From Candidatus Treponema caballi (GTDB lineage: Bacteria; Spirochaetota; Spirochaetia; Treponematales; Treponemataceae), in contig JAGHRS010000003.1 of the NCBI GenBank assembly GCA_018066285.1, positions 62,001-126,000 on the forward strand: a DNA stretch of 64,000 nt, read 5' to 3'. Positions 1 through 64,000 of the stretch are shown piece after piece. Below the pieces are notes generated by a model. That model ran no database searches. It had not been told where the DNA came from and saw only the letters and a list, made by a program, of their open reading frames with translations. The position numbers and the translations under genes are program-made. How positions within the stretch are numbered: the first letter of the stretch is position 1; the number at the start of each line of letters is the position of its first letter.

Positions 1-77
1 CTGGTATTTCAAAGCAGAATAAGCAGTATCAGGAATATAGGCATCATTTCAAACCACACAATACAGGCAGGTACTTT

Positions 78-1187
78 ATGAACATTCAGAGAAAATATAA
101 CGAGATGAAGCAGGAAAACAGAGCCCGAATCATGAAAGCTCTCTTTCTGGAAGCAATTATTCTTCTTGGTTTTGAAATCGTAATGTATTTCATTATACAG
201 ATTGGTAAATTCGATGTCATCGACAGTACAAAAATCTATTTTCTTAAATACTGTCTGGTTCCAACTCTCAGCAATATCACAGATTTCTGCATTGCACTGC
301 TCGTCATCAAAAAAGCAAAAACTGACAAGACTAAGGACTATGCCGTTTTCTCCTGCGTCTATGCCTTCTGTGCCAATCTCACGATGTTCCACAACTTCTT
401 TATCGTCATGCCGGCATTCTTCGTCATCCCGATAATCATTTCTTCTTTATTTGATAATCCGCACTACACACGGTTTCTGTCGTTTGTTTCCTTCGTTCTG
501 GTATGCTTATTCACTCCCATTTCAGTCCTGTACGACCCGGCATGGGAAACAACAGTTTATCTGTTGAGTACGCTTGGAACCCTCGCGCTCATCTGTCTTG
601 TCCAGTTCATCACAACGTCTATCGTCATGTTCTCGACAAGCAAAAACGGACTCATTTCTGACACCCAGCAGTTCGATTCGATGAAAAACGAACCTCTTTC
701 CATTGATCCGCTTACAGGTCTGTACAATCACACGGCTTTCTACAGCATCCTTTCAAAAACCCGGGTTGAATGTGTACAGGAAAGCACTATCATGACTGTT
801 GCACTTATTGATATTGATGGTTTCACCGCCATTAATGATACATATGGTCATAAAAACGGTGACATCATCGTTTCCTCATATGCTGAAGCGCTCATTAAAC
901 ATTGTGGCGTTCAGGCAACACTGTTCCGCTATGGAGGTGACAAGTTCGCCGCCATTTTCCGCAGCATGACTGACAAGGAAGTCCTGAACTACATGAACGA
1001 AGTCCGTGAAACACTCCTTGCCAAAGAATTCACGGAAATGCCTGATATAACCATTCAGGCAAGCTGCGGCATCACGGAATATCATGGTGAGTCAATCACA
1101 ATCAAGGAAATCATCCAGTCTCTGGAAGCGGCAGTCGCAAAAGCAAAGAGCACCGGCGGCAACCGCAGCGTCATCAGCAGGCAATAA
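78..1187 (+). CDS. Membrane GGDEF-domain protein, putative (possibly inactive) diguanylate cyclase
   Basis: The first ~190 of 369 residues are strongly hydrophobic, with several predicted membrane helices. The rest is a GGDEF domain: DPLTGLYN opens it near residue 214, followed by the metal-loop segment DIDGFTAINDTYGH. GGDEF domains make c-di-GMP from two GTP, here probably at the inner face of the cytoplasmic membrane. The signature at residues 286-290 reads GGDKF: the usual Glu/Asp at position four is Lys, so catalysis is doubtful and the domain may instead bind GTP or act as a receptor. The gene stands alone and ends just before a long inverted repeat shared with the convergent ABC operon. 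The family is clear; activity is uncertain. Confidence 0.88.
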   Translation: MNIQRKYNEMKQENRARIMKALFLEAIILLGFEIVMYFIIQIGKFDVIDSTKIYFLKYCLVPTLSNITDFCIALLVIKKAKTDKTKDYAVFSCVYAFCANLTMFHNFFIVMPAFFVIPIIISSLFDNPHYTRFLSFVSFVLVCLFTPISVLYDPAWETTVYLLSTLGTLALICLVQFITTSIVMFSTSKNGLISDTQQFDSMKNEPLSIDPLTGLYNHTAFYSILSKTRVECVQESTIMTVALIDIDGFTAINDTYGHKNGDIIVSSYAEALIKHCGVQATLFRYGGDKFAAIFRSMTDKEVLNYMNEVRETLLAKEFTEMPDITIQASCGITEYHGESITIKEIIQSLEAAVAKAKSTGGNRSVISRQ

Positions 1188-1196
1188 AGACATATG

Positions 1197-1242
1197 TGTC
1201 AGAGAGGGCGTATGCCCCGTACAGCACACGCCCTCTCTGACA
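1197..1242. terminator. Perfect 15-bp inverted repeat between convergent genes
   Basis: TGTCAGAGAGGGCGT (1197-1211) pairs perfectly with 1228-1242 around a 16-nt loop. It lies between the stop of the GGDEF gene and the end of the convergent ABC permease gene, so it probably ends transcription from both sides. The T-tract on either side is weak and interrupted, so it is not a textbook intrinsic terminator. Confidence 0.6.
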
Positions 1243-1282
1243 GACTATTTCTCTTTTCACTGTTGATAACGCGCTTTTTTGC

Positions 1283-1939
1283 TCAATATTCCTTTTTATT
1301 GATGATGCGGACGGAAATCAGGTAGGAAACGACAAGCAGCACAACGGCACTGCCTGCAAAGATCAGCATGCCTTTTGCGAGGCCAAGGCCTTCAATGCCG
1401 GCAAGCAGAGCTGTCATCTGTTCATCAGTCGGGGCAACCCATACTTTCAGCACAAAAAAGATAACAGCGATGATGCCCGCAAAGAGGAAGATGCCCGTCC
1501 GTGCTTTTTCCTGTCCAAGTTTTATCTGAAGTGGCAGCATGATGGACGTCATGACGGCAACAATAACAATGCCGGTAAGGCACTCAGTCAGATATTCTGC
1601 AGGATTGACGAACGTTCCCTTATAGAACATGAAACCACATGAACCTGCTACAGTCACAATCCAGACGGATAAGCCTGCAAGAATACAGAACAGGAACTTT
1701 TCCAGCACATATTGACGTCTTGAAACAGGCAGTGTAAACATGAATGTCAGACCATTGTTGAACTCGTCGTAGGAAAGCGTTCCAAGTGCAGCTATTGCAC
1801 CGAAGAAGGTGATGTAGTTGACGACAAACAACGGATTATCCATGGTCACCATGAATATGATGAACATGACGACAGCTATGAGAAGTGCCTTCTTCTGGTT
1901 TCCAAGCAGTTTCAGATCTTTTATGAGTAAACCTTTCAT
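1283..1939 (-). CDS. ABC-2 type exporter permease
   Basis: 218 residues, nearly all hydrophobic, with about six membrane helices and short charged loops. This is the layout of small ABC-2 permeases that pair with BcrA/YtrB-like ATPases to export peptides, lipids or drugs. The start MKGLLIKDLKLLGNQKK is typical of the family (a short amphipathic stretch before helix 1). It is the last gene of a regulator-ATPase-permease operon and begins 11 bp after the ATPase stop. The substrate cannot be read from the sequence. Confidence 0.85.
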   Translation of the reverse strand: MKGLLIKDLKLLGNQKKALLIAVVMFIIFMVTMDNPLFVVNYITFFGAIAALGTLSYDEFNNGLTFMFTLPVSRRQYVLEKFLFCILAGLSVWIVTVAGSCGFMFYKGTFVNPAEYLTECLTGIVIVAVMTSIMLPLQIKLGQEKARTGIFLFAGIIAVIFFVLKVWVAPTDEQMTALLAGIEGLGLAKGMLIFAGSAVVLLVVSYLISVRIINKKEY

Positions 1940-1950
1940 TTCCGTCCTCC

Positions 1951-2796
1951 TTATTCGCCTTTGATAACCATCATGATAAGCTCGTCAATTGAGCTCTTTT
2001 CGATTGTAATGTCAGGAAAATTCTCCTGATAGAACTGACGCTGGTTTGTCAGGCACTCAATGCTGTACTTTTCCTTCCGTGTCTTCAGGATGTACTGCTT
2101 GTCGAGTTTTTCGTACTGTGCTTCATCCATCTTGAGGATGCCGTAACTGGAAAGGAGCGTGTCCGTTTCCTCGTGCAGGACGATGGCACCGTCGTGAATC
2201 ATGTAGAAATCGTCACACAGGCTTTCCAGGTCTGATGAGATATGTGAGCTTATCAGAATGGCGCGCTCAGCGTCTTCTTCCATGTATGAGCGGAGCATGT
2301 CGAGCACGTCCTCGCGGGCAACAACATCAAGGCCGGCAGTCGGCTCATCAAGGATAAGCAGGCGCGCGCCGTGGGTGATAGCGCAGATGCACTTGAGCTT
2401 TGCCTTCATACCCGTTGAAAACTCTTTAATCTGCTTGTCGAGCGGAAGCGCGAACTTTGTGCACATGTCGGTGAACCGCTGTCTGTCAAAGTTTTTATAG
2501 AGGGCAGCCTGAATGGGAATAATATCCTTTACACAGAGCCATTCGCTGTAACCAGAGTTGGACAGCACAACGCCGATATCAGCGCGGTCTGCGTTCGTAA
2601 GGCTTGCGGCGTCTTTTCCAAATACGCTGATTGTGCCGCCGTCAGCGCGGATAAGCCCAAGAATCGCCTTGAACGTAGTACTCTTTCCTGCGCCGTTCTC
2701 TCCTATAAGGCCGGTGATGCGGCCCGGCTGCACTTCAAGTGAGCACTGCAGCGTAAAGTCTTTGTAGTGCTTCGTGACATCATCAAGTTTGACCAT
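1951..2796 (-). CDS. ABC exporter ATP-binding protein
   Basis: 281 residues. Walker A is GENGAGKST near residue 34, the signature loop is the degenerate FSTGMKAKL (instead of LSGGQ), Walker B is LLILDEPTAGLD and the H-loop is ILISSH. These define an ABC ATPase of the YtrB/BcrA type. The ~70 residues after the nucleotide-binding core are not conserved in a recognisable way. The gene lies directly between the GntR regulator (stop and start adjacent) and the permease, so the three form one transcription unit. It should energise the neighbouring permease at the cytoplasmic face. Confidence 0.93.
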   Translation of the reverse strand: MVKLDDVTKHYKDFTLQCSLEVQPGRITGLIGENGAGKSTTFKAILGLIRADGGTISVFGKDAASLTNADRADIGVVLSNSGYSEWLCVKDIIPIQAALYKNFDRQRFTDMCTKFALPLDKQIKEFSTGMKAKLKCICAITHGARLLILDEPTAGLDVVAREDVLDMLRSYMEEDAERAILISSHISSDLESLCDDFYMIHDGAIVLHEETDTLLSSYGILKMDEAQYEKLDKQYILKTRKEKYSIECLTNQRQFYQENFPDITIEKSSIDELIMMVIKGE

Positions 2797-3171
2797 TTAT
2801 CTCTCCTCCAGGATGAGCCTGAAAAGCTCTTCCAGTTCAGCATCCGGAATGCCGCAGCTGCGTGACTTCTGGATGATTTTCTCAATATCCGCCTCAAGCG
2901 CTTTCTTCTGCTCTTCAAGAAGCAGTTCGCTGCTGGCGGCGGCAATGTACGTGCCCTTTCCGTGTACGGTGATGACAAAGCCTTCTTCTTCGAGCGCGTC
3001 ATACGCCTTTTTCACTGTCAGGGCGCTGATTTTCAGTTCCTTTGCAAGCTGGCGGACAGATGGCAGAATATCGTTCTGCTTAAGCGTCCCCGCCGACACC
3101 GCCGTTTTTATCTGGCTGGTCAGCTGCTCGTAGATGGGAACCATCGAGCTGTTGTTTATAATAAGGTTCAT
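2797..3171 (-). CDS. GntR-family regulator, YtrA subfamily
   Basis: 124 residues from the chosen ATG at 3171 (MNLIINNSSMVPIYEQL). A longer frame to 3207 would run into the promoter and lacks conserved sequence. Residues ~8-75 form the GntR winged helix-turn-helix (IYEQLTSQIKTAVSAG, ILPSVRQLAKELKISALTVKKAYDALE, then GKGTYIA). The C-terminal tail is only ~50 residues, as in YtrA-type regulators that have no large effector domain. These usually repress their own operon with an adjacent ABC exporter and are relieved by cell-envelope stress. The operator-like inverted repeat at 3206-3260 overlaps its promoter, which fits autoregulation. Confidence 0.9.
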   Translation of the reverse strand: MNLIINNSSMVPIYEQLTSQIKTAVSAGTLKQNDILPSVRQLAKELKISALTVKKAYDALEEEGFVITVHGKGTYIAAASSELLLEEQKKALEADIEKIIQKSRSCGIPDAELEELFRLILEER

Positions 3172-3205
3172 GCGCAGTCCTTTGAGGGCACCCCGCCCTC
3201 TCAAC

Positions 3206-3260
3206 AATAAACACTATATAACAGTGTAAACAGAATGTCAACTGTTATATAGTGTTTATT
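3206..3260. promoter_or_regulatory. 20-bp perfect inverted repeat, likely YtrA-type operator
   Basis: AATAAACACTATATAACAGT (3206-3225) is repeated exactly, in reverse complement, at 3241-3260 with a 15-bp spacer. The left arm covers the -10 box and the right arm abuts the -35 box of the leftward promoter. A regulator dimer bound here would block RNA polymerase. A weaker match (GATATAGTG) lies at 3297-3305. Confidence 0.8.
3213..3241 (-). promoter_or_regulatory. Sigma-70 promoter of the GntR-ABC operon
   Basis: On the minus strand TTGACA (3241-3236) and TATAGT (3218-3213) are separated by exactly 17 bp. Transcription would begin near 3206, ~35 nt before the regulator start codon. A small GC-rich hairpin (GAGGGC/GCCCTC, 3184-3200) lies in this leader. 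Confidence 0.8.
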
Positions 3261-3355
3261 ACAAAAAAAACGCTTTTATAGTGCGGGTGTGTTGTGATAT
3301 AGTGTGCGTAAACGGGCGGTCTGCATAAAAGAGCGCGCCGCGTAAAGGAAAGTTT

Positions 3356-3520
3356 ATGATTCTGTCACTTTTAATATCAATTCTGGTAATCGCCATTCTG
3401 CTTGGTGTCCTGAAGTTTGTGCTGAAACTGCTAGGCGTTCTGCTGCCGCTGGCACTGAAACTTGTTGGAGACATCATCATTGCAGCAATTGTAATTGTAG
3501 TAATTGTTGGAATATTGTGA
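3356..3520 (+). CDS. Small hydrophobic membrane protein, 54 residues
   Basis: ATG at 3356 is preceded by AAAGGAAAG (3344-3352), a good ribosome binding site, and the frame closes with TGA at 3518-3520. The product is almost entirely Ile, Leu, Val, Ala and Gly, with only three Lys and one Asp, giving two membrane helices (residues ~2-19 and ~39-54) around a short amphipathic middle. A strong terminator follows at 3601. I do not recognise the family. It is divergent from the GntR-ABC operon, and part of the shared intergenic region carries the operator, so co-regulation is possible. Small size keeps confidence moderate. Confidence 0.6.
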   Translation: MILSLLISILVIAILLGVLKFVLKLLGVLLPLALKLVGDIIIAAIVIVVIVGIL

Positions 3521-3600
3521 TCAGACGGAGAGTGCCAGCTCGGCGTGCAGCCTGAAAAGCAAGGAGTTGCCACATTCCACAATAATCTGCTGAGAGCATG

Positions 3601-3637
3601 AAAAAAGCCTGCGTTCGTAAGAATGCAGGCTTTTTTT
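3601..3637. terminator. Bidirectional intrinsic terminator
   Basis: The stem GCCTGCGTTC / GAATGCAGGC (3607-3630) is flanked by six A on the left and seven T on the right. It serves the 54-residue protein gene on the plus strand and could stop leftward readthrough from gpmI. Confidence 0.85.
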
Positions 3638-3655
3638 GCGTTAGCGATTGGAGGG

Positions 3656-3725
3656 GCGCGTCAGCGGCTACCGGAGACTGCGCAGGCAGTCGAGGAGGCT
3701 GAGCGTTAGCGAACCCCGGAAAGCG
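3656..3725 (+). repeat. Dispersed intergenic repeat, copy 1 (inverted relative to copy 2)
   Basis: About 60-70 bp here match the reverse complement of 5530-5600, with only scattered differences. The best-conserved part is GAGGAGGCTGAGCG (3692-3705). The two copies bracket gpmI. They look like a mobile or REP-like intergenic element rather than coding sequence. Confidence 0.65.
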
Positions 3726-3772
3726 CGACCCGGTGACAACCGGGGAACGTTACGTTCGCTACGCTCACTACC

Positions 3773-3794
3773 GGGTTTCAGCAAGCTGAAACCC
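3773..3794. repeat. Perfect 10-bp hairpin after gpmI
   Basis: GGGTTTCAGC and GCTGAAACCC are separated by AA, only a few bases beyond the gpmI stop codon. No T-tract follows on the minus strand, so it may protect the 3' end of the message or terminate inefficiently. Confidence 0.55.
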
Positions 3795-3802
3795 GCGTTG
3801 AT

Positions 3803-5500
3803 TTATTTCATGTTGATCATTGACTTGTCGTAGTCTGTCGGAGCTTCGTAACCCATAAGTTCAATAAGAGTGCTTGGCCATGAGCTGATGCCGAGGCCGT
3901 CGTTGAGCTTGGTGTTGTCGTACTCGCCCTTGTACTCTGGGTCGTAGATGATGCCAGGAACCGGGTTCAGGCTGTGGCTTGTCTTTGCCTTTGGCTCGCC
4001 TGTTGCCTTGTCAGCCTTTACGCTGCCATCCTTTGCATGCTCGTACATATCGTCTGAGTTACCGTGATCAGCTGTCAGACACATGATACCGCCGGCTTCC
4101 TCAACTGCTGCCTTGATGCGGCCCAGCTGCAGGTCCATTGCTTCCATTGAGCAGACGACTGCGTTGAATACGCCTGTGTGGCCGACCATGTCTCCGTTCG
4201 GGAAGTTCAGGCGGATGTGGTCGTACTTGCCGCTCTTGATTGCTTCAATAACCTTGTCGGTAATCTCTGCGCACTTCATCCATGGGCGCTGCTCGAATGG
4301 AACAACGTCGCTTGGAACTTCAATGTAGTCTTCGAGCTTTTCGTCGAACTTACCCTGCTTGTTTCCGTTGAAGAAGTAGGTTACGTGGCCGTACTTCTGT
4401 GTTTCTGAGATAGCGAGAAGCTTTACGCCTGTTGTTGTCAGGTACTCGCCCATGGTGCGGTCGATTGACGGCGGATTTACGAGGAACTGAGCCGGAACGT
4501 GTGCGTCACCGTCGTACTCCATCATACCTGCGTATTCGACTGCAGGAACTTTTGCGCGCTCGAACGGCAGGTCGCCGCCCTTTGGTGTCTCGAATGCGCG
4601 TGTAATTTCAAGGGCACGGTCACCGCGGAAGTTGAAGTAGATGACGCTGTCGCCGTCGTTGATTGTGCCGCATGGCTTTCCGTCAGCACCTGCGATGACG
4701 AACTCGTGCATATCCTGGTCAAGAACGCCAGGCTGCTCTTCGCGGTACTTGTTGATTGCAGCAGTTGCGCTTTCGAACAGGCGGCCGTTGCCTTCAACGT
4801 GTGCCTTCCATCCGCGCTCAACCATTGACCAGTCTGCGTTGTAGCGGTCCATTGTCATATACATGCGTCCGCCGCCTGATGCGATGCGGTAGTCGCAGCC
4901 CTGTGCGCTGAATGAAGCGAGGTACTCTTCAAGTGGTGTGATGTAGTTCAGTGCTGATGTCGGGTCTACGTCGCGGCCGTCGAGCAGTGCGTGAACGCGG
5001 ACTTTCTTGACGCCGTCCTTTGCAGCCTGAGCAATCATTGCCTTAAGGTGATCAATGTGTGAGTGGACGTTTCCGTCTGAAACAAGGCCGATGAAGTGCA
5101 GCGCTGCACCCTTGCCTTCGTTTGCTTTTACATTTGATGTGAGCTTCTGCCAGGTTGCAGCTGCAAACATTGAGCCGTTTGCAATTGACTCACCGACGAG
5201 CTTTGCACCCTGAGCGAAAACGCGGCCGCATCCCATTGCGTTGTGGCCAACCTCAGAGTTACCCATGTCGTCATCTGATGGCAGACCGACAGCTGTTCCG
5301 TGTGCCTTAAGCTTTGTGTTCGGACAATTAGCCTTGAACCAGTCAAGGTACTTCATCTTGGAGGCCTTAACAGCGTCTCCTTCCTCGTACTTACCATATC
5401 CGACACCGTCCATGATGACCAGGACAACCGGACCACGACGACCCTGCCAGGCGGGGTTCTTCTTCAAAGCGTGCATCGTATCTGCCATTGTATTCTCCAT
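3803..5500 (-). CDS. gpmI: 2,3-bisphosphoglycerate-independent phosphoglycerate mutase
   Basis: Interconverts 3-phosphoglycerate and 2-phosphoglycerate in glycolysis and gluconeogenesis; cytosolic, Mn-dependent. 565 residues, ~50 longer than most bacterial iPGMs. VLVIMDGVGYG near the N-terminus supplies the first metal-binding Asp, and DDDMGNSEVGH supplies the phosphorylated Ser. HALLDGRDVDPTSAL lies in the phosphotransferase insert, and the C-terminal LTADHGNSDDM carries further metal ligands. Start MENTMADTM; the second Met at 5488 is also possible. The gene is alone on its strand between two inverted copies of an intergenic repeat. Function is secure. Confidence 0.95.
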   Translation of the reverse strand: MENTMADTMHALKKNPAWQGRRGPVVLVIMDGVGYGKYEEGDAVKASKMKYLDWFKANCPNTKLKAHGTAVGLPSDDDMGNSEVGHNAMGCGRVFAQGAKLVGESIANGSMFAAATWQKLTSNVKANEGKGAALHFIGLVSDGNVHSHIDHLKAMIAQAAKDGVKKVRVHALLDGRDVDPTSALNYITPLEEYLASFSAQGCDYRIASGGGRMYMTMDRYNADWSMVERGWKAHVEGNGRLFESATAAINKYREEQPGVLDQDMHEFVIAGADGKPCGTINDGDSVIYFNFRGDRALEITRAFETPKGGDLPFERAKVPAVEYAGMMEYDGDAHVPAQFLVNPPSIDRTMGEYLTTTGVKLLAISETQKYGHVTYFFNGNKQGKFDEKLEDYIEVPSDVVPFEQRPWMKCAEITDKVIEAIKSGKYDHIRLNFPNGDMVGHTGVFNAVVCSMEAMDLQLGRIKAAVEEAGGIMCLTADHGNSDDMYEHAKDGSVKADKATGEPKAKTSHSLNPVPGIIYDPEYKGEYDNTKLNDGLGISSWPSTLIELMGYEAPTDYDKSMINMK

Positions 5501-5529
5501 CTGGGCGCCTCAGCCGCTTACGCGTCTGC

Positions 5530-5600
5530 CGGGCTTTTCAGGGTTCGCTCACGCTCAGCCTCCTCGCCTGCTTCCGCAAGCTCCGGTGGCCGCTCGCGCG
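5530..5600 (-). repeat. Dispersed intergenic repeat, copy 2
   Basis: Reverse-complement counterpart of the element at 3656-3725, lying just upstream of gpmI. The core CGCTCAGCCTCCTCG (5553-5567) matches copy 1 exactly in inverse orientation. Recombination between the copies could invert gpmI. Confidence 0.65.
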
Positions 5601-5625
5601 CCCTTACAATCCCTGGCGCTCGTTA

Positions 5626-6291
5626 AATATATGCTGATTGCCTCACGCGCCAAGCTGTCTCTATAGAAAAAAGCTTGCACGTACAGTTTGAATATAACAA
5701 GTTTCGCCCTCTTAAGCAATGTCAGTTTTCTTGGGCTGAAAGACAGCGTGCGCTTTTCTTGGGCGGGAACACAGCGAGTACGTATCTTGGGGCGGGAACA
5801 GGCGCGGCGTGTGGAGAAAGTGGGGTGGAAATGGCAGAGAAATCAGCAATTTTGTGCTTTTTCGCGGAAGGTCCACACCCGCGCGTCCGCGAAAAGTTAG
5901 CTTTCCTGCATTTTCGCGGTCACTTGACACACACAGCCCACTGCGCTTGTACCACGAAAACGCGCGATTTCAGCGCTTTTCTCTGACTCACGCACAGAGC
6001 CAGCTTTCAAAAAGCACGCAATTTCCCAGAACTGACGCACCACCGCGCATTCTTACGCTGCCTACCGGCAGCGAAATTCAGCAAAATGGCGCTTTTTCGC
6101 GGACAGCACTATAGCGGCCTTCCGCGAAAACTGCGATTTCCAGCATTTTTCGCTGCCGTCTCAGGCAGCGGGAAAAAGCGGTTTTTTCATGGCTGCCAGC
6201 GAAATCTGCTTTTTTTTGAATTTTTCGCCCACTGAGCGCCTATAACAAATAATGAAAGCAGCTACAAAAAAGACAGCTTTCAGGAGGCTAT
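5626..6291. repeat. ~660-bp non-coding region made of short degenerate repeats and hairpins
   Basis: No convincing gene is present. Three imperfect direct repeats around TCTTGGGCGGGAACA lie at ~5725-5749, ~5754-5778 and ~5784-5806. Two longer units (~5840-5895 and ~6073-6130) share the order GAAAT, CAGCA, GCTTTTTCGCGGA and then TCCGCGAAAA. In both, the two hairpin arms are separated by exactly 17 nt (5858-5868 with 5886-5895; 6093-6103 with 6121-6130). Another stem pairs TTTTTCGCTGCC with GGCAGCGGGAAAAA (~6145-6178). A weak promoter (TTGAAT 6216, TATAAC 6241) may drive the nuclease gene. Confidence 0.6.
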
Positions 6292-7119
6292 ATGAACAAA
6301 AGCAATATTAGCGAAGTATTCCCACCAGACAATGTTCTTCAGATGGCAGCAGAGCGGCTTTCAACATTGAAAACTGCTTTGAAAGAAGCTGAGCGGCGTC
6401 TGAGGACTGCGCCTAAAGGCCATCTGCGCATATCAAGGAAAAAGCGGGGCACTCAGTACTACTGCATTACAAAGAAAGGCGACAAAAACGGGCATTACAT
6501 AAGAAAAAAGCATACCGCGCTTGTTGCAGAACTGGGACAGAAGGCTTTTGACAGCAGGACTCTCAAAAGTCTGAAAATGCAGATGAAGTGCTTTCAGAAA
6601 ATCACGCGCACAGAAGGTGTCCTTCAGAAACAGCTCAAAAAACTGGTTTCCCTGAATGAAGATATCGCTCACATTCCAGACGCCCCGCTGCGACTGAGTA
6701 ACGCGCAGTACATCGCGTTGTGGAAAGCTGTTCCGTACAGGACGAAGGGCATTTTACCAGAAGAGCAGCGTCACTTTTCAAGCGCGGGGCTGGCCGTGCG
6801 CTCCAAGTCAGAGGAACTTATCGCAAACGCGCTCGATGCGCACGGCATCCCGTTCCGCTACGAAGCTCCGGTCAAAGTTGAGGGCACGTGGCACCCGGAC
6901 TTTTACTGCCTGAACGTGCGCACCCGCCAGGAGCTCATCTGGGAGCACTTCGGCATGATGGACGACGAGCAGTATCTCGGCAACGCGCTCGGCAAGCTGA
7001 AAGCGTACCAGACGCACGGCCTTCTTCTGGGACGCGACTTCATCTTCTCTTGGGAAACGTGGGCGGCCCCGCTTTCATCCGCAGATGTAGAGGAGCTTAT
7101 AAAAGCGTACTTGTTGTAG
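6292..7119 (+). CDS. PD-(D/E)XK-like nuclease domain protein
   Basis: 275 residues, start supported by CAGGAGG 7 bp upstream. The N-terminal ~120 residues are basic and coiled-coil-like. The C-terminal half has the arrangement of a PD-(D/E)XK nuclease: VRSKSEELIANALDAHGIPF (Glu), then WHPDFYCLN (Asp of the PD motif), then ELIWEHFGMMDDEQY (the E-x-H version of the third motif). I recognise the pattern from uncharacterised bacterial proteins, often near mobile DNA, but know no assigned role. It follows the repeat-rich non-coding tract directly. Nuclease fold likely; substrate and biological role unknown. Confidence 0.65.
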   Translation: MNKSNISEVFPPDNVLQMAAERLSTLKTALKEAERRLRTAPKGHLRISRKKRGTQYYCITKKGDKNGHYIRKKHTALVAELGQKAFDSRTLKSLKMQMKCFQKITRTEGVLQKQLKKLVSLNEDIAHIPDAPLRLSNAQYIALWKAVPYRTKGILPEEQRHFSSAGLAVRSKSEELIANALDAHGIPFRYEAPVKVEGTWHPDFYCLNVRTRQELIWEHFGMMDDEQYLGNALGKLKAYQTHGLLLGRDFIFSWETWAAPLSSADVEELIKAYLL

Positions 7120-7125
7120 CGGGCG

Positions 7126-7416
7126 TTGCGGGCGGCGTTTGAGCCCGCTAGAGGGGGCAGTGAAGAAGACCGGAGCGAGCAGATGCGAGTGAGGACTTCG
7201 GAACGAGGGGCAGGCGCCCCGTCGTACCAGAGCAGAGCAAGATTCTGTACGCACGCAGCGAAAAAGGGCTGGGGCGAAAAATCAGGCTCGCGCGATTTCT
7301 ATGTTAAGCGGAATGCCGAAATCCGCCGGAAGCATCAGGAGGGAAAGAATATTGCCGGATTCGCGGATGAGTTCGCCCTCTCGATGGACTCAATCCGCCG
7401 TATTCTGTACCGCTAG
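7126..7416 (+). pseudogene. Remnant of a small helix-turn-helix protein
   Basis: The frame is open for 96 codons, but only the last ~36 look like protein: RNAEIRRKHQEGKNIAGFA followed by a segment ending in DSIRRILYR, which has the shape of a Mor- or resolvase-type helix-turn-helix. The first ~60 codons are Arg/Gly/Ala-rich and read through intergenic-type sequence. It overlaps the 3' end of the convergent DUF2974 gene by 113 bp. Most likely it is the 3' end of a decayed DNA-binding gene; a short functional protein starting internally is possible. Confidence 0.35.
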
Positions 7417-8527
7417 ATGAACGGCGGTCTGTCACGCGCGTCTTTTTACCGGCGGCATGCTTCACAAGGCATCTGAGCGTACGGCGGACGGAAGCGCGCG
7501 TCTTTCCATCAAGCAGGAACAGCGCTTTCAGCATGTTGGGCAGCGTGACCTTCCAGTTTGAGGCAAGTTCAGCACCCGTCTCTGCCGACGACTGCCGCAG
7601 AATGCCGAATACCGTTTCCACAAACACGCGCTTCTGCTCTGTCTCAAGTTCGTTAAGCCAGCCGTTAGCCGCCTGCCCTATTTTCAGGCTTGTTTCATCA
7701 AGTTCAGGCAGCGTTTCAAGGCCGCGCGGCTCCACCTGCCAGTTCAGGGGATAATGCTGGAACATGCCCTTCCCGGTGCTTTTGACGACCGTGTAGCGGC
7801 AGCTGTTGGTAAAAAGCATGCCGACAACAGAAAGATGCGGCTTGAAGTTTCGTATGCGGCCGGAAACTGCGCGGTATCCTGCAGAATCGAAAAAGTCTGC
7901 CTTGAAACCGGGGCCGTCGAAGTTCCAGATGCCGGCCAGCCGCGCCTGTACTTCAGAAGGAGCATGAGCGGCAGCGTACAGGGCAAGGTTGCCGCCCTTG
8001 GAATGGCCGCCCGCCCGGATGCTGCCTGAAAGTCCCGCAGCGGCATCATTCAGATAGCAAAGCGCGTCTGTCTGAGCCGGCACAATGTTCTTCCAGCCCA
8101 TGTTGAAGTTTTCCTGCCAGCCGACAAGCATGGCATCTGTTCCGGAATACGCAAGAAAAGAGGAATTGTCCGGCAGCATGAACGTAAGGGCTGAAAACTG
8201 CTCTTCTTTTTCCATGTCGATAATATGCCGGCAGCCTGACACGCGGAGAGCACCAAAACGTAGCGTCTGCCCTGCAACAAGAAGAAGTTCTTTCGTCTGT
8301 TCTGTGAAAAAACGCTTGTAAAAAGCAGAACCAGTACACTCAAGTTCCGTAAGCGTTTCCATGGCTTCGGCAAGAGTCGGGCCGTTCTGGAAAAAAGAAG
8401 CGGGTACTGCATCCGTGTAATCAATGTACGCAAGCTGGCAGAGAATAAGTGCGTCTGCATCTGACAGAGGTGCATCAGTAAAGCTCAGGTCTCCGCGCCA
8501 GTAAAGATAGTCGAATAAATCAGCCAC
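7304..8527 (-). CDS. Mbeg1-like (DUF2974) alpha/beta-hydrolase, extended C-terminus
   Basis: 407 residues, closely related to the next gene upstream along its first ~360. The nucleophile elbow is GGHSKGGNLALYAA, preceded by LAYSGTDAMLVGWQENFNMG, as in DUF2974 serine hydrolases related to lipases. No signal peptide is visible, so it is probably cytosolic. The paralogue ends ~40 residues earlier. The extra tail here is Arg/Ser/Gly-rich and antisense to the helix-turn-helix remnant, which suggests that the original stop was lost and translation now continues into flanking DNA. The substrate is unknown. Confidence 0.82.
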   Translation of the reverse strand: MADLFDYLYWRGDLSFTDAPLSDADALILCQLAYIDYTDAVPASFFQNGPTLAEAMETLTELECTGSAFYKRFFTEQTKELLLVAGQTLRFGALRVSGCRHIIDMEKEEQFSALTFMLPDNSSFLAYSGTDAMLVGWQENFNMGWKNIVPAQTDALCYLNDAAAGLSGSIRAGGHSKGGNLALYAAAHAPSEVQARLAGIWNFDGPGFKADFFDSAGYRAVSGRIRNFKPHLSVVGMLFTNSCRYTVVKSTGKGMFQHYPLNWQVEPRGLETLPELDETSLKIGQAANGWLNELETEQKRVFVETVFGILRQSSAETGAELASNWKVTLPNMLKALFLLDGKTRASVRRTLRCLVKHAAGKKTRVTDRRSSSGTEYGGLSPSRGRTHPRIRQYSFPPDASGGFRHSA

Positions 8528-8544
8528 AGTAATTACTCCTGCAG

Positions 8545-9645
8545 TTACTCCTGATCGCGGGCTGCCTCGAACGCATTTCTGGCAAGAATTTCGAGCGTCA
8601 GACGAACGGCGTTACGCGTCTTTGCATCAAGGTGCGTCATGGCTTTCAGTATGTTCGGGATGGTGACTTTCCAGTTTTCAGCAAGTTCATTGCTTGTTTC
8701 GGCAGTCGATTTATTCAGGACACCGAACACCGTTTCGACGAACACGCGCTTCTGCTCAAATTCAAGGTCATCGAACCAGCCGTTGATGGCGCGGCTTATC
8801 TTGAACGTGTCTTCATCAAGTTCAGGAAGCGTGACAAACCCGGACGGCTGCATCTGCCAGCTCATGGGATCATGCTGCAGGACGCCCTTCTCCACGCTTT
8901 CAATAACGGTGTAGCTGCTGCTGTTTGTAAAGAGCATGCCGACAACGGAAAGCTGCGGCTTGAAGTTCCTGATTTTTGGGCCGACAGACAGGTATCCTTC
9001 AGACTGGAAGAACTCCGGTTTGAAGCCTGGGCCGTCGAAGTTCCAGACGCCCGTAATGCGGCGCTGTACTTTTGAAGGCGCATTCGCCGCAGCGTAAATC
9101 GTCAGGTTGCCGCCCTTGGAATGGCCGCCTGTCCGGATTGCGCCCCGGAGAGCAGCGGCAGCCTCAGTCATGTAGGAAAGCGCATCCGCCTGAGCCGGCA
9201 CTACGTCCTTCCAGCCCAGGTTGAAGTCTTCCTGCCAACCGACAATCATTGCGTCTGTGCCGGAATAGGCTATGAAAAGCGTATTGTCGGGCAGCTCAAA
9301 GGTAAGGGCTGAAAACTGCTCTTCTTTTTCCATGTCGATGATGTGCCGGCTGCCTGACACGCCGAGTGAGCCGAAACGCCGCGTCTGGCCCGCGACAAGA
9401 AGAAGCTCTTTCGTCTGCTCTGTGAAAAAGCGCTTGTGAAAATTGCAGGAATCCCAGTCAGGTTTGGAAAGTTCCGCAGCTGCATCGGCAAGCGTCATGC
9501 CTTTCTTGGTGAAGGCGGCAGGAACGACATCAGTGTAGTCAATGTACGCAAGCTGGCAGAGAATCATTGCATCAGCATCGTTGAAAGGGACCTCGGTAAA
9601 ACTAAGGTCACCACGCCAGAAAAGATAATCGAACATGTCAGCCAT
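8545..9645 (-). CDS. Mbeg1-like (DUF2974) alpha/beta-hydrolase
   Basis: 366 residues. Same elements as its neighbour: LFDYLFWRGDLSF-type start, FIAYSGTDAMIVGWQEDFN, the serine elbow GGHSKGGNLTIYAA, WNFDGPGF and a later VVGMLFTN. The Ser in GHSKGG is the predicted nucleophile. AGGAGGCG lies 5-6 bp before the ATG. The paralogue begins 17 bp downstream, so the pair is probably co-transcribed and arose by tandem duplication. Established family knowledge stops at a lipase-like fold; no pathway can be assigned from the context. Confidence 0.85.
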   Translation of the reverse strand: MADMFDYLFWRGDLSFTEVPFNDADAMILCQLAYIDYTDVVPAAFTKKGMTLADAAAELSKPDWDSCNFHKRFFTEQTKELLLVAGQTRRFGSLGVSGSRHIIDMEKEEQFSALTFELPDNTLFIAYSGTDAMIVGWQEDFNLGWKDVVPAQADALSYMTEAAAALRGAIRTGGHSKGGNLTIYAAANAPSKVQRRITGVWNFDGPGFKPEFFQSEGYLSVGPKIRNFKPQLSVVGMLFTNSSSYTVIESVEKGVLQHDPMSWQMQPSGFVTLPELDEDTFKISRAINGWFDDLEFEQKRVFVETVFGVLNKSTAETSNELAENWKVTIPNILKAMTHLDAKTRNAVRLTLEILARNAFEAARDQE

Positions 9646-9734
9646 AAAAGCGCCTCCTGCCGCCGCCCGGAAAGCGGCTCATCACTTTTAAGATACTACC
9701 GCATGTGGTAATCGGCAAGTTTCAGGAGGCGGGC

Positions 9735-9763
9735 AAAAAAAAAGCGCCGCAAGGATGCGGCGC
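9735..9763 (-). terminator. Intrinsic terminator of pta
   Basis: GCGCCGC (9744-9750) and GCGGCGC (9757-9763) form a GC-rich stem with a 6-nt loop. On the minus strand it is followed by nine T (9743-9735). It lies ~75 bp beyond the pta stop codon. Confidence 0.9.
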
Positions 9764-9779
9764 CGTAAGCGTCTAATCG

Positions 9780-9841
9780 CGAGAAGTGTGCATCGCACGC
9801 TTCTCGTCAATTTCAAAATGCCAGGACGGCATTTTGAAATT
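9780..9841. repeat. Two successive hairpins between the pta stop and its terminator
   Basis: CGAGAAG/CTTCTCG (9780-9786, 9800-9806) is extended by TGTGC/GCACG. Next to it, AATTTCAAAATGCC (9809-9822) pairs perfectly with 9828-9841 around AGGAC, and the last arm overlaps the pta stop codon. Together with the terminator the message would end in three stacked stem-loops. Confidence 0.7.
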
Positions 9842-10871
9842 ATGCCTGCAGAGCTGTTACTGCAACTGTTGCGACGATGTCGTCTACGTTACAGCCGCGT
9901 GACAGGTCGTTGAGTGGCTTTGCGAAACCCTGACATACAGGACCGATTGCCATCCAGCCACCCATGCGCTGGCAGATCTTGTAGCCGATGTTGCCTGCGT
10001 TGATGTTCGGGAAAATGAAGACGTTTGCGTGTCCTGCAACCTTGCTGCCAGGAGCCTTGAGCTCGCCGACTTCAGGAGCGACAGCAGCGTCGAACTGGAA
10101 TTCGCCGTCAATTGCGAGCTCAGGATGTGCTTCCTGTGTAATCTTGAGTGCCTCCTGCATCTTTGGAACTGACTTCAGATACTTGTCGTCGTTGCCGCTT
10201 CCCTTTGTTGAGAATGAAAGCATTGCAAGGCGTGGGTCAATGCCGCCGATCTTCTTTGCTGTGTCAGCTGTTGCAACTGCAATGTCGCAAAGTTCTTCTG
10301 CTGTTGGCTCAATGCAGAGTGCGCAGTCAGCGAACAGGGCAACTCCCTCTGGGACATACTTGTTGCCGCCTTCAGGAGCAACCATGATGAAGCATGATGA
10401 AACTGTCTTGATTCCAGGAGCTGTCTTGATGACCTGCAGTCCCGGGCGGATTGTGTTTGCTGTTGAGTGGCATGCACCTGAAACGAAACCGTCTGCATCG
10501 CCTGCCTTCAGGATGAGGGCGCCGAACATTGTGCGGTCTTTGCAGATGTAAGCCTTTGCAGCGGCGACATCAGCGTATTCAGGAAGACCGGTCTTCTTGT
10601 TGATTTTGCCTTCGCGGGCCTTGTACAGGATTTCTGCATACTTATCTGCATCTGCGCTTGTTGCAGGATCAACAAGCTTTACGCCTGACAGGTCTACGTC
10701 AGGAGCAACTTTCTTGCATTCTTCTTCAGTACCGAGCAGGATGATCTTAGCAATCCCCTCTTTTACAATCTTTGCAGCTGCTTCAACAACGCGCTTGTCC
10801 TCGCCTTCGCAGAGAACGATTGTCTTGTTTGCAGCCTTAGCCTTTTTCAGCAAATCGTCAATAAATGCCAT
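9840..10871 (-). CDS. pta: Phosphate acetyltransferase
   Basis: Converts acetyl-CoA and phosphate to acetyl phosphate and CoA, the first step of acetate formation by fermenters; cytosolic. 343 residues from the ATG at 10871 (MAFIDDLLKKAKAANK), chosen because AGGAAG precedes it and the longer frame adds 27 unconserved residues. Family hallmarks are IVLCEGEDKRVVEAA, DGFVSGACHSTANTIRPGLQ, LSFSTKGSGNDD and FPNINAGNIGYK. The length matches the short Pta/PtsB class without the DRTGG regulatory domain. No ack gene lies in the window. Confidence 0.95.
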   Translation of the reverse strand: MAFIDDLLKKAKAANKTIVLCEGEDKRVVEAAAKIVKEGIAKIILLGTEEECKKVAPDVDLSGVKLVDPATSADADKYAEILYKAREGKINKKTGLPEYADVAAAKAYICKDRTMFGALILKAGDADGFVSGACHSTANTIRPGLQVIKTAPGIKTVSSCFIMVAPEGGNKYVPEGVALFADCALCIEPTAEELCDIAVATADTAKKIGGIDPRLAMLSFSTKGSGNDDKYLKSVPKMQEALKITQEAHPELAIDGEFQFDAAVAPEVGELKAPGSKVAGHANVFIFPNINAGNIGYKICQRMGGWMAIGPVCQGFAKPLNDLSRGCNVDDIVATVAVTALQA

Positions 10872-11072
10872 GAGTGCACTTCCTAAATGAAAAATATCCG
10901 CCGCGTCAAAGCAGCTTTCTTCTAAAATACACCGATAGCACGTCATTTTCAAGACCGCATGTGCTGTGTTGTGCGGGTACGGGTCGCCTGCCGCACAGCA
11001 TAACCATGCGATATGTAAATAATCCCAAATGCGATATTTTGCAATTTTTAGTAAATAAATTGTCGCATATAC

Positions 11073-11101
11073 TTGACAATTAGTTTAACTTGCTTTATAA
11101 C
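11073..11101 (+). promoter_or_regulatory. Strong sigma-70 promoter for the membrane protein/XRE pair
   Basis: TTGACA (11073-11078), a 17-bp spacer and TATAAC (11096-11101). The ~75-nt leader contains a perfect 9-bp hairpin, ATGCTGAAT/ATTCAGCAT (11122-11142). The rest of the 310-bp gap between pta and this gene is AT-rich and shows nothing else I can name. Confidence 0.8.
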
Positions 11102-11184
11102 TGAAAATGTAAGCGGAAAAGATGCTGAATCTCATTCAGCATGACACAGATTCACAGGAACTCCGCTTATAAGGAGAATTTATC

Positions 11185-11733
11185 ATGTCAGTTTTTTTTG
11201 CAGTCGGATTTGGAGTTGGCGTCGGGCTTGTTGCAGCATTCTGCTTTGGCCAGAAAAAGAAGCAGGAAAAGAACGGAATCAAGGAAGACGGCTACGATGA
11301 GCGTCAGGTCGCCGTACGTGGAAAGTGCTACCAGGCAGCATTCTTCACCATTTTCTTCAGCGAAGTGGCTCTTTCAATGGTTGAAGCCATCCTTGAAGCT
11401 CCTACTTTCCTTCAGGGCTCAGTTCCACACATGCTTTTAGTCTTTGCAGGCGCCACAGTATTTGCCTGTTCAGCTATCATCAATGACGCATACTTCCGTC
11501 CTTCGGACAGCTCACGCGGACTTGTCATCGTGTTTTCAGCCATCGGCCTCTTTAACCTGTTTGTCGCAGTAAAAAGGATCATTGACGGTGATATCCTCAA
11601 CGAAGCAGGACGTCTTGATTCAACCTGGTACAGCCTTGGTGCAGCTATTTTCCTTCTCATGGTTGCCGGAACAATCATCATAAAGAAAGCAGGCGACAAG
11701 AAAGCTGACGAAGCTGAAGGAGACGATGAATGA
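11185..11733 (+). CDS. Four-helix membrane protein, partner of an XRE regulator
   Basis: 182 residues with about four membrane helices (near residues 3-20, 50-70, 80-100, 112-132 and perhaps 150-168) and a charged C-terminal tail. The cytoplasmic loop DGYDERQVAVRGKCYQAAF resembles the DERQ motif of small membrane proteins encoded beside YozG-like XRE repressors. AAGGAG precedes the ATG. The stop overlaps the start of the downstream regulator (ATGA), so the two are translationally coupled. No enzymatic motif is visible. In such pairs the membrane protein is thought to influence the regulator, but that is inference here. Confidence 0.7.
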   Translation: MSVFFAVGFGVGVGLVAAFCFGQKKKQEKNGIKEDGYDERQVAVRGKCYQAAFFTIFFSEVALSMVEAILEAPTFLQGSVPHMLLVFAGATVFACSAIINDAYFRPSDSSRGLVIVFSAIGLFNLFVAVKRIIDGDILNEAGRLDSTWYSLGAAIFLLMVAGTIIIKKAGDKKADEAEGDDE

Positions 11734-11933
11734 AGAACCTGAAGCTTAAGGCAGCCCGCGCGCTGAAAGACCTGTCGCAGGACCAGCTTGCTTCTGCAGT
11801 CGGCGTTTCACGGCAGACAATAAACGCGATTGAAAAGGGAGACTACAACCCGACAATCAATCTGTGCATCGCCATCTGCAAGGTTCTTGGCGTCACACTG
11901 AACGACCTTTTCTGGGAAAGTGAAGCCCAGTAA
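11730..11933 (+). CDS. XRE-family helix-turn-helix regulator (YozG-like)
   Basis: 67 residues consisting almost only of a Cro/C1-type helix-turn-helix: ARALKDLSQDQLASAVGVSR, then QTINAIEKGDYNPTINLC and LGVTLNDLFW. These short proteins bind DNA as dimers. Its ATG overlaps the stop of the membrane-protein gene by four bases. It is probably an autoregulator of the pair through the strong promoter at 11073. A terminator follows 40 bp downstream. Confidence 0.92.
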   Translation: MKNLKLKAARALKDLSQDQLASAVGVSRQTINAIEKGDYNPTINLCIAICKVLGVTLNDLFWESEAQ

Positions 11934-11974
11934 CCATACCTGATGCAGGCGGAAGGAGAGAGCCGCTTATCAGC

Positions 11975-12019
11975 AAGCCCGGCAGAAGAGCACTGTACTT
12001 TTCATGCCGGGCTTTTTTT
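11975..12019 (+). terminator. Intrinsic terminator after the XRE gene
   Basis: AAGCCCGGCA (11975-11984) pairs perfectly with TGCCGGGCTT (12005-12014), followed by a run of T to 12019. Confidence 0.9.
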
Positions 12020-12110
12020 CTATTTGCAGTAACGTTAATTTTAATAAAGATATACAGATAATCACAATTTTTTCCTAGCGAAAAATACCTTTTTCCTTGA
12101 TACTGTAAAC

Positions 12111-14084
12111 ATGCAGCAGCAAGCTACACAAGGTCTCATAATTCATTTCAACATCTGTGCATTAATCATCATGTTGATAATCCTCTTTTCCATTTTTTTC
12201 CGGAAAATGCTGAAGGGAGCTGTCAACAAATGGTTCATAGCGCTCTGTCTGATTACAATCCTGACAACCATTTCTGACCTTCTCTGCTCATATTATTCCA
12301 CTCCTGAACACTGTGAACGTATCTCCGACGCAGTTTTCTTCATGATACACACGCCGTACTTTTTCCTCAGAGGCATCATTCTTCCTGTGTACACAATGTT
12401 CATCATTGCGAAGGCAGGAGCAACCTCAACCGTTTTCAAGAGGAATAAAATCAGTTTTTTTCTGGTAATCCTGCCACTGCTCATTTCCGTAACGTGCATG
12501 CTCATCAATCCGTTCATGCCGTTCATGTTTGAAAAATCGGATATATACGGATATCACCGCTTACCGGGTCTTTTCATTCTGTACATATGTGCAGCTTTTT
12601 ACCTTATCGTAAACGTCTGCGTAATAATCCGGCTGCGTAAGCTTTTCACAAGGACAGAAATCATATCCCTGCTGCTTATGGCTCCTTTCCAGCTCATTGC
12701 AGTCCTCATTCAGTTCTTCAACTCAAATCTGCTTGTCGAAATGTTTGCGACGACATGCTCAATCCTCATCATCACCATTACCGTTCACCGCACGGAACTT
12801 ATCCTTCACTGGGATTACGGCACGTACACAAAACACGCATACCTGGATGAACTGAAGAGCATTGAAATGCTCAAGCGGAATGTCACCATCATTTTTGCGA
12901 ACATCAGGAATTACAGCGATATCCTCGCTTTCCTGCCGTTCAACATCCTCTCTAAAGTAATGAGCGACTGTGTTGAAACAATCATTGCCAATGAAACACG
13001 CCCATTCAGAAAATCGCAGATTTATTTCCTGGATGATGGCCTTTTTGCCATTGTTGCAGACCAGACGACAAAACAGGAAGCTGCAGAATTTGCCGGCATC
13101 ATCAACGAACTGCTCAGAGAAACGATTACTGTGGACAGGCTGGAAATTCACCTCATTCCGCAGCTGTGCTATTTTGACTGTCCGGATGACATCAACGGCT
13201 ACGAAGGCATGTTCAGCTTCATCCAGTCTTCATCATGGCTGCTGCCTTCTCAGAAAGAACCTGTTGACGCAGCCACCATTACAGGCACAAAGAACTTCAT
13301 GGTAAGCAATGAGATTGATTCTATCCTTACAGATGCCATCAGCCACAACCGCTTCCAGATGTACTACCAGCCAATCTGGTCAGTAAAAGACAGGAAATAC
13401 CGCTCGGCAGAAGCACTTATCCGTCTGATGAATGAGAAATACGGCTTCGTGTCTCCCGAACTGTTCATTGCAGCTGCAGAACGGAACGGCGCTATCTATC
13501 AGATAGGCGACTTCATCATTGATGATGTCTGCCGCTTCATTGCAAGCGACGACTTCAGGGAAAGCGGGCTCGAATATATCGAGATCAACCTCGCCGTCGC
13601 ACAGTGCCTGCAGCCCGACTTGCCTGATAAAATCCGCGATTGCGTTGAAAAATATGGCATCAAGTTTTCTCAGCTCAATCTCGAAATTACCGAACGGGAA
13701 GACATTGCCGACCAGGCGCTTTTCGACAGGAACATCCGTGCGCTTTCAGATATGGGAATGACGCTTTCCCTCGATGACTACGGCACCGGCTATTCCAATA
13801 TTCAGCGAATCACATCCATTCCGCTCGACATCGTCAAAATTGACAAGAGCTTTGTTGACCAACGCGACAAGCCGGTCATGCAGACCGTCATCAGAAACAC
13901 GGTCGTCATGCTTAAAGGCCTGGATAAGGAAATTGTCGTTGAAGGTATTGAAGACGAAGACGCCGTTGACCTCTTTATGAAATTAAACTGCGATTTCATT
14001 CAGGGGTACTATTTCTCAAAGCCTTTGAATGAAAAAGCTTTCATTGAGTTTGTAAAGGAACAGAATCATGCCGCAACAGTCTAA
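12111..14084 (+). CDS. Membrane protein with degenerate GGDEF and EAL domains, putative c-di-GMP phosphodiesterase
   Basis: 657 residues. Seven or so N-terminal membrane helices (to ~residue 225) form a sensor region. A degenerate GGDEF domain follows, with LDDGLF at the signature position, so no cyclase activity is expected. The EAL domain (from ~residue 405) is intact by inspection: AEALIRL, YIEINLAVAQ, LNLEITERE, LSLDDYGTGYSN, VKIDKSF, VVEGIED and IQGYYFSKP. It should hydrolyse c-di-GMP to pGpG. A GATACT box only 6 bp before the ATG, with no Shine-Dalgarno, hints at a leaderless message. The stop overlaps a close paralogue by 17 bp. Confidence 0.9.
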   Translation: MQQQATQGLIIHFNICALIIMLIILFSIFFRKMLKGAVNKWFIALCLITILTTISDLLCSYYSTPEHCERISDAVFFMIHTPYFFLRGIILPVYTMFIIAKAGATSTVFKRNKISFFLVILPLLISVTCMLINPFMPFMFEKSDIYGYHRLPGLFILYICAAFYLIVNVCVIIRLRKLFTRTEIISLLLMAPFQLIAVLIQFFNSNLLVEMFATTCSILIITITVHRTELILHWDYGTYTKHAYLDELKSIEMLKRNVTIIFANIRNYSDILAFLPFNILSKVMSDCVETIIANETRPFRKSQIYFLDDGLFAIVADQTTKQEAAEFAGIINELLRETITVDRLEIHLIPQLCYFDCPDDINGYEGMFSFIQSSSWLLPSQKEPVDAATITGTKNFMVSNEIDSILTDAISHNRFQMYYQPIWSVKDRKYRSAEALIRLMNEKYGFVSPELFIAAAERNGAIYQIGDFIIDDVCRFIASDDFRESGLEYIEINLAVAQCLQPDLPDKIRDCVEKYGIKFSQLNLEITEREDIADQALFDRNIRALSDMGMTLSLDDYGTGYSNIQRITSIPLDIVKIDKSFVDQRDKPVMQTVIRNTVVMLKGLDKEIVVEGIEDEDAVDLFMKLNCDFIQGYYFSKPLNEKAFIEFVKEQNHAATV

Positions 14085-16035
14085 CCTGAATGCCATTTAT
14101 ACATATGACATCTGTGCAGTCATTATTGTCGGGCTCATCCTTTTTTCCCTGTATTTCAAGAAACTGCATCATGGCGCTATAAACAAAAGCTTTATTGTCT
14201 TATGTTTTGTCGTCTTACTGACAACACTGGCTGACCTGCTCGGACTGTATTACTCAAAGCCTGAGACAATCCAGACCATAACGCCTTTCTGGTTTTATGC
14301 ATTTCAGTCAAGCTATTTCATCCTGCGGTGCCTGAACATTCCGGTGTATGCCGTATACATAATCATCTGTGCGGAAGGCTGGGAAAGCCTTAAAAAGAAA
14401 AGTTTCCTCTCAAAGATACTGTTTCTGCTGCCTTCCATGCTGATTATCTCCTGCCTGCTGATCAACCCGGCAAAGCCTTTCATGTTCGAACATGATCCCG
14501 TAATCGGCTATCACAGGCTTCCTGGCATGCTCCTCATGTATGTCCACGCAGTAATCTATATGGTTTTCTGCCTGATCATCATCATGAAATACAGGCACCT
14601 GTTTTCAAGAGTTGTCAGAATTTCCCTCATATCCATGTTCCCGCTGCAGATTGCTGCAATATTGATTCAGATATACAACTCAAACCTCGTCATTGAAATG
14701 TTCGCGACATCCTGCGCCATCCTGATGTTCACCGTCACCATCCAGAGGCCGGAACTGCTCATCAACTGGGAACTCGGCACAAACACGAAGCACATGTACT
14801 TCTCTGACCTGAAAAGGCTGACTTCGCTGAAAACACCCGCCACAATCCTGTTCATCAACATAAAGAACTACAAGGATATAAAGAATTACCTGCCAAGGGA
14901 AAAGCTCATCATCGTCCTGAAGAACATCTACGCAGAAACGCTTGAACACGCTCCACATGATTTCAGGAATGCGGAAGGTTACTATCTTGATAACGGTCTT
15001 TTTGCCATTCTGAATGCACAGGTGTCAAAACAGTCTGCAAAAAAATACGCGGATATCCTGTACGTCCTTTATTCACAGCCTGCCGTTCTGGACAAGCTTG
15101 AAATTCATCTGGTTCCACAGATTGGTTACTACGACTATCCGGATGACATAGGCGAGTATCACGAACTCATTTCCTTCATCCAGTCCTTCTCATCGCTGAT
15201 GCCTCCGAACGCAAAAACACCGGTAGACATTGCGCGGCTTACTTCCACAAAGAACTTCCGGCTGCGGAACGAAATTGATTCCATAGTTGCCGATGCCATA
15301 GTCAAAGAAAAATTCCAGATGTACTATCAGCCAATCTGGTCAGTAACAAAGAAGAAGTTCATCTCTGCGGAAGCGCTTATCCGCCTGCCGGATGAGAAAT
15401 ACGGCTTTGTTTCGCCTGAAATCTTCATTCCAGCTGCGGAACGGAGCGGCGCCATCTATCAGATAGGCGACTTCATCATTGATGATGTCTGCCGCTTTAT
15501 TGCACGCGAGGCGTTCAGAAAAAGCGGACTTGAGTATATTGAAATCAACCTCGCTGTCGCACAGTGTCTGCAGCCTGACCTTCCGGAAAAGATACGCACC
15601 TGTGTTGAAAAATACCGCATACGCTTTTCACAGCTCAATCTCGAAATCACTGAACGCGAAACCATTGCAGACCAGGCGCTGTTTGACAGGAACATTCAGA
15701 AGCTCGCGGATATGGGCATGATGCTTTCTCTGGATGATTACGGCACAGGTTATTCAAACATTCAGCGCATTACCGCAATGCCGCTTGATATAGTGAAAAT
15801 AGACAAGAGTTTCGTCGACAAAAAAGATGAGCAGAGCATGCAGACCATCATCAAGAAAACAATCACCATGATGAAGGACCTGAATAAGGAAATCGTCATA
15901 GAAGGCATTGAAGATGAATCATCTGTTGATTTCTTCACCAATCTGGACTGTGATTTCATCCAGGGATTCTATTTCTCAAAACCACTGCCCGAAGACGCAT
16001 TCATTGAATTCTGCCTGTCAAGAAATGTACAATAA
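14068..16035 (+). CDS. Second membrane degenerate-GGDEF/EAL protein, tandem paralogue
   Basis: 655 residues with the same order as the upstream gene: hydrophobic sensor region, degenerate GGDEF (LDNGLF), and an EAL domain retaining AEALIRL, EINLAVAQ, LEITERE, LDDYGTGYSN, VKIDKSF, EGIEDE and IQGFYFSKPLP. The EAL domains of the two copies are nearly identical over long stretches, whereas the membrane halves have drifted, as expected if they sense different signals. It starts inside the previous gene (17-bp overlap, no separate Shine-Dalgarno of note), so it depends on translational coupling. Predicted c-di-GMP phosphodiesterase at the inner membrane. Confidence 0.9.
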   Translation: MPQQSNLNAIYTYDICAVIIVGLILFSLYFKKLHHGAINKSFIVLCFVVLLTTLADLLGLYYSKPETIQTITPFWFYAFQSSYFILRCLNIPVYAVYIIICAEGWESLKKKSFLSKILFLLPSMLIISCLLINPAKPFMFEHDPVIGYHRLPGMLLMYVHAVIYMVFCLIIIMKYRHLFSRVVRISLISMFPLQIAAILIQIYNSNLVIEMFATSCAILMFTVTIQRPELLINWELGTNTKHMYFSDLKRLTSLKTPATILFINIKNYKDIKNYLPREKLIIVLKNIYAETLEHAPHDFRNAEGYYLDNGLFAILNAQVSKQSAKKYADILYVLYSQPAVLDKLEIHLVPQIGYYDYPDDIGEYHELISFIQSFSSLMPPNAKTPVDIARLTSTKNFRLRNEIDSIVADAIVKEKFQMYYQPIWSVTKKKFISAEALIRLPDEKYGFVSPEIFIPAAERSGAIYQIGDFIIDDVCRFIAREAFRKSGLEYIEINLAVAQCLQPDLPEKIRTCVEKYRIRFSQLNLEITERETIADQALFDRNIQKLADMGMMLSLDDYGTGYSNIQRITAMPLDIVKIDKSFVDKKDEQSMQTIIKKTITMMKDLNKEIVIEGIEDESSVDFFTNLDCDFIQGFYFSKPLPEDAFIEFCLSRNVQ

Positions 16036-16084
16036 AAATCTGTCAGTATTTTTATCCCCTTTATAGTAATTTTTTCCTGAAATT

Positions 16085-16113
16085 TTGTTTTTTCTCAGAA
16101 CCTGTGCTATAAT
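16085..16113 (+). promoter_or_regulatory. Probable promoter of the lipoprotein gene
   Basis: TTGTTT (16085-16090), a 17-bp spacer and a consensus TATAAT (16108-16113), ~35 bp before the ATG at 16149. Confidence 0.6.
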
Positions 16114-16148
16114 TCCATCAGATTATTTAAAATTATCTGGTAGGTGTT

Positions 16149-16964
16149 ATGAAAAAGGCTATTTTCTTCCTTGCCGCTATTATTGTAATGTGCGCGCTGA
16201 CAGGATGTCAGACAACTCAGAATCATGGAATCCTCAATGCTGGTGCAGATGTTGATAATCTGGCAACCGTAACTTTTGAACGTTTTGTCGTTATAGATAC
16301 TATTGATGGCGATACTGTCGCATGGGGTGACAGCTGGAACAGCACAGATATCGTCCAGCTTGAAGCAGGCGTTCATATTTTCGGCCTTAAATTTCATGAC
16401 AATCAGGGACACTATACAAGCGAGCCACAGACCGTAATCGCCCTTTTTGAAGCAGGAAAAAGCTATAAAGTATCATCAGAAATTTCATTCATCTGGGTAA
16501 ATTTCAACGTTATTGAAGCTGAATCACAGAAATCTGTTGTTCTTGATCTGGACACCCTGTATGGAGAAGCTGAAAACGAAAACTTCATGTCCAACTTCAT
16601 TGAGGCAGTCCTGAACCCGACAATGGAAGGCGTTGATAAGACAGTCATTGAAGAATGCGATGAATTCATCCTGTACAACGAACCCGAAATGAAGTTCACA
16701 CTCGTTGACAAGGCTACAGGCGAAATCAAGAATGGTCACCGCGGATTTGTCACAGACTTTACATTCACCAATGGAACTGTATATCTGAAGTTTGACGATG
16801 GTTCTGTTACACAGGATGAATTCCTGGCAAGCAACTATCAGGAAGATGCCGACATCATCATGATAGTAACTGACTGCGATAAGGAAAACGTAACCTACAC
16901 ATACATCAAGCCGGACGACCTGAAAGGAAAGGTCATCACGCTGACAATCAGACTCGCAGACTGA
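16149..16964 (+). CDS. Lipoprotein of unknown function
   Basis: 271 residues. MKKAIFFLAAIIVMCALTGC is a lipoprotein signal ending in the lipobox LTGC. The mature part is acidic and mainly beta-strand in character, with no motif I recognise. Near residue 55 a segment (LEAGVHIFGLKFHD) has the rhythm of a small beta-sandwich that handles tissue- or envelope-type ligands, but that is only an impression. It stands alone between the EAL pair and a TIM-barrel-like protein. Envelope-anchored, function unknown. Confidence 0.8.
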   Translation: MKKAIFFLAAIIVMCALTGCQTTQNHGILNAGADVDNLATVTFERFVVIDTIDGDTVAWGDSWNSTDIVQLEAGVHIFGLKFHDNQGHYTSEPQTVIALFEAGKSYKVSSEISFIWVNFNVIEAESQKSVVLDLDTLYGEAENENFMSNFIEAVLNPTMEGVDKTVIEECDEFILYNEPEMKFTLVDKATGEIKNGHRGFVTDFTFTNGTVYLKFDDGSVTQDEFLASNYQEDADIIMIVTDCDKENVTYTYIKPDDLKGKVITLTIRLAD

Positions 16965-17031
16965 TTACAACTTTATTACATCCCGTTTCCTCTTGTTTTT
17001 TATACCTCGCCACGGCTGATAATGAAAGTGT

Positions 17032-17109
17032 ATGGAAAAGCTCGATATAAAAAGCCGGCGTGAACTGATGAATCTCTGCACACAAAAGGCGGATAATGCC
17101 TTACAATAA
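17032..17109 (+). CDS. Possible 25-residue leader peptide
   Basis: An ATG-TAA frame of 25 codons, highly charged (Lys, Arg, Glu, Asp), lies 18 bp before the next gene. A promoter-like TTGTTT (16993) and GATAAT (17018-17023) precede it, but there is no ribosome binding site. It might be a leader peptide or chance. Confidence 0.2.
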   Translation: MEKLDIKSRRELMNLCTQKADNALQ

Positions 17110-17127
17110 AGGGAGCAGAGGTGTATC

Positions 17128-19044
17128 ATGTCCCTTTATAAAAACTTTAAGACAGTTACGTATTGTGTCGCCCAGTGGGCAGACCGCATCACAGAAGAAG
17201 AGCTTCGGAAAGAAGCTGACTGGTTTCAGAAATATGTCGGCATAGACAAAGTCTACCTGGAAACGTACCGCGATGTATTTGCACGCAAAGAACAGCTTCT
17301 CATGATAAAGCGCGTGCTTGAAGAGTACGGCATTGAAGTAAGCGGCGGCATTACGACGGTGACTCCGCCGCTGAACGACGATGACAAAAAGCTGCAACGC
17401 CTGTTCGGCACCTTCTGCTACTGCAACACGGGGATGCGCGACCGTCTTAAGGAAATAAGCGAGTACACCGCAAGCCTGTTCGACGAGTTCATCATTGACG
17501 ACTTCTTCTTTACCCAGTGCATGTGCGATGACTGCCGTCGTGAAAAAGGAGACCGAAGCTGGGCAGAGTTCCGTCTTGCAAAAATGCTCGAAGTTTCAGA
17601 AAACCTGATTCTGGGTCCCGCAAAGAAAGTAAACCCTACGTGCAAGGTCATCATCAAATACCCGAACTGGCGCGAAAGCTATCACGAGACAGGCTACAAC
17701 CCGATGGAGCAGCGCCACATTTTCGACAGCATCTACACGGGAACGGAGGCGCGCCACAGCGCCCAGCAGGACCAGCACCTGCAGCGTTACTTAAGCTACT
17801 CGCTGCCCCGCTACATGGAGCATGTCGCACCTGGCAGGAACGGAGGCGGCTGGTTTGACCCGTTTGACTGCGACCGTATCGACACATATCTTGAGCAGGC
17901 GTACCTGACCGCGTTCAGCCGCAGCAAGGAACTCATGATGTTCTGCTGGCCGATGATTTACAACAACAGGCGCGCAACACCGCTCGGCTTCCAGTATCAG
18001 AAGATAGACGCGCTGCTTTCACAGGTTGGGAACCCGACGGGTCTTAAAGTGTACGTTCCGTTCAACGCAAGCGGCGAAGACCATATTGAAGACTACCTGG
18101 GCATGGCAGGCGTTCCCGTCGAGCCCGTTTCAGACTTCCCTGAGTACGATCCGGTAGAATCGCCCGCTGTCCTGGTGACTGCCGCGGCATTCTCCGCTGA
18201 AGCAGCATACGAGCCGTCAGAAGCGGCCACCGCTTTCACGGCAGACGGCACCAGCAAGGCAGCACGCGCATTCAAGGCAAAGCGCGTTGCCGATGATATC
18301 CTGGACAAGATTGCAGATTTCGCTTCACAGGGCGGCCGCGTCATCGTGACAAGCGGCTTCGTCATTGCCGCCCAAAAGCACGACGAACTCGCTGCGGATA
18401 AAACCGGCATGCGCTTATCAGACCTGACGAGTGTACGCTACACTAACCGCCGTCTTGATGCAGACGAGTTCCAGGCAGATATGCCGGGCACCATGGGCCG
18501 CCAGTATGTGAAGACCGCATCCCCCATCAGTTTCCCGCTGCTTGAACACAGAAACAATGCGAGCTGGTCAATCTGCAACGCTGGCCACGGCGAGTATCAC
18601 GAGAGTCTCATCATGTATGACACATACGGCAAGGGACGCATCACCGTGCTGAACCTGCCTGACATGCCGTCACGCATCTACGACCTGCCGAAAGAAGTGC
18701 TCACGACCATGCGCTACGAACTTACCGCACGCGACAAAGTCTGGATTGATGCTGAAAGCGGCGTTTCGCTCTTCACGTACGACAACGGCACGTTCGCGCT
18801 TTACTGTTACGCAAATGACGGCTGTAAGCCACAGGATTTCAACATCTACTTCAAGATTGAGGAAGGAAAGCCGGCGCCTGAAAAGCTCAAGATTCTGCAG
18901 GCTGACGAAAGCGCGCCCGCATGGGGACCGCGCGCACTGAAACAGGAAGGCATTGCACCAGTCGGAATGTTCGGCAGGGAAAAAGCCGCGTTCTTCCACG
19001 GCAGGCTTACCCCCGGCGAGTTCGTGTTCCTGAAAGCGGAATAA
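17128..19044 (+). CDS. TIM-barrel-like protein with a cysteine motif, putative glycoside hydrolase relative
   Basis: 638 residues, no signal peptide, GGAGCAGAGG before the ATG. The first ~330 residues have the alternation of a TIM barrel; FIIDDFFFTQCMCDDCRREK carries paired acidic residues at the end of a strand followed by C-x-C-x-x-C. Residues ~330-480 resemble a glutamine-amidotransferase-like fold (VLVTAAAFS, GGRVIVTSGFV), as in beta-galactosidase-type enzymes with a trimerisation domain, and the C-terminal ~130 look like a beta-sandwich. It is probably a cytosolic glycan-processing enzyme, but the family is not one I can name. The gene at 37976 has a similar acidic-cysteine segment. Confidence 0.6.
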   Translation: MSLYKNFKTVTYCVAQWADRITEEELRKEADWFQKYVGIDKVYLETYRDVFARKEQLLMIKRVLEEYGIEVSGGITTVTPPLNDDDKKLQRLFGTFCYCNTGMRDRLKEISEYTASLFDEFIIDDFFFTQCMCDDCRREKGDRSWAEFRLAKMLEVSENLILGPAKKVNPTCKVIIKYPNWRESYHETGYNPMEQRHIFDSIYTGTEARHSAQQDQHLQRYLSYSLPRYMEHVAPGRNGGGWFDPFDCDRIDTYLEQAYLTAFSRSKELMMFCWPMIYNNRRATPLGFQYQKIDALLSQVGNPTGLKVYVPFNASGEDHIEDYLGMAGVPVEPVSDFPEYDPVESPAVLVTAAAFSAEAAYEPSEAATAFTADGTSKAARAFKAKRVADDILDKIADFASQGGRVIVTSGFVIAAQKHDELAADKTGMRLSDLTSVRYTNRRLDADEFQADMPGTMGRQYVKTASPISFPLLEHRNNASWSICNAGHGEYHESLIMYDTYGKGRITVLNLPDMPSRIYDLPKEVLTTMRYELTARDKVWIDAESGVSLFTYDNGTFALYCYANDGCKPQDFNIYFKIEEGKPAPEKLKILQADESAPAWGPRALKQEGIAPVGMFGREKAAFFHGRLTPGEFVFLKAE

Positions 19045-19045
19045 G

Positions 19046-19083
19046 GCAACAAAAAGACACCCAATGGGGTGCCTTTTTGTTGC
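19046..19083. terminator. Bidirectional terminator
   Basis: GCAACAAAAAGACACCC pairs with GGGTGCCTTTTTGTTGC around a short loop. It has A-rich and T-rich flanks and sits between the TIM-barrel gene and the convergent SUMF1 gene. Confidence 0.88.
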
Positions 19084-19094
19084 GGGCGGAGTGC

Positions 19095-20519
19095 TTACTG
19101 GACGTTGCGCACGACACGGAGGCCAAAGTGATTTCCGCTACCATCCGCACCTCTTCGAAATGGATATTCTTTGATCCGGTCATTCACCGACGCCGAAGAA
19201 GCCGGTTGGTTATAGCAACCACCACGCACTATCCGTTGTCCGGTTAATGCCGATCCCTTTGGATTTATTTCCGAATCACCCGTATATAAAGCATACCAGT
19301 CCCAACACAATTCCCACACATTACCGCTCATATCATACAGGCCAAAGGCATTAGGACTTTTCTGACGTACCGGCTGAACTCTTGAAACTCCCAATTCAGA
19401 ATACCAGGCATAAGTAGACAACGCTGAAGAATCTTCCGTTCCACTGTAGACATAACTTGAAACAGAATCGTTTCCTGCGCGGGCAGCACGCTCCCATTCA
19501 GCTTCGGTGGGCAGACGGTAGCCGTTTGCTTCCCAGTCACAGACCACAGCATTCCAACTTTCATTAAATACTGATGGTACAGAACCACCGGCAGCCGTAA
19601 TCCACACAGATGGGTCCGTCTCACCGTTTATACTGTAGCACGGTGTCAGTCCCTCTGCACTTGAGCGTTTGTTGCAGTACACAATAGCATCATACCAGCT
19701 TAAATTATAGACTGCCCGATCAGCCTCCGTTCCGTCTGGATTATCATCAAAGGTTTCTCCTAATGTACAGTTTTCTCCGAAGTATTCGCCTGCAGTCACT
19801 TCATGGACACACATATAATACGAACTGGTCAGTGTTACGCTATGCGGAATTGCGTCCGTAGTCCCTTCCCGTCCCATCATGAACGTTCCTGCAGGAACAA
19901 GGACAAAGTTAGCAGGCGTATCGCCTGATGACACATAATACGCATTCCAGGAAACGTTTTCAGAACCAAATTCATCAGTATCCAGCGTTTCTGTTCCATC
20001 AACACTGATCCACCGGACAAAACAGTGACTGCCAGAAGAGACACCAAACGGAATGGTAAATGTTGTCCCGTACAATCCGCTTACAGACTTGCTTGTCGTT
20101 CCATCGGAGAAGGTTCCTTGAGAGCCCGTATTGAACGTATACGTAATGGTATTGCGGTCATAAAACAGGCTGATGACAGTACCGTTGACCATCATTGATT
20201 TAAGGGTAAAACCTGCATATTCATTTGCGAGTGACGCTGGAGACGAAACAACGTCAAGAACCTTATCAGTGTCTGTATCTGCGGTAATTAAAGTATAATC
20301 GCCGTTTTCATGACTACCTGACACATTCTGCTGATAGTGATACACCGTGTACGTTCCGGCGGGAATGGCACCGGGAGCGTTCAGATCATCAGGAACAACA
20401 ACAATATCAGGTTCTGGTTCACAGGAAACAAGCACAAAGGCAAGTGCGAGCGCAATAATCATTCCTGTCAGGAAAGTACCATGAGAAACTAACTGACCAT
20501 TATGCCTTTGTTTTATCAT
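19095..20519 (-). CDS. SUMF1/FGE-fold lipoprotein with InlB-like repeat
   Basis: 474 residues from the ATG at 20519, chosen because it aligns with the start of the tandem paralogue; an upstream ATG at 20540 adds seven residues. The signal ends in the lipobox LVSC. Next come a beta-strand region containing ITYTFNTGSQGTFSDG (InlB/Flg_new-like) and, from ~residue 195, a SUMF1/FGE domain: PAGTFMMGREG, HEVTAGEY, YNLSWYDAIVYCNKRS, YRLPTEAEWERAARAG, DMSGNVWELCWDWY and RIVRGGCYNQ. The paired C-terminal cysteines of true formylglycine-generating enzymes are absent, so sulfatase activation is unlikely. A C-type-lectin-like surface binding protein is the better reading. Confidence 0.85.
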   Translation of the reverse strand: MIKQRHNGQLVSHGTFLTGMIIALALAFVLVSCEPEPDIVVVPDDLNAPGAIPAGTYTVYHYQQNVSGSHENGDYTLITADTDTDKVLDVVSSPASLANEYAGFTLKSMMVNGTVISLFYDRNTITYTFNTGSQGTFSDGTTSKSVSGLYGTTFTIPFGVSSGSHCFVRWISVDGTETLDTDEFGSENVSWNAYYVSSGDTPANFVLVPAGTFMMGREGTTDAIPHSVTLTSSYYMCVHEVTAGEYFGENCTLGETFDDNPDGTEADRAVYNLSWYDAIVYCNKRSSAEGLTPCYSINGETDPSVWITAAGGSVPSVFNESWNAVVCDWEANGYRLPTEAEWERAARAGNDSVSSYVYSGTEDSSALSTYAWYSELGVSRVQPVRQKSPNAFGLYDMSGNVWELCWDWYALYTGDSEINPKGSALTGQRIVRGGCYNQPASSASVNDRIKEYPFRRGADGSGNHFGLRVVRNVQ

Positions 20520-20551
20520 TTTCAGTATATCTCCAATCATTTTAAGAACGC

Positions 20552-21925
20552 CTAGGGATTCGCCGTACGGACTACGCGGAAACCTGCTCCCTTATTACTG
20601 CGTACGAAAGGTTGATAAGATGCTCTTCTTGAAACGGCACAGTTATCTGCTTCAGAACGGAAGTCTCCACCACGCGAGATTCTCATATCACTTGACCCAG
20701 GTCCTATAGGATCGGTCACAGATTCTGATGAATACGCTGAGTTCCAATCCCAACACCATTCACTTACATTACCAGTCATATCAAACAAGCCAATAGAATT
20801 AGGATTTTTTCTCTTTACTACTTGAGTTAATTGAGAAGAATCTCCATACCAGGCATAATCCCCAAGATCAGTATCAACTGACGTGCCGCTCCACAATCTT
20901 GACTCAAAAGCATTACTGCCTGCCCGGGCAGCCCGCTCCCATTCAGCTTCGGTGGGCAGACGGTAGCCGTTTGCTGTAAAATCACAGACAACACTATTCC
21001 AAAAAGCATACCCTGAATCAGAAGCTGATTGAGGTATTGAATACTGATTAATCCAATCTGTTGGATTTGTCGAACCGCCAATACTGTAGCACTGTGTCAG
21101 TCCCTCGTCACTTGAGCGTTTGTTGCAGTACACAATAGCATCATACCAGCTGACGTAATAGGCAGGAAAGCTTTCTGGATCGCCTGGACTCGTACCACCA
21201 TAAGTACAATAAGATTCATATTCGCCTTGTGTCACTTCATGATTGCACATGAAATACGCGCGTGTAAGTGTTACCTCATGGGCAGGCTGGTCTTCAGAAG
21301 AGTCTCCATCATTACCCATCATGAAAGTGCCGGCGGGAATATAGACAAAGTCATCAGAGGGAGGAGAGCACCAAACATACTCAGCCTGACAGGTCTGGTC
21401 CTCAAGTCCAAATACACCTGGAACAAACTCTGTTCCGCCTTGAATCACCCACTTTGCAAGTTGCCAGCCAGGATCTGTCTGAAGATTAATGGGCGCATCA
21501 CAGGGTCCCCCGTACAGACCGGTTATTCTGCGGCTTGTCGCTCCGTCTGAGAACCAGCCTTGATTGCCTGTATTGAATGTATATGTTACGGATTTACGGT
21601 CATAGAACAGGTTGACCACATCATCCAGAAGCGATACTGACGGTGCGTTAAAGCCCGTATAACTTTTAGCTACTGAAGATACATCGGAATCGTTTTCTAC
21701 AACCTTTCCAGTTTCAGTTTCAGCAAGCGTATAATCTGCAAGGGTTTTTCCACCTGTCGTCTTTTGCTTGTAGTGATGTATTGTGTACGTTCCAGCTGGA
21801 ATACCATGCATGGCAAGTTTTGTATCCGGTCTGCAGGAAACAAGCAGGCATGCAAGAACAAAAATAAAGAATGCTTCTGCAAAAAGGGAACCATGAACAA
21901 CAGGTGAAGAATGGTTTCGTTTCAT
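20552..21925 (-). CDS. SUMF1/FGE-fold lipoprotein, tandem paralogue
   Basis: 457 residues, lipobox LVSC near residue 30. It has the same order as the downstream gene: a beta region with VTYTFNTGNQGWFSDGATS, then the SUMF1 domain (PAGTFMMGNDG, HEVTQGEYESYC, YVSWYDAIVYCNKRSSDEG, YRLPTEAEWERAARAG, DMTGNVSEWCWDWN, ISRGGDF and a terminal GAGFRVVR). The copies agree in the scaffold and differ mostly in loops and in the segment just before the last strand. TATACT lies 6 bp before the ATG, with no Shine-Dalgarno. Outer-membrane or periplasmic anchoring is predicted; the ligand is unknown. Confidence 0.85.
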   Translation of the reverse strand: MKRNHSSPVVHGSLFAEAFFIFVLACLLVSCRPDTKLAMHGIPAGTYTIHHYKQKTTGGKTLADYTLAETETGKVVENDSDVSSVAKSYTGFNAPSVSLLDDVVNLFYDRKSVTYTFNTGNQGWFSDGATSRRITGLYGGPCDAPINLQTDPGWQLAKWVIQGGTEFVPGVFGLEDQTCQAEYVWCSPPSDDFVYIPAGTFMMGNDGDSSEDQPAHEVTLTRAYFMCNHEVTQGEYESYCTYGGTSPGDPESFPAYYVSWYDAIVYCNKRSSDEGLTQCYSIGGSTNPTDWINQYSIPQSASDSGYAFWNSVVCDFTANGYRLPTEAEWERAARAGSNAFESRLWSGTSVDTDLGDYAWYGDSSQLTQVVKRKNPNSIGLFDMTGNVSEWCWDWNSAYSSESVTDPIGPGSSDMRISRGGDFRSEADNCAVSRRASYQPFVRSNKGAGFRVVRTANP

Positions 21926-21956
21926 AGTATGAGTATATCACAAAATCTGAGGCTTA

Positions 21957-22730
21957 TCACGGCATATCGCCGAACAGGAAATCTATCTCATCTTCAGGAA
22001 GCATGAACTTTGGCCCGCCGCGCTCGACGCCGACATAACCGCCGAAAACCCAGCCGAACTTGCCTTTCTCGAACTCTATCTTGACCCAGGGGTCATCAAA
22101 TCCGTCGATAGATTCAGTCTCATCCGTTATGGCAACTGTATTAAAGCTTCTGAAATAATGATCTTCATCCATCTGGATAAGACCGATTTTGCTACCGCCA
22201 AGGCCAGGAGCATCCCGCACGTTCAGATTCTCATATACGCAGACAGATTGCTCGAGCCGCCTGACATTCCACGTCTTTCCGCCAGACTGGATCACCTCAA
22301 GATACTCGCCCGAATTGCCACTGTAAATGTCATCAAAATAGTTGCTGTAGTAGCATATCCAGCCGGTATTGCCGTCTGTCGTAATCTTGAACCACAGCTC
22401 GCCTATCGGGGTTTTATTCCTGTTATACTGCCCGATGTACTCAATCTCGCACACCTCATGGATGGTAAGTTTGCTCCAGTACCAGCGGAAATCAGCAATC
22501 TTGTTCTTTGTAAGATAATCATCGTACAGCACCGGATCAACGCGTTCCAGCTGACCGCCAGCCTTGAAGGGCGCCGTCTCGTACTTTCTGACCGTGATGT
22601 TCCGTGTGCCGTCTGAGCTCTGCCTGAGGATGGTACCGTTCCCGCCATGATAGTCAGGAGCAGGTGTCTCCGCACAAAGAAGGGAGGCAACACAGAGGAA
22701 AAAACTGATAAGAAATAAACGGCGTTTCAT
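21957..22730 (-). CDS. Secreted protein with bacterial SH3-like domains
   Basis: 257 residues from the ATG at 22730; a longer frame would begin inside a terminator. MKRRLFLISFFLCVASLLCA is a signal peptide. The middle carries GELWFKITTDGNTGWICYYS and, near residue 165, VYENLNVRDAPGLGGSKIG followed by WVKIEFEKGKFGWVFGGYV. These are the NVR(D/S)xP and W-V signatures of SH3b domains, which usually bind peptidoglycan or mediate envelope contacts. The C-terminus is acidic. TATACT is 7 bp before the ATG without a ribosome binding site. It lies next to the SUMF1 lipoprotein pair and is transcribed in the same direction, though a shared transcript is not evident. Confidence 0.82.
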   Translation of the reverse strand: MKRRLFLISFFLCVASLLCAETPAPDYHGGNGTILRQSSDGTRNITVRKYETAPFKAGGQLERVDPVLYDDYLTKNKIADFRWYWSKLTIHEVCEIEYIGQYNRNKTPIGELWFKITTDGNTGWICYYSNYFDDIYSGNSGEYLEVIQSGGKTWNVRRLEQSVCVYENLNVRDAPGLGGSKIGLIQMDEDHYFRSFNTVAITDETESIDGFDDPWVKIEFEKGKFGWVFGGYVGVERGGPKFMLPEDEIDFLFGDMP

Positions 22731-22747
22731 ACAAGACAGTATAGCAC

Positions 22748-22770
22748 AAAAAAAAGGGGCACATAGCCCC
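22748..22770 (-). terminator. Intrinsic terminator of the 24-residue peptide gene
   Basis: On the minus strand GGGGC, a 5-nt loop and GCCCC are followed by eight T (22755-22748). It starts only ~10 bp beyond the peptide stop codon. Confidence 0.85.
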
Positions 22771-22780
22771 TTTCCCATAA

Positions 22781-22855
22781 TCAGCTCCAGAAGTGAGCTG
22801 CTATCGCTGTTATGACGCCAAAGATCAGAAATCCAATAATGATTTTCACGATCAT
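22781..22855 (-). CDS. 24-residue hydrophobic membrane peptide
   Basis: AGGAGGT (22867-22861) lies 5 bp before an ATG at 22855. The frame closes with TGA at 22783-22781 and a strong terminator follows at once. The peptide begins MIVKIIIGFLIFGVI and ends AHFWS: one membrane helix with Lys at the N-terminal side and an aromatic C-terminal end. The perfect ribosome binding site and the tight terminator make chance unlikely. Single-helix peptides of this kind include type I toxins and small regulators of membrane complexes; no antisense RNA or partner was identified. I do not recognise the sequence. Confidence 0.65.
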   Translation of the reverse strand: MIVKIIIGFLIFGVITAIAAHFWS

Positions 22856-22937
22856 AGGGTACCTCCTGTCATATCATTTTTCCTGACATGTACGGGAGTC
22901 TGCCGGAACTGGTGGTGATTACGTAAACTGATTTTTT

Positions 22938-23404
22938 TTATTTTGAAACCAGCTCAGGCTCATCCCATACAGTGACAGGCGAAACAGCTGCAGCACCTAT
23001 ATCACAGACTGAACCCACGCCGTAAGCCGGTGAAACCTGCTGAGCGCGGGACACATATCACCGGAAAAGGGAACTGATGTAATGCAAGAGGATGAAAGGC
23101 TGTCCCATCCTCCAGATTTACTGAGAGCGTCCGGTACGCCCGCCCTGCTACGCGTTGAGGGCCGGAACTTGCCGGATGAGTTTAAGACGACCTGAATGTC
23201 AGATTCTCTTTGAGAAGTGAAGCGGGCGGAAACTTCGCCCTGATATGCAGAAATGACCGCGCTGGCAGTCCCGCCAGAGTAAGCAGCAGCGCCCCAGAAA
23301 GCGGATGAGCGCGGCGTGCGTGAAAGGCACGAACTGCCCGCACACGGGCTGAACGCCAGAAGGAATGCGAAAAATGCTGCTGTAAAAGAAAAAAGCCGCT
23401 TCAT
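22938..23404 (-). pseudogene. Frameshifted small secreted protein gene
   Basis: The frame from 23404 begins with a convincing signal peptide (MKRLFSFTAAFFAFLLAF) and runs 135 codons to 22997, but the later part looks unlike natural protein. In another frame the last ~35 codons to a stop at 22938 (RAQQVSPAYGVGSVCDIG, then WDEPELVSK) look well formed. One or more frameshifts in a short exported protein explain both. The start codon lies inside the terminator hairpin of gdhA, so the gene may lack its own promoter. A non-coding 3' region with a chance signal-like stretch cannot be ruled out. Confidence 0.4.
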
Positions 23405-23432
23405 CTGCAGTTATTGTGCAGAAAAAGCGGCT
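23389..23432 (-). terminator. Intrinsic terminator of gdhA
   Basis: On the minus strand AGCCGCTT (23432-23425) pairs with AAGCGGCT (23401-23394), extended by TCTGCA/TGCAGA. Six T follow. It lies ~45 bp after the gdhA stop. Confidence 0.85.
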
Positions 23433-23476
23433 CTTAAGCAAGGGTTGTCCTGTGGGGGCTTACGCAGCCTCTTTCA

Positions 23477-24823
23477 TCAGACTAAGCCCTGTGCAATCAT
23501 TGCATTGCAGACTTTTACGAATCCGGCGATGTTTGCACCGGCTACGTAGTTGCCTTCCATGCCGAACTTCTTTGCTGTGTTGTAAGCGTTCTCGTGGATG
23601 TTGATCATGATGCTGTGGAGCTTCTCATCAACTTCCTCAGCTGACCATGAGAGGCGCTCTGAGTTCTGGCTCATTTCGAGACCTGATGTTGCAACACCAC
23701 CAGCGTTTGAAGCCTTTCCTGGAGCATAGAGGATCTTGTTCTCAAGGAATGTCTTTACTGCATCAAGGTCAGATGGCATGTTAGCACCTTCTGCAACAAG
23801 CTTTACGCCGTTTGCAACAAGCTTCTTTGCATCTTCACCGAGCAGCTCGTTCTGTGTAGCACATGGGAATGCGCAGTCACACTTAACTTCCCAGACCTTC
23901 TTTCCGTCGAAGTACTTTGCTGACGGGAACTGCTTTGCATATTCAGAAATGCGGCCGCGGCGTGTGAACTTGAGTTCCTTGACCCAGTCGAGTTTCTCCT
24001 GTGTGATTCCGTCCGGATCATAGATGTATCCGTTAGAGTCAGACAGTGTTACCGGCTTTGCACCAAGCTGGATAAGCTTTTCTGCTGCGTAAACTGCAAC
24101 GTTTCCTGAACCTGAAACAACGCATGTCTTGCCCTTGAAGTCGTCGCCGACTTTCTTGAGCATTTCCTGTGCGAAGTAAATCAGACCGTAACCAGTTGCC
24201 TGTGTGCGGATGAGTGAACCGCCGAATGTGAGTCCCTTTCCTGTAAGAACACCAGTGAACTCGTTTACGATTCTCTTGTACTGACCGAACATGTAAGCAA
24301 CTTCGCGTCCGCCTACACCCTTATCACCTGCTGGAACGTCTGTATCAGCACCAATGTGGCGATAGAGCTCTGTCATGAATGACTGGCAGAAGCGCATTAC
24401 TTCTGCATCACTCTTTCCGTGTGGATCGAAGTCTGAACCACCTTTACCACCACCCATTGGCAGTGTTGTCAGTGAGTTCTTGAATGTCTGCTCGAATCCG
24501 AGGAACTTCAGAACTGAAAGGTTAACTTCCGGAGAGAAGCGGATGCCTCCCTTGTATGGTCCAATGGCACTGTTGAACTGAACGCGGTAACCACGGTTGA
24601 CCTGAATCTTGCCGTTGTCATCCATCCATGGTACACGGAACATGATTACACGCTCTGGCTCTACGATGCGCTCGAGGATTGCGTTCTTCTCGATTTCCGG
24701 CATCTGCTCTACAACAGGTTCAAGAGTCTCGAGGACTTCCTGAACAGCCTGCAGGAATTCTGGCTCATTAGCATTCTTTGCCTTTACCTGCTCAAACACG
24801 CGACTTACGTATGCATTTTTCAT
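23477..24823 (-). CDS. gdhA: NAD(P)-dependent glutamate dehydrogenase
   Basis: Reversible reductive amination of 2-oxoglutarate to glutamate, the main ammonium assimilation step in many gut anaerobes; cytosolic hexamer. 448 residues, the usual length of the hexameric class. The catalytic region LPMGGGKGGSDFDPHGKS carries the active-site Lys, followed by VPAGDKGVGGREVAYM. The Rossmann segment is CVVSGSGNVAVYAAEKL. The C-terminal SNAGGVATSGLEMSQNSERL is typical of GdhA. ACGGAGG lies 7 bp before the ATG. NADP specificity is inferred from overall similarity to GdhA and not demonstrated here. Confidence 0.96.
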   Translation of the reverse strand: MKNAYVSRVFEQVKAKNANEPEFLQAVQEVLETLEPVVEQMPEIEKNAILERIVEPERVIMFRVPWMDDNGKIQVNRGYRVQFNSAIGPYKGGIRFSPEVNLSVLKFLGFEQTFKNSLTTLPMGGGKGGSDFDPHGKSDAEVMRFCQSFMTELYRHIGADTDVPAGDKGVGGREVAYMFGQYKRIVNEFTGVLTGKGLTFGGSLIRTQATGYGLIYFAQEMLKKVGDDFKGKTCVVSGSGNVAVYAAEKLIQLGAKPVTLSDSNGYIYDPDGITQEKLDWVKELKFTRRGRISEYAKQFPSAKYFDGKKVWEVKCDCAFPCATQNELLGEDAKKLVANGVKLVAEGANMPSDLDAVKTFLENKILYAPGKASNAGGVATSGLEMSQNSERLSWSAEEVDEKLHSIMINIHENAYNTAKKFGMEGNYVAGANIAGFVKVCNAMIAQGLV

Positions 24824-24983
24824 ATAGTGCCTCCGTTATGTCTCAGGATGAGCACGAGCTGCATCCGGACTACAAAACTTTAAATTTACTTAAGTTATTT
24901 TAGCAAAATTAAACTTGTTTGTCGATAACTTTCTGTGCGGATATGAGGAAGAATTCAATGAAAAGCTGTGAGAAAGTTCACAG

Positions 24984-25508
24984 TTAGCGGATTGCTTCAA
25001 TCAGTTTAATGGCGATGGCGCCGGCTGCAAGACACGCCACGAACGGAACCGGCTTGTTTCTGGCCTGATGACGCACGAAAGTCTCCTCGAACTCAGGCCG
25101 CTCTCGGTCAAGAGACTCGTTCTGGGCACGCACAACGTTCACTGCGCTGACGATGAGCGCGAGGACGCACGCAAGCACACAGCCCTCAAGCCAGCCGACA
25201 AAGCCCAGGTACGCACCCATTGAGCCGGAATAGAACACATCCGCAAGGCCGAGCTTACGGCGCCCGTCTTCAAGTTTGCCGCTTACAAGCCGGACAAGCA
25301 TGAAAATAAGCAGCGCTATTGTTGTGGAAACAAGCACTTCAATGACGGCGCGGTTTCCTGCCGCGTCAAAAAGGCTGGCAATAAGTTCAAGGCCGAGCAG
25401 CAAAAGCGACAGAGCACGGCTTACTTTCAGAGTACGGATATCCTGAACTGCCATTACGATGGAAAGGCACGCAAAACCTGCGAAAATAAGCCAGTCACCT
25501 GCACTCAT
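24984..25508 (-). CDS. Prepilin-peptidase-like (A24 family) membrane protein
   Basis: 174 residues with five to six membrane helices. The two aspartates expected of type IV prepilin peptidases are present: AVQDIRTLKVSR (first Asp, residue ~23) and LGLADVFYSGSMGAYLG, where GLAD replaces the usual GxGD. PVPFVACLAAG near the end matches the P-x-PF motif. The N-terminal zinc/methylase domain is missing, as in archaeal-type and TadV/CpaA-like peptidases. A charged cytoplasmic insert (LDRERPEFEETFVRHQ) separates the last helices. No pilin or secretion-ATPase gene is nearby, so the substrate is unknown. Confidence 0.75.
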   Translation of the reverse strand: MSAGDWLIFAGFACLSIVMAVQDIRTLKVSRALSLLLLGLELIASLFDAAGNRAVIEVLVSTTIALLIFMLVRLVSGKLEDGRRKLGLADVFYSGSMGAYLGFVGWLEGCVLACVLALIVSAVNVVRAQNESLDRERPEFEETFVRHQARNKPVPFVACLAAGAIAIKLIEAIR

Positions 25509-25555
25509 ACAAAACTCTCCGACATTTTGAAAAAGATACTATGAATAGTACCATA

Positions 25556-26503
25556 TTACAGCATCATTGAAAGCGTTACAACAAGCGGCATCGTCAGAAT
25601 AGAGAACAGCGTCGACACCGAGACCATCGTGACAGCGAGCTTTTCGTCGCGGCCATATAAAACAGCGAACATGGCGGTGTTGGCGCCGGTCGGTGCGCTT
25701 GCCGCAATGATCATGGCGCTCAGCACGATACCCGAAAGACCTGCGAGACGGAAGCACACAAGAGAGATGAGCGGAGAAGCCAGCAGGCGCAGGAACAGAT
25801 GCAGGATGAACTGCTTATCCTTCAGGATTTTGAGGCTCGTGATGCCAGCAAGATAATGGCCGATAATGAGCATCGGAACCGGCGTATTGAGCGCTGCGAG
25901 ATGACCGACAGGAGCTGCCACCAGGGATGGCAGGCGGATTGGCGAGATGAAGAGCGCGACGCCCAGGAACACGGCGATGATGCCCGGATTCAAGAGGATT
26001 TTACCGACAGTGAACTTTTCCTTGTCGCCGGCAATAAGCGTCAGGCCGTATGTCCAGGCGAACAGGTTGAACACAGCGATGTAGGCCGCGCCGTAGAAAA
26101 CGCCGTCAGGACCGAGCACCGCCTGCTGCAGCGGGATGGCCATATAGCCGCAGTTACAGAAAATCGTACCGAAACGGAGGACGCGCCATCTGTTTTCATC
26201 AGGCGTTGCGCCGTTCTTGCGTGCTTTTGCCGGATATGCGAACTTCGCGATGAAAATGCAGAGCACGTGCGTGAAAGCTGCAGCCAGCACAGAAAGCCCA
26301 AGTCCACGGAGCATATCCTGGTCGAAGTCGCGGTCAAATGACTGGATGATGACGCACGGTGTAACGATGTAAAGTGCGATGAACGCGAGGCTCTTCACGC
26401 TCTCATCCGTGAGCTTTTTCAGCTTGCTTAAAAAGAAGCCGACGGCCATCAGGATGAAGAGGATGAGCACCTGCTGTGAAACTGCAAGAAAGCTTTCTGT
26501 CAT
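25556..26503 (-). CDS. AEC-family transporter (auxin efflux carrier-like)
   Basis: 315 residues with about ten membrane helices in two five-helix halves, as in the auxin efflux carrier/malate permease family. Recognisable stretches are MAVGFFLSKL, FGTIFCNCGYMAIPL (broken helix of the first half) and SAMIIAASAPTGANTAMFAV (broken helix of the second half). Bacterial members move dicarboxylates or other small anions; the substrate is not evident. It is divergent from the ABC-F gene with only 50 bp between starts. TATAGT lies 8 bp before the ATG and no ribosome binding site is seen. Confidence 0.88.
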   Translation of the reverse strand: MTESFLAVSQQVLILFILMAVGFFLSKLKKLTDESVKSLAFIALYIVTPCVIIQSFDRDFDQDMLRGLGLSVLAAAFTHVLCIFIAKFAYPAKARKNGATPDENRWRVLRFGTIFCNCGYMAIPLQQAVLGPDGVFYGAAYIAVFNLFAWTYGLTLIAGDKEKFTVGKILLNPGIIAVFLGVALFISPIRLPSLVAAPVGHLAALNTPVPMLIIGHYLAGITSLKILKDKQFILHLFLRLLASPLISLVCFRLAGLSGIVLSAMIIAASAPTGANTAMFAVLYGRDEKLAVTMVSVSTLFSILTMPLVVTLSMML

Positions 26504-26553
26504 GCTTTCATACTATACCGAATGAGCATTCTTTACTATACTAATTTTATTAT

Positions 26554-28602
26554 ATGACTATCTTATCCGTAAAAGACCTGGCCAAGATGGGCCGCGACAA
26601 ATCACTTTTCTCTGACGTTACCTTCGGTCTTGAAGAAGGAGACAAAGCCGCACTCATCGGACGGAACGGCACTGGTAAGTCTACGATGCTGCTCTGCATT
26701 GCAGGCCTTTTAACCCCGGATAACGGAACGGCGGTTTTCAACAGCCAGGCGGGCGTTTCCTTTCTGCCCCAGAATCCTGAATACAACCCTGAGCACACTA
26801 TCCGCGAGCATATCTTCATGTCACGCGACGCCCGCGAACACGCTGCCGGCATGCAGGCCCAGGTTACTGAAACAAGTCCCAAGCTTTCGATTATCCACGA
26901 GTACGAAGAGTTGTGCGCCCGTCTCGCAGAAGCCGGCAGAGAAGACGACCAGCGGCTTCATCAGCGCTTTGAGTACGTCAGCCATCTGATGAACGACAAG
27001 GACCTGTGGACATACGAGGCAGAAGTCAAATCAATCCTCACCACGCTTGGCATAAGCGCTGAGTCGGGCGCGCTCGACAGGAAGATGAAGGAGCTTTCTG
27101 GCGGCATGATCAAGAAAGTCGCCCTCGCCCAGGTTCTTGTTGAAGACACCAAGCTTCTGCTTCTCGACGAGCCGACGAACCACCTGGATATCCGCACCAT
27201 CACCTGGCTTGAGGATTATCTCAGAAACACGAAACGCTCGGTGCTCATGGTAACGCATGACCGCTACTTCCTTGACAGCGTGTGCAGCACGATTTACGAG
27301 CTTGAGCACGGTAAGTTCAACAAGTACGTTGGCAACTTCAGCACATACCTTGAGAAAAAGCAGACTGAGCTTGAGATTGCACAGAATACCGAGCGCCGCA
27401 TTGAGTCGGTATTGCGTGTGGAACGCGACTGGCTCATGAGGGGACCGTGCGCCCGCGGAACAAAGGCCCGCGCCCGTGTGGACAACATCCACCGCATGAT
27501 AAACCGCGAGAAGCTTCAGAAGGATAAGGGCTTCACGTTTGAGGTTGTGGGCCGCCGGCTTGGCGGAAAGATTCTTGAAGCGCACGAGATAAGCAAGAAC
27601 TACGTGAAAGCAGGCTCATCCGGGGGGACGAGCGTCATCGCTGACTTCTCATACATGTTCAAGAAAGGAGAGAGAATCGGCATTTTCGGCGACAACGGCA
27701 CCGGAAAGTCGACACTCCTCAACATGCTTACAGGCGCTCTCGCTCCTGATTCAGGCAGCGTTGAGAAAGGCCTTAACACGGTGTTCGGCTATTACCAGCA
27801 GAATCCCGTTTTCGCCGACACTTCGCTTACCGTAACTGAGTATCTGAAAGAAGCTGCTGAGTACGTTACACGCAACGACGGCAAGACACTGAGCGCCGGC
27901 CAGCTGCTCGAGGAGTTCGGCTTTGAAGGCCGCATCCTGCACTCAGCGGTCTCCACCCTTTCTGGCGGCGAACGGAAGCGGCTCTTCCTCATCCGCCTGC
28001 TTCTTTCAAACCCAAACTTTCTTGTGCTTGATGAGCCGACAAACGATTTTGACATTTTCACCATGTCCATCCTTGAGTCGTTCCTTGAAACGTATCAGGG
28101 CTGCATCCTGGTGGTCAGCCACGACCGCTGCTTCATGGACAAGGTCGCGGATACGCTTTTCATCCTTGAAGACGACGGCTCTGTCAGCGGATATGTGGGA
28201 AAGTGCACCGAGTACCTGGATTACCTGAAGGAATGCGAGGCGGAGAAAGCGGCAGCGGCCCGGGAATCTGCTTCGAAGAGCGGGGCCGAAAACAAGGCAT
28301 CGTCTGCTTCCAAGACAGCGGGCGCATCCGCTTCCGGCAGCGTGTCGGAGAATCAGGCATCAGACGCTTCCAAGGCAAAGCCCCGAAAGCGCACGTTCAA
28401 GGAACAGAAAGAGTTCGACGGCATAGAAGACGAGATTTTCGCCCTCGAAGCGCGGAAGGAAGAGCTTGAGGCGCTGCTTTCAGGTGGTGAGAGCGACCAC
28501 ACAAAGCTTGCTGATTACGGCAGGGAATACGCGGCGCTCACTCCGCAGATTGACGAAAAGTACGCGCGCTGGGAAGAGCTCGGCGCTCTTGAAGAATACT
28601 AG
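26554..28602 (+). CDS. ABC-F ATPase, Uup-like
   Basis: 682 residues with two ABC cassettes and no membrane segments, the plan of ABC-F proteins that act on ribosomes or DNA intermediates. Cassette 1: GRNGTGKST, LSGGMIKKVALAQVL, LLLLDEPTNHLD. Cassette 2: GDNGTGKST, LSGGERKRLFLIRLL, LVLDEPTNDFD. The inter-cassette linker (RVERDWLMRGPCARGTKARA) is of the Uup/EttA type. After cassette 2 comes an Ala/Ser-rich low-complexity stretch (~555-605), then a Uup-like coiled-coil tail (EQKEFDGIEDEIFALEARKE). TATACT lies 11 bp before the ATG without a Shine-Dalgarno. The stop overlaps the ribosome binding site of the methyltransferase gene. Confidence 0.93.
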   Translation: MTILSVKDLAKMGRDKSLFSDVTFGLEEGDKAALIGRNGTGKSTMLLCIAGLLTPDNGTAVFNSQAGVSFLPQNPEYNPEHTIREHIFMSRDAREHAAGMQAQVTETSPKLSIIHEYEELCARLAEAGREDDQRLHQRFEYVSHLMNDKDLWTYEAEVKSILTTLGISAESGALDRKMKELSGGMIKKVALAQVLVEDTKLLLLDEPTNHLDIRTITWLEDYLRNTKRSVLMVTHDRYFLDSVCSTIYELEHGKFNKYVGNFSTYLEKKQTELEIAQNTERRIESVLRVERDWLMRGPCARGTKARARVDNIHRMINREKLQKDKGFTFEVVGRRLGGKILEAHEISKNYVKAGSSGGTSVIADFSYMFKKGERIGIFGDNGTGKSTLLNMLTGALAPDSGSVEKGLNTVFGYYQQNPVFADTSLTVTEYLKEAAEYVTRNDGKTLSAGQLLEEFGFEGRILHSAVSTLSGGERKRLFLIRLLLSNPNFLVLDEPTNDFDIFTMSILESFLETYQGCILVVSHDRCFMDKVADTLFILEDDGSVSGYVGKCTEYLDYLKECEAEKAAAARESASKSGAENKASSASKTAGASASGSVSENQASDASKAKPRKRTFKEQKEFDGIEDEIFALEARKEELEALLSGGESDHTKLADYGREYAALTPQIDEKYARWEELGALEEY

Positions 28603-28611
28603 GAGGCGCCT

Positions 28612-29583
28612 GTGGACAAGTACACTGAAAACGGGACAAAGCAGCGTGCTCCGAACAACCGGACGCTCACCCTGACTGACGCCGAGCGCACTGCCCTGCG
28701 CCCGCGGCTTCTGAAACTGAATGAGGTTGCTTTTACGGCCGCCGCGCTCACCGACAGGACACTCTGCGCCGATCTGATGGACGTTCTTCCGCTGCTGCCA
28801 GAAAAGTTCGCCGACCTTCTCATCATTGACCCGCCGTACAACCTGACCAAGCAGTTCGGCGGCGTCTCCTTCACCAAAACTGATGACGACAGCTACTACG
28901 CATATCTTGAAAGCTGGTTCAAGCCGCTTCTCCGCGTGCTGAAGGATGACGGTTCGGTGTACCTGTGCGGCGACTGGCAGAACTCGGCGCAGCTATACCG
29001 CATCATGAAAGAGAACCTGATCGTACAGAACCGCATCACCTGGCAGCGGGAAAAAGGGCGCGGCGCCATGCACAACTGGAAGAACAGCTGCGAGGACATC
29101 TGGTTCGGCACTAAAAGCGAAAACTACTATTTTGACGTTGATTCAGTGAAACAGAAGCGGCAGGTCATCGCACCGTACCGCGAAAACGGAAAGCCCAAGG
29201 ACTGGGAAGAAACTGATGACGGCAAGTTCCGGCTGACGTTCCCGGGAAACTTCTGGGATGACATCTCGATTCCGTACTGGTCAATGCCCGAGAACACCGA
29301 CCATCCGACACAGAAAAGCGAAAAGCTCATCGCAAAGCTCATTCTGGCCAGCTGCCCGGCGGGCGGTGTTGTCTTTGACCCGTTCCTGGGAAGCGGAACG
29401 ACGAGCGTAGTCGCAAAAAAGCTCGGCCGTCACTGGTGTGGGGTCGAGCTTAACGAAGAGTACTGTCTCTGGGCTGAGAAACGCCTTGAGCTGGCGGACA
29501 GCGACGCCTCAATACAAGGCTACACCGACGGCGTCTTCTGGGAGCGCAATACGGCGCGCGCCCAGGCCTTGAAAGCGCGCTAG
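28612..29583 (+). CDS. Solitary DNA adenine-type methyltransferase (beta class)
   Basis: 323 residues, GTG start 6 bp after AGGAGG. Motif IV LLIIDPPYNL comes before motif I FDPFLGSGTTSVVAKKLGR, the beta-class order of N6-adenine and N4-cytosine DNA methyltransferases; DPPY favours adenine. TDHPTQKSEKLIAKL is the usual lead-in to motif I. No restriction gene is adjacent, so it may be an orphan regulatory enzyme or part of a decayed restriction-modification system. It is co-transcribed with the ABC-F gene (9 bp apart). It ends in CTAG, whose palindrome also supplies the stop codon of the convergent phosphohexomutase gene. Confidence 0.88.
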   Translation: MDKYTENGTKQRAPNNRTLTLTDAERTALRPRLLKLNEVAFTAAALTDRTLCADLMDVLPLLPEKFADLLIIDPPYNLTKQFGGVSFTKTDDDSYYAYLESWFKPLLRVLKDDGSVYLCGDWQNSAQLYRIMKENLIVQNRITWQREKGRGAMHNWKNSCEDIWFGTKSENYYFDVDSVKQKRQVIAPYRENGKPKDWEETDDGKFRLTFPGNFWDDISIPYWSMPENTDHPTQKSEKLIAKLILASCPAGGVVFDPFLGSGTTSVVAKKLGRHWCGVELNEEYCLWAEKRLELADSDASIQGYTDGVFWERNTARAQALKAR

Positions 29584-31565
29584 TCCCGCTTCTCCGTGTA
29601 CACGCCGTCGCTGCACTGCAGTTTTCCTTCGCGGATGAGCGCATGCAGCACTGCATTTGCCAGAAGCGTGTCGTTTGTCAGCTCGTTCTGCGAGAAGCTG
29701 CCATTCTTTGAAAGCAACTCAAAAGCTTTTTCAACGCACTTTGTCTCATCCGTTCCTGCTTTTCTCATGCTGGAACGATGTGCATCACACAAAGCCTGTG
29801 CAACCGGCAGAAGCGTATCCGCAAGATCAGGCCTGCACTTGAGGTAGACTGCGTTTTTGTCTTCCGTTCCAGAGTTGCGGCTGAAAAGAAGTGCAACCCG
29901 CACATCCCCTTCTACAAGTGCATACGCGAGAACGTTCGGATCCTTGAAGACAACCTTTTCAGACTTGTACGGAAGAGCTGCAAGACCTTCCTGCATGACC
30001 GACTCATCCGCTTTCCAGATGTCACTTCCCGGATAGAAGAGATTCTTATCGACAAAGTAGGTATAGAACGTTTTTGAATAACCGCGTTCGAATGTCTTGT
30101 TTCCCTTCTGCAGCGAAAGGATTGTGTAAAGCGCTGTCAACATGCCGTTTCCAGAAAGCAGGGTTGCCTCTCCATCCGGCGTTTTCACCGGACAAGGAAT
30201 GATGACGTGGCCTGAACTTTCAAAACCGAGGAACAGCTTGTGCTCGGGATAGTTGCAAATCCACTTGTCACCGACATCAACGGTGTCTGTCACAAATCCG
30301 TAGTCTTTCTGGAGACACACGGTCGCCATACAGTCTGACTCAATGGTACTGACTGCAGTCAGCGCACCGGTAGCAGCTCCGCACATCCCCAGACTGACGC
30401 CTTCCTGCTTCATCACTGCAGCAATGAGATACGCTTCTTCATCGCCATCGTACACTTTGACTGAATCAGTCTCACGACTGTACTCAAGGACAAATCCGCG
30501 GTCCCCGTCACCGTCTACGGCAATGCCATACACAGGATAATCGTCACGTTCATCATGTCCCTGAGCGTATATTTTCTGTACCAGAACAGGCGCGTATGGG
30601 ATTTCATCACTTTCATACAGTGCGTGGCCTTCAATTTCAGCGACGCCGCAGTTTGCGTTAATATTTACGCCTGTCGGCTTTTGGGATGTCAGCGTGAATG
30701 CGATGCCGTTCTGAAAAAAGAACTGCACCGCGCTGTCTGTCCAGGAACCGTTTGCTGCATCCACGAAAAGATGCATGTTTCTGAAGGCTCCAGTAAATGA
30801 CTTTGGTATGGATTCCTGTAAAAACGATATCCGCCGGGTACTGTTGTCAAAATGAGTAACATTTCCAAAAGACAAAGGACCTTGTCTGCTTGATTCGGAA
30901 GCCAGCATGTACATATATGCAGACAGGATGTAATCACCTGTGGGACCTTCGCTCAGCAGTTTTTTTCCATTAATGAAGAACTTAATGCCATTCTGATTTG
31001 ATGGATTGTGGCTTGCCGTAAGCATTGCGCCACCTTTAATACCATGTTCCAGCATGAAAAGAGGAACATACGGAGTTGGCGACACACCCAGATCGACGAC
31101 ATTCATGCCACTCTCGATGAATCCCTGCAGCATACCGTGATTGAGACACCATCCAGTTGCAAGATCCCTGCCATCATTCGCTGTGCAGAACTGGTCACCA
31201 TCTTCTACCAGACCATTGTTTTCCAGCATGAGGACAAATGCCTTCACCGAGAGTTTTACTATATCCCGGGACAGAATGCTTTCCCGGGTAAAAAGACGTA
31301 GAGCCTCAAGTCCTGATACGTGTTCCGTATACACCTTACCACGCATACCATCGGTACCCATGAACGAAAATCTGGATAGGAGGAGGACATTTTCGCATTC
31401 ATGTTCGTCAGGGCTTGAGGACAGTAACGCCGCTGCTTTCTCAACATCAACCAGAACCGGATACGGATATTCCTTTGCCGCCTGGCTTTCCATAAGCGTT
31501 TTTACCGCCGGATTCTGGAAGATTTCATTATCAGTTTCAAACTGCTTTGTAATGAAAAGTACCAT
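29580..31565 (-). CDS. Alpha-D-phosphohexomutase (phosphoglucomutase-like)
   Basis: 661 residues, ~100 longer than common bacterial enzymes. The phosphoserine loop is GGAMLTASHNPSNQNG, the metal loop DGDGDRG, the sugar-specificity loop GFESSGHV, and the C-terminal phosphate loop includes FSRNSGTEDKNAVYL. RFSFMGTDGMRGKV marks the substrate-phosphate entry domain after ~70 extra N-terminal residues; a further ~80 residues extend the C-terminus. It interconverts hexose 1- and 6-phosphates in the cytosol. It directly follows the GH94 gene (no spacer), so it probably converts the sugar 1-phosphate made by that phosphorylase. Whether it prefers Glc or GlcNAc phosphates is open. Confidence 0.9.
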   Translation of the reverse strand: MVLFITKQFETDNEIFQNPAVKTLMESQAAKEYPYPVLVDVEKAAALLSSSPDEHECENVLLLSRFSFMGTDGMRGKVYTEHVSGLEALRLFTRESILSRDIVKLSVKAFVLMLENNGLVEDGDQFCTANDGRDLATGWCLNHGMLQGFIESGMNVVDLGVSPTPYVPLFMLEHGIKGGAMLTASHNPSNQNGIKFFINGKKLLSEGPTGDYILSAYMYMLASESSRQGPLSFGNVTHFDNSTRRISFLQESIPKSFTGAFRNMHLFVDAANGSWTDSAVQFFFQNGIAFTLTSQKPTGVNINANCGVAEIEGHALYESDEIPYAPVLVQKIYAQGHDERDDYPVYGIAVDGDGDRGFVLEYSRETDSVKVYDGDEEAYLIAAVMKQEGVSLGMCGAATGALTAVSTIESDCMATVCLQKDYGFVTDTVDVGDKWICNYPEHKLFLGFESSGHVIIPCPVKTPDGEATLLSGNGMLTALYTILSLQKGNKTFERGYSKTFYTYFVDKNLFYPGSDIWKADESVMQEGLAALPYKSEKVVFKDPNVLAYALVEGDVRVALLFSRNSGTEDKNAVYLKCRPDLADTLLPVAQALCDAHRSSMRKAGTDETKCVEKAFELLSKNGSFSQNELTNDTLLANAVLHALIREGKLQCSDGVYTEKRD

Positions 31566-34055
31566 TTACTTACCCATTACAATCCGTACTTCATGTGCTT
31601 TTCCATCACATGCAGAAAGCGGAATGCAGTTTCCTTCAAGTTTCTTGCCGTCAAGGAAGGTTTCCTTTACGCCTTTTTCGACGCCATCCGGGTTTTCATA
31701 AGCGATTGAGAACGTCGTGTTCCGGAATGTGCGGACTGCGTTAAATGTCTTCCACTCAGCAGGTACGCACGGATTGATGACAAGACCGTTGTACTCAGGC
31801 TGCAGACCGAAGATGTTTTCAGCAGCAACACGAAGGCGCGTCGGAGCGGTTCCTGTAAGCCAGGTGTGTCCTGCCCTCATGTACTCGCCGCTTGAAGGGC
31901 CTGCAACGTATTCAGGATACACGAAGCGCTCAGCTGCATATCCGTACGGATCTTCTTCACTGCAGACAGCAGGAAGTGTTTCATAGAAGAGTTTCCACGC
32001 TTCTGTTCCCTTTCCGTAGTTGCACAGGGATGCAATGTACCAGCTTTCAACATGGCGGAAGAAACTTCCGTTTTCTTTCTTTCCTGGAGCATTGCGCTTG
32101 TAGGCAGACCAGTCATCAGGGAGCTTGCCTTCTGAAAGCGTCATGGAAGGCGTACAGAGACAGACACCGCCCTTTGCGGCGAGCTTCTTCTCTACCATGG
32201 CGGCAGAAGCCTCAAACTGCTCTTTTGTTGCAATGCCTGAGAAGCCTGCCCATGCTGTCGGCTCAAAGAAAATGAGTCCGTCTGTATCAGCGGAACCAAC
32301 AGCCTGCTTTTTGTCACAGTCAGGTCCGAGTAGTCTGATGTAAGCGCCGGTTGAATCAATGCAGTATCTGTTGACTGCATCCTTGATGAGCAGGGCTTTT
32401 GTTTCGCAGTGATTCTTCACCATCTGATGTTCTGCATCCTCAAACTGGTTGCAGAGTTCCGCAAAATCAACATACGCCTTATACAGCATTTCTGCTGCCA
32501 TGACGGAAAGGTGCTCAGGATAGCCGCTCAGGTCATCGTTCCAGTCAGCATCTCGCATAATTGGCATTCCCTGAACGCTTCTGTCCCAGACCTGTGAAAG
32601 GGCTACTGTACAGTGCTCAAAAATGGAACCCTTTGCAGCAGGTTTTCCTTCCTTTTCATCCGCGTACGGAGTTACCTCATTGAGGAACGCGAAATCACCG
32701 CTTTCCTTAATGTACTGACAGACTGCATAGATGAACCAGATCGGGTCGTCACAAGCGTTGAAATCTGTCGTTCCCGGTGCTGAAACGTAGAAGTTATGAT
32801 AAGCACTGCCGTCAGCGAACATCTGTTCTGCTATATAAAGGAGGAAATCATGAACGCGCTTTGTGTCGTACGGCAGCAGTGCGAGAATGTCCTGCAGGAT
32901 GTCTCTGAAACCGAATCCGTACTCAAAACCTGAATGGAAGCGTGACTTCATTCTGTTCAGCGCCATAACCATAGAGCACTGATACTGCAGCCAGCGGAAA
33001 GAGTGGCGGAACACATCCTCGCCGGAAACCGTAAGCTGGAGCATGTCAAACTCGTCGCTCCATGCCTTGTTTACCTCAGCGAGCAGTTTCTGAGCCTTTA
33101 CCGGATCCTTGAGCTGTTCAAAAGCAGCCTTCACCTGAGCCTTGTTGTTGGTGTAGTAATCCTGTGTATCTGCTGCGACATTAAGAACGACAAACTGCTT
33201 TGTCTCGCCCGGAGCAAGCTCAAGCACGAAATGAAGGACAGAAAGTGCATCCGTCATTTCCTCAGAATTGCGGCAGGTAAGCTTATCCTGCTTGATTCCT
33301 TCAGGATTTGCCATGGTGTTTGTGTAATGGCCGACGAAATCTTCATATTTCTGTGAATGAGAAACGCTCTTTTCTGAGCATGAATGAACGAGGACGCGTC
33401 CGAAAAGTCCCTTAATGGTATCTTCATCACAGTTGAAGGAAATGCCGTAATCATTACGCCATACAATAGAATCAATTTCAGCATCATAAAAGCCGCCGGC
33501 CATCATAAGGGAATTGAATCCTGAGAACTGAATGCCGCGCGCGTCACCAACATTAACAGGAGCGGTTGCATACAGGTTCAGCGTACGCTTTCTGTCCGCA
33601 GTGTTCTTAACGGTAACCAGCTGAACAAGGGCATCATAGCCTTCCGGAATGAAGTTATCTGTCGTGACCTCAAGATCAGCGTACGCAGTCTTTGTTGTCA
33701 GCGCGCCGAAACTGAACGTCGTCTCAAGCTTCTGGTTTTCATGCAGCATCGGATACCAGTCATTGGAAAAGCAGGTGCCGTTTTCATCCCTTATATAGAT
33801 GTAATTTCCAAGAAGACGTGTCTTGTACGGATCCTCGTGGACAAATCCATTAAGAAGATCACCTTCCTGGGTGCCGATGCGGGCAAAGTTTGAACCATTA
33901 TTGGTAATTCCCCAGCATAAAGTTTCTGTCAGCGGACGGTTCCTGCGTGCCAGCAGCATAAGCCAGGGTTCACGTGTTTTATTCTCAATACTCTCTGTAA
34001 GATGAACAGTATCATCATTTGAAAAGGAAAAGTTTCCATTCTTTCTTGCACTCAT
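31566..34055 (-). CDS. GH94-family glycoside phosphorylase
   Basis: 829 residues, no signal peptide, matching the length of cellobiose and chitobiose phosphorylases. The N-terminal beta-sandwich leads to an (alpha/alpha)6 barrel with RWLQYQCSMVMALNRMKSRF, GFGFRDILQDILALLP and FADGSAYHNF. MRDADWNDD at residues 501-508 matches the ADWND motif of GH94 enzymes that carries the general acid. Such enzymes split beta-linked disaccharides with phosphate, giving a sugar 1-phosphate and saving ATP. The next gene, a phosphohexomutase, suits this. Transcription should start near 34093, within the LacI-type operator. The exact disaccharide (cellobiose, laminaribiose, chitobiose) cannot be told by eye. Confidence 0.9.
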   Translation of the reverse strand: MSARKNGNFSFSNDDTVHLTESIENKTREPWLMLLARRNRPLTETLCWGITNNGSNFARIGTQEGDLLNGFVHEDPYKTRLLGNYIYIRDENGTCFSNDWYPMLHENQKLETTFSFGALTTKTAYADLEVTTDNFIPEGYDALVQLVTVKNTADRKRTLNLYATAPVNVGDARGIQFSGFNSLMMAGGFYDAEIDSIVWRNDYGISFNCDEDTIKGLFGRVLVHSCSEKSVSHSQKYEDFVGHYTNTMANPEGIKQDKLTCRNSEEMTDALSVLHFVLELAPGETKQFVVLNVAADTQDYYTNNKAQVKAAFEQLKDPVKAQKLLAEVNKAWSDEFDMLQLTVSGEDVFRHSFRWLQYQCSMVMALNRMKSRFHSGFEYGFGFRDILQDILALLPYDTKRVHDFLLYIAEQMFADGSAYHNFYVSAPGTTDFNACDDPIWFIYAVCQYIKESGDFAFLNEVTPYADEKEGKPAAKGSIFEHCTVALSQVWDRSVQGMPIMRDADWNDDLSGYPEHLSVMAAEMLYKAYVDFAELCNQFEDAEHQMVKNHCETKALLIKDAVNRYCIDSTGAYIRLLGPDCDKKQAVGSADTDGLIFFEPTAWAGFSGIATKEQFEASAAMVEKKLAAKGGVCLCTPSMTLSEGKLPDDWSAYKRNAPGKKENGSFFRHVESWYIASLCNYGKGTEAWKLFYETLPAVCSEEDPYGYAAERFVYPEYVAGPSSGEYMRAGHTWLTGTAPTRLRVAAENIFGLQPEYNGLVINPCVPAEWKTFNAVRTFRNTTFSIAYENPDGVEKGVKETFLDGKKLEGNCIPLSACDGKAHEVRIVMGK

Positions 34056-34086
34056 AGTTTTACTCCATAAAAAATATGCTTTATGC

Positions 34087-34098
34087 TTTCACGTGAAA
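34087..34098. promoter_or_regulatory. LacI-type operator O1
   Basis: TTTCACGTGAAA is a perfect 12-bp palindrome with the central CG that LacI-family proteins favour. It covers the predicted transcription start of the leftward GH94 operon. The same palindrome recurs at 40910-40921. Confidence 0.75.
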
Positions 34099-34099
34099 A

Positions 34100-34128
34100 T
34101 TATTACACGTTATCTACCCTATCGTCAA
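34100..34128 (-). promoter_or_regulatory. Promoter of the GH94-phosphohexomutase operon
   Basis: On the minus strand TTGACG (34128-34123) and TAATAA (34105-34100) are 17 bp apart. Operator O1 begins 2 bp downstream of the -10 box. Confidence 0.7.
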
Positions 34129-34209
34129 GCAAAAATTTATTTATTTTCATTGCAGTTTTATGGAAATTCATGTACTTTTATGCATTCTTCCACTATTTTA
34201 CCCCGTTTA

Positions 34210-34242
34210 TTTCACTTTAACGTGAAAATATTTTTCTTGACA
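34210..34242 (+). promoter_or_regulatory. Split operator and -35 box upstream of the sugar importer
   Basis: TTTCAC and GTGAAA half-sites (34210-34215, 34222-34227) are 6 bp apart, unlike the contiguous palindromes elsewhere. A consensus TTGACA follows at 34237-34242. No good -10 hexamer is found at the right distance; the best region overlaps the palindrome AGGATAAGATTATCCT (34261-34276), which may be a second operator. Confidence 0.5.
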
Positions 34243-34296
34243 AATACTTTTTTTTGATTCAGGATAAGATTATCCTTGAGTGATGAAAGGGATGAT

Positions 34297-34387
34297 TCTG
34301 GTTTCCGGAAATTAGTGCATGCCTGTTCCGGAGACCAGACATAAAACTATCTAATATTTCTATTTACAAGTAATTAGAAAGTTTTAT
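34297..34387 (+). promoter_or_regulatory. Structured 5' leader: two consecutive stem-loops
   Basis: TCTGGTTTCCGG (34297-34308) pairs with CCGGAGACCAGA (34328-34339) with one G-U. Directly after it, ATAAAACTATCTAAT (34341-34355) pairs with ATTAGAAAGTTTTAT (34373-34387) with one mismatch. They lie in the ~180-nt untranslated leader of the binding-protein gene. No known riboswitch class was recognised, and no U-run terminator follows. Confidence 0.6.
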
Positions 34388-34453
34388 GGATTTGCTGAGG
34401 TGTGGATCAGAAGCAAACCATCCTCTATCAGGCAAGGAAAAAGGAGTAAACAC

Positions 34454-35911
34454 ATGAAACAGTTTTTACGTAAAAGTGGATTAGTAATCCTCGCACTCGT
34501 TCTGGTTTCTGTTGCATTCACAGGATGTAACAAAGAAAAAGCTCCTGAAGCTGTTAAAGTTCAGGTAATGGTTGGTATGGGTACAGGAACTGACCCGTCA
34601 CAGATTGCAATTCACGAAGAGATTCAGGAACTCTTCAATTCAACAGTTGGAAAGGAAAAGGGCATTGAGCTCGAGTTCCTTACTGTAGAATATTCAAGCG
34701 CAGACACCAAGTTCACAACACTGGTTGCTGGTGACATGACACCGGATATCGTTGGACCAGTCGGAATCATGGGTGTTGCAAAGTACATTGATGAATGGAT
34801 GGACATTGAGCCATACATCAAGAAGGACAACGTAGACCTTTCTGTATATGATGAAGCACTAATCAATTCAAACCGCTACAACATCAACGGTGAGTCAAAG
34901 CTCGTTGGACTCCCAATCGGTTTCTATCCTTCTGTCCTCTACTATAACGAAGACATCTTCGACCGCGCTGGCATTGACTATCCTCCAACAGAATGGGGAA
35001 CAGCAGACTGGACATATGACAAGCTCTATGCAGAAGCCCGCGCTATGACATTCGATGCTAACGGTCTTAATCCAACAGATGCAGGATTTGATATGTTCAA
35101 CATGGCACAGTACGGCTACGACGGCCTCGACTGGGCTCCATGGCGTGCTATCGTAGGTAAGTACTTTGACGGAAACGGCAACTCAGTTGCTCTCGGTGTT
35201 TCAGAAGACTACAAGACAGCAAAGATGAACTCACCAGAGTGGAAGCAGGCATTCAAAGACCTTGAAACAATGGTTTACAAGGACTGTATCCGCCCTGCAA
35301 CAACATCAAACATGGGAACTTCACTCTTCGGCGACAACGACCCACTCGGATCAAACAAGTGCGCTATGTGGGAAATCTTCTCATGGATGAGCTATGCATA
35401 CGAAGGATGGGACGCAAACTTCAAGTGGAACGTTGCTGCAATTCCTTCAATGAACGGACACATCGTTTCTGCAACAAACGAAGATACATTCGTAATGTGT
35501 AAGTCTGCAAAGCACCACGACGAAGCATGGGAAGTTTACAAGTGGCTCTTCCAGCCTGAAATCTATGCAAAGCTCTGCAAGAACTATGGTGGTATTCCAG
35601 CTATGAAGTCACTGCAGTCAGCATGGGTCGACCAGCAGAAGGACGGCGTTATGGGTGAAGACGGCGAATACGAGTGGAACTGTTATCCACGTCCTGACAT
35701 CAACTGGGAAGTATTCCTTGAAGCAGGAAAGTACGCTGACAATCCTAACAACGAATCATGGGTACCAAACTACAGCAAGGTTTGGGATGCAATGGAAAAC
35801 GCTATGAACAACGTTATTTCAGGCAACTACACAACAACAGACCAGCTCGCAGAAGATCTGAACAAAGAAGTTCAGGGCTACCTGGATGAGTACTGGGCTG
35901 CACAGAAGTAA
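34454..35911 (+). CDS. Sugar ABC transporter substrate-binding lipoprotein
   Basis: 485 residues from the ATG at 34454, preceded by AAGGAG. The signal MKQFLRKSGLVILALVLVSV ends in the lipobox FTGC. The mature protein is a family-1 extracellular solute-binding protein: VMVGMGTGTDPSQIAIHEEI, LVAGDMTPDIV, LVGLPIGFYPSVLYYNEDIFDRAGI-type stretches and FVMCKSAKHHDEAWEVYKWL near the hinge. It should capture an oligosaccharide and deliver it to the two permeases encoded next. Codon use is biased to AAG, GAC and GAA-rich codons, suggesting high expression. A terminator between it and the first permease would favour excess binding protein. Confidence 0.94.
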   Translation: MKQFLRKSGLVILALVLVSVAFTGCNKEKAPEAVKVQVMVGMGTGTDPSQIAIHEEIQELFNSTVGKEKGIELEFLTVEYSSADTKFTTLVAGDMTPDIVGPVGIMGVAKYIDEWMDIEPYIKKDNVDLSVYDEALINSNRYNINGESKLVGLPIGFYPSVLYYNEDIFDRAGIDYPPTEWGTADWTYDKLYAEARAMTFDANGLNPTDAGFDMFNMAQYGYDGLDWAPWRAIVGKYFDGNGNSVALGVSEDYKTAKMNSPEWKQAFKDLETMVYKDCIRPATTSNMGTSLFGDNDPLGSNKCAMWEIFSWMSYAYEGWDANFKWNVAAIPSMNGHIVSATNEDTFVMCKSAKHHDEAWEVYKWLFQPEIYAKLCKNYGGIPAMKSLQSAWVDQQKDGVMGEDGEYEWNCYPRPDINWEVFLEAGKYADNPNNESWVPNYSKVWDAMENAMNNVISGNYTTTDQLAEDLNKEVQGYLDEYWAAQK

Positions 35912-35974
35912 TAATATCATTTCAAAAACAATTCAGGTTGCCGGCGCAAGCCGGCGGCTTGAAGTTTTTTCACC

Positions 35975-35997
35975 GCTGCAGATTCTGCAGCTTTTTT
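35975..35997 (+). terminator. Intra-operon terminator/attenuator after the binding-protein gene
   Basis: GCTGCAG and CTGCAGC enclose ATT and are followed by six T, 14 bp before the first permease start. A GCCGGC/GCCGGC hairpin precedes it at ~35940. Partial readthrough would set the binding protein to permease ratio. Confidence 0.8.
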
Positions 35998-36010
35998 ATA
36001 GGAGGCTGAT

Positions 36011-36919
36011 ATGGCTAAAGACAGAAGATTAGTACCACAGTCCGAAAGATACGCCAGATGGGGATGGCTCTTTGTATCTCCATGGATTATTGGTTTCATC
36101 TGTTTCACACTGGGACCAATGCTGGCTTCATTATATTTGTCACTGACGCGGTACGATGGCCGTAACGCTCCAGTATTTATTGGTCTTGATAATTTCAAAA
36201 CATTGTTCCACGACCCGAAAGTATGGAACAGTCTTAAAGTAACTTTTAAATTTGCATTTATGTCAGTTCCGCTCGGAATCATTTCCGGCTTCCTGCTTGC
36301 ATGTCTTTTGAACACAAAGCTCAAGCTGGTCAATTTCTGGCGAACTCTTTTCTATCTGCCGGCAATGATTTCCGGCGTTGTTATCGCCATGCTGTGGCGC
36401 GGTCTGTTTGATGACCAGTACGGTATCATCAACTATCTGCTGCGTAGTATCGGCTTGAACGGTCCGAAATGGCTCAATGACCCGAAGTATACGCTGTACT
36501 GCTTCCTCTTCCTCACGGTTTGGGGCTGCGGTGGCGGTATGATCATCTATCTTTCCGGTCTGCAGTCAATTCCGACATCACTGTATGAAGCTGCAGAACT
36601 TGATGGCTGCAACCGCTTCAGAAAACTTATTCACATTACCATTCCACAGATGACCCCAATTCTGTTCTTCCAGCTGATCATGGGTATCATCGGTGCATTC
36701 CAGTTCTTCTCAGAACCAATGATCCTGACAAAAGGTGGTCCTGCAGATTCGACCATGTTCTACAACCTGTACCTGTACAACAACGCGTTCAAGTACCAGT
36801 CGATGGGCTTCGCGTCTGCTCTGGCATGGGTTCTGTTCGTAATCATCCTTATCCTGACTATGCTCGTATTCCGCAGTTCTGAATTGTGGGTCTTCTACGA
36901 AAGCGAGGTGAAAAAATGA
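36011..36919 (+). CDS. Sugar ABC transporter permease (UgpA/MalF-like)
   Basis: 302 residues with six membrane helices, beginning with the usual short cytoplasmic tail and GWLFVSPWIIGFICFTLGPM. The EAA loop that docks on the ATPase is SLYEAAELDGCNRFRKLIHI with ITIPQMTP. GTGGTGG-type slip is absent. AGGAGG lies 6 bp before the ATG. It pairs with the following permease (start and stop overlap ATGA). No ATPase gene is present in the locus, so the importer probably uses a shared MsmK/UgpC-type ATPase encoded elsewhere. Confidence 0.93.
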   Translation: MAKDRRLVPQSERYARWGWLFVSPWIIGFICFTLGPMLASLYLSLTRYDGRNAPVFIGLDNFKTLFHDPKVWNSLKVTFKFAFMSVPLGIISGFLLACLLNTKLKLVNFWRTLFYLPAMISGVVIAMLWRGLFDDQYGIINYLLRSIGLNGPKWLNDPKYTLYCFLFLTVWGCGGGMIIYLSGLQSIPTSLYEAAELDGCNRFRKLIHITIPQMTPILFFQLIMGIIGAFQFFSEPMILTKGGPADSTMFYNLYLYNNAFKYQSMGFASALAWVLFVIILILTMLVFRSSELWVFYESEVKK

Positions 36920-37959
36920 GAACAAAACAAGAATTAGAGCGAAGAAGAAAGACTATTGCCACAATCATCCTTGCAATTTGTGGTGTTGCAGTCATATATC
37001 CTGTCATTTCAATGGCATGTTCATCACTGTCATCAAAGACAGTCATCAAGACACAGCCGGCTTCCCTTGTTCCTATTGAAGGAAAGCAGGTTACCATTGA
37101 CGGCTATGGCGTAAAGGGAAAGAAATACTTCCTGTACAATGTTGAAATTGACGGCGAAGTAAAGCAGCTCGCGTATGTTGATAAGGAGGATAAGCTCTGG
37201 AAGTACGTGAATCCGGATAATCCTTCAGAAGAATACCTTGCAGCTCCGGCAACTCCGGATGACCGCGTAAGGACTATCAGATTCAACTGGGCTAACTATC
37301 CGGAAGCACTGAAAAAAGCAGACTTCCTCAAGTACATCAAGAACACGCTGTTCATCCTTGTCATTTCAACATTCGGTGCAGTTCTTTCATCAACACTCGT
37401 TGCATACGGATTTGCCCGGTTCCCGTTCAAGGGAAGAAACACGCTGTTCATCATCCTGCTTGCAACAATGATGCTTCCAGAGCAGGTTTCGCTTATCCCG
37501 AGCTTCCTCATTTACAAGTGGCTCGGTTGGTACAACACCTACCTGCCGCTGACGGTAGCTTCGTTCTTTGCTTCCAGTGCATGGAACGTCTTCCTTATCC
37601 GCCAGTTCATGATGGGTCTTCCTGTTGAACTTGATGAAGCAGCAAAAATGGATGGATGCGGTCCGTTCAGAAACCTGTTCTATGTCATCATTCCACAGAG
37701 TTCTGCAGTTCTCATCACCATTACGCTCAATACAGCAATTTACTGGTGGAACGAATACTTCTATTCACTGGTTTACATCCAGGACAGAGAGCTGTACACC
37801 GTTTCACTCGGTCTGCAGTCATTTGATGCGCTGTACTTCAACAACAGCGGAATCAAAGGCGCTGCAACAATGATGATGCTGGTTCCGCCTGTCATTCTGT
37901 TCTTCTTCTTCCAGCGCTATTTCATCCAGGGAACTGTTGTTTCCGGTGTAAAGGGCTGA
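36916..37959 (+). CDS. Sugar ABC transporter permease (UgpE/MalG-like) with an enlarged first extracytoplasmic loop
   Basis: 347 residues from the ATG at 36916, which overlaps the upstream stop by four bases. The EAA loop is LPVELDEAAKMDGCGPFRNL followed by VIIPQSSAV. Helix 1 (TIATIILAICGVAVIYPVIS) is followed by ~100 residues outside the membrane (to YIKNTLFILVIS) instead of the usual ~35-40. This insert contains a small beta-type segment (YFLYNVEIDGEVKQLAYVD) and could contact the binding protein. Otherwise a standard MalG-like subunit. Confidence 0.92.
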   Translation: MRTKQELERRRKTIATIILAICGVAVIYPVISMACSSLSSKTVIKTQPASLVPIEGKQVTIDGYGVKGKKYFLYNVEIDGEVKQLAYVDKEDKLWKYVNPDNPSEEYLAAPATPDDRVRTIRFNWANYPEALKKADFLKYIKNTLFILVISTFGAVLSSTLVAYGFARFPFKGRNTLFIILLATMMLPEQVSLIPSFLIYKWLGWYNTYLPLTVASFFASSAWNVFLIRQFMMGLPVELDEAAKMDGCGPFRNLFYVIIPQSSAVLITITLNTAIYWWNEYFYSLVYIQDRELYTVSLGLQSFDALYFNNSGIKGAATMMMLVPPVILFFFFQRYFIQGTVVSGVKG

Positions 37960-37975
37960 TATTCAGGAGCAGGCT

Positions 37976-38917
37976 TTGTTCGCAGTTAAGATTTATGCTG
38001 CACCCGCTGATATCGACACAACAGTCGCTCAGTGGAAGCAGCTTGGCTTTGATACAATCATGGTCGGACGGGCCTGCCTGAAAGATGCGGCTTTCATAGA
38101 AAAGCTGCACGAAGCAGGCTTCGCCTTAAGCGTCGTTGAGCCGCTCTTCCTTGCAGATGAGGGAACCGCGCCTTTCAGCGACTACAGGCCGGCTTTGTTT
38201 GAAGACGGTTCTGTTGCGGTCGATGACTGGGTACGTTTTGTGTGCCCGTCTGACACCGCGTGGCTTTCAAAAGTCTACGACCGTATCCACAACGACGCTG
38301 CTTCCGGCGCTGATATCGTAACATTTGATTTTGCGCGTTTCTTCCAGTTCTGGGAGATGGTTCTGCCGGAAACTGATGAAGCCGCCTTGAAAAGAACATG
38401 CAGCTGTGATCTCTGTTCTGCCGCCGCTTCAGCTTTTAAAAGCGGACGGGAATGGCGCACAGGCGTCATCAGCAGCACTGTGAAAAAATGCAGCCAGGCA
38501 GCGCATGCCGCCAAATCAGACATCCGCACAGGCGTTCACATTGTTCCCTGGAAAACGGATATGTTCGGTGGCGCACTTGAAGGCGTACTCGGGCAGGACC
38601 TCAGTGAATTAAGCAACTATGTTGACTTTCTTGCCCCAATGACGTATCAGCACATGATCCACCAGCCGCCTGAGTATATCTCTGAACTGGTGACAAACCA
38701 TAGAAAAACAATCAATGACAGAATCCCTGTCATTCCATCCGTTCAGATTAAGGAAATCTACAGAACAGATGTTCTGGCGCGCGATGAGTTCAGGAAAGCA
38801 ATTCAGGAAGCGCTCAGAAGTTCAACAGGAGGGCTTTCTTTCTATCAGTGGACTGACATTGCGGAATCTAAAGAAAGCTTCGATATCATAAAACAGGAGT
38901 TACAACCATATTTATGA
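37976..38917 (+). CDS. TIM-barrel-like protein with an acidic/cysteine motif, unknown function
   Basis: 313 residues, TTG start 3 bp after AGGAGCAGG. No signal peptide, so cytosolic. Alternating strands and helices suggest a TIM barrel: LGFDTIMVG, then DIVTFDFARFFQFWE, RTCSCDLCSAAASA, HIVPWKTDMFGG, VDFLAPMTYQHMI and GLSFYQWTDIAES. The F-D-F-x-R strand followed by C-x-C-x-x-C resembles the region FIIDDFFFTQCMCDDC of the larger protein at 17128. LAPMTYQHM resembles strands of glycoside hydrolases such as GH18 relatives. Its place between the importer and a glycan lipoprotein suggests a step in intracellular glycan processing; the reaction is unknown. Confidence 0.6.
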   Translation: MFAVKIYAAPADIDTTVAQWKQLGFDTIMVGRACLKDAAFIEKLHEAGFALSVVEPLFLADEGTAPFSDYRPALFEDGSVAVDDWVRFVCPSDTAWLSKVYDRIHNDAASGADIVTFDFARFFQFWEMVLPETDEAALKRTCSCDLCSAAASAFKSGREWRTGVISSTVKKCSQAAHAAKSDIRTGVHIVPWKTDMFGGALEGVLGQDLSELSNYVDFLAPMTYQHMIHQPPEYISELVTNHRKTINDRIPVIPSVQIKEIYRTDVLARDEFRKAIQEALRSSTGGLSFYQWTDIAESKESFDIIKQELQPYL

Positions 38918-39807
38918 AAAAGACACGTTCAGCTGCAGCCGTCCTTATGTGCTGCATTGCCTTGAGCCTGTTCACATCATGCTCAAAAGGAAACAACATG
39001 AAAAAGACAGTTCCCGTTCAGTACGCAGGACTCAGAAGTTCAACATACGGTGTTGATCCGTTCCCGACCGTAGAAGAGTGGGACGGTTATGCACAGCACA
39101 TGCAGGACGGCTTTGAAGGAAGTACCGGCTGTTATGTCTGGATTGTCGGCTACGTAGAAGGCAACAGCGCAACTAAGCAATGCGTGCTCAACTTCCCTAT
39201 CGATACGAAAATCGAAAACGTCACTGACTTTCCGGTTGATATGAACAAGGACTTTCTTGAGATGGCAAGCGAAAAAGGATACGCCGTCTGGCTCCAGGTA
39301 GAGCCTGGTGACGCTGATCTTGTAGAACTTGCTTCTGCAGTCATGCGTCATTACAAGAACTACAAATGCGTAAAAGGCTTCGGAATTGACGTCGAATGGT
39401 ATCATCCTTACGGAACAGACGGCTACGGAGTTCCGCTCACCGATGAAATGGCGGAAAACGTAGACAAGGCAATCAAGAAGGTAAACAGAAAATATACCTG
39501 TTTTGTCAAACACTGGGATGCTGACTGGTTGCCCCCGACTTACCGTTCTGATATGATTTTCGTTAACGACAGCCAGTACCACGAAACTGTAAAAACAATG
39601 CGTGGTGAATTCGATAAATGGGCAAAGCATTTTGCACCAAATACCGTCATGTACCAGATTGGTTATCCTTCAGATAAAAGAATCTGGGGAAAGTTCGACC
39701 AGCCTGAATACGAACTTGGTGCTTATCTTGCCGAAGGTGCTGCCGAAGACCAGAACGTCGGCATAATCTGGGTAGATTTCTCACTGCGTGACGTGATGGA
39801 TAAATAA
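38914..39807 (+). CDS. Lipoprotein with TIM-barrel-like (glycosidase-type) fold
   Basis: 297 residues. The signal MKKTRSAAAVLMCCIALSLF ends in the lipobox FTSC. The mature part includes YAVWLQVEPGDADLVELASA, then KGFGIDVEWYHPYGTDGYG and CFVKHWDADWLPP. An acidic pair (D-V-E) at the end of a barrel strand is what glycosidases of the GH18/GH25-type folds use, but I cannot place the family. The start overlaps the upstream stop (ATGA), so it is coupled to the TIM-barrel-like gene before it. It is probably envelope-anchored and acts on, or binds, the glycan that the importer takes up. Confidence 0.6.
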   Translation: MKKTRSAAAVLMCCIALSLFTSCSKGNNMKKTVPVQYAGLRSSTYGVDPFPTVEEWDGYAQHMQDGFEGSTGCYVWIVGYVEGNSATKQCVLNFPIDTKIENVTDFPVDMNKDFLEMASEKGYAVWLQVEPGDADLVELASAVMRHYKNYKCVKGFGIDVEWYHPYGTDGYGVPLTDEMAENVDKAIKKVNRKYTCFVKHWDADWLPPTYRSDMIFVNDSQYHETVKTMRGEFDKWAKHFAPNTVMYQIGYPSDKRIWGKFDQPEYELGAYLAEGAAEDQNVGIIWVDFSLRDVMDK

Positions 39808-39811
39808 AAGA

Positions 39812-39825
39812 TGTAGTATACTACA
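39812..39825. promoter_or_regulatory. Perfect 14-bp palindrome upstream of the LacI gene
   Basis: TGTAGTATACTACA lies between the lipoprotein stop and the ribosome binding site GGGAAG of the LacI gene. It differs from the TTTCACGTGAAA sites and may be a separate operator. Confidence 0.45.
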
Positions 39826-39841
39826 ATACAGGGAAGTAATA

Positions 39842-40843
39842 ATGAGTATTACAATACATGATGTTGCAAAAAGAGCTGGAGTATCTCACACAACAGTTTC
39901 CTGGGTTATTCATGACAGACCGGAAATTACGGAAGAAACAAAAGCAAAAGTTCTGAAAGCCATTGAAGAACTGAACTATCATCCGAATTACCTTGCCAGA
40001 AGCCTTGTTAAGGGAAAGACGAATACCATAGCGATTGTTGCAAACTTCTTCTCAAGTACCTTCGAAATGGAAATTCTGAAAGGTATTGAGCAGAGCATCA
40101 ACTCCCTGAAAAGTTCCTACACCATTACCCTTTTCTCAACATTGGGACAGCACGATAAAGTACTTTCTGACATTGTGTACAGCAAGCGCGCAGACGGCGT
40201 CATCCTGATGAGCATCAGCCCGACCGATAAAGTCGTTGAGCTCTATCAGGAAAACAACGTTCCGCTTATGGTCATTGATGAAGAGGGGCACGGCGCCATT
40301 GAAGTAAAGCTCGACAACTTCCAGGGCGCCTACCTTGCCACTGAGCATCTTATTAAATCCGGCCGTACGAATCTTGCCATCGTTCTTGGTGATGGCGGAA
40401 AGCTCGGCCTTTCCCAGCTTGAACGCAAAAAGGGCTTTTTGCAGGCCCTGAAAGACAATAATCTTCCCTTCCACGAACAGAACGAATTCTACATTTCTGA
40501 TTACTATTTCGAGGAAGGCCAGATTGTCTACAAGCGCATGTCACGAATAGCATCAAACATTGACGGCATTTTCTGCGCTGCAGGTGACGTTGTTGCAACG
40601 GGTATCATGCTCGAAGCCCGGAAGCAGTCACTGCGCATTCCTGAAGATCTGTCCATTGTCGGCTATGATGACATCATCTCTTCTTCACTGATTGATCCTC
40701 CGCTGACAACTATCCGTCAGCCACTGGTTCAGATCGGACGTAATTCATACGAAGTACTTGTCCGCGTCCTTGAAACGGGAACCACAGAAGGTATTGATAA
40801 GCTTGTGTACGAACCGCAGCTCATCAACAGAAGTTCTGTGTAA
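39842..40843 (+). CDS. LacI-family transcriptional regulator of the glycan locus
   Basis: 333 residues. The N-terminal helix-turn-helix ITIHDVAKRAGVSHTTVSWV and the hinge helix YLARSLVKGKTNTIAIV are canonical; the rest is a periplasmic-binding-protein-like effector domain (DGIFCAAGDVVATGIM, LSIVGYDDI, PPLTTIRQP). LacI proteins of this kind repress until a sugar or sugar phosphate binds. It sits centrally in the locus, and the palindrome TTTCACGTGAAA occurs to both sides (34087 and 40910), making it the natural candidate to bind them. It may be transcribed with the preceding genes or from its own weak promoter. Confidence 0.94.
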   Translation: MSITIHDVAKRAGVSHTTVSWVIHDRPEITEETKAKVLKAIEELNYHPNYLARSLVKGKTNTIAIVANFFSSTFEMEILKGIEQSINSLKSSYTITLFSTLGQHDKVLSDIVYSKRADGVILMSISPTDKVVELYQENNVPLMVIDEEGHGAIEVKLDNFQGAYLATEHLIKSGRTNLAIVLGDGGKLGLSQLERKKGFLQALKDNNLPFHEQNEFYISDYYFEEGQIVYKRMSRIASNIDGIFCAAGDVVATGIMLEARKQSLRIPEDLSIVGYDDIISSSLIDPPLTTIRQPLVQIGRNSYEVLVRVLETGTTEGIDKLVYEPQLINRSSV

Positions 40844-40909
40844 CAAAAAACATAATTCAAAATACAGAAAGCAACACAGGCAAAATGCTGCATATTTCCG
40901 CCCTGTTAC

Positions 40910-40921
40910 TTTCACGTGAAA
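40910..40921. promoter_or_regulatory. LacI-type operator O3
   Basis: A second exact TTTCACGTGAAA, in the 95-bp gap between the LacI gene and the phosphatase lipoprotein gene, 7 bp before AGGAGG. It implies control of the downstream operon; no convincing -35/-10 pair was found. Confidence 0.7.
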
Positions 40922-40938
40922 ACTAAAAGGAGGCTTTC

Positions 40939-42246
40939 ATGAAAAACAAACTGACTGTACAGGCTGCGCTTATTTTAACCGCAATCTGCATGCTTTTCGT
41001 TTCCTGTTCTGGAAACGGTTCGGGTTCAGTACGCGCTTCAGCTGCAGAACGCGTTGACCTTGTCTACACAAATCCGGGAGAAGACTGTTCTTCTTCAATA
41101 CGCTTTTCCTGGCACAGCAGCGAAAGCGAAGTAACGCTTTTGTGCGCGAAAGCCTCCAATGAATCATTCTTCCTGCCAAAAAAGGTGAAGTGCCAGGGCG
41201 TCTTTACGCCGGTTGCGTTTCACGATGGCGAAGAATACTATCAGTTTGAGGCAGAACTGAATCATCTTTCAAAAAACACTGACTACATCTATAAGTTCCG
41301 CTTTGCTGACGGAGCTGAATCTGACACGTACGCATTCAGCACAGCTGATAACGATGGCGAGTTCGGTTTCCTCTGGATTGGCGACGTTCATTCAGTTGCT
41401 GACATTCCGCACCGCATGGAACTTGCTGAGGAACTCGCCGCTTCTGCAGAAGTGCTTCTTGAAGGCGACATGGACCTGGTGGTCTCAACAGGAGATGAAG
41501 TCTGCTATGGCGCCTACTACAGCGCATGGCAGCAGTGGCAGCACACGTTCATCAACCAGAAGGTGTGGGCCGGCATTCCAGGCAATCACACGTACTACGA
41601 CGTTTTTGACGGAGATCAGGAAATCGTGGACGAACGCTGGTGGGACGCAACCCAGAATCAGCCGATGAACGGTCCTGAAGGTCAGTCAAGCTCATTCTGG
41701 TTCAAATACGACTCAATCCTCTTCATCGGCATTGACTGCATCGATTCTTCACACATCAACGAGCAGAAAAAGTGGTTCAAGAAAGTTATTGAAAGCAACG
41801 AAGGTCAGTATCAGTACATCGTTGTCTTTGAACACTATCCGTACATCAACAGCTTTACCGGCTCGTTCGGCGGCACCGACGTCAGTTTCTTCCTGTGGCA
41901 GCCGGTGTTCGACCAGTACGGCGTAGACCTTGCCCTTTCAGGCGACAGTCACGTATATCTTGAATCAAAACCGCTCTACAAGAAGAAGGTTTCCGCGGAT
42001 CCGGAGAAAAACGGAACGACGTACTTCGTAAGCCCGCAGATAGGCGACCGTGCGCGTGAAATTGAAAGCTACGTCAGTCCTGAGCTTTTCGAAGCACGCA
42101 TCACGAGTGCTGACCTTGCCCAGAGTTCGGGCTTAAGCGCTTTCAAAGTCACAAAGGAAGGCATGACGCACTATCTGCTTGACGGCGACGGAAACATTGT
42201 GCACGAAACGTTCATCAAGGCTAAACGCCCGTACACAGGAAAATAA
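40939..42246 (+). CDS. Purple-acid-phosphatase-like metallophosphoesterase lipoprotein
   Basis: 435 residues, lipobox FVSC near residue 23. An N-terminal fibronectin-III-like region (IRFSWHSSESEVTLLCAKAS, NTDYIYKFRF) precedes a calcineurin-like phosphoesterase. Metal-ligand motifs are seen in order: GDVHS, STGDEVCYG, GIPGNHTYYD, VFEHYPY and LSGDSHVYLE. The last replaces the usual GHxH with GDSH. This fold removes phosphate from varied esters outside the cell. AGGAGG precedes the ATG. It heads a five-gene run with GH18, histidine phosphatase and deacetylase genes under operator O3, so it may strip phosphate groups from a decorated glycan. Confidence 0.85.
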   Translation: MKNKLTVQAALILTAICMLFVSCSGNGSGSVRASAAERVDLVYTNPGEDCSSSIRFSWHSSESEVTLLCAKASNESFFLPKKVKCQGVFTPVAFHDGEEYYQFEAELNHLSKNTDYIYKFRFADGAESDTYAFSTADNDGEFGFLWIGDVHSVADIPHRMELAEELAASAEVLLEGDMDLVVSTGDEVCYGAYYSAWQQWQHTFINQKVWAGIPGNHTYYDVFDGDQEIVDERWWDATQNQPMNGPEGQSSSFWFKYDSILFIGIDCIDSSHINEQKKWFKKVIESNEGQYQYIVVFEHYPYINSFTGSFGGTDVSFFLWQPVFDQYGVDLALSGDSHVYLESKPLYKKKVSADPEKNGTTYFVSPQIGDRAREIESYVSPELFEARITSADLAQSSGLSAFKVTKEGMTHYLLDGDGNIVHETFIKAKRPYTGK

Positions 42247-42258
42247 GGAGGCGCTTTC

Positions 42259-43356
42259 ATGAAAACAAACAAATCAACACTGCTCAATATATCAATGCTT
42301 TTACTTGCCCTGATCGGACTCGTACTTGCCTTCAGCCTGCTCCTTACCTCATGCAGCAAAAAGGGAAGCCCGACCGAACTCGCATCCGGAAGACGCAACG
42401 TCATCTACTCATACAAACTGGATGATGTCATGTATCCTGAGCAGTACACGCACATCGTCATTTCGTTCCTGAAGACAGACAAGGAAGGCAACATCTTCGC
42501 TTCGAGCTTTCCGCACAAGGCAACGAAAATAAAGACATTCAGAGAAAAACATCCTGAAGTAAAGATACTCTGCTCGCTCGGTGGCGGCAGCAACAGCGAC
42601 ATGCTCGCTCCGTGCATCATCAATGCAGAGGCCCGCAAAAAGCTTGCAGAACAGACAGCGGCGCTTATAAAAGACCGCGAGCTTGATGGCGTTGATCTGG
42701 ACTGGGAGTACTACGATGATTACAAGGCTTCGAATGCCGCGTACCTTGACCTTGCACGCCAGCTCCGCGCCCTGCTTGGAAAAGACTACCTCATTACGAT
42801 GGCGGGCCAGAAAGCGGAAGAGTTTTACGCTGAGGAAAGCATCGTCACCATGATGAACGACGTACTCGATTTCACAAGTGTCATGACATACGACTTTGAT
42901 TATGAGTACCGCTCAAACGGCAAAATCGGCTTCAACGGCAACTTCACCGAAACACGCGCCCTCATGGAAGATTACGCCCGGTACGTTTCAAAAGCTAAAC
43001 TCAATACGGGAATCCCTTACTATGGCGGCAAGTACCAGGTAAAGGAAGACCGAGTTTACGCCCGCGATGAGAAAGCTGTCAGTTACCTCGGTTCCGTCAA
43101 CTATCCGAACGTCGTGAAGGTCATCGGTGACAAAGCGGCAACGCCTGACGGTTACGCTGATGATAACGGCGTTGCTCTCGCCGTCGACAACAAGACGCTC
43201 TACATCTTTGACAACGAGACGACAGTCCGCACAAAGGCAGCATGGTCCTGTGACCAGGGTTTCGGCGGCGTCATGGCGTGGGTTGCAAGCGATGACGACG
43301 GGCTTGCTACGCTGCAGAAAGCAGTTACCGACACACTGAATAACTACAGAAAATAG
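42259..43356 (+). CDS. GH18-family lipoprotein (chitinase-like)
   Basis: 365 residues. The long hydrophobic signal ends in the lipobox LTSC (~residue 32). The GH18 barrel shows ILCSLGGGSNSD on strand 3 and DGVDLDWEYY at residues 143-152, the DxxDxDxE signature with Glu150 as predicted acid/base. SVMTYDFDYEY and GGVMAWVASDD mark later strands, the latter with the conserved Trp at the base of the sugar pocket. GH18 enzymes cut beta-1,4 GlcNAc linkages (chitin, N-glycan cores, peptidoglycan-like chains). Anchored outside the cytoplasm, it could generate the oligosaccharides the importer takes up. AGGAGG lies upstream, 12 bp after the previous stop. Confidence 0.9.
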   Translation: MKTNKSTLLNISMLLLALIGLVLAFSLLLTSCSKKGSPTELASGRRNVIYSYKLDDVMYPEQYTHIVISFLKTDKEGNIFASSFPHKATKIKTFREKHPEVKILCSLGGGSNSDMLAPCIINAEARKKLAEQTAALIKDRELDGVDLDWEYYDDYKASNAAYLDLARQLRALLGKDYLITMAGQKAEEFYAEESIVTMMNDVLDFTSVMTYDFDYEYRSNGKIGFNGNFTETRALMEDYARYVSKAKLNTGIPYYGGKYQVKEDRVYARDEKAVSYLGSVNYPNVVKVIGDKAATPDGYADDNGVALAVDNKTLYIFDNETTVRTKAAWSCDQGFGGVMAWVASDDDGLATLQKAVTDTLNNYRK

Positions 43357-43393
43357 AAAAGGCCGCTGTTCTTGCGGCAAAAAGGAGAAACAT

Positions 43394-44077
43394 ATGAGAC
43401 TTTGGTTTATCAGACACGGCGAGCCCGATTACGACACAGATTCACTGACACCGCTCGGAATTGAACAGGCTGAACTTCTCGCAGAACGCATCAAGTCAGT
43501 TCCGTTTGCAGAAGTTTGCCACTCTCCCATGGGACGCGCACGCCAGACATGCGAAATAAGCAACAGAAAGCTCGGCAAACAGGCACAGGAGCTGCCGTTC
43601 CTTAAGGAAGTTGAATGGGGTAACCTTTCAGGCGACGCGTACTGCGATGAAAGCCCCTGGTCAATCAGCGACCGGATGATAAAGGAAGACCACTGGTATC
43701 CGAAAGGCGAAGACTGGCGCACTGATCCGCGTTCATGCCAGGACCGCACCATTCTCGATGTTGATAAGAGACGGAAAGCGTTCGATGACTGGATGGCTCA
43801 GCACGGATACGTCCGTGAAGGCCAGCTGTACCGCATCGACAAAGCGTATGACGAAGATGTTGCGTTCTTCTGTCACGGAGGTATCTCCTGCACGCTCGTC
43901 TCACACTTGCTCAACATTCCGTTCTGGCAGTTCATCGTGCACTACCCTATGGATATGACAGCCATCACCAAAATCAACATAAAGGGAAAGACAGGCAGTT
44001 ATACGGCAGCCGAAGTCGATTTCATAAACAACTATTCTCATCTGCCATACGAAAAGATGACACTCTATGAGGATTAA
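43394..44077 (+). CDS. Histidine phosphatase (phosphoglycerate-mutase-like)
   Basis: 227 residues, no signal peptide. LWFIRHGEPDYDTDSLTPLG carries the RHG phosphorylation motif; the Arg of SPMGRARQT and the His of FFCHGGISCTLVSHLL complete the pocket, so the active site looks intact. GAAAGGAG precedes the ATG. A GCCGC/GCGGC hairpin lies between it and the GH18 gene. Family members act on sugar phosphates, phosphoglycerate or alpha-ribazole phosphate. In this operon a sugar phosphate is plausible but unproven. It overlaps no neighbour. Confidence 0.88.
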   Translation: MRLWFIRHGEPDYDTDSLTPLGIEQAELLAERIKSVPFAEVCHSPMGRARQTCEISNRKLGKQAQELPFLKEVEWGNLSGDAYCDESPWSISDRMIKEDHWYPKGEDWRTDPRSCQDRTILDVDKRRKAFDDWMAQHGYVREGQLYRIDKAYDEDVAFFCHGGISCTLVSHLLNIPFWQFIVHYPMDMTAITKINIKGKTGSYTAAEVDFINNYSHLPYEKMTLYED

Positions 44078-44093
44078 TCAGGAGGATATGATT

Positions 44094-45197
44094 ATGAACA
44101 GAATTCCATCAAGCAACCCGCCATGCGGATTAGAGCCAAAACAGGTTCCGCAGCTTATTTCATTTACTTTTGACGACAACACCTACTCAGGTTTCCCGGG
44201 TTCAGGCGCAGAAGGCGGCATCCGCTTCATCATCGACCAGCTTCATGGGCACAATACTGCGGGCACATTCTACGTAAAGGGAAACAACGCGACAGAAAAC
44301 CCGTTCGAAGACAATGAACTCATCAAGCAGGCATGGAAAGAAGCCTACGACAAGGGATTTGAAATCGGTTCACACACGTACTCTCATCCACATGGCATTG
44401 AGACTGACTGGGACGCTGTTCCCATGACAAGAAAGAAAGTGCTTTTCAAGGATGACTGGAAAAAGGAGATTAATCAGTGTCTCGACGTCATCAAGAGTCT
44501 TGGCATTCCACGCTCAGACGTTATCGGACACAGAACGCCATTCCTCGCCTTCAACGACGATGTTTACAGCGCCCTTCAGGAAATGGGCTTTGAATATGAA
44601 GCTGCTGTCGAAGAAGGCTGGCAGACAGAGCAGGATGGAACAAACTTCCTGTGGCCATACACGCTCGACAACGGCTGTGAAGGCGACAAGTGGGTTTCTG
44701 AAAACTTCTTTGACGGCGCTGAACCGCTCATCGGAAAGCATCCGGGACTGTGGGCCCTGCCATGCTATGCGTGCATTGTCCCTCCGGATGACAAATGCGT
44801 GGAATACGGTACAACAGTCGGCGCCCGCGAACGCCTTCACAAGCAGAACCCTAACTTCGACGTGGAAAGCGGCAAAGTTACCGGCCTTGACTGGAACATC
44901 TGGTTCGAGTTCTACATGACGAAAGAAGACGCACTCGCAACACTTAAATATACGTTTGACCTTCGTTACAACGGCAACCGCTGTCCATGGCCGATCGGCT
45001 TCCACAGCGACATTTACTCTGACAAGTACGACATCAACGACCTTGAAGGCGATGATCCTGCAAACATCAACGCAAACGCCCAGCAGCGCCGCGAGTGCTT
45101 CGCTGAGTTCCTGGAATACGTGCTTTCAAAGCCGGACACGCGTGTCGTCACATCAGCAGAAATGCTCCGCTGGCTGAAAGACCCGTCCGCTTTATAA
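44094..45197 (+). CDS. Polysaccharide deacetylase family protein (cytosolic)
   Basis: 367 residues from the ATG at 44094, 8 bp after AGGAGG; earlier ATGs at 44067 and 44088 are worse placed. NodB-type motifs are clear: LISFTFDDNTYSG (catalytic Asp and metal Asp), GSHTYSHPHGIE (metal His pair) and DVIGHRTPFLAF (Arg-x-Pro). No signal peptide is visible, unlike most chitin or peptidoglycan deacetylases, so it may act on imported N-acetylated oligosaccharides. It is the last gene of the operon. The stop overlaps that of convergent trxA within TTATAA. Confidence 0.88.
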   Translation: MNRIPSSNPPCGLEPKQVPQLISFTFDDNTYSGFPGSGAEGGIRFIIDQLHGHNTAGTFYVKGNNATENPFEDNELIKQAWKEAYDKGFEIGSHTYSHPHGIETDWDAVPMTRKKVLFKDDWKKEINQCLDVIKSLGIPRSDVIGHRTPFLAFNDDVYSALQEMGFEYEAAVEEGWQTEQDGTNFLWPYTLDNGCEGDKWVSENFFDGAEPLIGKHPGLWALPCYACIVPPDDKCVEYGTTVGARERLHKQNPNFDVESGKVTGLDWNIWFEFYMTKEDALATLKYTFDLRYNGNRCPWPIGFHSDIYSDKYDINDLEGDDPANINANAQQRRECFAEFLEYVLSKPDTRVVTSAEMLRWLKDPSAL

Positions 45198-45494
45198 CAG
45201 CGCTGCGAGTTCATCCCCCGTCTGAACGCCCATGACGCGGTTTGTTGACTTACCGCCTTTGAACGTAATGACGGTCGGGATGCTCTGAATGGCAAACTTA
45301 TCCGCAAGTGACGCCTGCTCATCCACATTCACCTTGCACACCTTCACATCCGGATGTGTTTCTGCAAACTCTTCAAGGATAGGCGCAAACATCTTGCACG
45401 GACCGCACCACGGTGCCCAGAAATCCACAAGGACCGTCTTTGTTGATTTGAACACTTCATCATCAAAATTGTCTTCAGTAAGAATAACTTCCAT
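45192..45494 (-). CDS. trxA: Thioredoxin
   Basis: 100 residues from the ATG at 45494; the frame upstream is not conserved. VLVDFWAPWCGPCKMFAPIL carries the redox pair CGPC, and the cis-Pro loop is SIPTVITFKGG. It reduces protein disulfides in the cytosol. TATCTT lies 6 bp before the ATG and no Shine-Dalgarno is present, which suggests a leaderless message. It is convergent with the deacetylase gene, overlapping by six bases. Confidence 0.95.
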   Translation of the reverse strand: MEVILTEDNFDDEVFKSTKTVLVDFWAPWCGPCKMFAPILEEFAETHPDVKVCKVNVDEQASLADKFAIQSIPTVITFKGGKSTNRVMGVQTGDELAALL

Positions 45495-45589
45495 ACTTAC
45501 AAGATACGCTGAAAACCGGCGGAAGGAAAGAAAAAACGCCCGCACACCTTGAAAGCGCACGCCCGCACGCGCTACTATGAGCCATATAT

Positions 45590-46354
45590 ATGGAAACAAC
45601 ACTGATTCAGTATCTGATAATCTGTCCGCTTGTGTTCATAGCGGGCTTCATTGACGCAATCGCAGGCGGCGGCGGCCTGATTACGCTGCCTGCCTACATG
45701 ATAGCGGGACTTCCCGCGCACAACGCAATCGCCACCAACAAGATGGGCTCTACCATGGGAACGACGGCAGCGACAATCAAGTACGCGAAAGACGGCTACA
45801 TCAACTGGAAGCACTGTGCGCTTGCCGCCCTGACCGCACTCGCCGGCAGTACGCTCGGCTCAAACCTGGCGCTCATCCTGTCTGATGAAGTGTTCAGCAT
45901 CATAATGGCGTGCATTCTGCCGCTCACCGCAATCTACGTCCTGACGCACAAGTCTTTTGAAAGCACAAAAGAGCCGTTCTCTGAATGGAAGACAATCATC
46001 ATCTGCGCAATAATCGCGTTTTTCATCGGTATTTACGACGGCTTTTACGGCCCGGGTACAGGCACGTTCCTGCTGCTCCTGCTGACCGGCCTCGCCCGCG
46101 TAACGCTCGATGAAGCGGCAGGCACGACAAAAGTCATAAACCTGACGACAAACGTCACCGCACTCACCGTGTTCCTGATTAACGGCAAAGTAATCCTGCC
46201 GCTGGGCCTCGCAGCCGGCGTGTTCAGCATTGCGGGAAACTGGCTCGGAGCCAGCGCCTACTCAAAGAAAGGCATAAAGTTCGCCCGTCCGCTCATCATC
46301 GTGGTCCTCGCGATTTTCTTAGTAAAGCTGATTGTGGGATTTATCGGCAATTAA
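45590..46354 (+). CDS. TauE/SafE-family membrane transporter
   Basis: 254 residues with about eight membrane helices. The first-half signature GFIDAIAGGGGLITLPAYM and the second-half repeat IGIYDGFYGPGTGTFLLL are the conserved glycine-rich re-entrant motifs of the TauE/SafE (DUF81) family. AGTTKVINL- and NLTTNVTAL-type segments follow. Members export sulfite, sulfoacetate or similar anions, or import unknown ones; the substrate is unassigned here. A standalone gene divergent from trxA. The 3' end carries TATCGGCAA, which recurs twice just downstream beside the Fic scar. Confidence 0.9.
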   Translation: METTLIQYLIICPLVFIAGFIDAIAGGGGLITLPAYMIAGLPAHNAIATNKMGSTMGTTAATIKYAKDGYINWKHCALAALTALAGSTLGSNLALILSDEVFSIIMACILPLTAIYVLTHKSFESTKEPFSEWKTIIICAIIAFFIGIYDGFYGPGTGTFLLLLLTGLARVTLDEAAGTTKVINLTTNVTALTVFLINGKVILPLGLAAGVFSIAGNWLGASAYSKKGIKFARPLIIVVLAIFLVKLIVGFIGN

Positions 46355-46361
46355 ATCAATC

Positions 46362-46419
46362 TATCGGCAAGATATAATGTAATTTCCCGCATATATAAAT
46401 GCTTTATATCTTGCCGATA
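46362..46419. repeat. Perfect 16-bp inverted repeat at the broken 5' end of a Fic gene
   Basis: TATCGGCAAGATATAA (46362-46377) pairs with TTATATCTTGCCGATA (46404-46419), 26 nt apart. A further TATCGGCAA lies at 46342-46350 inside the end of the TauE gene. The right arm encodes the LADN of the Fic remnant, so the left copy may be a by-product of the rearrangement that truncated it. Confidence 0.7.
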
Positions 46420-46778
46420 ACTCAAATCACATAGAAGGTTCACACCTTACTCACGATCAGACCCGCTTTATTTTTGAAACAAAAACGCTCGGCATAACAG
46501 ATGAGGCAGTAAAGATTGATGATATTCTTGATTTTCACGTACGTTTTGAATCAATTCATCCGTTCCAGGATGGTAATGGGCGCATTGGCCGCTTGATTAT
46601 GTTCAAGGAATGCCTGAAGCACAATATTGTTCCATTCATCATCACAGAAGAGATTAAGATGTTCTATTACCGAGGACTAAAAGAATGGAAATACGAACGT
46701 GGATATCTCAGAGATACCTGTTTAACTGGCCAGGATGCAATGAAAGAAATCTTGAATCACTTTGGAGTTAAGTTTTAG
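46383..46778 (+). pseudogene. Fic-domain protein, truncated and internally deleted
   Basis: The open frame from 46383 (no start codon) reads YLADNSNHIEGSHLTHDQTR, the N-terminal part of a Fic protein, jumps after TKTLGI to TDEAVKIDDILDFHVRFESI, then HPFQDGNGRIGRL, the catalytic HxFx(D/E)GNGRxxR motif. An ordinary Fic domain has ~80 more residues between these parts. Missing 5' end, no start codon and central deletion mark a pseudogene. Intact Fic proteins transfer AMP to target proteins, often as toxins. The AT-rich composition differs from the neighbours and suggests foreign origin. The 61-codon 3' fragment with its own ATG (46593) is unlikely to function. Confidence 0.8.
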
Positions 46779-46780
46779 GT

Positions 46781-46807
46781 TGACGACCCTATAATTGCGG
46801 GTCGTCA
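46781..46807. repeat. Hairpin after the Fic remnant
   Basis: TGACGACCC (46781-46789) and GGGTCGTCA (46799-46807) form a perfect 9-bp stem just beyond the pseudogene stop. No T-tract follows, so it may be a weak terminator or a remnant. Confidence 0.5.
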
Positions 46808-46820
46808 TACCTGTCCTCTA

Positions 46821-47168
46821 TTATAACATAACAAAGTCATTTGCCCCCACTATCGATTCCTGATAATCTTCCTCAGCCTGATACAATCCCATATTGCAGT
46901 ACTGCTTTTCTATCAATCGCATAATTCTGACTGTTCCCGTATCAGGAATATACGACTTTATTCTGTTCAGATGCTTTTCGGCTCCTTTGCGATTCTTTGT
47001 AATCCGTACAATAGCATATCCATAATTCAAAACTGATAAAGCCATTGTCGAAAGCCTGATGTTAGCACCCGTACAGATTATAAGTTCCAGATCTTCTAAT
47101 GGAACTGTAACTTTCCGTTTCTTTTTTGGAGTTATTTCCTGTTCATACGCAAAACTTCTTTTTTGCAA
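46821..47168 (-). CDS. Hypothetical protein, AT-rich island
   Basis: 115 residues from a TTG codon at 47168; no ATG gives a longer product and no ribosome binding site is evident, so the true start is uncertain or lost. The sequence is basic at the N-terminus (TPKKKRKVTV) and helical towards the end (AEKHLNRIKSYIPDTGTVRI, LIEKQYCNMGLYQAEEDY). I recognise no family. Low GC and the broken Fic gene next to it suggest acquired DNA; it may itself be a fragment. Confidence 0.45.
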   Translation of the reverse strand: MQKRSFAYEQEITPKKKRKVTVPLEDLELIICTGANIRLSTMALSVLNYGYAIVRITKNRKGAEKHLNRIKSYIPDTGTVRIMRLIEKQYCNMGLYQAEEDYQESIVGANDFVML

Positions 47169-47399
47169 AAAGTGGGCACTTTTTATGGATTTGCCTGTAA
47201 ATGTGCCTATGTATTTGCAGGAAAATGAGGATTAGTGCGTTCCAGTTGATTCTGACATAAAGAGAACGAACATTTCCGCCGCTTTTTTCAGGCAATTTGC
47301 TCTATTTTTGGGCACGCGCGTGCAATTTCGTTATAACTAACGGATCATCTTAACAAATGACATAGGCACATTTTCGCTTTTGACAGGAAAATGTGCCTA
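47167..47399. repeat. Palindromes and repeated AAATGTGCCTA motif in a gene-free stretch
   Basis: AAAAAGTG-GG-CACTTTTT lies at 47167-47184. TAGGCACATTTTC (47363-47375) pairs perfectly with GAAAATGTGCCTA (47387-47399) around an 11-nt loop. A third copy, AAATGTGCCTATG, lies at ~47199-47211 and is an exact inverse match of CATAGGCACATTT (47361-47373). Nothing coding is seen between 47169 and 47467. Confidence 0.65.
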
Positions 47400-47467
47400 C
47401 TTTTCTGAAAAAACAAATTTATCAGCTGCGGCCCCGTGCACGCTCCGTTGCTTATGAAAGCACGTGC

Positions 47468-48697
47468 TTATTTAGCTTTTGCAGCCTTGCGTGCTTCGCG
47501 CTTTCTCTGCAGATTACTTACGATGATGGAGCAAGCTGAGTCACCAGTGATGTTCAGCGTTGTGCGTCCCATATCAAAGATGCGGTCAACGCCAGCAACG
47601 ATTGCGATACCGTCGACTGGAAGACCGACTGATGTCAGAACCATGGCGAGCATGACCATACCGGCGCCAGGAACACCTGCAGTACCGATTGAAGCAAGTG
47701 TTGCTGTTGCAATGATGGTGATCATCTGGCCGAGTGTCAGGTCAATGCCGTAGCAGCATGCGATGAAGACAGCGCACACACCCTGATAGATAGCCGTACC
47801 ATCCATGTTGATTGTCGCACCGAGCGGCAGGACGAATGATGTAACGTCTTTGTCAGCACCAAGCTTTTCTGCACAACCCTTGTTGATAGGAAGGGTTCCG
47901 ACAGAAGAAGCACTTGAGAAAGCGAAAATCATTGCAGGAGCCATTCCCTTGAAGAACTTCCACGGTGAAACGCCACCGAGCGTGCTTACGGTCAGTGAGT
48001 ATACGATGAGGGCGTGGACGACGTAGCACAGGTATGCAACGCCAATAACCTTTGCGAGCGAGCCGATAATCTGAGGTCCGTTAGTTGCAATGACCGGAGT
48101 GAGCAGACAGAAGACACCGTATGGAGAAAGCTGCAGGATCATATCCATAGCCTTGACGAAAACGTCATTCCAGCGGTTTACGCCTTCAATGGTCTTCTCT
48201 GCCTTTTCGCCGAGCAGCAGAATTGCAAAGCCTACCAGGATAGCCATAACGATAACCTGAAGCATTGTTGCATTTGAAAGCGGGTTAATGAAGTTTGACG
48301 GGAAAATGTCTACAAGCGTCTGCATAAAGTTTGTTGATGCACTCTGGGTGTAGCTCAAATCCGTCGTTGCAATTGCAGGGAACGTTCCCTTGAAGATGTT
48401 TGCACCAATCAGACCGATTGTTACAGCGAACAGCGTTGTTACCATGTAATAAACAAGCGCCGTAATACCGACAGAACCGACTTTCCTGACATCCTTCATG
48501 GAGATGATGCCGGCCATGATTGAGAACAGAACAACTGGAACAACGATGAACTTAAGCAGGTTCAGAAAGATTGTTCCAAGTGGCTTAATGTACTCAGTCG
48601 CGAAGGTCGGGTTCTTCATGAAAAGAAGTCCGACTACAATTGAAAGGATGAGGGCGATGAGAATCTTTCCCCCGAGAGAGAGTTTTTTCTTTTCCAC
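47468..48697 (-). CDS. Dicarboxylate/amino acid:cation symporter (DAACS)
   Basis: 409 residues with eight membrane helices and two re-entrant loops. The first serine-rich hairpin is FAFSSASSVGTLPIN, and the transport core LPLGATINMDGTAIYQGV has the NMDGT motif that binds Na+ and substrate; IGTAGVPGAGMVMLAMVL is the second hairpin. Members import glutamate, aspartate, serine/threonine or C4-dicarboxylates with Na+ or H+. AGGAGT lies upstream of the ATG. Substrate not assigned; glutamate would fit with gdhA in the same genome, but they are 23 kb apart. Confidence 0.93.
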   Translation of the reverse strand: MEKKKLSLGGKILIALILSIVVGLLFMKNPTFATEYIKPLGTIFLNLLKFIVVPVVLFSIMAGIISMKDVRKVGSVGITALVYYMVTTLFAVTIGLIGANIFKGTFPAIATTDLSYTQSASTNFMQTLVDIFPSNFINPLSNATMLQVIVMAILVGFAILLLGEKAEKTIEGVNRWNDVFVKAMDMILQLSPYGVFCLLTPVIATNGPQIIGSLAKVIGVAYLCYVVHALIVYSLTVSTLGGVSPWKFFKGMAPAMIFAFSSASSVGTLPINKGCAEKLGADKDVTSFVLPLGATINMDGTAIYQGVCAVFIACCYGIDLTLGQMITIIATATLASIGTAGVPGAGMVMLAMVLTSVGLPVDGIAIVAGVDRIFDMGRTTLNITGDSACSIIVSNLQRKREARKAAKAK

Positions 48698-48788
48698 AAT
48701 TTTACTCCTGATATATAACTTTATGTAAAATTATAAAGGGGATTTGTGGAATGCGCAAACTAAAAAAACAGGATGAATCTGTACGGAG

Positions 48789-49829
48789 CTAATCGCCCCA
48801 CCGCTGCCAGAGATTATACAGCTCTATGTTGTCGTCCTGGAAATTCGAGAAGCACAGGTACCGGTCATCGGGCGAAACATCGAGCCCCGTAGGCTGGTTA
48901 CCGCCGTCAATGATAAAGTACTCAGACATATCCACCGTGTCGAACACATAAATCTTGCCGTCTTTGGGGCTTCTGAGCGTGTAGTCTTCAGGATTGTTCG
49001 GTCCGCGGCATGACACGCAGAGCCAGCGGTCTTTTATCAAATCTATCGTGTTCGGATTGTTGAAGACTTTCACCGTCTTTTCAATCTTGAACGTCGCAAG
49101 ATCGACCACGTACACGGAGCGGTAATACATGTCGCTTATGTAAGCCTTAGTCTCAGCGCGGTTCACCACAATATGGCGCATAGCCGCGTTCTGAATGCTG
49201 ATGACGTTGAGCCGTTTTCCCGTGCTACAGTCAAACTTTTCAATGACGCCGCCTTCAAAACTCAAACTAATGATTTCACGACCCTCTTCAAGGAACCACA
49301 AACCGCGCGGCGCCTGCCCTGTCTTAAGCTTCCGGACAAGCGTTCCCGTTTCGTAGTCGATGAGAGACACGTCATTTGAAATCCAGTTCGACACAGCGAG
49401 CATGCCTGTTTCCGCTGACCAGGCGATGAACTTTGACCAGTTGCCTCCTGTCGGAATTGCGCGGCGGTATTCAAAGCCCGGATACGAGTATTCATACAGC
49501 GTTCCCGTCGTCATCTGGGAAACGAGGAACGCATTCTTTTCTGGAATGAAAAGGCCTTCTGCATAGCCGGTCTTCTCAGATTCAGGACAGACGACGTGCT
49601 GTCTTGTCATCCGTTCGTTCTGCACATCGAAAATGTCAAAGCCATCACCATCCAGAAGCGGCAGTACGATATAGCGGCTGTCCGGAGAGAAAAGTACCTG
49701 TTTTGGCTGACGGCCACACTCGAATGTTCCCCGGTACTCAAACGTCGGAATGTCTACACCATAGTTCTGGGAAAACAGGCTTTCCAGACAGAACACAGTG
49801 AAACAGAGCAGGAAAAACGCCCTCTTCAT
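48789..49829 (-). CDS. Exported YncE-like beta-propeller protein
   Basis: 346 residues from the ATG at 49829, preceded by AGGAGT. MKRAFFLLCFTVFCLESLFS is a signal peptide. The mature protein has repeated propeller blades: KQVLFSPDSRYIVLPLLDGD, FIAWSAETGMLAVSNWISND, MRHIVVNRAETKAYISDMYY and GLDVSPDDRYLCFSNFQDDN. Such YVTN/YncE-like propellers serve in protein or nucleic-acid binding or as scaffolds in the envelope. It starts 18 bp after the TPR lipoprotein gene ends, so the pair is probably one operon. Function unknown. Confidence 0.82.
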   Translation of the reverse strand: MKRAFFLLCFTVFCLESLFSQNYGVDIPTFEYRGTFECGRQPKQVLFSPDSRYIVLPLLDGDGFDIFDVQNERMTRQHVVCPESEKTGYAEGLFIPEKNAFLVSQMTTGTLYEYSYPGFEYRRAIPTGGNWSKFIAWSAETGMLAVSNWISNDVSLIDYETGTLVRKLKTGQAPRGLWFLEEGREIISLSFEGGVIEKFDCSTGKRLNVISIQNAAMRHIVVNRAETKAYISDMYYRSVYVVDLATFKIEKTVKVFNNPNTIDLIKDRWLCVSCRGPNNPEDYTLRSPKDGKIYVFDTVDMSEYFIIDGGNQPTGLDVSPDDRYLCFSNFQDDNIELYNLWQRWGD

Positions 49830-49846
49830 GAAATACTCCTGACGGA

Positions 49847-51322
49847 TTATATCTTGTTCTTCTGTGGCTGACTGAGCATCTGCTCCCGACACACATTCTG
49901 ATAGTAGGGGATGTTGCTTGTTGCTGTGTCATACACACCGGCTGCCTTAAGCTGAACTTCTGCATTGGTAAAGCATTCAAGCGCCTTCTGCCAGTCACCT
50001 ACCTGCACATACAGCTGGCCCAGTTCAAAATTGAGTCTTCCAGATGCAAGATTATCTTCCTTCCAGTCCGGGAGAATGGATACCATCCATCGAATACCTA
50101 TTTCAGGACATTCATAACTGTAAAAGAGATCTGTCAGACTCCACAGATAATCATCATCATGCGGTTCGTAGGCAAAAGCATCTGTCAGTTCCCTGATAAT
50201 GTCTTCATTATATGAGTGTTTTCCCATCTGATTTCCATACAGCATGATATCCAGAGCTTTGAATACATTGTACTCATAGTATTCATCCAGCATGTATGGT
50301 TTTGCCGCTTCAATAACAGCAAGCGCACTGTTTATATCCTGATTATCATACATGAAAGCATCTGCAAAAATCTGTGCACCTGCAGCAGCATCCGTCGGAA
50401 TCTGACTTAACAGAACGGCTTTTGCAGCACAGGACTTGGCTTTCTGATACTCACCCATGTACATGTAGGCCAGCGCTTCCTGATAGTAATGATAACTGTA
50501 GTCAGGCTGACTGAGTTCAAGACAATGGATGACTTCAAGAGCCTCGCTGATGTAACCGGCTGAAAGGAATGAATCTATGCTGCGATACAGGGCATAGTCG
50601 TTATACACACCGGCAACAATGGTTTTCTTGAAGTACTCGACAGAAAGTTCATACGTATCTTCCATATCCATGAACCAGTCATCACCGAATTCAAATGCAG
50701 AACATTCATAATAGCAGGCCAGTGCCATCTCAAGGATATGCGGCATGACGCCGTTACAGTTTTCAGCAACATACGTTTCAGCAGCTTCAACAGGATCCCA
50801 GAAAACCTTCTCACCTTTCTGTGAAGGGTTTTCACGGTACTCATTCAAATCCTGGTCAGGTGCAAGGTTGGTGAAAACGAACATCTGATTCATGATTGTG
50901 TCAGTAAAGCAATCAATGGCATGGAGGATTTTCAGCGCGACAATGTATTCGCTGTCATCTTCACCGTATGCATACCAGGCATCAAGAAAACGGTTCTGAT
51001 CTGCCAGAGCCTCTGCCTTTTCCTTGCGTGTCCTTACATCAGCAGGAATATCAGCAAATGCGGCGTTGTCAACAATAAGCGGCTTTCCAAAAAAGGAAGG
51101 ATTACCGGCAACTTCATATTCAGCAACCCATTTCGCATATACGGGATTTGAAATAAGGGATGAAGCAGAGGCAGCAGTTTTTCCAGCCGTTGCGGCTTCA
51201 GGGCCGCCGGCAATAACGTGTGGAGTTCCGTTTTCCACAGCGATATCAGAGCCGCTGTCTGTAGCGCAAGAAAAAAGCAGTGCGCAAACCAAAATCAGTA
51301 AAGCAAATATAATCTTCTTCAT
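49847..51322 (-). CDS. TPR-type lipoprotein
   Basis: 491 residues from the ATG at 51322. MKKIIFALLILVCALLFSC is a lipoprotein signal with lipobox LFSC. Beyond residue ~90 the sequence is helical with repeats resembling tetratricopeptides: SYHYYQEALAYMYMGEYQKA, DALYRSIDSF-type helices and FELGQLYVQVGDWQKALECF near the end. TPR lipoproteins usually scaffold envelope complexes. TATACT lies 6 bp before the ATG with CTGATA 17 bp further up and no ribosome binding site. It is followed directly by the beta-propeller gene. Confidence 0.82.
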   Translation of the reverse strand: MKKIIFALLILVCALLFSCATDSGSDIAVENGTPHVIAGGPEAATAGKTAASASSLISNPVYAKWVAEYEVAGNPSFFGKPLIVDNAAFADIPADVRTRKEKAEALADQNRFLDAWYAYGEDDSEYIVALKILHAIDCFTDTIMNQMFVFTNLAPDQDLNEYRENPSQKGEKVFWDPVEAAETYVAENCNGVMPHILEMALACYYECSAFEFGDDWFMDMEDTYELSVEYFKKTIVAGVYNDYALYRSIDSFLSAGYISEALEVIHCLELSQPDYSYHYYQEALAYMYMGEYQKAKSCAAKAVLLSQIPTDAAAGAQIFADAFMYDNQDINSALAVIEAAKPYMLDEYYEYNVFKALDIMLYGNQMGKHSYNEDIIRELTDAFAYEPHDDDYLWSLTDLFYSYECPEIGIRWMVSILPDWKEDNLASGRLNFELGQLYVQVGDWQKALECFTNAEVQLKAAGVYDTATSNIPYYQNVCREQMLSQPQKNKI

Positions 51323-51379
51323 GATTTCAGTATAACACACTGCTTTCTGTTTATCAGTCGGGGGATATCCCCAATCCGT

Positions 51380-52609
51380 TTAGAACTTCAGGATGTAGTT
51401 CTTCTTCTTTCCGCGGCGCAGGACGATAACCTTTCCTTCAATGGTGATATCCTTTGTAACCATGAAGTTCTCGTCGCTGATCTTGTCGCCGTTCAGGCTG
51501 ATGGTACCTGCTGCCAGGAACTCACGGCCTTCGCGCTTGCTTGAGACAATCTTGTTGATGACCATGACGTCCATGATTGTTGCTTCCTCAGCCATTTCAA
51601 CAGTCGGAACGTCGCGGAAACCAACCTCAATGTCCTTGAGTGACAGCTTCTTGATGTCGCCCTTGAACAGTGCCTCGCTGATTGCAACAGCCTTCTCGTA
51701 CTCGGCGGCTCCGTGCAGATCGGTGATGATTTCGCGTGCAAGAGCCTTGTGAGCCTCACGCAGTTCCGGGTGCTCGGCGTTCTTCTTCTCAAGTTCCATG
51801 ATTTCATCCGGTGTAAGGAAGGTGAAGATCTTGAGGTAAGAAATAACCATGCTGTCATCTACGTTGACCAGGTACTGGTACAGTTCGTAGCTTGATGTCT
51901 TGTTGAGGTCGAGCCAGAGAGCGTTTCCTGCTGACTTGCCGAACTTGTTGCCGTACTTGTCGAGAACGAGCGGCATCGTGAAGCCGTATGCTTCCTTGCC
52001 CTCAATCTTGCGGATGAGCTCGATACCTGTGGTGATGTTACCCCACTGGTCAGCACCCTCAGCCTGCATGATGCAGTTCTTGTTGCGGTAGAGCCACAGG
52101 AAGTCGTAGCCCTGAAGCAGGGTATAAGAGAATTCTGCATATGTAATACCTGTTTCAAGACGGCGTGCAATGATATCCTTGTTGAGCATGTAGCTTACGT
52201 TGATGTACTTGCCGATATCCCGGAGGAAGTCGAGATAGGTGTAATCTTTTGTCCAGTCGTAGTTGTTGACGATTTCGGCCTTTCCATCAAAAAGCTTGTC
52301 TACCTGTGCACGGATGCCTGCCATGTTCTTTTCAAGCTTTTCCTTTGCCATGATTTCGCGTTCTGCAGTCGGGCGCGGGTCACCAATAAGACCTGTTGAA
52401 CCACCAACGAGCAGAATCGGATGATGACCGGCGTTAGCAAAGCGCTTTGCCGTTACCAGTGATGAATAGTGTCCAAGGTGAAGGCTGTCTGCAGTCGGGT
52501 CAGTTCCCCAGTAAAAAGTGACATTGCCGGAATTAATCTTGTCCTTAATGTCTTCACCCGCGGTATCCTTGATGAGTCCGCGCCACTCAAGTTCATCGTA
52601 AAAAGTCAT
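51380..52609 (-). CDS. tyrS: Tyrosyl-tRNA synthetase
   Basis: 409 residues. Charges tRNA-Tyr. Class I motifs are GTDPTADSLHLGHY (HIGH) and KFGKSAGNALWLD (KMSKS variant KFGKS); TLLQGYDFLWLYRN and GADQWGNITTGIELIRK are the tyrosine- and tRNA-binding segments typical of bacterial TyrRS. The C-terminal ~75 residues form the S4-like RNA-binding domain (REGREFLAAGTISLNGDKIS). GGAGAATC lies upstream of the ATG. Function secure. Confidence 0.97.
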   Translation of the reverse strand: MTFYDELEWRGLIKDTAGEDIKDKINSGNVTFYWGTDPTADSLHLGHYSSLVTAKRFANAGHHPILLVGGSTGLIGDPRPTAEREIMAKEKLEKNMAGIRAQVDKLFDGKAEIVNNYDWTKDYTYLDFLRDIGKYINVSYMLNKDIIARRLETGITYAEFSYTLLQGYDFLWLYRNKNCIMQAEGADQWGNITTGIELIRKIEGKEAYGFTMPLVLDKYGNKFGKSAGNALWLDLNKTSSYELYQYLVNVDDSMVISYLKIFTFLTPDEIMELEKKNAEHPELREAHKALAREIITDLHGAAEYEKAVAISEALFKGDIKKLSLKDIEVGFRDVPTVEMAEEATIMDVMVINKIVSSKREGREFLAAGTISLNGDKISDENFMVTKDITIEGKVIVLRRGKKKNYILKF

Positions 52610-52715
52610 TTGATTCTCCTTGTGCCTTCAGTTCCTCTCTGAAAGCCATATGCAAATATGCAGATACATTACCATTTTTTCACGGTGTCTTCAACAAGCG
52701 GATGAGCAGGTGTGC

Positions 52716-52745
52716 TTTACACAAAACCCCGCGCGGGTGTATTTT
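52716..52745 (+). promoter_or_regulatory. Promoter placed directly on the MATE start codon
   Basis: TTTACA (52716-52721), an 18-bp spacer and TATTTT (52740-52745), then only 6 bp to the ATG at 52752. Transcription would begin at or within the start codon, a leaderless arrangement. Confidence 0.6.
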
Positions 52746-52751
52746 GGCCGT

Positions 52752-54089
52752 ATGACTAAGGATTTGACTGAGGGCAGGCCTCTGCCGCTCATCTTAAGTT
52801 TTTCGCTGCCGGTTATGATGGGCTTTCTTTTCCAGCAGCTGTACAATGTTGTGGATACCGTCATCGTAGGCCAGATTCTGGGCAAGGGCGCGCTGGCGGC
52901 AGTCGGTTCCACAGGCTCTGTCAACTTCCTGATTCTGGGCTTCTGCAACGGCGTCACCAACGGTTTTGCACTGCCTATTGCGCAGAAGTTCGGCGCAAAA
53001 GACTACCGCACGATGCGGCAGTTCCTCTTCATGAACGCCGTGCTTTCCATTGTGATTGCCGCCATCGTGACGACACTGACCGTCATTCTCTGTAAGCCGC
53101 TTCTGCTTCTCATGATGACACCGCCCGACATCGTGGATGACGCAGTTCTCTACATCCGCATCATATTCGCGGGCATTCCGGCAACGTTCCTGTACAACAC
53201 GCTCGCCAACACACTGCGCTCAGTCGGTGACAGCCGCACGCCGCTCATCTTCCTTATCATTTCTTCCGTCCTCAACATAGGGCTCGACCTGCTGTTTATT
53301 CTTGTCTTCGGACTCGGCGTGCAGGGAGCGGCGATTGCTACCGTGCTCGCCCAGCTTCTGTCAGGCATTGCGTGTTTCATCTATATGCGGAAGAAGTTCG
53401 AGATCCTGCATCTTTCAAAGGATGACCGTAAGTTCCGTCCGCAGCATATCGGCCCGCTTTGCAACATGGGTCTTCCAATGGGCTTTCAGTACTCGATTAC
53501 CGCTATCGGAAGCGTCATCCTGCAGTCTTCAATAAACGGGCTGGGCTCTGATGCTGTCGCAGCGTTCGCGGCTGCCATAAAGATTCACATGGTTTTCTGC
53601 ATTGTCTTTGATTCAATGGGAACGACGATGGGCACCTGGAGTGGCCAGAACACGGGCGCGAAAAAGTTCGACCGGCTCTGGTCAGGCGTGCGCGACGCAA
53701 GCCTGCTCTGTCTCGCCTACTCATGCGTGATTTTTGCGTTCAACTGCTTTTTCGGGGATAAACTCGGCCTGCTTTTCCTAAGCAACCCGGGCGAGGAAAT
53801 CCTGACGAACATCCACCACTTCCTGATGGCGAACAGCGGCTTCTACTTCCCGCTCGCGCTGGTGAACATCATCCGCTTCTCGATTCAGGGCATGGGCTAT
53901 TCTAAGCTCGCCGTAACATCCGGCGTCCTTGAGATGGTCGCCCGCGCGCTCACCGGCTTATTCCTGGTGCCTGCGTTCGGCTTCATCGCAGTATGTTTTG
54001 CATCGCCACTCGCCTGGATTTTAGCCATCGCGTTCCTGATTCCGGCGTTCTTCCTGTGTAAGCGCGCTCTGGAGAAGCAGTCTCAGTAA
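52752..54089 (+). CDS. MATE-family efflux transporter
   Basis: 445 residues from the ATG at 52752; the frame extends 44 codons upstream but through promoter-like sequence. Twelve membrane helices in two similar halves: PLILSFSLPVMMGFLFQQLYNVVDTVIVGQ-type start of the N-lobe with GKGALAAVGS, and the C-lobe start FQYSITAIGSVILQSSINGL. These are features of NorM/DinF-like MATE proteins, which export cationic drugs or metabolites using Na+ or H+. No regulator is adjacent. It is divergent from tyrS and convergent with nfo. Substrate unknown. Confidence 0.92.
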   Translation: MTKDLTEGRPLPLILSFSLPVMMGFLFQQLYNVVDTVIVGQILGKGALAAVGSTGSVNFLILGFCNGVTNGFALPIAQKFGAKDYRTMRQFLFMNAVLSIVIAAIVTTLTVILCKPLLLLMMTPPDIVDDAVLYIRIIFAGIPATFLYNTLANTLRSVGDSRTPLIFLIISSVLNIGLDLLFILVFGLGVQGAAIATVLAQLLSGIACFIYMRKKFEILHLSKDDRKFRPQHIGPLCNMGLPMGFQYSITAIGSVILQSSINGLGSDAVAAFAAAIKIHMVFCIVFDSMGTTMGTWSGQNTGAKKFDRLWSGVRDASLLCLAYSCVIFAFNCFFGDKLGLLFLSNPGEEILTNIHHFLMANSGFYFPLALVNIIRFSIQGMGYSKLAVTSGVLEMVARALTGLFLVPAFGFIAVCFASPLAWILAIAFLIPAFFLCKRALEKQSQ

Positions 54090-54096
54090 AGATTTC

Positions 54097-54951
54097 TCAC
54101 TGCACCCGGCTCTTCAAAAGCGCAATCTCGCTGATGTAGCCTGCGCGCTCGTTCGGCGTTTCCAGGATGAACGGCTTGTCCTTAAGAGCGGCGTGATTTA
54201 TGACGCGTACCAGAGCTTCAAGGCCGATTTCGCCCTGACCGATTTTCTGGTGCCGGTCCTTGTGGGCGCCCAAGACGTTCATGCTGTCATTAAGATGAAC
54301 GGCCTTAAGCCTTTCAAGACCAATCACTTTGTCAAACTGCGTTATGACGCCATCCAGATCATTCACTATGTCGTAGCCGCCGTCCCAGACATGGCATGTG
54401 TCCAGGCAGACACCAAGCCGGCCGTCCAGCGGTTTACCGAACGACTGTTCGGCACGGTCAATGATGGCGCGCACTTCCTCAAATGTGCGGCCAATCTCAG
54501 AGCCTTTGCCTGCCATGGTTTCAATGAGCACGGTTGTTGAAATGTCAGATACAGCACGGAAAACGGCCGCAAGCATATCCGCTGTAAGCGCAATACCCAC
54601 ATCCGCGCCCTGCTTTACATGGCTGCCCGGATGGAAGTTGTACAGGTTGCCCGGCGTATAGGAAAGCCGGTTCAGGTCGTCTATCATCATGTTGCGGGCA
54701 AAATCACGGAGTCCGGGATCAGCTGCGCAGGGGTTCATCGTGTAGGGAGCATGCGCAACCAGCGGCGCAAAGGCGTGTTCACGGGCAAACGTACAGAAAG
54801 ATGCAGCATCTGCCTTGTCGAGCGGTTTTGCAGCGCCGCCACGCGGGTTTCTGGTGAAGAACGCGAACGTGTCTGCGCCGACAGAGACAGCTTCGTTTCC
54901 CATGGCCATGTAGCCGTCTGAAGATGATTCGTGATATCCGATATGAAGCAT
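54097..54951 (-). CDS. nfo: Endonuclease IV (AP endonuclease)
   Basis: 284 residues. Cuts 5' to abasic sites in base-excision repair; cytosolic, three metal ions. The AP-endonuclease-2 metal ligands are all in place: VAHAPYTMN and YNFHPGSH (His), VLIETMAGKGSEIG (Glu), GVCLDTCHVWDGGY (Asp, His), VHLNDSMNVLGAHKDRHQ (His, Asp, His) and PFILETP (Glu). It begins 2 bp after the stop of the histidine kinase gene, so the two share a transcript. The length is normal for the family. Confidence 0.95.
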   Translation of the reverse strand: MLHIGYHESSSDGYMAMGNEAVSVGADTFAFFTRNPRGGAAKPLDKADAASFCTFAREHAFAPLVAHAPYTMNPCAADPGLRDFARNMMIDDLNRLSYTPGNLYNFHPGSHVKQGADVGIALTADMLAAVFRAVSDISTTVLIETMAGKGSEIGRTFEEVRAIIDRAEQSFGKPLDGRLGVCLDTCHVWDGGYDIVNDLDGVITQFDKVIGLERLKAVHLNDSMNVLGAHKDRHQKIGQGEIGLEALVRVINHAALKDKPFILETPNERAGYISEIALLKSRVQ

Positions 54952-54953
54952 GA

Positions 54954-57821
54954 TTATTTTATATAGCGTTTGAGCGTACTGTACAAGACATCAGGCTCAA
55001 TCGGCTTTGCAAGGTGCGCGTTCATGCCCGCTGAAAGCGACTTTTCCACATCCTCTGCAAAAGCGTTCGCACTCATTGCAACAATAGGAACAGTCTTCGC
55101 ATACGGAAGCGGGGCACCACGGATCTTTTCGGTAGCGGCAAGACCATCCATGAGCGGCATGCGTATATCCATGAGGATGCAGGAATACCAGCCGTCGCCA
55201 TGGTCCATGAACTGCTCAACCCCGACAACGCCGTTTTCCGCTATATCAACAGTAAAGTTTACATGCTCAAGGATATGCTTGGCGACTTCAATATTCAGAG
55301 GATGGTCTTCGCACAGAAGCACGCGCTTTCCGCTGAAATCAAACACTTCAGGCTGAACTTCAACATTTTTCTCCTCAAGCTTTACTTCTGTATCACACTT
55401 GGATGAGTCAATGCCAAGCATGACGGTGATACAAAACGTCGTTCCCGCTCCCTGAGTACTCTGAACGGTAATGGTTCCGCCCATCATTTCAACAATATTC
55501 TTGCTTATGGCAAGTCCAAGTCCTGTTCCGCCATAAACCGTTGTTGTTCCCGTATGTTCCTGTCTGAACGGCTCAAAGATATGCGGAAGGAAGTTCTTGC
55601 TTATGCCAATGCCCGTATCCGCAATGACAAAACGCAGCATGGCTTCTGAATTGTTGATTTTCTGCCTGTCGACCGTCAGCGTGACTGAACCGCCCGCCGG
55701 CGTGTACTTGATTGCATTTCCAATAATATTGATGAGAACCTGCTGCAGACGGGTCTGATCACCGATATACACCGGATCAACCGCATTCAGGAAGCGCGAC
55801 TCATACGTTATTCCCTTCGTGGCAGCCTGGGACTTGCTTATGACATCAATGCCGTCAATCAGTTCAGAAGACGAGAACCTTTCATGCTTGATTATCGCCG
55901 TGCCGCTTTCAATACGGGACATGTCCAGAATGTCATTGATAAGCGACAGAAGGAACTTTGCAGAAACATCAATCTTTTCAAGACAGTCCTTAACATGCCC
56001 GCTCTTATTCTCATCCTGAATGCCGAGTGCCGTCATACCGATGATGGCATTCAGAGGTGTTCTGATTTCATGGCTCATATTTGAAAGGAAACTGCTCTTT
56101 GCAATAGTTGCCTGCTGAGCCTGCTGCAACGCCATAGTCAGCAGTTCTTTCTGAGCCTGCTCATTTTCGAAGTTCTCGGTCACATCCGTACACGTAATGA
56201 TGATGAGGTTCGGGTCTTCCGCCATGTAAAAGCATTTCCAGCCTTTCAGCAGCTTGCGTCCGCTCATCTCATCCGAAGTCTGCATCGTATAGACGTATGA
56301 ATCTTTTCCAACGAGTTCGTCCTGTATACGTTCAAGAGTAAGAGCTTCAAATGCCTCTGATGTATTGCCCGAATCAGGCGGAATGTCGAGCAGACGGTAC
56401 AGAGCTGTCTGATAATCTGCAATCCGCGAATCTTCGGGAAGCTCATCCTGCAGACCGTTCGTGAACGTAATAAGCTTTTTGTCTATCGTATCGATAAGGC
56501 CGATGAACTCATAATCCGTCTTGATAAGATACCGCGAAACAAGCTGCTGGTTTTTTGAATAATCAATATCAAACGTATAGATGAACGCTTCAATATCATG
56601 CGTATCAGGGTTTTCCAGAAGCTCAACATCACTGCGCCGCCAGACAGACCGTCCTGTTTTAGGATAATACCTGAACTCAAAATGAATGGAATTCTCGCCT
56701 TCATGGAAGCGGTCAATCAGGGACTGTGTATTGAATACAGATTTAAAGCGTAAGCGGTCCGTTTCATCGGGAATATCATTTGCCAGCTGCTCAAAGAAAT
56801 ACTCAAGTCCCTTACTCTGGTCCAGTTCAGCAAACGGCGGAATGTGACAGCGGCAGTCAAGACAGAGGTTTCTTGAAAGACTGACCGTAAACGAAGCGAG
56901 TGCGTCACGCTGGGCAAACAGGCGGTAATTCAGGAACGAGTAGTACTTCTGCTGAGCCTTCATAAGGCTGTTTACTTCAGTAGCACTTCCAATGAGCCGT
57001 CCCTTTCCATCTTCAAAAGAAGATGAGCGGTTGTATGAAATACGGAGCCAGTCCCACTGCCTGTTCATCCTGTTCTTTCTGCGGACAATACAGGTAATGT
57101 TACTTGCGCCGTCAATCAGCAGCTTGAACATGCGCCTGTACGTTGACACATCATCCGGATGGCAGTAATCCTGCTGAATAGTCTGCTCACAGAACTCTGC
57201 AAGGCTTGCGAACGGTTTCAGGTTTATCTCATACAGACGTGCAATGCTTGATGACACATTCAGTGACATGGATTCAAGATCTATCATCCAGACGAAAATA
57301 CCTTCCTGATCAGCGGCCACCCTGAAGCTTTCCTCAAGCTGGTCGTACTCAGAAAGTGTTTTTGGCTCAATGATGACAGGTGAACTCTTCTGTTCATCCT
57401 CGGTCTGCGAATCAGAAAAATAGTCCGGTGAAGAAAAATGAATGCTTAAAAGCTTGATTTCGCCGCTTTCAACTCCGCAAACTTCCACGGTAAAACGCAG
57501 TGAAACGAAATCGTATTCCTCTTCACTTCTGGAAATATTGATTTTTCCAAAACAGGATGCGACATCACCATATTGTCTGATTACAAGTTCCGGTTCTGTA
57601 AAGAAATGAGTGGTCTCTTCAGAAAGCTTTTTCTGAATGACTTTCAGAATGCCTTCACGGTTATCGGCATACTCATCTGGAAAAAGGCCAACCCAGACAG
57701 CATCTTCCGCCAGTAACGGCTCAAATTCCTCAATGGGAGGACGCTGCGTATACATTTCAAGCCAATGGCCGATGAAGTTTTTTATCCTGTCTTCAGATGA
57801 ATTCACCGATGCTTTTTTCAT
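54954..57821 (-). CDS. Hybrid sensor histidine kinase with SnoaL-like and PAS domains
   Basis: 955 residues from the ATG at 57821 (MKKASVNSSEDRIKNFIGHW), preceded by GGGGA; upstream codons overlap the divergent argF region. No membrane helices, so it is probably cytosolic. The N-terminal ~130 residues resemble an NTF2/SnoaL-like fold. Two or three PAS-like domains follow (~170-560; one has NLCLDCRCHIPPF, a cysteine cluster). Then come HisKA (NMSHEIRTPLNAIIGM, His near 582), HATPase (NIIGNAIKYTP, DTGIGI, GLGLAISKNIVEM) and a C-terminal receiver (ILMDIRMPLMDG, Asp near 886). The partner phosphotransfer protein is not nearby. It is co-transcribed with nfo. Confidence 0.92.
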   Translation of the reverse strand: MKKASVNSSEDRIKNFIGHWLEMYTQRPPIEEFEPLLAEDAVWVGLFPDEYADNREGILKVIQKKLSEETTHFFTEPELVIRQYGDVASCFGKINISRSEEEYDFVSLRFTVEVCGVESGEIKLLSIHFSSPDYFSDSQTEDEQKSSPVIIEPKTLSEYDQLEESFRVAADQEGIFVWMIDLESMSLNVSSSIARLYEINLKPFASLAEFCEQTIQQDYCHPDDVSTYRRMFKLLIDGASNITCIVRRKNRMNRQWDWLRISYNRSSSFEDGKGRLIGSATEVNSLMKAQQKYYSFLNYRLFAQRDALASFTVSLSRNLCLDCRCHIPPFAELDQSKGLEYFFEQLANDIPDETDRLRFKSVFNTQSLIDRFHEGENSIHFEFRYYPKTGRSVWRRSDVELLENPDTHDIEAFIYTFDIDYSKNQQLVSRYLIKTDYEFIGLIDTIDKKLITFTNGLQDELPEDSRIADYQTALYRLLDIPPDSGNTSEAFEALTLERIQDELVGKDSYVYTMQTSDEMSGRKLLKGWKCFYMAEDPNLIIITCTDVTENFENEQAQKELLTMALQQAQQATIAKSSFLSNMSHEIRTPLNAIIGMTALGIQDENKSGHVKDCLEKIDVSAKFLLSLINDILDMSRIESGTAIIKHERFSSSELIDGIDVISKSQAATKGITYESRFLNAVDPVYIGDQTRLQQVLINIIGNAIKYTPAGGSVTLTVDRQKINNSEAMLRFVIADTGIGISKNFLPHIFEPFRQEHTGTTTVYGGTGLGLAISKNIVEMMGGTITVQSTQGAGTTFCITVMLGIDSSKCDTEVKLEEKNVEVQPEVFDFSGKRVLLCEDHPLNIEVAKHILEHVNFTVDIAENGVVGVEQFMDHGDGWYSCILMDIRMPLMDGLAATEKIRGAPLPYAKTVPIVAMSANAFAEDVEKSLSAGMNAHLAKPIEPDVLYSTLKRYIK

Positions 57822-57837
57822 AGTCCCCACAGTCGGA

Positions 57838-57867
57838 ATTATACCACAGCAAAAACGCTTATGGTAA
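57838..57867 (-). promoter_or_regulatory. Promoter of the hybrid kinase-nfo operon
   Basis: On the minus strand TTACCA (57867-57862) and TATAAT (57843-57838) are 18 bp apart, with ~16 bp to the kinase ATG that include GGGGA. Confidence 0.6.
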
Positions 57868-57960
57868 AATGGGTTGTTTTTTTCGTTTGCACAGTATATT
57901 ATTTCTTTTTCTGATAAAAAAAGACGAACCGCATGCTGCGGACCGAAAAAGGAGACACGT

Positions 57961-58944
57961 ATGAATCTCAAAGGACGGAACTTTCTCACACTCAAGGACT
58001 TCACACCGGATGAAATCCTGTATCTGCTCGACCTGGCAGCCGATTTGAAGGCAAAGAAGAAGGCAGGCACACTGCTGACTGACATGCACGCAGGAAAGAA
58101 CATCGCGCTCATTTTTGAAAAGACAAGTACCCGTACCCGCTGCTCCTTTGAAGTTGCCGCACATGACCTCGGCATTCAGACAACATACCTGGCAGAAGGC
58201 TCACAGATGGGCAAGAAGGAAAGTATTGCCGACACTGCCCGCGTTCTTGGCCGCATGTACGAAGGCATTGAGTACCGGGGCTTCGGACAGGAAATTGTTG
58301 AAGAACTCGCAAAATACGCAGGTGTTCCAGTATGGAACGGCCTTACCAATGAATACCACCCGACACAGATGCTCGCGGATATGCTCACTGTACGCGAACA
58401 CTGCGGCAAGCTGAAAGGCGTAAAACTCGTTTACTTCGGCGACGCCCGGTACAATATCGGCAACTCGCTCGCCGTCGTCTGCTCAAAGCTCGGTCTGAAC
58501 TTCACTGCATGCGGCCCGAAAGCGTACATGCCGAACGCAGCGCTGCTCGCTGAGTGCGAAGCGTGGTGCAAGGAAAGCGGCGGAAGCATTACGCTCACCG
58601 AAAGCATTGAAGAAGCAGCAAAGGACGCAGACGTGCTCTACACTGACGTCTGGGTTTCCATGGGCGAGCCGGATGAGGTCTGGGCAGAACGCATTCACGA
58701 CCTTGAACCGTACCGCGTCACCATGGATGTGCTGAAGAAAGCGAAGAAGAGCGCAATCTTCATGCACGACCTGCCGTCTTTCCACGACATGAAGACAAAG
58801 ATTGGCAAGGAAATCGGCGAGAAGTTCGGCATTAAGGAAATGGAAGTAAGCGACGAAGTGTTCGAATGCGACCAGTCGGTAGTTTTCGATGAAGCTGAAA
58901 ACCGCATGCACACCATCAAGGCTGTGATTGCCGCAACGCTGTAA
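57961..58944 (+). CDS. argF: Ornithine carbamoyltransferase-like protein, HCLP cysteine replaced
   Basis: 327 residues, ATG at 57961 after AAAGGAG. The carbamoyl-phosphate motif [23 protein letters not shown], the ornithine-side DVWVSMGE and the C-terminal [10 protein letters not shown] are all typical of ornithine carbamoyltransferase, which makes citrulline from ornithine in arginine synthesis or degradation. The signature HCLP reads HDLPSFH here: Asp270 replaces the Cys that contacts ornithine. This could alter pH behaviour or substrate choice. No other arginine gene is adjacent, so an anabolic or catabolic role cannot be told. Confidence 0.9.
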
Positions 58945-58972
58945 AAAGCAACAGTCTTCCTGAAACTGATTA

Positions 58973-59002
58973 TTGCAATACTACTATATACAGCATTATA
59001 AT
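58973..59002 (+). promoter_or_regulatory. Promoter of the HD-GYP gene
   Basis: TTGCAA (58973-58978), an 18-bp spacer and consensus TATAAT (58997-59002). The ATG at 59012 is only 9 bp further on, so the message would have almost no leader; GAGAAG in this interval could not act fully as a ribosome binding site. Confidence 0.65.
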
Positions 59003-59011
59003 AAGAGAAGT

Positions 59012-60379
59012 ATGATTTCTAAGCAGACTTCCGTAGCTCTGAACATTGGCCTTAATGCGTACAGTATTGCCATCAGTATGCTTGTCCTGATTTATCTGTG
59101 CATCAGGAAAAACAAGTCAAAGGCTGACAAGTGGTTCATCACATCCCTTGTCACAAGCATTGTGATGGAGATATCTGATTCATTCACCTGGCTTTTTTCA
59201 GGTGCAGCACATCCGTCATATTTCATCATTCATCCCATTGCAATGTATGTGTACTACAGTTGTACATTCTTCCTGATTGCTTCTTTCATTTATTATGTTG
59301 CCAGTTTCGCAGGCGGTAACCTGCATAAATACGGACGCAATAAAATCATCATTGCCTGTCTGGTAATCTATTATGGAGTCCTTCTGACAAATCCCATCTC
59401 AAAAGGACTCTTTTCCTTTGATGAAAACAACATCTACTCACGGGGACCACTCTTTTCAACCATTCCCGTTATACTTGAAATAATCCTTTATATCACTCTG
59501 GTAAGTGTCTTTGTCGAAAGATTCAGATACATGTCTAAAGTGGCAATGTTTCCTTTACCAAGTTTCATTGTCTTTCCCATCCTGATGCAGGTCATTCAGG
59601 GCATTTTTTACGGCATAAGTCTGGTAAGCATAGGCTACGCACTTTCGTTCATATTAATCTTCATCAACACAAACCTCTTCCTTGAAAAAGAACGTGACAA
59701 GAACGCTGACGAAGTGGCTAAGAAAGAAAACCGCATCGTTGAAATACAGGAACACACGATTATCAGCCTTTCAAACCTTGTTGAAAACCGTGATACCGAT
59801 ACAGGCGAACACGTACTCAGGACAAGAGATTACGTTGAGCTTCTCGCAAGGCAGTGTCTTAAAGATGGTCTTTTCAAGGATATCATTGACGAACACTATA
59901 TCGAACTGCTGAAAAAAGCGGCTCCAATGCATGATATCGGAAAAATTGTCGTTTCAGACCTCATCCTGAAAAAGCCCGCAAAATTAACGGATGAAGAATT
60001 CTCTCAGATGAAATGTCACGCTTCTGAAGGCGGCAGGATTGTCCAGGAAATTTTAGGCGATTTTGACGATACTGATTACATCCGCATCAGTACGGAAGTT
60101 GCATCCTGTCATCACGAAAAGTACGATGGAACAGGATATCCGGATGGATTGGCAGGTGATGCAATTCCGTTAAGTGCCCGCATCATGGCAATTGCAGATG
60201 TCTTTGATGCCCTGGTTTCCGCCCGTGTGTACAAAGAACCGATGAGTTATAAAGAAGCAATCCAGATTATCGGTGAAAACAGCGGCACCCACTTTGATCC
60301 GGTTCTTACAGAAGAGTTCCTGAAAATCCGCGATGAGTTCATTTCCATCTATGAACATTATAAAAAAGCTGCCCGTTAA
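59012..60379 (+). CDS. Membrane HD-GYP protein, putative c-di-GMP phosphodiesterase
   Basis: 455 residues from the ATG at 59012. Seven or so membrane helices (to ~residue 230) precede a short coiled coil (EKERDKNADEVAKKENRIVE) and an HD-GYP domain. Catalytic motifs are APMHDIGKIVVSD, SCHHEKYDGTGYPDGL and MAIADVFDALVSARVYKEP. HD-GYP enzymes hydrolyse c-di-GMP to GMP. Residues 30-60 (RKNKSKADKWFITSLVTSIV, then EISD) resemble the same region of the two EAL proteins (MLKGAVNKWFIALCLITILT, then TISD), so the sensor modules may be related. Confidence 0.9.
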   Translation: MISKQTSVALNIGLNAYSIAISMLVLIYLCIRKNKSKADKWFITSLVTSIVMEISDSFTWLFSGAAHPSYFIIHPIAMYVYYSCTFFLIASFIYYVASFAGGNLHKYGRNKIIIACLVIYYGVLLTNPISKGLFSFDENNIYSRGPLFSTIPVILEIILYITLVSVFVERFRYMSKVAMFPLPSFIVFPILMQVIQGIFYGISLVSIGYALSFILIFINTNLFLEKERDKNADEVAKKENRIVEIQEHTIISLSNLVENRDTDTGEHVLRTRDYVELLARQCLKDGLFKDIIDEHYIELLKKAAPMHDIGKIVVSDLILKKPAKLTDEEFSQMKCHASEGGRIVQEILGDFDDTDYIRISTEVASCHHEKYDGTGYPDGLAGDAIPLSARIMAIADVFDALVSARVYKEPMSYKEAIQIIGENSGTHFDPVLTEEFLKIRDEFISIYEHYKKAAR

Positions 60380-60385
60380 GGCAGC
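60362..60385 (-). terminator. Terminator of the S1-domain gene, inside the end of the HD-GYP gene
   Basis: GCTGCC (60368-60373) and GGCAGC (60380-60385) enclose the HD-GYP stop codon. On the minus strand six T follow (60367-60362). The lysine and alanine codons at the HD-GYP C-terminus double as the terminator. Confidence 0.8.
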
Positions 60386-60397
60386 TTCTGTCAGTTT

Positions 60398-61498
60398 TTA
60401 TTTCTTCTTCAAGAGTGCGGCGAACGGATTGTAGGTGTCCGTTCCGTCGTCGTCCTTCTGGCTTTCGAAGTACTCCTGTGTTGTCTGCTCTTCCTCGCTC
60501 AGCGTGCCCGGAATCAGGCTGATTCTGTGACCGGCTGCATCGACGCCCTTTACGACGACGGCGAGCGTGTCGCCTGCCTTGTACAGTTTTCTGAGATTTG
60601 TGGAGCGCTCCACGTTCTTCATTTCAGAAACGTGCAAGAGGCCGTCAATGCCTTTCTCAAGCTCGACGAACACGCCGAAGTCTGCTACGCGTGAAATCTT
60701 TCCTTCAATCTTGGTGCCAGCAGGGAACTTGTCTGCCATCTCATCCCACGGGTCAGCCTCAAGCTCTTTCATACTGAGGGAAACGCGCTCGTTCTGCCAG
60801 TCCATCTTGATAATGACGGCGTCAATTTCCTGGCCTACGGAAAGCACATCCTCAACCTTTGAAACGCGTGTGCGGCTGATTTCTGAAACAGGAAGCAGCG
60901 CCCTGAAACCGCCGATGTTTACGAACGCGCCGTAGTTCTGCAGTGACTCAATGACGCCATGAATCTTGTCGCCAATCTTCAGCTTGCCCTTAAGCGCTTC
61001 CAGCTGCTGCTGCCAGGCCGCCTCTCCGATTGCGCGGTTTGACACCATAAGGTTGCGTCCCTTTTCTTCAAACTTTGTAATCATGAATGTCAGATGGCGG
61101 CCGACGTAAGCGTCCGGAGCTTCCTTCTGACGGAAGCCCATCTGTGAGTACGGGCAGAACGCACGGGTTGAGCCGATCTTAACCTCGTAGCCGCCCTTCA
61201 CTTCCTTTTCAACGCTGCCTTCTACAGGAATATGGTTCTTGTAAGCGTTCTCAAGCATTTCGCTCGCGGCATTCTCACCGCTTATCTTTGTGGTGAAACG
61301 CATCTCGCCGCCCTGATAGCCGACGAAATAGACCTTTATCTTATCGCCTTCCTTTACGCTTACATTTCCGTTATCATCCGCAAACTCTGCAGCATTCAGA
61401 ACACCTTCAGACTTTGTGTTCAAATCAAGAAAAATGGTGTCGTTTGTTACGGCCACAACAACAGTTTCAATCTGCTGGCCGGGTTCAAGTTCTTTCAT
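60398..61498 (-). CDS. Four-domain S1 RNA-binding protein (ribosomal protein S1-like)
   Basis: 366 residues with four S1 repeats: near residues 5-70 (QQIETVVVAVTNDTIFLDLN), 90-160 (VEGSVEKEVKGGYEVKIGST), 175-243 (GDKIHGVIESLQNYGAFVNI) and 260-330 (GTKIEGKISRVADFGVFVEL, then IDGLLHVSEM). Full ribosomal S1 has six repeats, so this is a short S1 homologue that may assist translation initiation or RNA handling. A GAGG precedes the ATG. If leaderless messages are frequent here, the nature of its S1 is of interest. A terminator follows immediately. Confidence 0.9.
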   Translation of the reverse strand: MKELEPGQQIETVVVAVTNDTIFLDLNTKSEGVLNAAEFADDNGNVSVKEGDKIKVYFVGYQGGEMRFTTKISGENAASEMLENAYKNHIPVEGSVEKEVKGGYEVKIGSTRAFCPYSQMGFRQKEAPDAYVGRHLTFMITKFEEKGRNLMVSNRAIGEAAWQQQLEALKGKLKIGDKIHGVIESLQNYGAFVNIGGFRALLPVSEISRTRVSKVEDVLSVGQEIDAVIIKMDWQNERVSLSMKELEADPWDEMADKFPAGTKIEGKISRVADFGVFVELEKGIDGLLHVSEMKNVERSTNLRKLYKAGDTLAVVVKGVDAAGHRISLIPGTLSEEEQTTQEYFESQKDDDGTDTYNPFAALLKKK

Positions 61499-61543
61499 TT
61501 ATTATTACCTCGTAATCTAAAATACTTAATTGGTATGGAAATA

Positions 61544-62506
61544 CTACTCTAAAAGGGAACGGTATTCAAGCAACTCAGGCTTGTATTCCATGTGCATGTT
61601 ATCCCAGATTTTCCACTTTGCCCCGTACACAAATCCATACTTTTCGAAAATCGCGACCACCTTATCAGGGATGAGCCAGCGGCGTGAAAGCGGCGTCGTT
61701 ACCCAGGCGTCTCCGGCAATATCGCGCCGCCACTGCCAGTACAGGTTCTTCTGTCCCCATCCCTTGGGCAGGATATCAACCGCTATGCCGAGCGAATGAA
61801 CGGAACGATTGCCCGAATCAGCGATTTCACGCCAGTTGAAACCATCACAACGGTCAAGATTTGTGACAAACGCATTCACTTCTGTATCAGACTGAGCAAG
61901 CCATTTAACGTCTCTTTCTATTGCCTGCAGCAGACTTTTGAGCTTTTCGTGAACATTAATCGTCTTACCAAGAAATGTTGTCTTTACAATGTGCCGGTCC
62001 GCACGGGTTCGTGTTGTCGTATCATAGATGAAATCATAGAAGAACGTTCCCGTTCCGTACGATGCTGTCCTGACTGCAACCGAAGTTTCATCCAGGATTT
62101 CCTGAACCTTCTCATCAGAAAAAGTTGCCGGATCAGGAATGTAATACGGATAGACATACAACAGAGAATCGTATTTTTCCTGCAAGTCAAACTTTTCAAG
62201 AGGCAACATTCTGCCATCGCACCAGTACAGCTGGATTGTCCTTCCTTCGTAGTTCATCGTAATGCGCCAGTCAGACAGTTCATTATCCCATTCTGAGGTG
62301 AACTCAACATCCGGATACGCATTTTGAAATGCCTTGAGCATGGAAGGTCCTATGGAGACAGTAAAACGGGATGAAGCAGTAAGTGGCAGATGACCTGATT
62401 GGGAATCAGCGGATACAGTGCAGAAAAGCATCAGAAACAGAATAAACACACGAATGATGCTCAGAGGATGGATAAGCTGGAAGCGTTTTCTGCAAACTGA
62501 TGTCAC
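61544..62506 (-). CDS. Exported M15-like peptidase (D,D-carboxypeptidase/VanY fold)
   Basis: 320 residues from a GTG at 62506 that overlaps the rlmJ stop (GTGA). The hydrophobic stretch IIRVFILFLMLFCTVSA is a signal peptide. The C-terminal third has SGNRSVHSLGIAVDILPKGW, the S-x-H-x-x-G-x-A-x-D motif with two zinc ligands of M15 peptidases, and a later MHMEYKPE with the third His. Such enzymes trim peptidoglycan stem peptides in the periplasm. The N-terminal ~180 residues are not recognised. It is translationally coupled to rlmJ. Confidence 0.82.
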   Translation of the reverse strand: MTSVCRKRFQLIHPLSIIRVFILFLMLFCTVSADSQSGHLPLTASSRFTVSIGPSMLKAFQNAYPDVEFTSEWDNELSDWRITMNYEGRTIQLYWCDGRMLPLEKFDLQEKYDSLLYVYPYYIPDPATFSDEKVQEILDETSVAVRTASYGTGTFFYDFIYDTTTRTRADRHIVKTTFLGKTINVHEKLKSLLQAIERDVKWLAQSDTEVNAFVTNLDRCDGFNWREIADSGNRSVHSLGIAVDILPKGWGQKNLYWQWRRDIAGDAWVTTPLSRRWLIPDKVVAIFEKYGFVYGAKWKIWDNMHMEYKPELLEYRSLLE

Positions 62507-63417
62507 ACTGCCTCCAGTTCAACGGACCAACTGCCTTTTCCAGGGCCGGCCGCTTCCCCGCTTTCAGTAAGCACGCGGGACAGATACGGAAGCATTTCCT
62601 TAAGCTGTTCGTCTAAATGCCACGGCGGATTAATCACCATCATGCCGGACCCGTACAGGCCCGCTTCCCTTTCAGGCGAATCAACAAGCAGTTCCGCACA
62701 CAGAAAGCTTGATGGTGTGGCAGCGGCGGCTTCGCGCAACGACGCTTTCAAAAGCGCAATCTCGCTTTCCCGGTGCTGCAACAGCGGATACCACAGGCAG
62801 AGAACGCCGACCGGCCAGCGGCGGTGCGTTTTTACAAGCGCGTCTGCTGTGTTTGTCCAGTCGCTGTCCACTTCGTAGCTCGGGTCCATAAGAAGCAGAC
62901 CCCGCCGCGGATCAGGAGGTAACAGCGCATCAACAGCCTCGAACGCGTTCCTGTGATGAATGCCCAGACGGCCGTCATGAATGCTTTTCTTCATGTTGAC
63001 GCGGAGCACGTCTATTTCAGTATTGTGAAGCTCAATGAGCATGAGTTTGTCTTGTGAACGGAGGTTCCGTGCCATTATTTCAGGCGACCCCGGATACTTT
63101 CCCTGTGCAGCGTATCCGCGGCAAAGTTCAAGGTACGGCTTGAGCGACGCGGGAACATCGTCTTTCCAGGCCCCGGACAATCCGCTCTCAGAAGCTGCCG
63201 CAGCAACATCAAGCAGATGTACAATGCCTTCTTTTGTCTCACCAGTCTTTTCAGCGCGCTCGTCATCAAGCACATAAAGCCCGGCGCCCGCGTGTGTATC
63301 AACAAGCGTATATGGCTTATCCTTTTTCTGAAGGCTTTGCAGGGCGAGTGTCAGTAATGCATGCTTGAGGATGTCAGCGTGGTTGCCAGCATGAAAAGCG
63401 TGGCGGTAACTTAGCAT
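62503..63417 (-). CDS. rlmJ: 23S rRNA (adenine-N6)-methyltransferase RlmJ
   Basis: 304 residues. The start MLSYRHAFHAGNHADILKHA is characteristic of RlmJ, which methylates A2030 of 23S rRNA (E. coli numbering). Motif X/I elements include TLVDTHAGAGLYVL, and the catalytic motif IV is LMDPSYEVDSDW (DPSY in place of DPPY). VINPPWHLDEQLKEMLPYL is the conserved C-terminal segment. TATACT lies 9 bp before the ATG and there is no Shine-Dalgarno. It is followed by the M15 peptidase gene with a four-base overlap. Confidence 0.93.
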   Translation of the reverse strand: MLSYRHAFHAGNHADILKHALLTLALQSLQKKDKPYTLVDTHAGAGLYVLDDERAEKTGETKEGIVHLLDVAAAASESGLSGAWKDDVPASLKPYLELCRGYAAQGKYPGSPEIMARNLRSQDKLMLIELHNTEIDVLRVNMKKSIHDGRLGIHHRNAFEAVDALLPPDPRRGLLLMDPSYEVDSDWTNTADALVKTHRRWPVGVLCLWYPLLQHRESEIALLKASLREAAAATPSSFLCAELLVDSPEREAGLYGSGMMVINPPWHLDEQLKEMLPYLSRVLTESGEAAGPGKGSWSVELEAV

Positions 63418-63432
63418 AGTACCTGAAGTATA

Positions 63433-64000
63433 TCAGAGGTTTTCTGTAAACGCAATTTCACGAGACCAGGAGACTGTCTCGCCGGGCGCTGCCTTGAAAG
63501 AGAAGAACAACTCAGGGCTTATGGTTCGCTTATGTCCCCAGACGTCGCATTTCTCTAGCCGGAAGCTACCGGTCTCTGACATGCTGAACGGAAGCCGTTC
63601 ATCTTTCAGAAGCCAGCGGGCCGGATACGGACTTTCCTCTGACGGAAGTACCTGACCGGTAAGTGAGCCCAGAAAGAACTCGTGCTTTCCGCGCGGACGG
63701 CCAGTCAGTGAAAGCCCCGTCATCTCGCGGACAAATATATGGTCTTTGTCTGAAGCATCTGAAAGGACATCGCGTCTGACTGTCCACGGAAACTGTAGGG
63801 AAACAGCTTCGTTTATCCTGTTACCGCCCGGCTGCAGGAAATTATGCACGTACTCATCAGTGGCGAACGGTTTATCCCCTGTGTTAACGAGTTTGTATTC
63901 GGTGATGAAGCCAGACTCTTTCAGGGAAATGGTCTTTGTGTACTCGTAGCCGTAGCCGTTCCGTGTGCCTGACTTGCAGAAATACACGGCCCTGTCGTCG
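63433..64000 (-). CDS. Aldose-1-epimerase-like (galactose-mutarotase fold) protein, 5' part beyond the window
   Basis: The frame is open to the window edge, so the N-terminus is missing; a GTG at 63987 is probably internal. The 189 visible residues are beta-rich: YTKTISLKESGFITEYKLVN, TDEYVHNFLQPGGNRI, RPRGKHEFFLGS and SPELFFSFKAAPGETVSWSR. The pattern of strands with conserved E-Y-x-x-N near the C-terminal half resembles the galactose-mutarotase-like supersandwich. It ends 15 bp before rlmJ begins. Family assignment is tentative. Confidence 0.55.
   Translation of the reverse strand, partial: DDRAVYFCKSGTRNGYGYEYTKTISLKESGFITEYKLVNTGDKPFATDEYVHNFLQPGGNRINEAVSLQFPWTVRRDVLSDASDKDHIFVREMTGLSLTGRPRGKHEFFLGSLTGQVLPSEESPYPARWLLKDERLPFSMSETGSFRLEKCDVWGHKRTISPELFFSFKAAPGETVSWSREIAFTENL

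What the first reader, a model, noticed from the sequence alone, without database searches (positions are those of the whole stretch)
29580..45197. A LacI-controlled glycan locus with shared TTTCACGTGAAA operators and unfamiliar TIM-barrel proteins
Seen directly: the exact palindrome TTTCACGTGAAA lies on the GH94 promoter (34087) and before the phosphatase/GH18/deacetylase genes (40910), with a split version before the importer (34210). A LacI gene sits between them. Established: GH94 gives sugar 1-phosphates, phosphohexomutases recycle these, and GH18 and NodB-type deacetylases act on N-acetylated glycans. Inference: this is one regulon for an imported beta-linked, possibly phosphorylated or acetylated, oligosaccharide, with deacetylation in the cytosol. 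Two proteins (37976, 38914) have no recognised family and could hold new activities.
Basis: partly seen in the sequence, partly recalled or inferred. Interest (0 to 1): 0.7.

Follow-up and report, generated by a model that had tools for sequence, protein, structure and literature searches.

The report
Rumen spirochaete amino-sugar uptake regulon
A rumen spirochaete carries a set of genes, apparently switched together by one repressor, that seems to import a beta-linked amino sugar and split it with phosphate using an uncharacterised branch of a known enzyme family; if right, it is a new way to salvage chitosan-like or biofilm-type sugars.

Summary
In detail: TTTCACGTGAAA lies at 34087 and 40910, with a one-mismatch copy at 34216. 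It is not chance. Two copies with at most one mismatch recur between the GH94 and importer genes in all five genomes examined that share the locus, against 0 of 1000 shuffles each. The others differ in flanks. A second target cluster 46 kb away encodes surface lipoproteins and phosphatases.

The GH94 is probably neither a cellobiose nor a chitobiose phosphorylase, because clear copies of both lie elsewhere in this genome. It belongs to a deep separate clade (28% identity to cellobiose phosphorylase). The catalytic core is intact, but two residues next to C2 of the -1 and +1 sugars became acidic (Asp508, Glu715). A GlmM-like mutase is always its neighbour; a cytosolic CE4 deacetylase is in four of five loci. 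The 37976 protein folds like PgaB/Cwp19; the 38914 protein is a weakly modelled barrel. Best reading: a regulon for partly de-N-acetylated beta-glucosamine oligosaccharides, with GH94 releasing GlcN-1-phosphate. Regulon: strong. Substrate: inferred.

The parts
29580..31565 (-). GlmM-like alpha-D-phosphohexomutase (661 aa, long for its family), operon partner of GH94
   Evidence: PF02878 6e-17, PF02880; best NCBIfam glmM 122 bits, far below its 448 cut-off; best PDB phosphoglucosamine mutases; next to GH94 in all loci
31566..34055 (-). GH94 phosphorylase of a divergent 'D/E' clade; R384, D385, W505, acid D507, E661, H668 kept; D508 and E715 new
   Evidence: PF17167 5e-68; trees; residue counts; -1 subsite residues from PMC5309861 and C2 contacts from PMC5667895
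34087..34098 (.). Operator 1, TTTCACGTGAAA, directly downstream of the -10 of the GH94 promoter
   Evidence: promoter TTGACG-18-AATAAT 34128..34099 minus strand (consensus match only)
34216..34227 (.). Operator 2, TTTAACGTGAAA, upstream of a TTGACA box of the importer operon
   Evidence: spacing to operator 1 is 129 bp here, in G001 and in G002; 131 in G008; 115 in G270
34464..34475 (.). Possible third site TTTTACGTAAAA inside the first codons of the binding-protein gene; also in G001 and G002
   Evidence: may be conserved for coding reasons (LRKS)
34454..35911 (+). Sugar-binding lipoprotein (SBP_bac_1/8)
   Evidence: distant PDB matches UspC, MBP1
36011..36919 (+). ABC sugar permease 1
   Evidence: PF00528
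36916..37959 (+). ABC sugar permease 2
   Evidence: PF00528
37976..38917 (+). UNK1: cytosolic TIM barrel, PgaB C-domain/Cwp19-like fold; invariant D118, R121, E127 and CxCxxC
   Evidence: AF2 pLDDT 84.3, pTM 0.85; Foldseek 5oq2/5oq3/4p7x, TM 0.69-0.73, about 12% identity; alignment A6
38914..39807 (+). UNK2: lipoprotein/membrane-anchored probable TIM barrel with invariant D159-x-E161
   Evidence: AF2 pLDDT 67; weak GH18-like hits, TM 0.42-0.44; alignment A5
39842..40843 (+). LacI-family repressor, recognition helix VSHTTVSW
   Evidence: PF00356, PF13377; conserved orthologues; the only one of four LacI proteins in the genome with this helix
40910..40921 (.). Operator 3, TTTCACGTGAAA, 17 bp upstream of the phosphatase start codon
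40939..42246 (+). Purple-acid-phosphatase-like lipoprotein
   Evidence: PF00149, PF16656; a divergent PAP-like gene is also in the G270 locus
42259..43356 (+). GH18 lipoprotein with intact DxxDxDxE (DGVDLDWE)
   Evidence: PF00704 8e-46, motif
43394..44077 (+). Histidine phosphatase, cytosolic
   Evidence: PF00300; kept in G001 and G002
44094..45197 (+). CE4 deacetylase without visible signal peptide; TFDD and HTYSH motifs
   Evidence: PF01522 1e-14; nearest PDB chitin deacetylase 5z34; also in G001, G002, G270

Best explanation
A LacI repressor binds YTTTYACGTRAAA-like operators at the divergent GH94/importer promoters, at the phosphatase-GH18 promoter and at a second cluster (C4:49188/49446). 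Surface lipoproteins (GH18, CBM-like proteins, phosphatases) prepare an extracellular beta-linked GlcNAc/GlcN glycan; the ABC importer brings oligosaccharides in. In the cytosol the CE4 enzyme deacetylates them, the PgaB-like barrel UNK1 may trim longer chains, and the divergent GH94 phosphorolyses a glucosamine-containing disaccharide to GlcN-1-phosphate (or GlcNAc-1-phosphate), which the GlmM-like mutase turns into the 6-phosphate for glycolysis. Shown by sequence: genes, operators, their conservation, clade, residue changes, neighbourhoods. Inferred: repression, substrate, product, order of steps.
For: Operators: two per divergent promoter in five genomes, 0/1000 shuffles each; LacI helix SHTTVS invariant in all five orthologues. 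Core set PGM-GH94 | importer-UNK1-UNK2-LacI kept in G001, G002, G008 and G270. GH94: own genome has a canonical cellobiose phosphorylase (60% to CtCBP) and a canonical chitobiose phosphorylase (1132 bits to 1v7v), so this one likely does something else; separate clade 100/100. Catalytic residues kept; the Cys next to the acid, which contacts O2 of the +1 sugar in CDP (PMC5667895), is Asp in 5/5 versus Cys in 26/28; the Gln matched to CDP Gln874, which contacts O2 of the -1 sugar, is Glu in 5/5 versus Gln in 27/28; the same two changes are in the paralogue subclade. Mutase nearest GlmM. CE4 without signal peptide in four of five loci. UNK1 fold nearest Cwp19 and PgaB, a dPNAG hydrolase (PMC5933820). 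Other loci: GH8 beside the same GH94 type, GH9 beside UNK2; both families include chitosan-active enzymes (PMC6097792).
Against: No biochemical data. GH8 and GH9 are mostly cellulases, so beta-glucan is not excluded. The carboxylates could bind hydroxyls. The Gln874-to-Glu715 mapping rests on residue spacing, not on a direct alignment to CDP. The mutase is far below the GlmM cut-off. The deacetylase is missing from the G008 locus. The phosphatases are not explained by this pathway. Positions 508 and 715 were noticed after looking, not predicted.
Confidence: 0.4

Rival explanations
1. The same regulon, but for an N-acetylated disaccharide that differs from chitobiose in linkage or partner (for example beta-1,6 GlcNAc from PNAG, or a GlcNAc-containing hetero-disaccharide), with GH94 releasing GlcNAc-1-phosphate.
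For: GH18, CE4 and the PgaB-like fold of UNK1; a canonical chitobiose phosphorylase is already present elsewhere, so a different linkage is plausible.
Against: The known GlcNAc-1-P-forming GH94 keeps Cys and Gln at the two C2-contact positions; the new carboxylates fit a free amine better.
Confidence: 0.25
2. A beta-glucan or other neutral glucoside locus: GH94 releases Glc-1-P and the mutase acts as phosphoglucomutase; deacetylase and GH18 are passengers or the deacetylase removes O-acetyl groups.
For: Nearest PDB matches are cellobiose phosphorylases; nearly all GH94 enzymes give Glc-1-P (PMC8950772); GH8 and GH9 neighbours in other genomes.
Against: A canonical cellobiose phosphorylase is elsewhere; GlmM-like mutase; CE4 and GH18; altered residues.
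Confidence: 0.22
3. A phosphorylated glycan (phosphomannan- or teichoic-acid-like) is the target, dephosphorylated outside by the lipoprotein phosphatases before import.
For: PAP-like gene under operator 3, two PF00245-related proteins and an EEP-family protein downstream of the C4:49446 site.
Against: PAP is absent from the G001 and G002 loci; no phosphodiester-glycan enzyme in the conserved core.
Confidence: 0.1
4. The 12-mers in the window are parS-type ParB sites, not LacI operators.
For: Same 12-bp core; true parS copies at C25:6102 and 6230.
Against: Window sites lack the outer G and C of parS; orthologous promoters carry TTTTACGTGAAA and TTTCACGTTAAA, which break parS, yet keep place and pairing.
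Confidence: 0.03

Closest known systems
GH94 cellobiose phosphorylase (CtCBP 3qde, CgCBP 2cqs)
   Same: Same phosphorylase family with the same catalytic acid, -1 subsite core and phosphate His
   Different: 28% identity; the loop after WND is much shorter; the CBP Arg in GxGRG is Tyr379; Asp508 and Glu715 replace Cys and Gln
GH94 N,N'-diacetylchitobiose phosphorylase (VpChBP 1v7v)
   Same: Same family; amino-sugar phosphorolysis feeding a phosphohexomutase
   Different: The true orthologue is on contig C75 of this genome; the locus enzyme is a separate clade
GH94 cellodextrin phosphorylase (CtCDP 5nz7)
   Same: Reported to accept GlcN-1-P as a donor (PMC5667895)
   Different: GlcN-1-P is non-natural there and Cys625/Gln874 are present
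PgaB C-terminal domain (GH153) and Cwp19 (GHL10)
   Same: UNK1 fold, TM 0.69-0.73
   Different: About 12% identity; cytosolic; FDFARF instead of the PgaB His-Asp catalytic motif; CxCxxC motif
LacI-family sugar regulons
   Same: Local repressor gene, palindromic operator with central CG at divergent promoters
   Different: Operator shares its 12-bp core with parS

Membership tests
GH94 | Pfam GH94 domains over cut-off and conserved R-D, W-N-D acid, KEN Glu and phosphate His | tested here: met
   PF17167 230 bits vs 27; residues 5/5; conserved residues listed in PMC5309861
Cellobiose phosphorylase | Falls in the CBP clade; CBP loop and +1 residues kept | tested here: not met
   L119 on C19 is the genome's CBP
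Chitobiose phosphorylase | Falls in the ChBP clade | tested here: not met
   L100 on C75 is the genome's ChBP
GlmM phosphoglucosamine mutase | Score above the NCBIfam glmM cut-off | tested here: not met
   122 of 448 bits, but best of all mutase models
LacI family | HTH and periplasmic-binding-like domain | tested here: met
   PF00356 and PF13377
LacI family | Binds the proposed operators and responds to a sugar | not testable with these tools
   needs gel shift and induction tests
GH153/GHL13 or GHL10 (UNK1) | Pfam match over cut-off | tested here: not met
   DUF4015 E 0.003 for the window protein; relative in L051 reaches GHL13 at 9e-6, below cut-off
GH18 (UNK2) | DxxDxDxE motif and profile match | tested here: not met
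   only DxE kept; hhalign 11-15% probability; fold hits weak
CE4 deacetylase | NodB-domain match and TFDD/HxxxH metal motifs | tested here: met
   PF01522 54.6 bits vs 23.1; motifs read in the sequence
parS | TGTTTCACGTGAAACA with outer G and C | tested here: not met
   window sites are gcTTTCACGTGAAAat and acTTTCACGTGAAAac

The most novel reading that the evidence does not exclude
The GH94 'D/E' clade is a new phosphorylase specificity, a (GlcN)2-type phosphorylase making GlcN-1-phosphate, working after cytosolic deacetylation and feeding a dedicated mutase: an ATP-sparing route for chitosan or de-N-acetylated PNAG oligosaccharides in gut spirochaetes, with UNK1 and UNK2 as two new glycosidase families.
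Probability: 0.25. Interest if true: 0.75.

Novelty: new variant of a known kind. Interest (0 to 1): 0.5.

Why it matters
GH94 enzymes have known donors Glc-1-P and, in one case, GlcNAc-1-P (PMC8950772). A clade with carboxylates at both C2 contacts beside a GlmM-like mutase gives a directly testable prediction of a third donor, useful for making chitosan-type sugars. It would also explain how rumen spirochaetes use fungal or biofilm amino-glycans. The parS overlap warns that plain motif scans of this operator mislead.

Tried and rejected
Cellobiose and chitobiose as the natural substrate: judged unlikely because both canonical enzymes are elsewhere. Window sites as parS: rejected by flanks and by orthologous variants. 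DNA looping from the 129-bp spacing: not claimed, because G270 has 115 bp. Counting near-matches genome-wide: uninformative (19 sites with at most 1 mismatch, 19 in the reversed control; the looser TTTNACGTNAAA is not enriched in G000). UNK2 as GH18: profile comparison not significant. Solved structures by sequence for UNK1 and UNK2: nothing useful. Binding-protein ligand from PDB relatives: too distant. Literature on this locus: none found.
Full report
WHERE. The window is C4:62001-126000 of a 2.9 Mb, 75-contig, 99.8% complete draft genome.

OBSERVATION. Exact sites at 34087 and 40910 and a one-mismatch site at 34216 are confirmed.

THE MOTIF HAS TWO USERS. Seven exact copies are in the genome. 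Two, C25:6102 and 6230, sit beside gyrA/gyrB and a DnaA-like gene (gene names read from the sequences) and read TGTTTCACGTGAAACA, the ParB site parS (PMC7022226). Relatives show the same parS form in clusters of two to four. The window sites read gcTTTCACGTGAAAat and acTTTCACGTGAAAac. Other non-parS copies are C4:49446, C55:14549 (24 bp before an acyltransferase gene) and C50:4796. A scan for the bare 12-mer therefore mixes two systems.

FOOTPRINT. The locus recurs in G001, G002, G008 and G270. In each, and in the window, the GH94/importer intergenic region has exactly two sites with at most one mismatch; 0 of 1000 shuffles reach two in any of the five. Spacing is 129, 129, 129, 131 and 115 bp. 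The variants TTTTACGTGAAA and TTTCACGTTAAA break parS but keep place. LacI residues S15-H-T-T-V-S20 are invariant in all five; the other three LacI proteins of the genome have different helices. Promoter-like boxes lie just upstream of the operators for GH94 and for C4:49446 and 49188; these are consensus matches only.

REGULON. Beyond the window, sites at C4:49188 (one mismatch) and 49446 sit between divergent lipoprotein genes: a GLUG-motif protein on one side; a CBM4_9-like protein, two alkaline-phosphatase-like proteins and an EEP-family protein on the other. All have lipobox-like N-termini by eye.

GH94. Four GH94 genes are in this genome. C19 is a canonical cellobiose phosphorylase (60% to CtCBP). 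C75 is a canonical chitobiose phosphorylase (1132 bits to VpChBP). The locus enzyme is 28% identical to CtCBP and falls with its orthologues in one clade, 100/100 support (long branch, so its position relative to other clades is unsure). A phylum sample of 393 genomes added members in G402 and G370 and a second copy in G008; all other sequences score 300 bits or less, against 655 and more for the full-length members outside G008's second copy. There the arrangement is GH94a-mutase-GH94b. The wider clade is again 100/100.

RESIDUES. R384, D385, W505, D507, E661 and H668, matching the conserved -1 subsite, acid and phosphate residues listed for GH94 (PMC5309861), are kept. The residue after the acid is Asp in 5/5 against Cys in 26/28; in CDP this Cys625 bonds O2 of the +1 sugar (PMC5667895). 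The YxxQ Gln is Glu in 5/5 against Gln in 27/28; by residue spacing it corresponds to CDP Gln874 and VpChBP Gln690, and Gln874 contacts O2 of the -1 sugar. The paralogue subclade shares both changes. Acidic groups at both C2 positions suggest amines there: inference, made after seeing the alignment.

PARTNERS. The mutase beside GH94 is nearest to GlmM but far below its cut-off. The CE4 enzyme has no visible signal peptide in the window, G001, G002 or G270. UNK1 (cytosolic) has a confident model (pLDDT 84) whose best matches are Cwp19 and PgaB; PgaB cleaves deacetylated PNAG (PMC5933820). UNK2 is a lipoprotein or membrane-anchored protein, its model is only moderate (pLDDT 67), and its GH18 likeness is weak. 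UNK2 lies beside a GH9 gene in G193; GH94a lies after a GH8 gene and an Opp-type importer in G370. Both families hold chitosan-active members (PMC6097792) but also many cellulases.

CONCLUSION. The regulon is well supported by conservation. The amino-sugar reading is the most economical one for CE4, GH18, the PgaB-like barrel, the GlmM-like mutase and the GH94 residues together, but remains untested. The phosphatases are not explained.

Noticed in passing
G000 C25:6102 and 6230 (L012): Two parS sites TGTTTCACGTGAAACA between the gyrA end and an N-acetylglutamate-synthase-like gene, near gyrB and a DnaA-like gene: likely origin region.
   Followed up: yes
L011:8094-14188 (C4:48.1-54.2 kb): Second operator cluster: GLUG and CBM4_9-like lipoproteins, two PF00245-related proteins, one EEP protein; why so many phosphatases is unexplained.
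   Followed up: partly
L125:8283 (C75): Near-operator TTTTCACGAGAAAA about 80 bp upstream of the canonical chitobiose phosphorylase gene; may link it to the same regulon.
   Followed up: no
L014:14549 (C55): Perfect 16-bp palindrome ACTTTCACGTGAAAGT 24 bp before an acyltransferase (PF01757) gene: possible further regulon member.
   Followed up: partly
L148, L149, L150, L151: GH94a-mutase-GH94b tandem in three genomes of different families; two divergent phosphorylases around one mutase.
   Followed up: partly
L059 (G193): UNK2 beside GH9 and another importer, with two TTTTAACGTTAAAA palindromes upstream.
   Followed up: no
L050 (G270): Three UNK2 copies in one locus and an operator-like site before the deacetylase gene.
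   Followed up: partly
L040:7590-8180 (G008): Stretch of imperfect tandem repeats downstream of the lacI gene.
   Followed up: no
window 29580-29583: The mutase gene's end overlaps the end of the convergent DNA-methyltransferase-like gene (28612-29583) by four bases.
   Followed up: no

Follow-up and report, generated by a model that had tools for sequence, protein, structure and literature searches.

Promoters set on start codons: a candidate leaderless gene class beside Shine-Dalgarno genes in Candidatus Treponema caballi

Introduction

In Candidatus Treponema caballi, the gene for a MATE transporter is preceded by a -10-like hexamer that ends 6 nucleotides before its ATG, which raises the question of whether its message begins at the start codon itself, and whether many other genes of this genome are arranged in the same way. 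Leaderless genes are already known in other bacteria. An earlier note on the window (the whole stretch of DNA analyzed, 64,000 nucleotides at 62001-126000 of a contig in a 2.91-Mb, 75-contig genome) had listed nine genes with such a hexamer 6 to 9 bp before the start codon and no Shine-Dalgarno (SD) sequence, and had suggested that leaderless messages are widespread here beside ordinary SD genes.

Results

The nine promoter-like sites of the window differ in strength

All nine hexamers are present in the window at the spacings described, and the TTTACA placed 18 bp further up from the MATE hexamer lies at 52716-52721. Within the 16 nt that precede the start, none of the nine sites (0/9) matches an SD over four bases; rlmJ has AGG and the HD-GYP gene GAG. 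Pfam confirmed the products (MatE, FGE-sulfatase, SH3_3, TPR, thioredoxin, EAL, Mem_trans, RsmJ/RlmJ, and HD). The features are given below with one additional candidate; scores are those of a -10 matrix with a threshold of 5, a value reached by 1.35% of out-of-frame control ATGs.

52716..52721, plus strand: -35-like TTTACA of the MATE gene, 18 bp before the -10, 5/6 match to TTGACA
52740..52745, plus strand: -10-like TATTTT of the MATE gene, 6 nt before the ATG, score 6.2
52752..54089, plus strand: MATE transporter, ATG at the predicted +1, Pfam MatE 9e-45, M1 aligned in family and clostridial relatives
21932..21937, minus strand: -10 TATACT of the SUMF1/FGE gene, 6 nt before start 21925, TGn-extended
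22738..22743, minus strand: -10 TATACT of the SH3 gene (Pfam SH3_3), 7 nt before start 22730, score 9.1
51329..51334, minus strand: -10 TATACT of the TPR lipoprotein gene, 6 nt before start 51322, score 9.6, with -35 CTGATA at 17 bp
45501..45506, minus strand: -10-like TATCTT of trxA, 6 nt before start 45494, a weak hexamer, score 1.4
12099..12104, plus strand: GATACT of the EAL gene, 6 nt before proposed start 12111, not supported
26512..26517, minus strand: -10 TATAGT of the AEC gene, 8 nt before start 26503, score 4.9 against the threshold of 5
63427..63432, minus strand: -10 TATACT of rlmJ, 9 nt before start 63417, score 7.1
58997..59002, plus strand: -10 TATAAT of the HD-GYP gene, 9 nt before start 59012, score 6.0, with -35 TTGCAA at 18 bp
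57838..57843, minus strand: additional candidate TATAAT, 7 nt before a putative GTG start at 57830, score 8.0

The nine sites are therefore unequal: the MATE, SH3, TPR, rlmJ, and HD-GYP hexamers lie above the threshold, that of AEC falls just below it, and that of trxA is weak. The SUMF1 gene was missed by the gene caller, yet it has a Pfam FGE-sulfatase match and a perfect TATACT at 6 nt. For the EAL gene, the proposal of a leaderless start found no support, as GATACT is a weak hexamer and the start is uncertain (the gene caller preferred 12207).

The AEC transporter gene (minus strand) and a 682-aa open reading frame (plus strand) have starts 50 bp apart (26503-26554). Their -10-like elements face each other and overlap (TATAGT for the minus strand; TATACT and TAATTT for the plus strand), one short stretch being common to both promoters.

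The -10 hexamer is in excess at 6 and 7 nucleotides before genuine reading frames

We analyzed 1.07 Mb of the genome as stretches, in which a simple gene caller based on a dicodon model gave 856 gene starts, and compared in-frame ATGs with out-of-frame ATGs from the same regions. TATACT was found before in-frame ATGs 32 times at a spacing of 6 and 13 times at a spacing of 7, with 0 to 4 occurrences at every other spacing, while only 0 to 1 were seen at spacings 6 and 7 before out-of-frame ATGs. TATAAT gave a smaller peak before in-frame ATGs (5, 6, 4, and 3 at spacings 6-9). Over the whole genome, TATACT-N6-ATG occurred 84 times versus 27 for the reversed pattern. On both controls, the genome-wide TATACT count, which had been proposed as a check on the idea, lies far above chance. 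When the pattern was loosened to TANACT at 4-8 nt before any ATG, no excess over the control was observed (439 versus 453); the signal requires the TATA core and exact spacing. GGAG, GAGG, and AGGA words peaked 5-9 nt before in-frame ATGs only, and thus an SD class coexists with the -10 layout.

The range of 6 to 9 bp given in the earlier note was too wide, since TATACT is in excess at 6 and 7 nt only. It is likely, and compatible with the leaderless reading as a whole, that only the sites at 6-7 nt are truly leaderless and that those at 8-9 nt give leaders of 1-3 nt, perhaps translated by the same route, because the excess stops at 7; the choice of start point is flexible by 1-2 nt, which makes this boundary a soft one. 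The predicted leader would probably be 1-2 nt for AEC and 2-3 nt each for rlmJ and HD-GYP.

The candidate genes carry the anatomy of sigma-70 promoters and lie at operon heads

The -10 threshold was passed by 113/856 starts (13%; ~12 expected by chance), an SD of 4 or more bases was present at 472, confirming ordinary SD genes beside the -10 class, and 271 had neither signal, although the choice of starts behind the 113/472 split used the very signals counted, and the tests of spacing, orthologues, the congener described below, the -1 position, and the -35 box are less circular. A TANNNT-type signal thus occurs ~12 bp before the start more often than chance predicts, and the start region is without an SD, partly by construction; the mutual exclusion of the two signals is likewise partly built in because they occupy the same positions.

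Among the 113 candidates, the spacing was 6 in 67, 7 in 34, 8 in 7, and 9 in 5. A -35-like hexamer with at least 4/6 matches was found at a 17-bp spacer in 35/113 and at 18 bp in 16, with ~4 at most other spacings; this sharp peak at 17-18 bp, with 53/113 having at least 4/6 matches, is that of a sigma-70 -35 box. TG was favored at -15/-14. Transcription starts follow a rule of pyrimidine at -1 and purine at +1. In agreement with its prediction, a pyrimidine was present at -1 in 101/113 candidates (89%; 97% at spacing 6) versus 281/472 SD genes (p 3e-10). The start codon was ATG in 108/113, and GTG/TTG starts showed no clear -10 excess. The candidates were divergent from the upstream neighbor in 60/113 cases versus 100/472 for SD genes, while 5/113 versus 182/472 abutted an upstream co-directional gene (p 6e-15), and are thus located at the heads of transcription units (operons).

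These features bear on a different reading, in which the genes have leaders but no SD and the AT-rich hexamer is an element for ribosomal protein S1 or of low structure rather than a promoter. Non-SD genes tend to be AT-rich between -20 and -10, a bias that has been taken in both senses (PMC5397173), but an S1 or compositional element would produce neither the 6-7 nt phasing nor a 17-bp spaced -35 box, and would not force a pyrimidine at -1; we consider this reading very improbable.

We also considered TATACT as a -10 specific to leaderless genes and rejected it, as the leadered promoters of this genome also have TATACT as their most frequent -10, and an AT-rich congener uses TATAAT.

The start codons are shared with relatives

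It is also very improbable that transcription starts at these ATGs and translation at a later in-frame SD codon, with short leaders and misplaced starts. Of the candidates, 10/113 do have an in-frame ATG with an SD within 50 codons, but this equals the rate among SD genes (37/472, no enrichment), relatives share the start codons (the MTKD of MATE in spirochaetes and clostridia; that of trxA in 23 relatives), and random promoters would lack phasing to in-frame ATGs. For 59/113 candidates, no alternative in-frame start exists upstream.

Family relatives and Clostridia begin the MATE protein at the same Met (MTKD). The clostridial relatives have AGGAGG-type sites at that start; the 13 closest family orthologues (54-64% identical) have no clear SD, and 8/13 have TANNNT 6-7 nt before the ATG (hexamers among the family orthologues are TATGTT, TATTTT, TATTGT, TAGTAT, or TAATAT). 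A horizontal transfer of the gene from Clostridia, where the first homologue search gave hits exclusively, was rejected when relatives in its own family proved closer (up to 64% versus 54-55%). This genome has six MATE-family matches (E up to 1e-40), and the copy in the window belongs to a subfamily that gut Clostridia also have, with identities of 54-55%.

An SD-type signal is retained at the trxA start in nearly all of 23 relatives; it is missing in this genome (G000) and in one relative (G230), where TATACT stands at 6 nt. Because of this distribution, trxA looks like a recent switch from SD to leaderless despite its weak hexamer; the case rests on the orthologues more than on the hexamer. 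The trxA of genus g2 (G019 and G031; 2.8 Mb genome) has one in-frame TGA in the thioredoxin frame, the pattern that a selenocysteine thioredoxin of the T. denticola kind would show.

The layout is conserved in a congener, with genes that change class

In the congener G198 (1.5 Mb examined, GC 33.6%), TATAAT before in-frame ATGs had its peak at a spacing of exactly 6 (28 versus ~3), and a pyrimidine was present at -1 in 37/37 TATA(A/C)T-N6-ATG starts. Where orthologues had matching start codons, the leaderless layout was kept in G198 for 12/25 leaderless genes of G000, while the SD genes of G000 had the leaderless layout in 4/102 cases and kept the SD in 87/102 (p 7e-5). Six leaderless genes of G000 have an SD at the identical start codon in G198, and these codons are therefore real starts. 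Several genes, trxA included, thus appear from these alignments to switch between SD and leaderless initiation at a fixed start codon. Among congeners, rlmJ shows a mixture of SD and non-SD starts.

At one divergent gene pair (orthologues 85% and 58% identical), both -10 boxes lie within an inverted repeat, TATAGCA...TGCTATA, which is kept in G198 and is likely an operator over two predicted leaderless promoters.

The layout is widespread in the class and missing from Borrelia-like genomes

The FlaA periplasmic flagellar sheath protein was found in 60/60 sampled genomes of the phylum, this one included, and in 0/14 controls, which places this organism among the spirochaetes. Distribution was measured by counting TATACT plus TATAAT at exactly 6 nt against the reversed pattern, a control that is imperfect for AT-rich genomes; by this measure 22/23 sampled genomes of the family lay above the control (totals 2418 versus 1031), as did nearly all genomes of the other sampled families of the class, f5 excepted. 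No excess was seen in f5, a Borrelia-like genus with genomes of 1.0-1.8 Mb (367 versus 440 reversed), or in a 1.1-Mb family member (8 versus 8), and no clear excess in five clostridial control genomes summed (186 versus 144).

We lean, by a narrow margin, toward leaderless initiation being an ancient second start class, inherited throughout the treponeme-containing class of spirochaetes. In this view, single genes flip between SD and leaderless while keeping their start codon, and this second start class has disappeared, wholly or almost so, from Borrelia-like genomes and from the reduced 1.1-Mb treponeme-like genome.

No 16S rRNA gene was found in this assembly or in six congeners (seven assemblies), as is typical of metagenome-assembled genomes.

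Discussion

Taken together, the 6-7 nt phasing, the -35 box at 17 bp, the -1 pyrimidine, the near-exclusive use of ATG, the location at unit heads, and the conservation bear out the proposal of widespread leaderless messages beside an SD class. The promoter-on-start geometry, its statistics, its conservation, and its location at operon heads are read directly from the genomes. We put at about 0.9 the probability that in ~12% of the genes an ordinary sigma-70 promoter places +1 on the A of the ATG, next to the SD class.

We hypothesize that the start point of a sigma-70 promoter would coincide with the A of the ATG and that the mRNA would begin with the start codon and have no leader. With the 5' end at the start codon, translation should start without SD pairing, and the 5'-terminal AUG would presumably be bound directly by 70S ribosomes, a route worked out in other bacteria; here the positions of the 5' ends and the use of this route are both inferred from sequence. 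Individual genes may have a second promoter further upstream. The second, larger class would initiate at normal SD sites, and is needed within operons because no promoter is at hand there.

If so, tools that seek an SD may misplace the start codons of ~1 gene in 8, and treponemes probably run two initiation routes that differ in their dependence on initiation factors. The class-switching orthologue pairs, with their fixed start codon, would be a natural experiment on the gain and loss of an initiation mode. In the literature searched, we found no map of transcription start sites for Treponema.

The layout resembles the TA-led genes described by Zheng et al. (2011), which have a TA-like -10 ~12 bp before the start with the consensus TANNNT, were read as leaderless, and likewise coexist with SD-led genes (PMC3160421). 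In that study, leaderless genes were predicted in 6/18 spirochaete genomes at 1.8-6.9% of genes, as against ~12% here, the percentages coming from different methods; the share reached 39% in Deinococcus-Thermus, larger than in the present genome, where SD genes dominate (PMC3160421). Differential RNA-seq of Leptospira interrogans, in the same phylum but on a distant spirochaete branch, gave ~440 mRNAs with leaders <10 nt, by experiment there and by sequence in our case (PMC5243855). The earlier view that two start classes would be notable for a spirochaete was thus partly pre-empted by these two studies (PMC3160421, PMC5243855). In Deinococcus and Mycobacterium, whose leaderless transcriptomes PMC5243855 cites, a -10 box is likewise set for transcription from the start codon. 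Beyond Zheng et al. (PMC3160421), the present analysis adds the almost exclusive use of ATG and a tracing through lineages in which Borrelia-like genomes are negative. What appears to be new here, on the genomes compared, is the higher share (~12% net of chance, by a different method), the persistence through the treponeme family, the absence from the Borrelia-like genus, the near-exclusive ATG, and orthologues that switch class.
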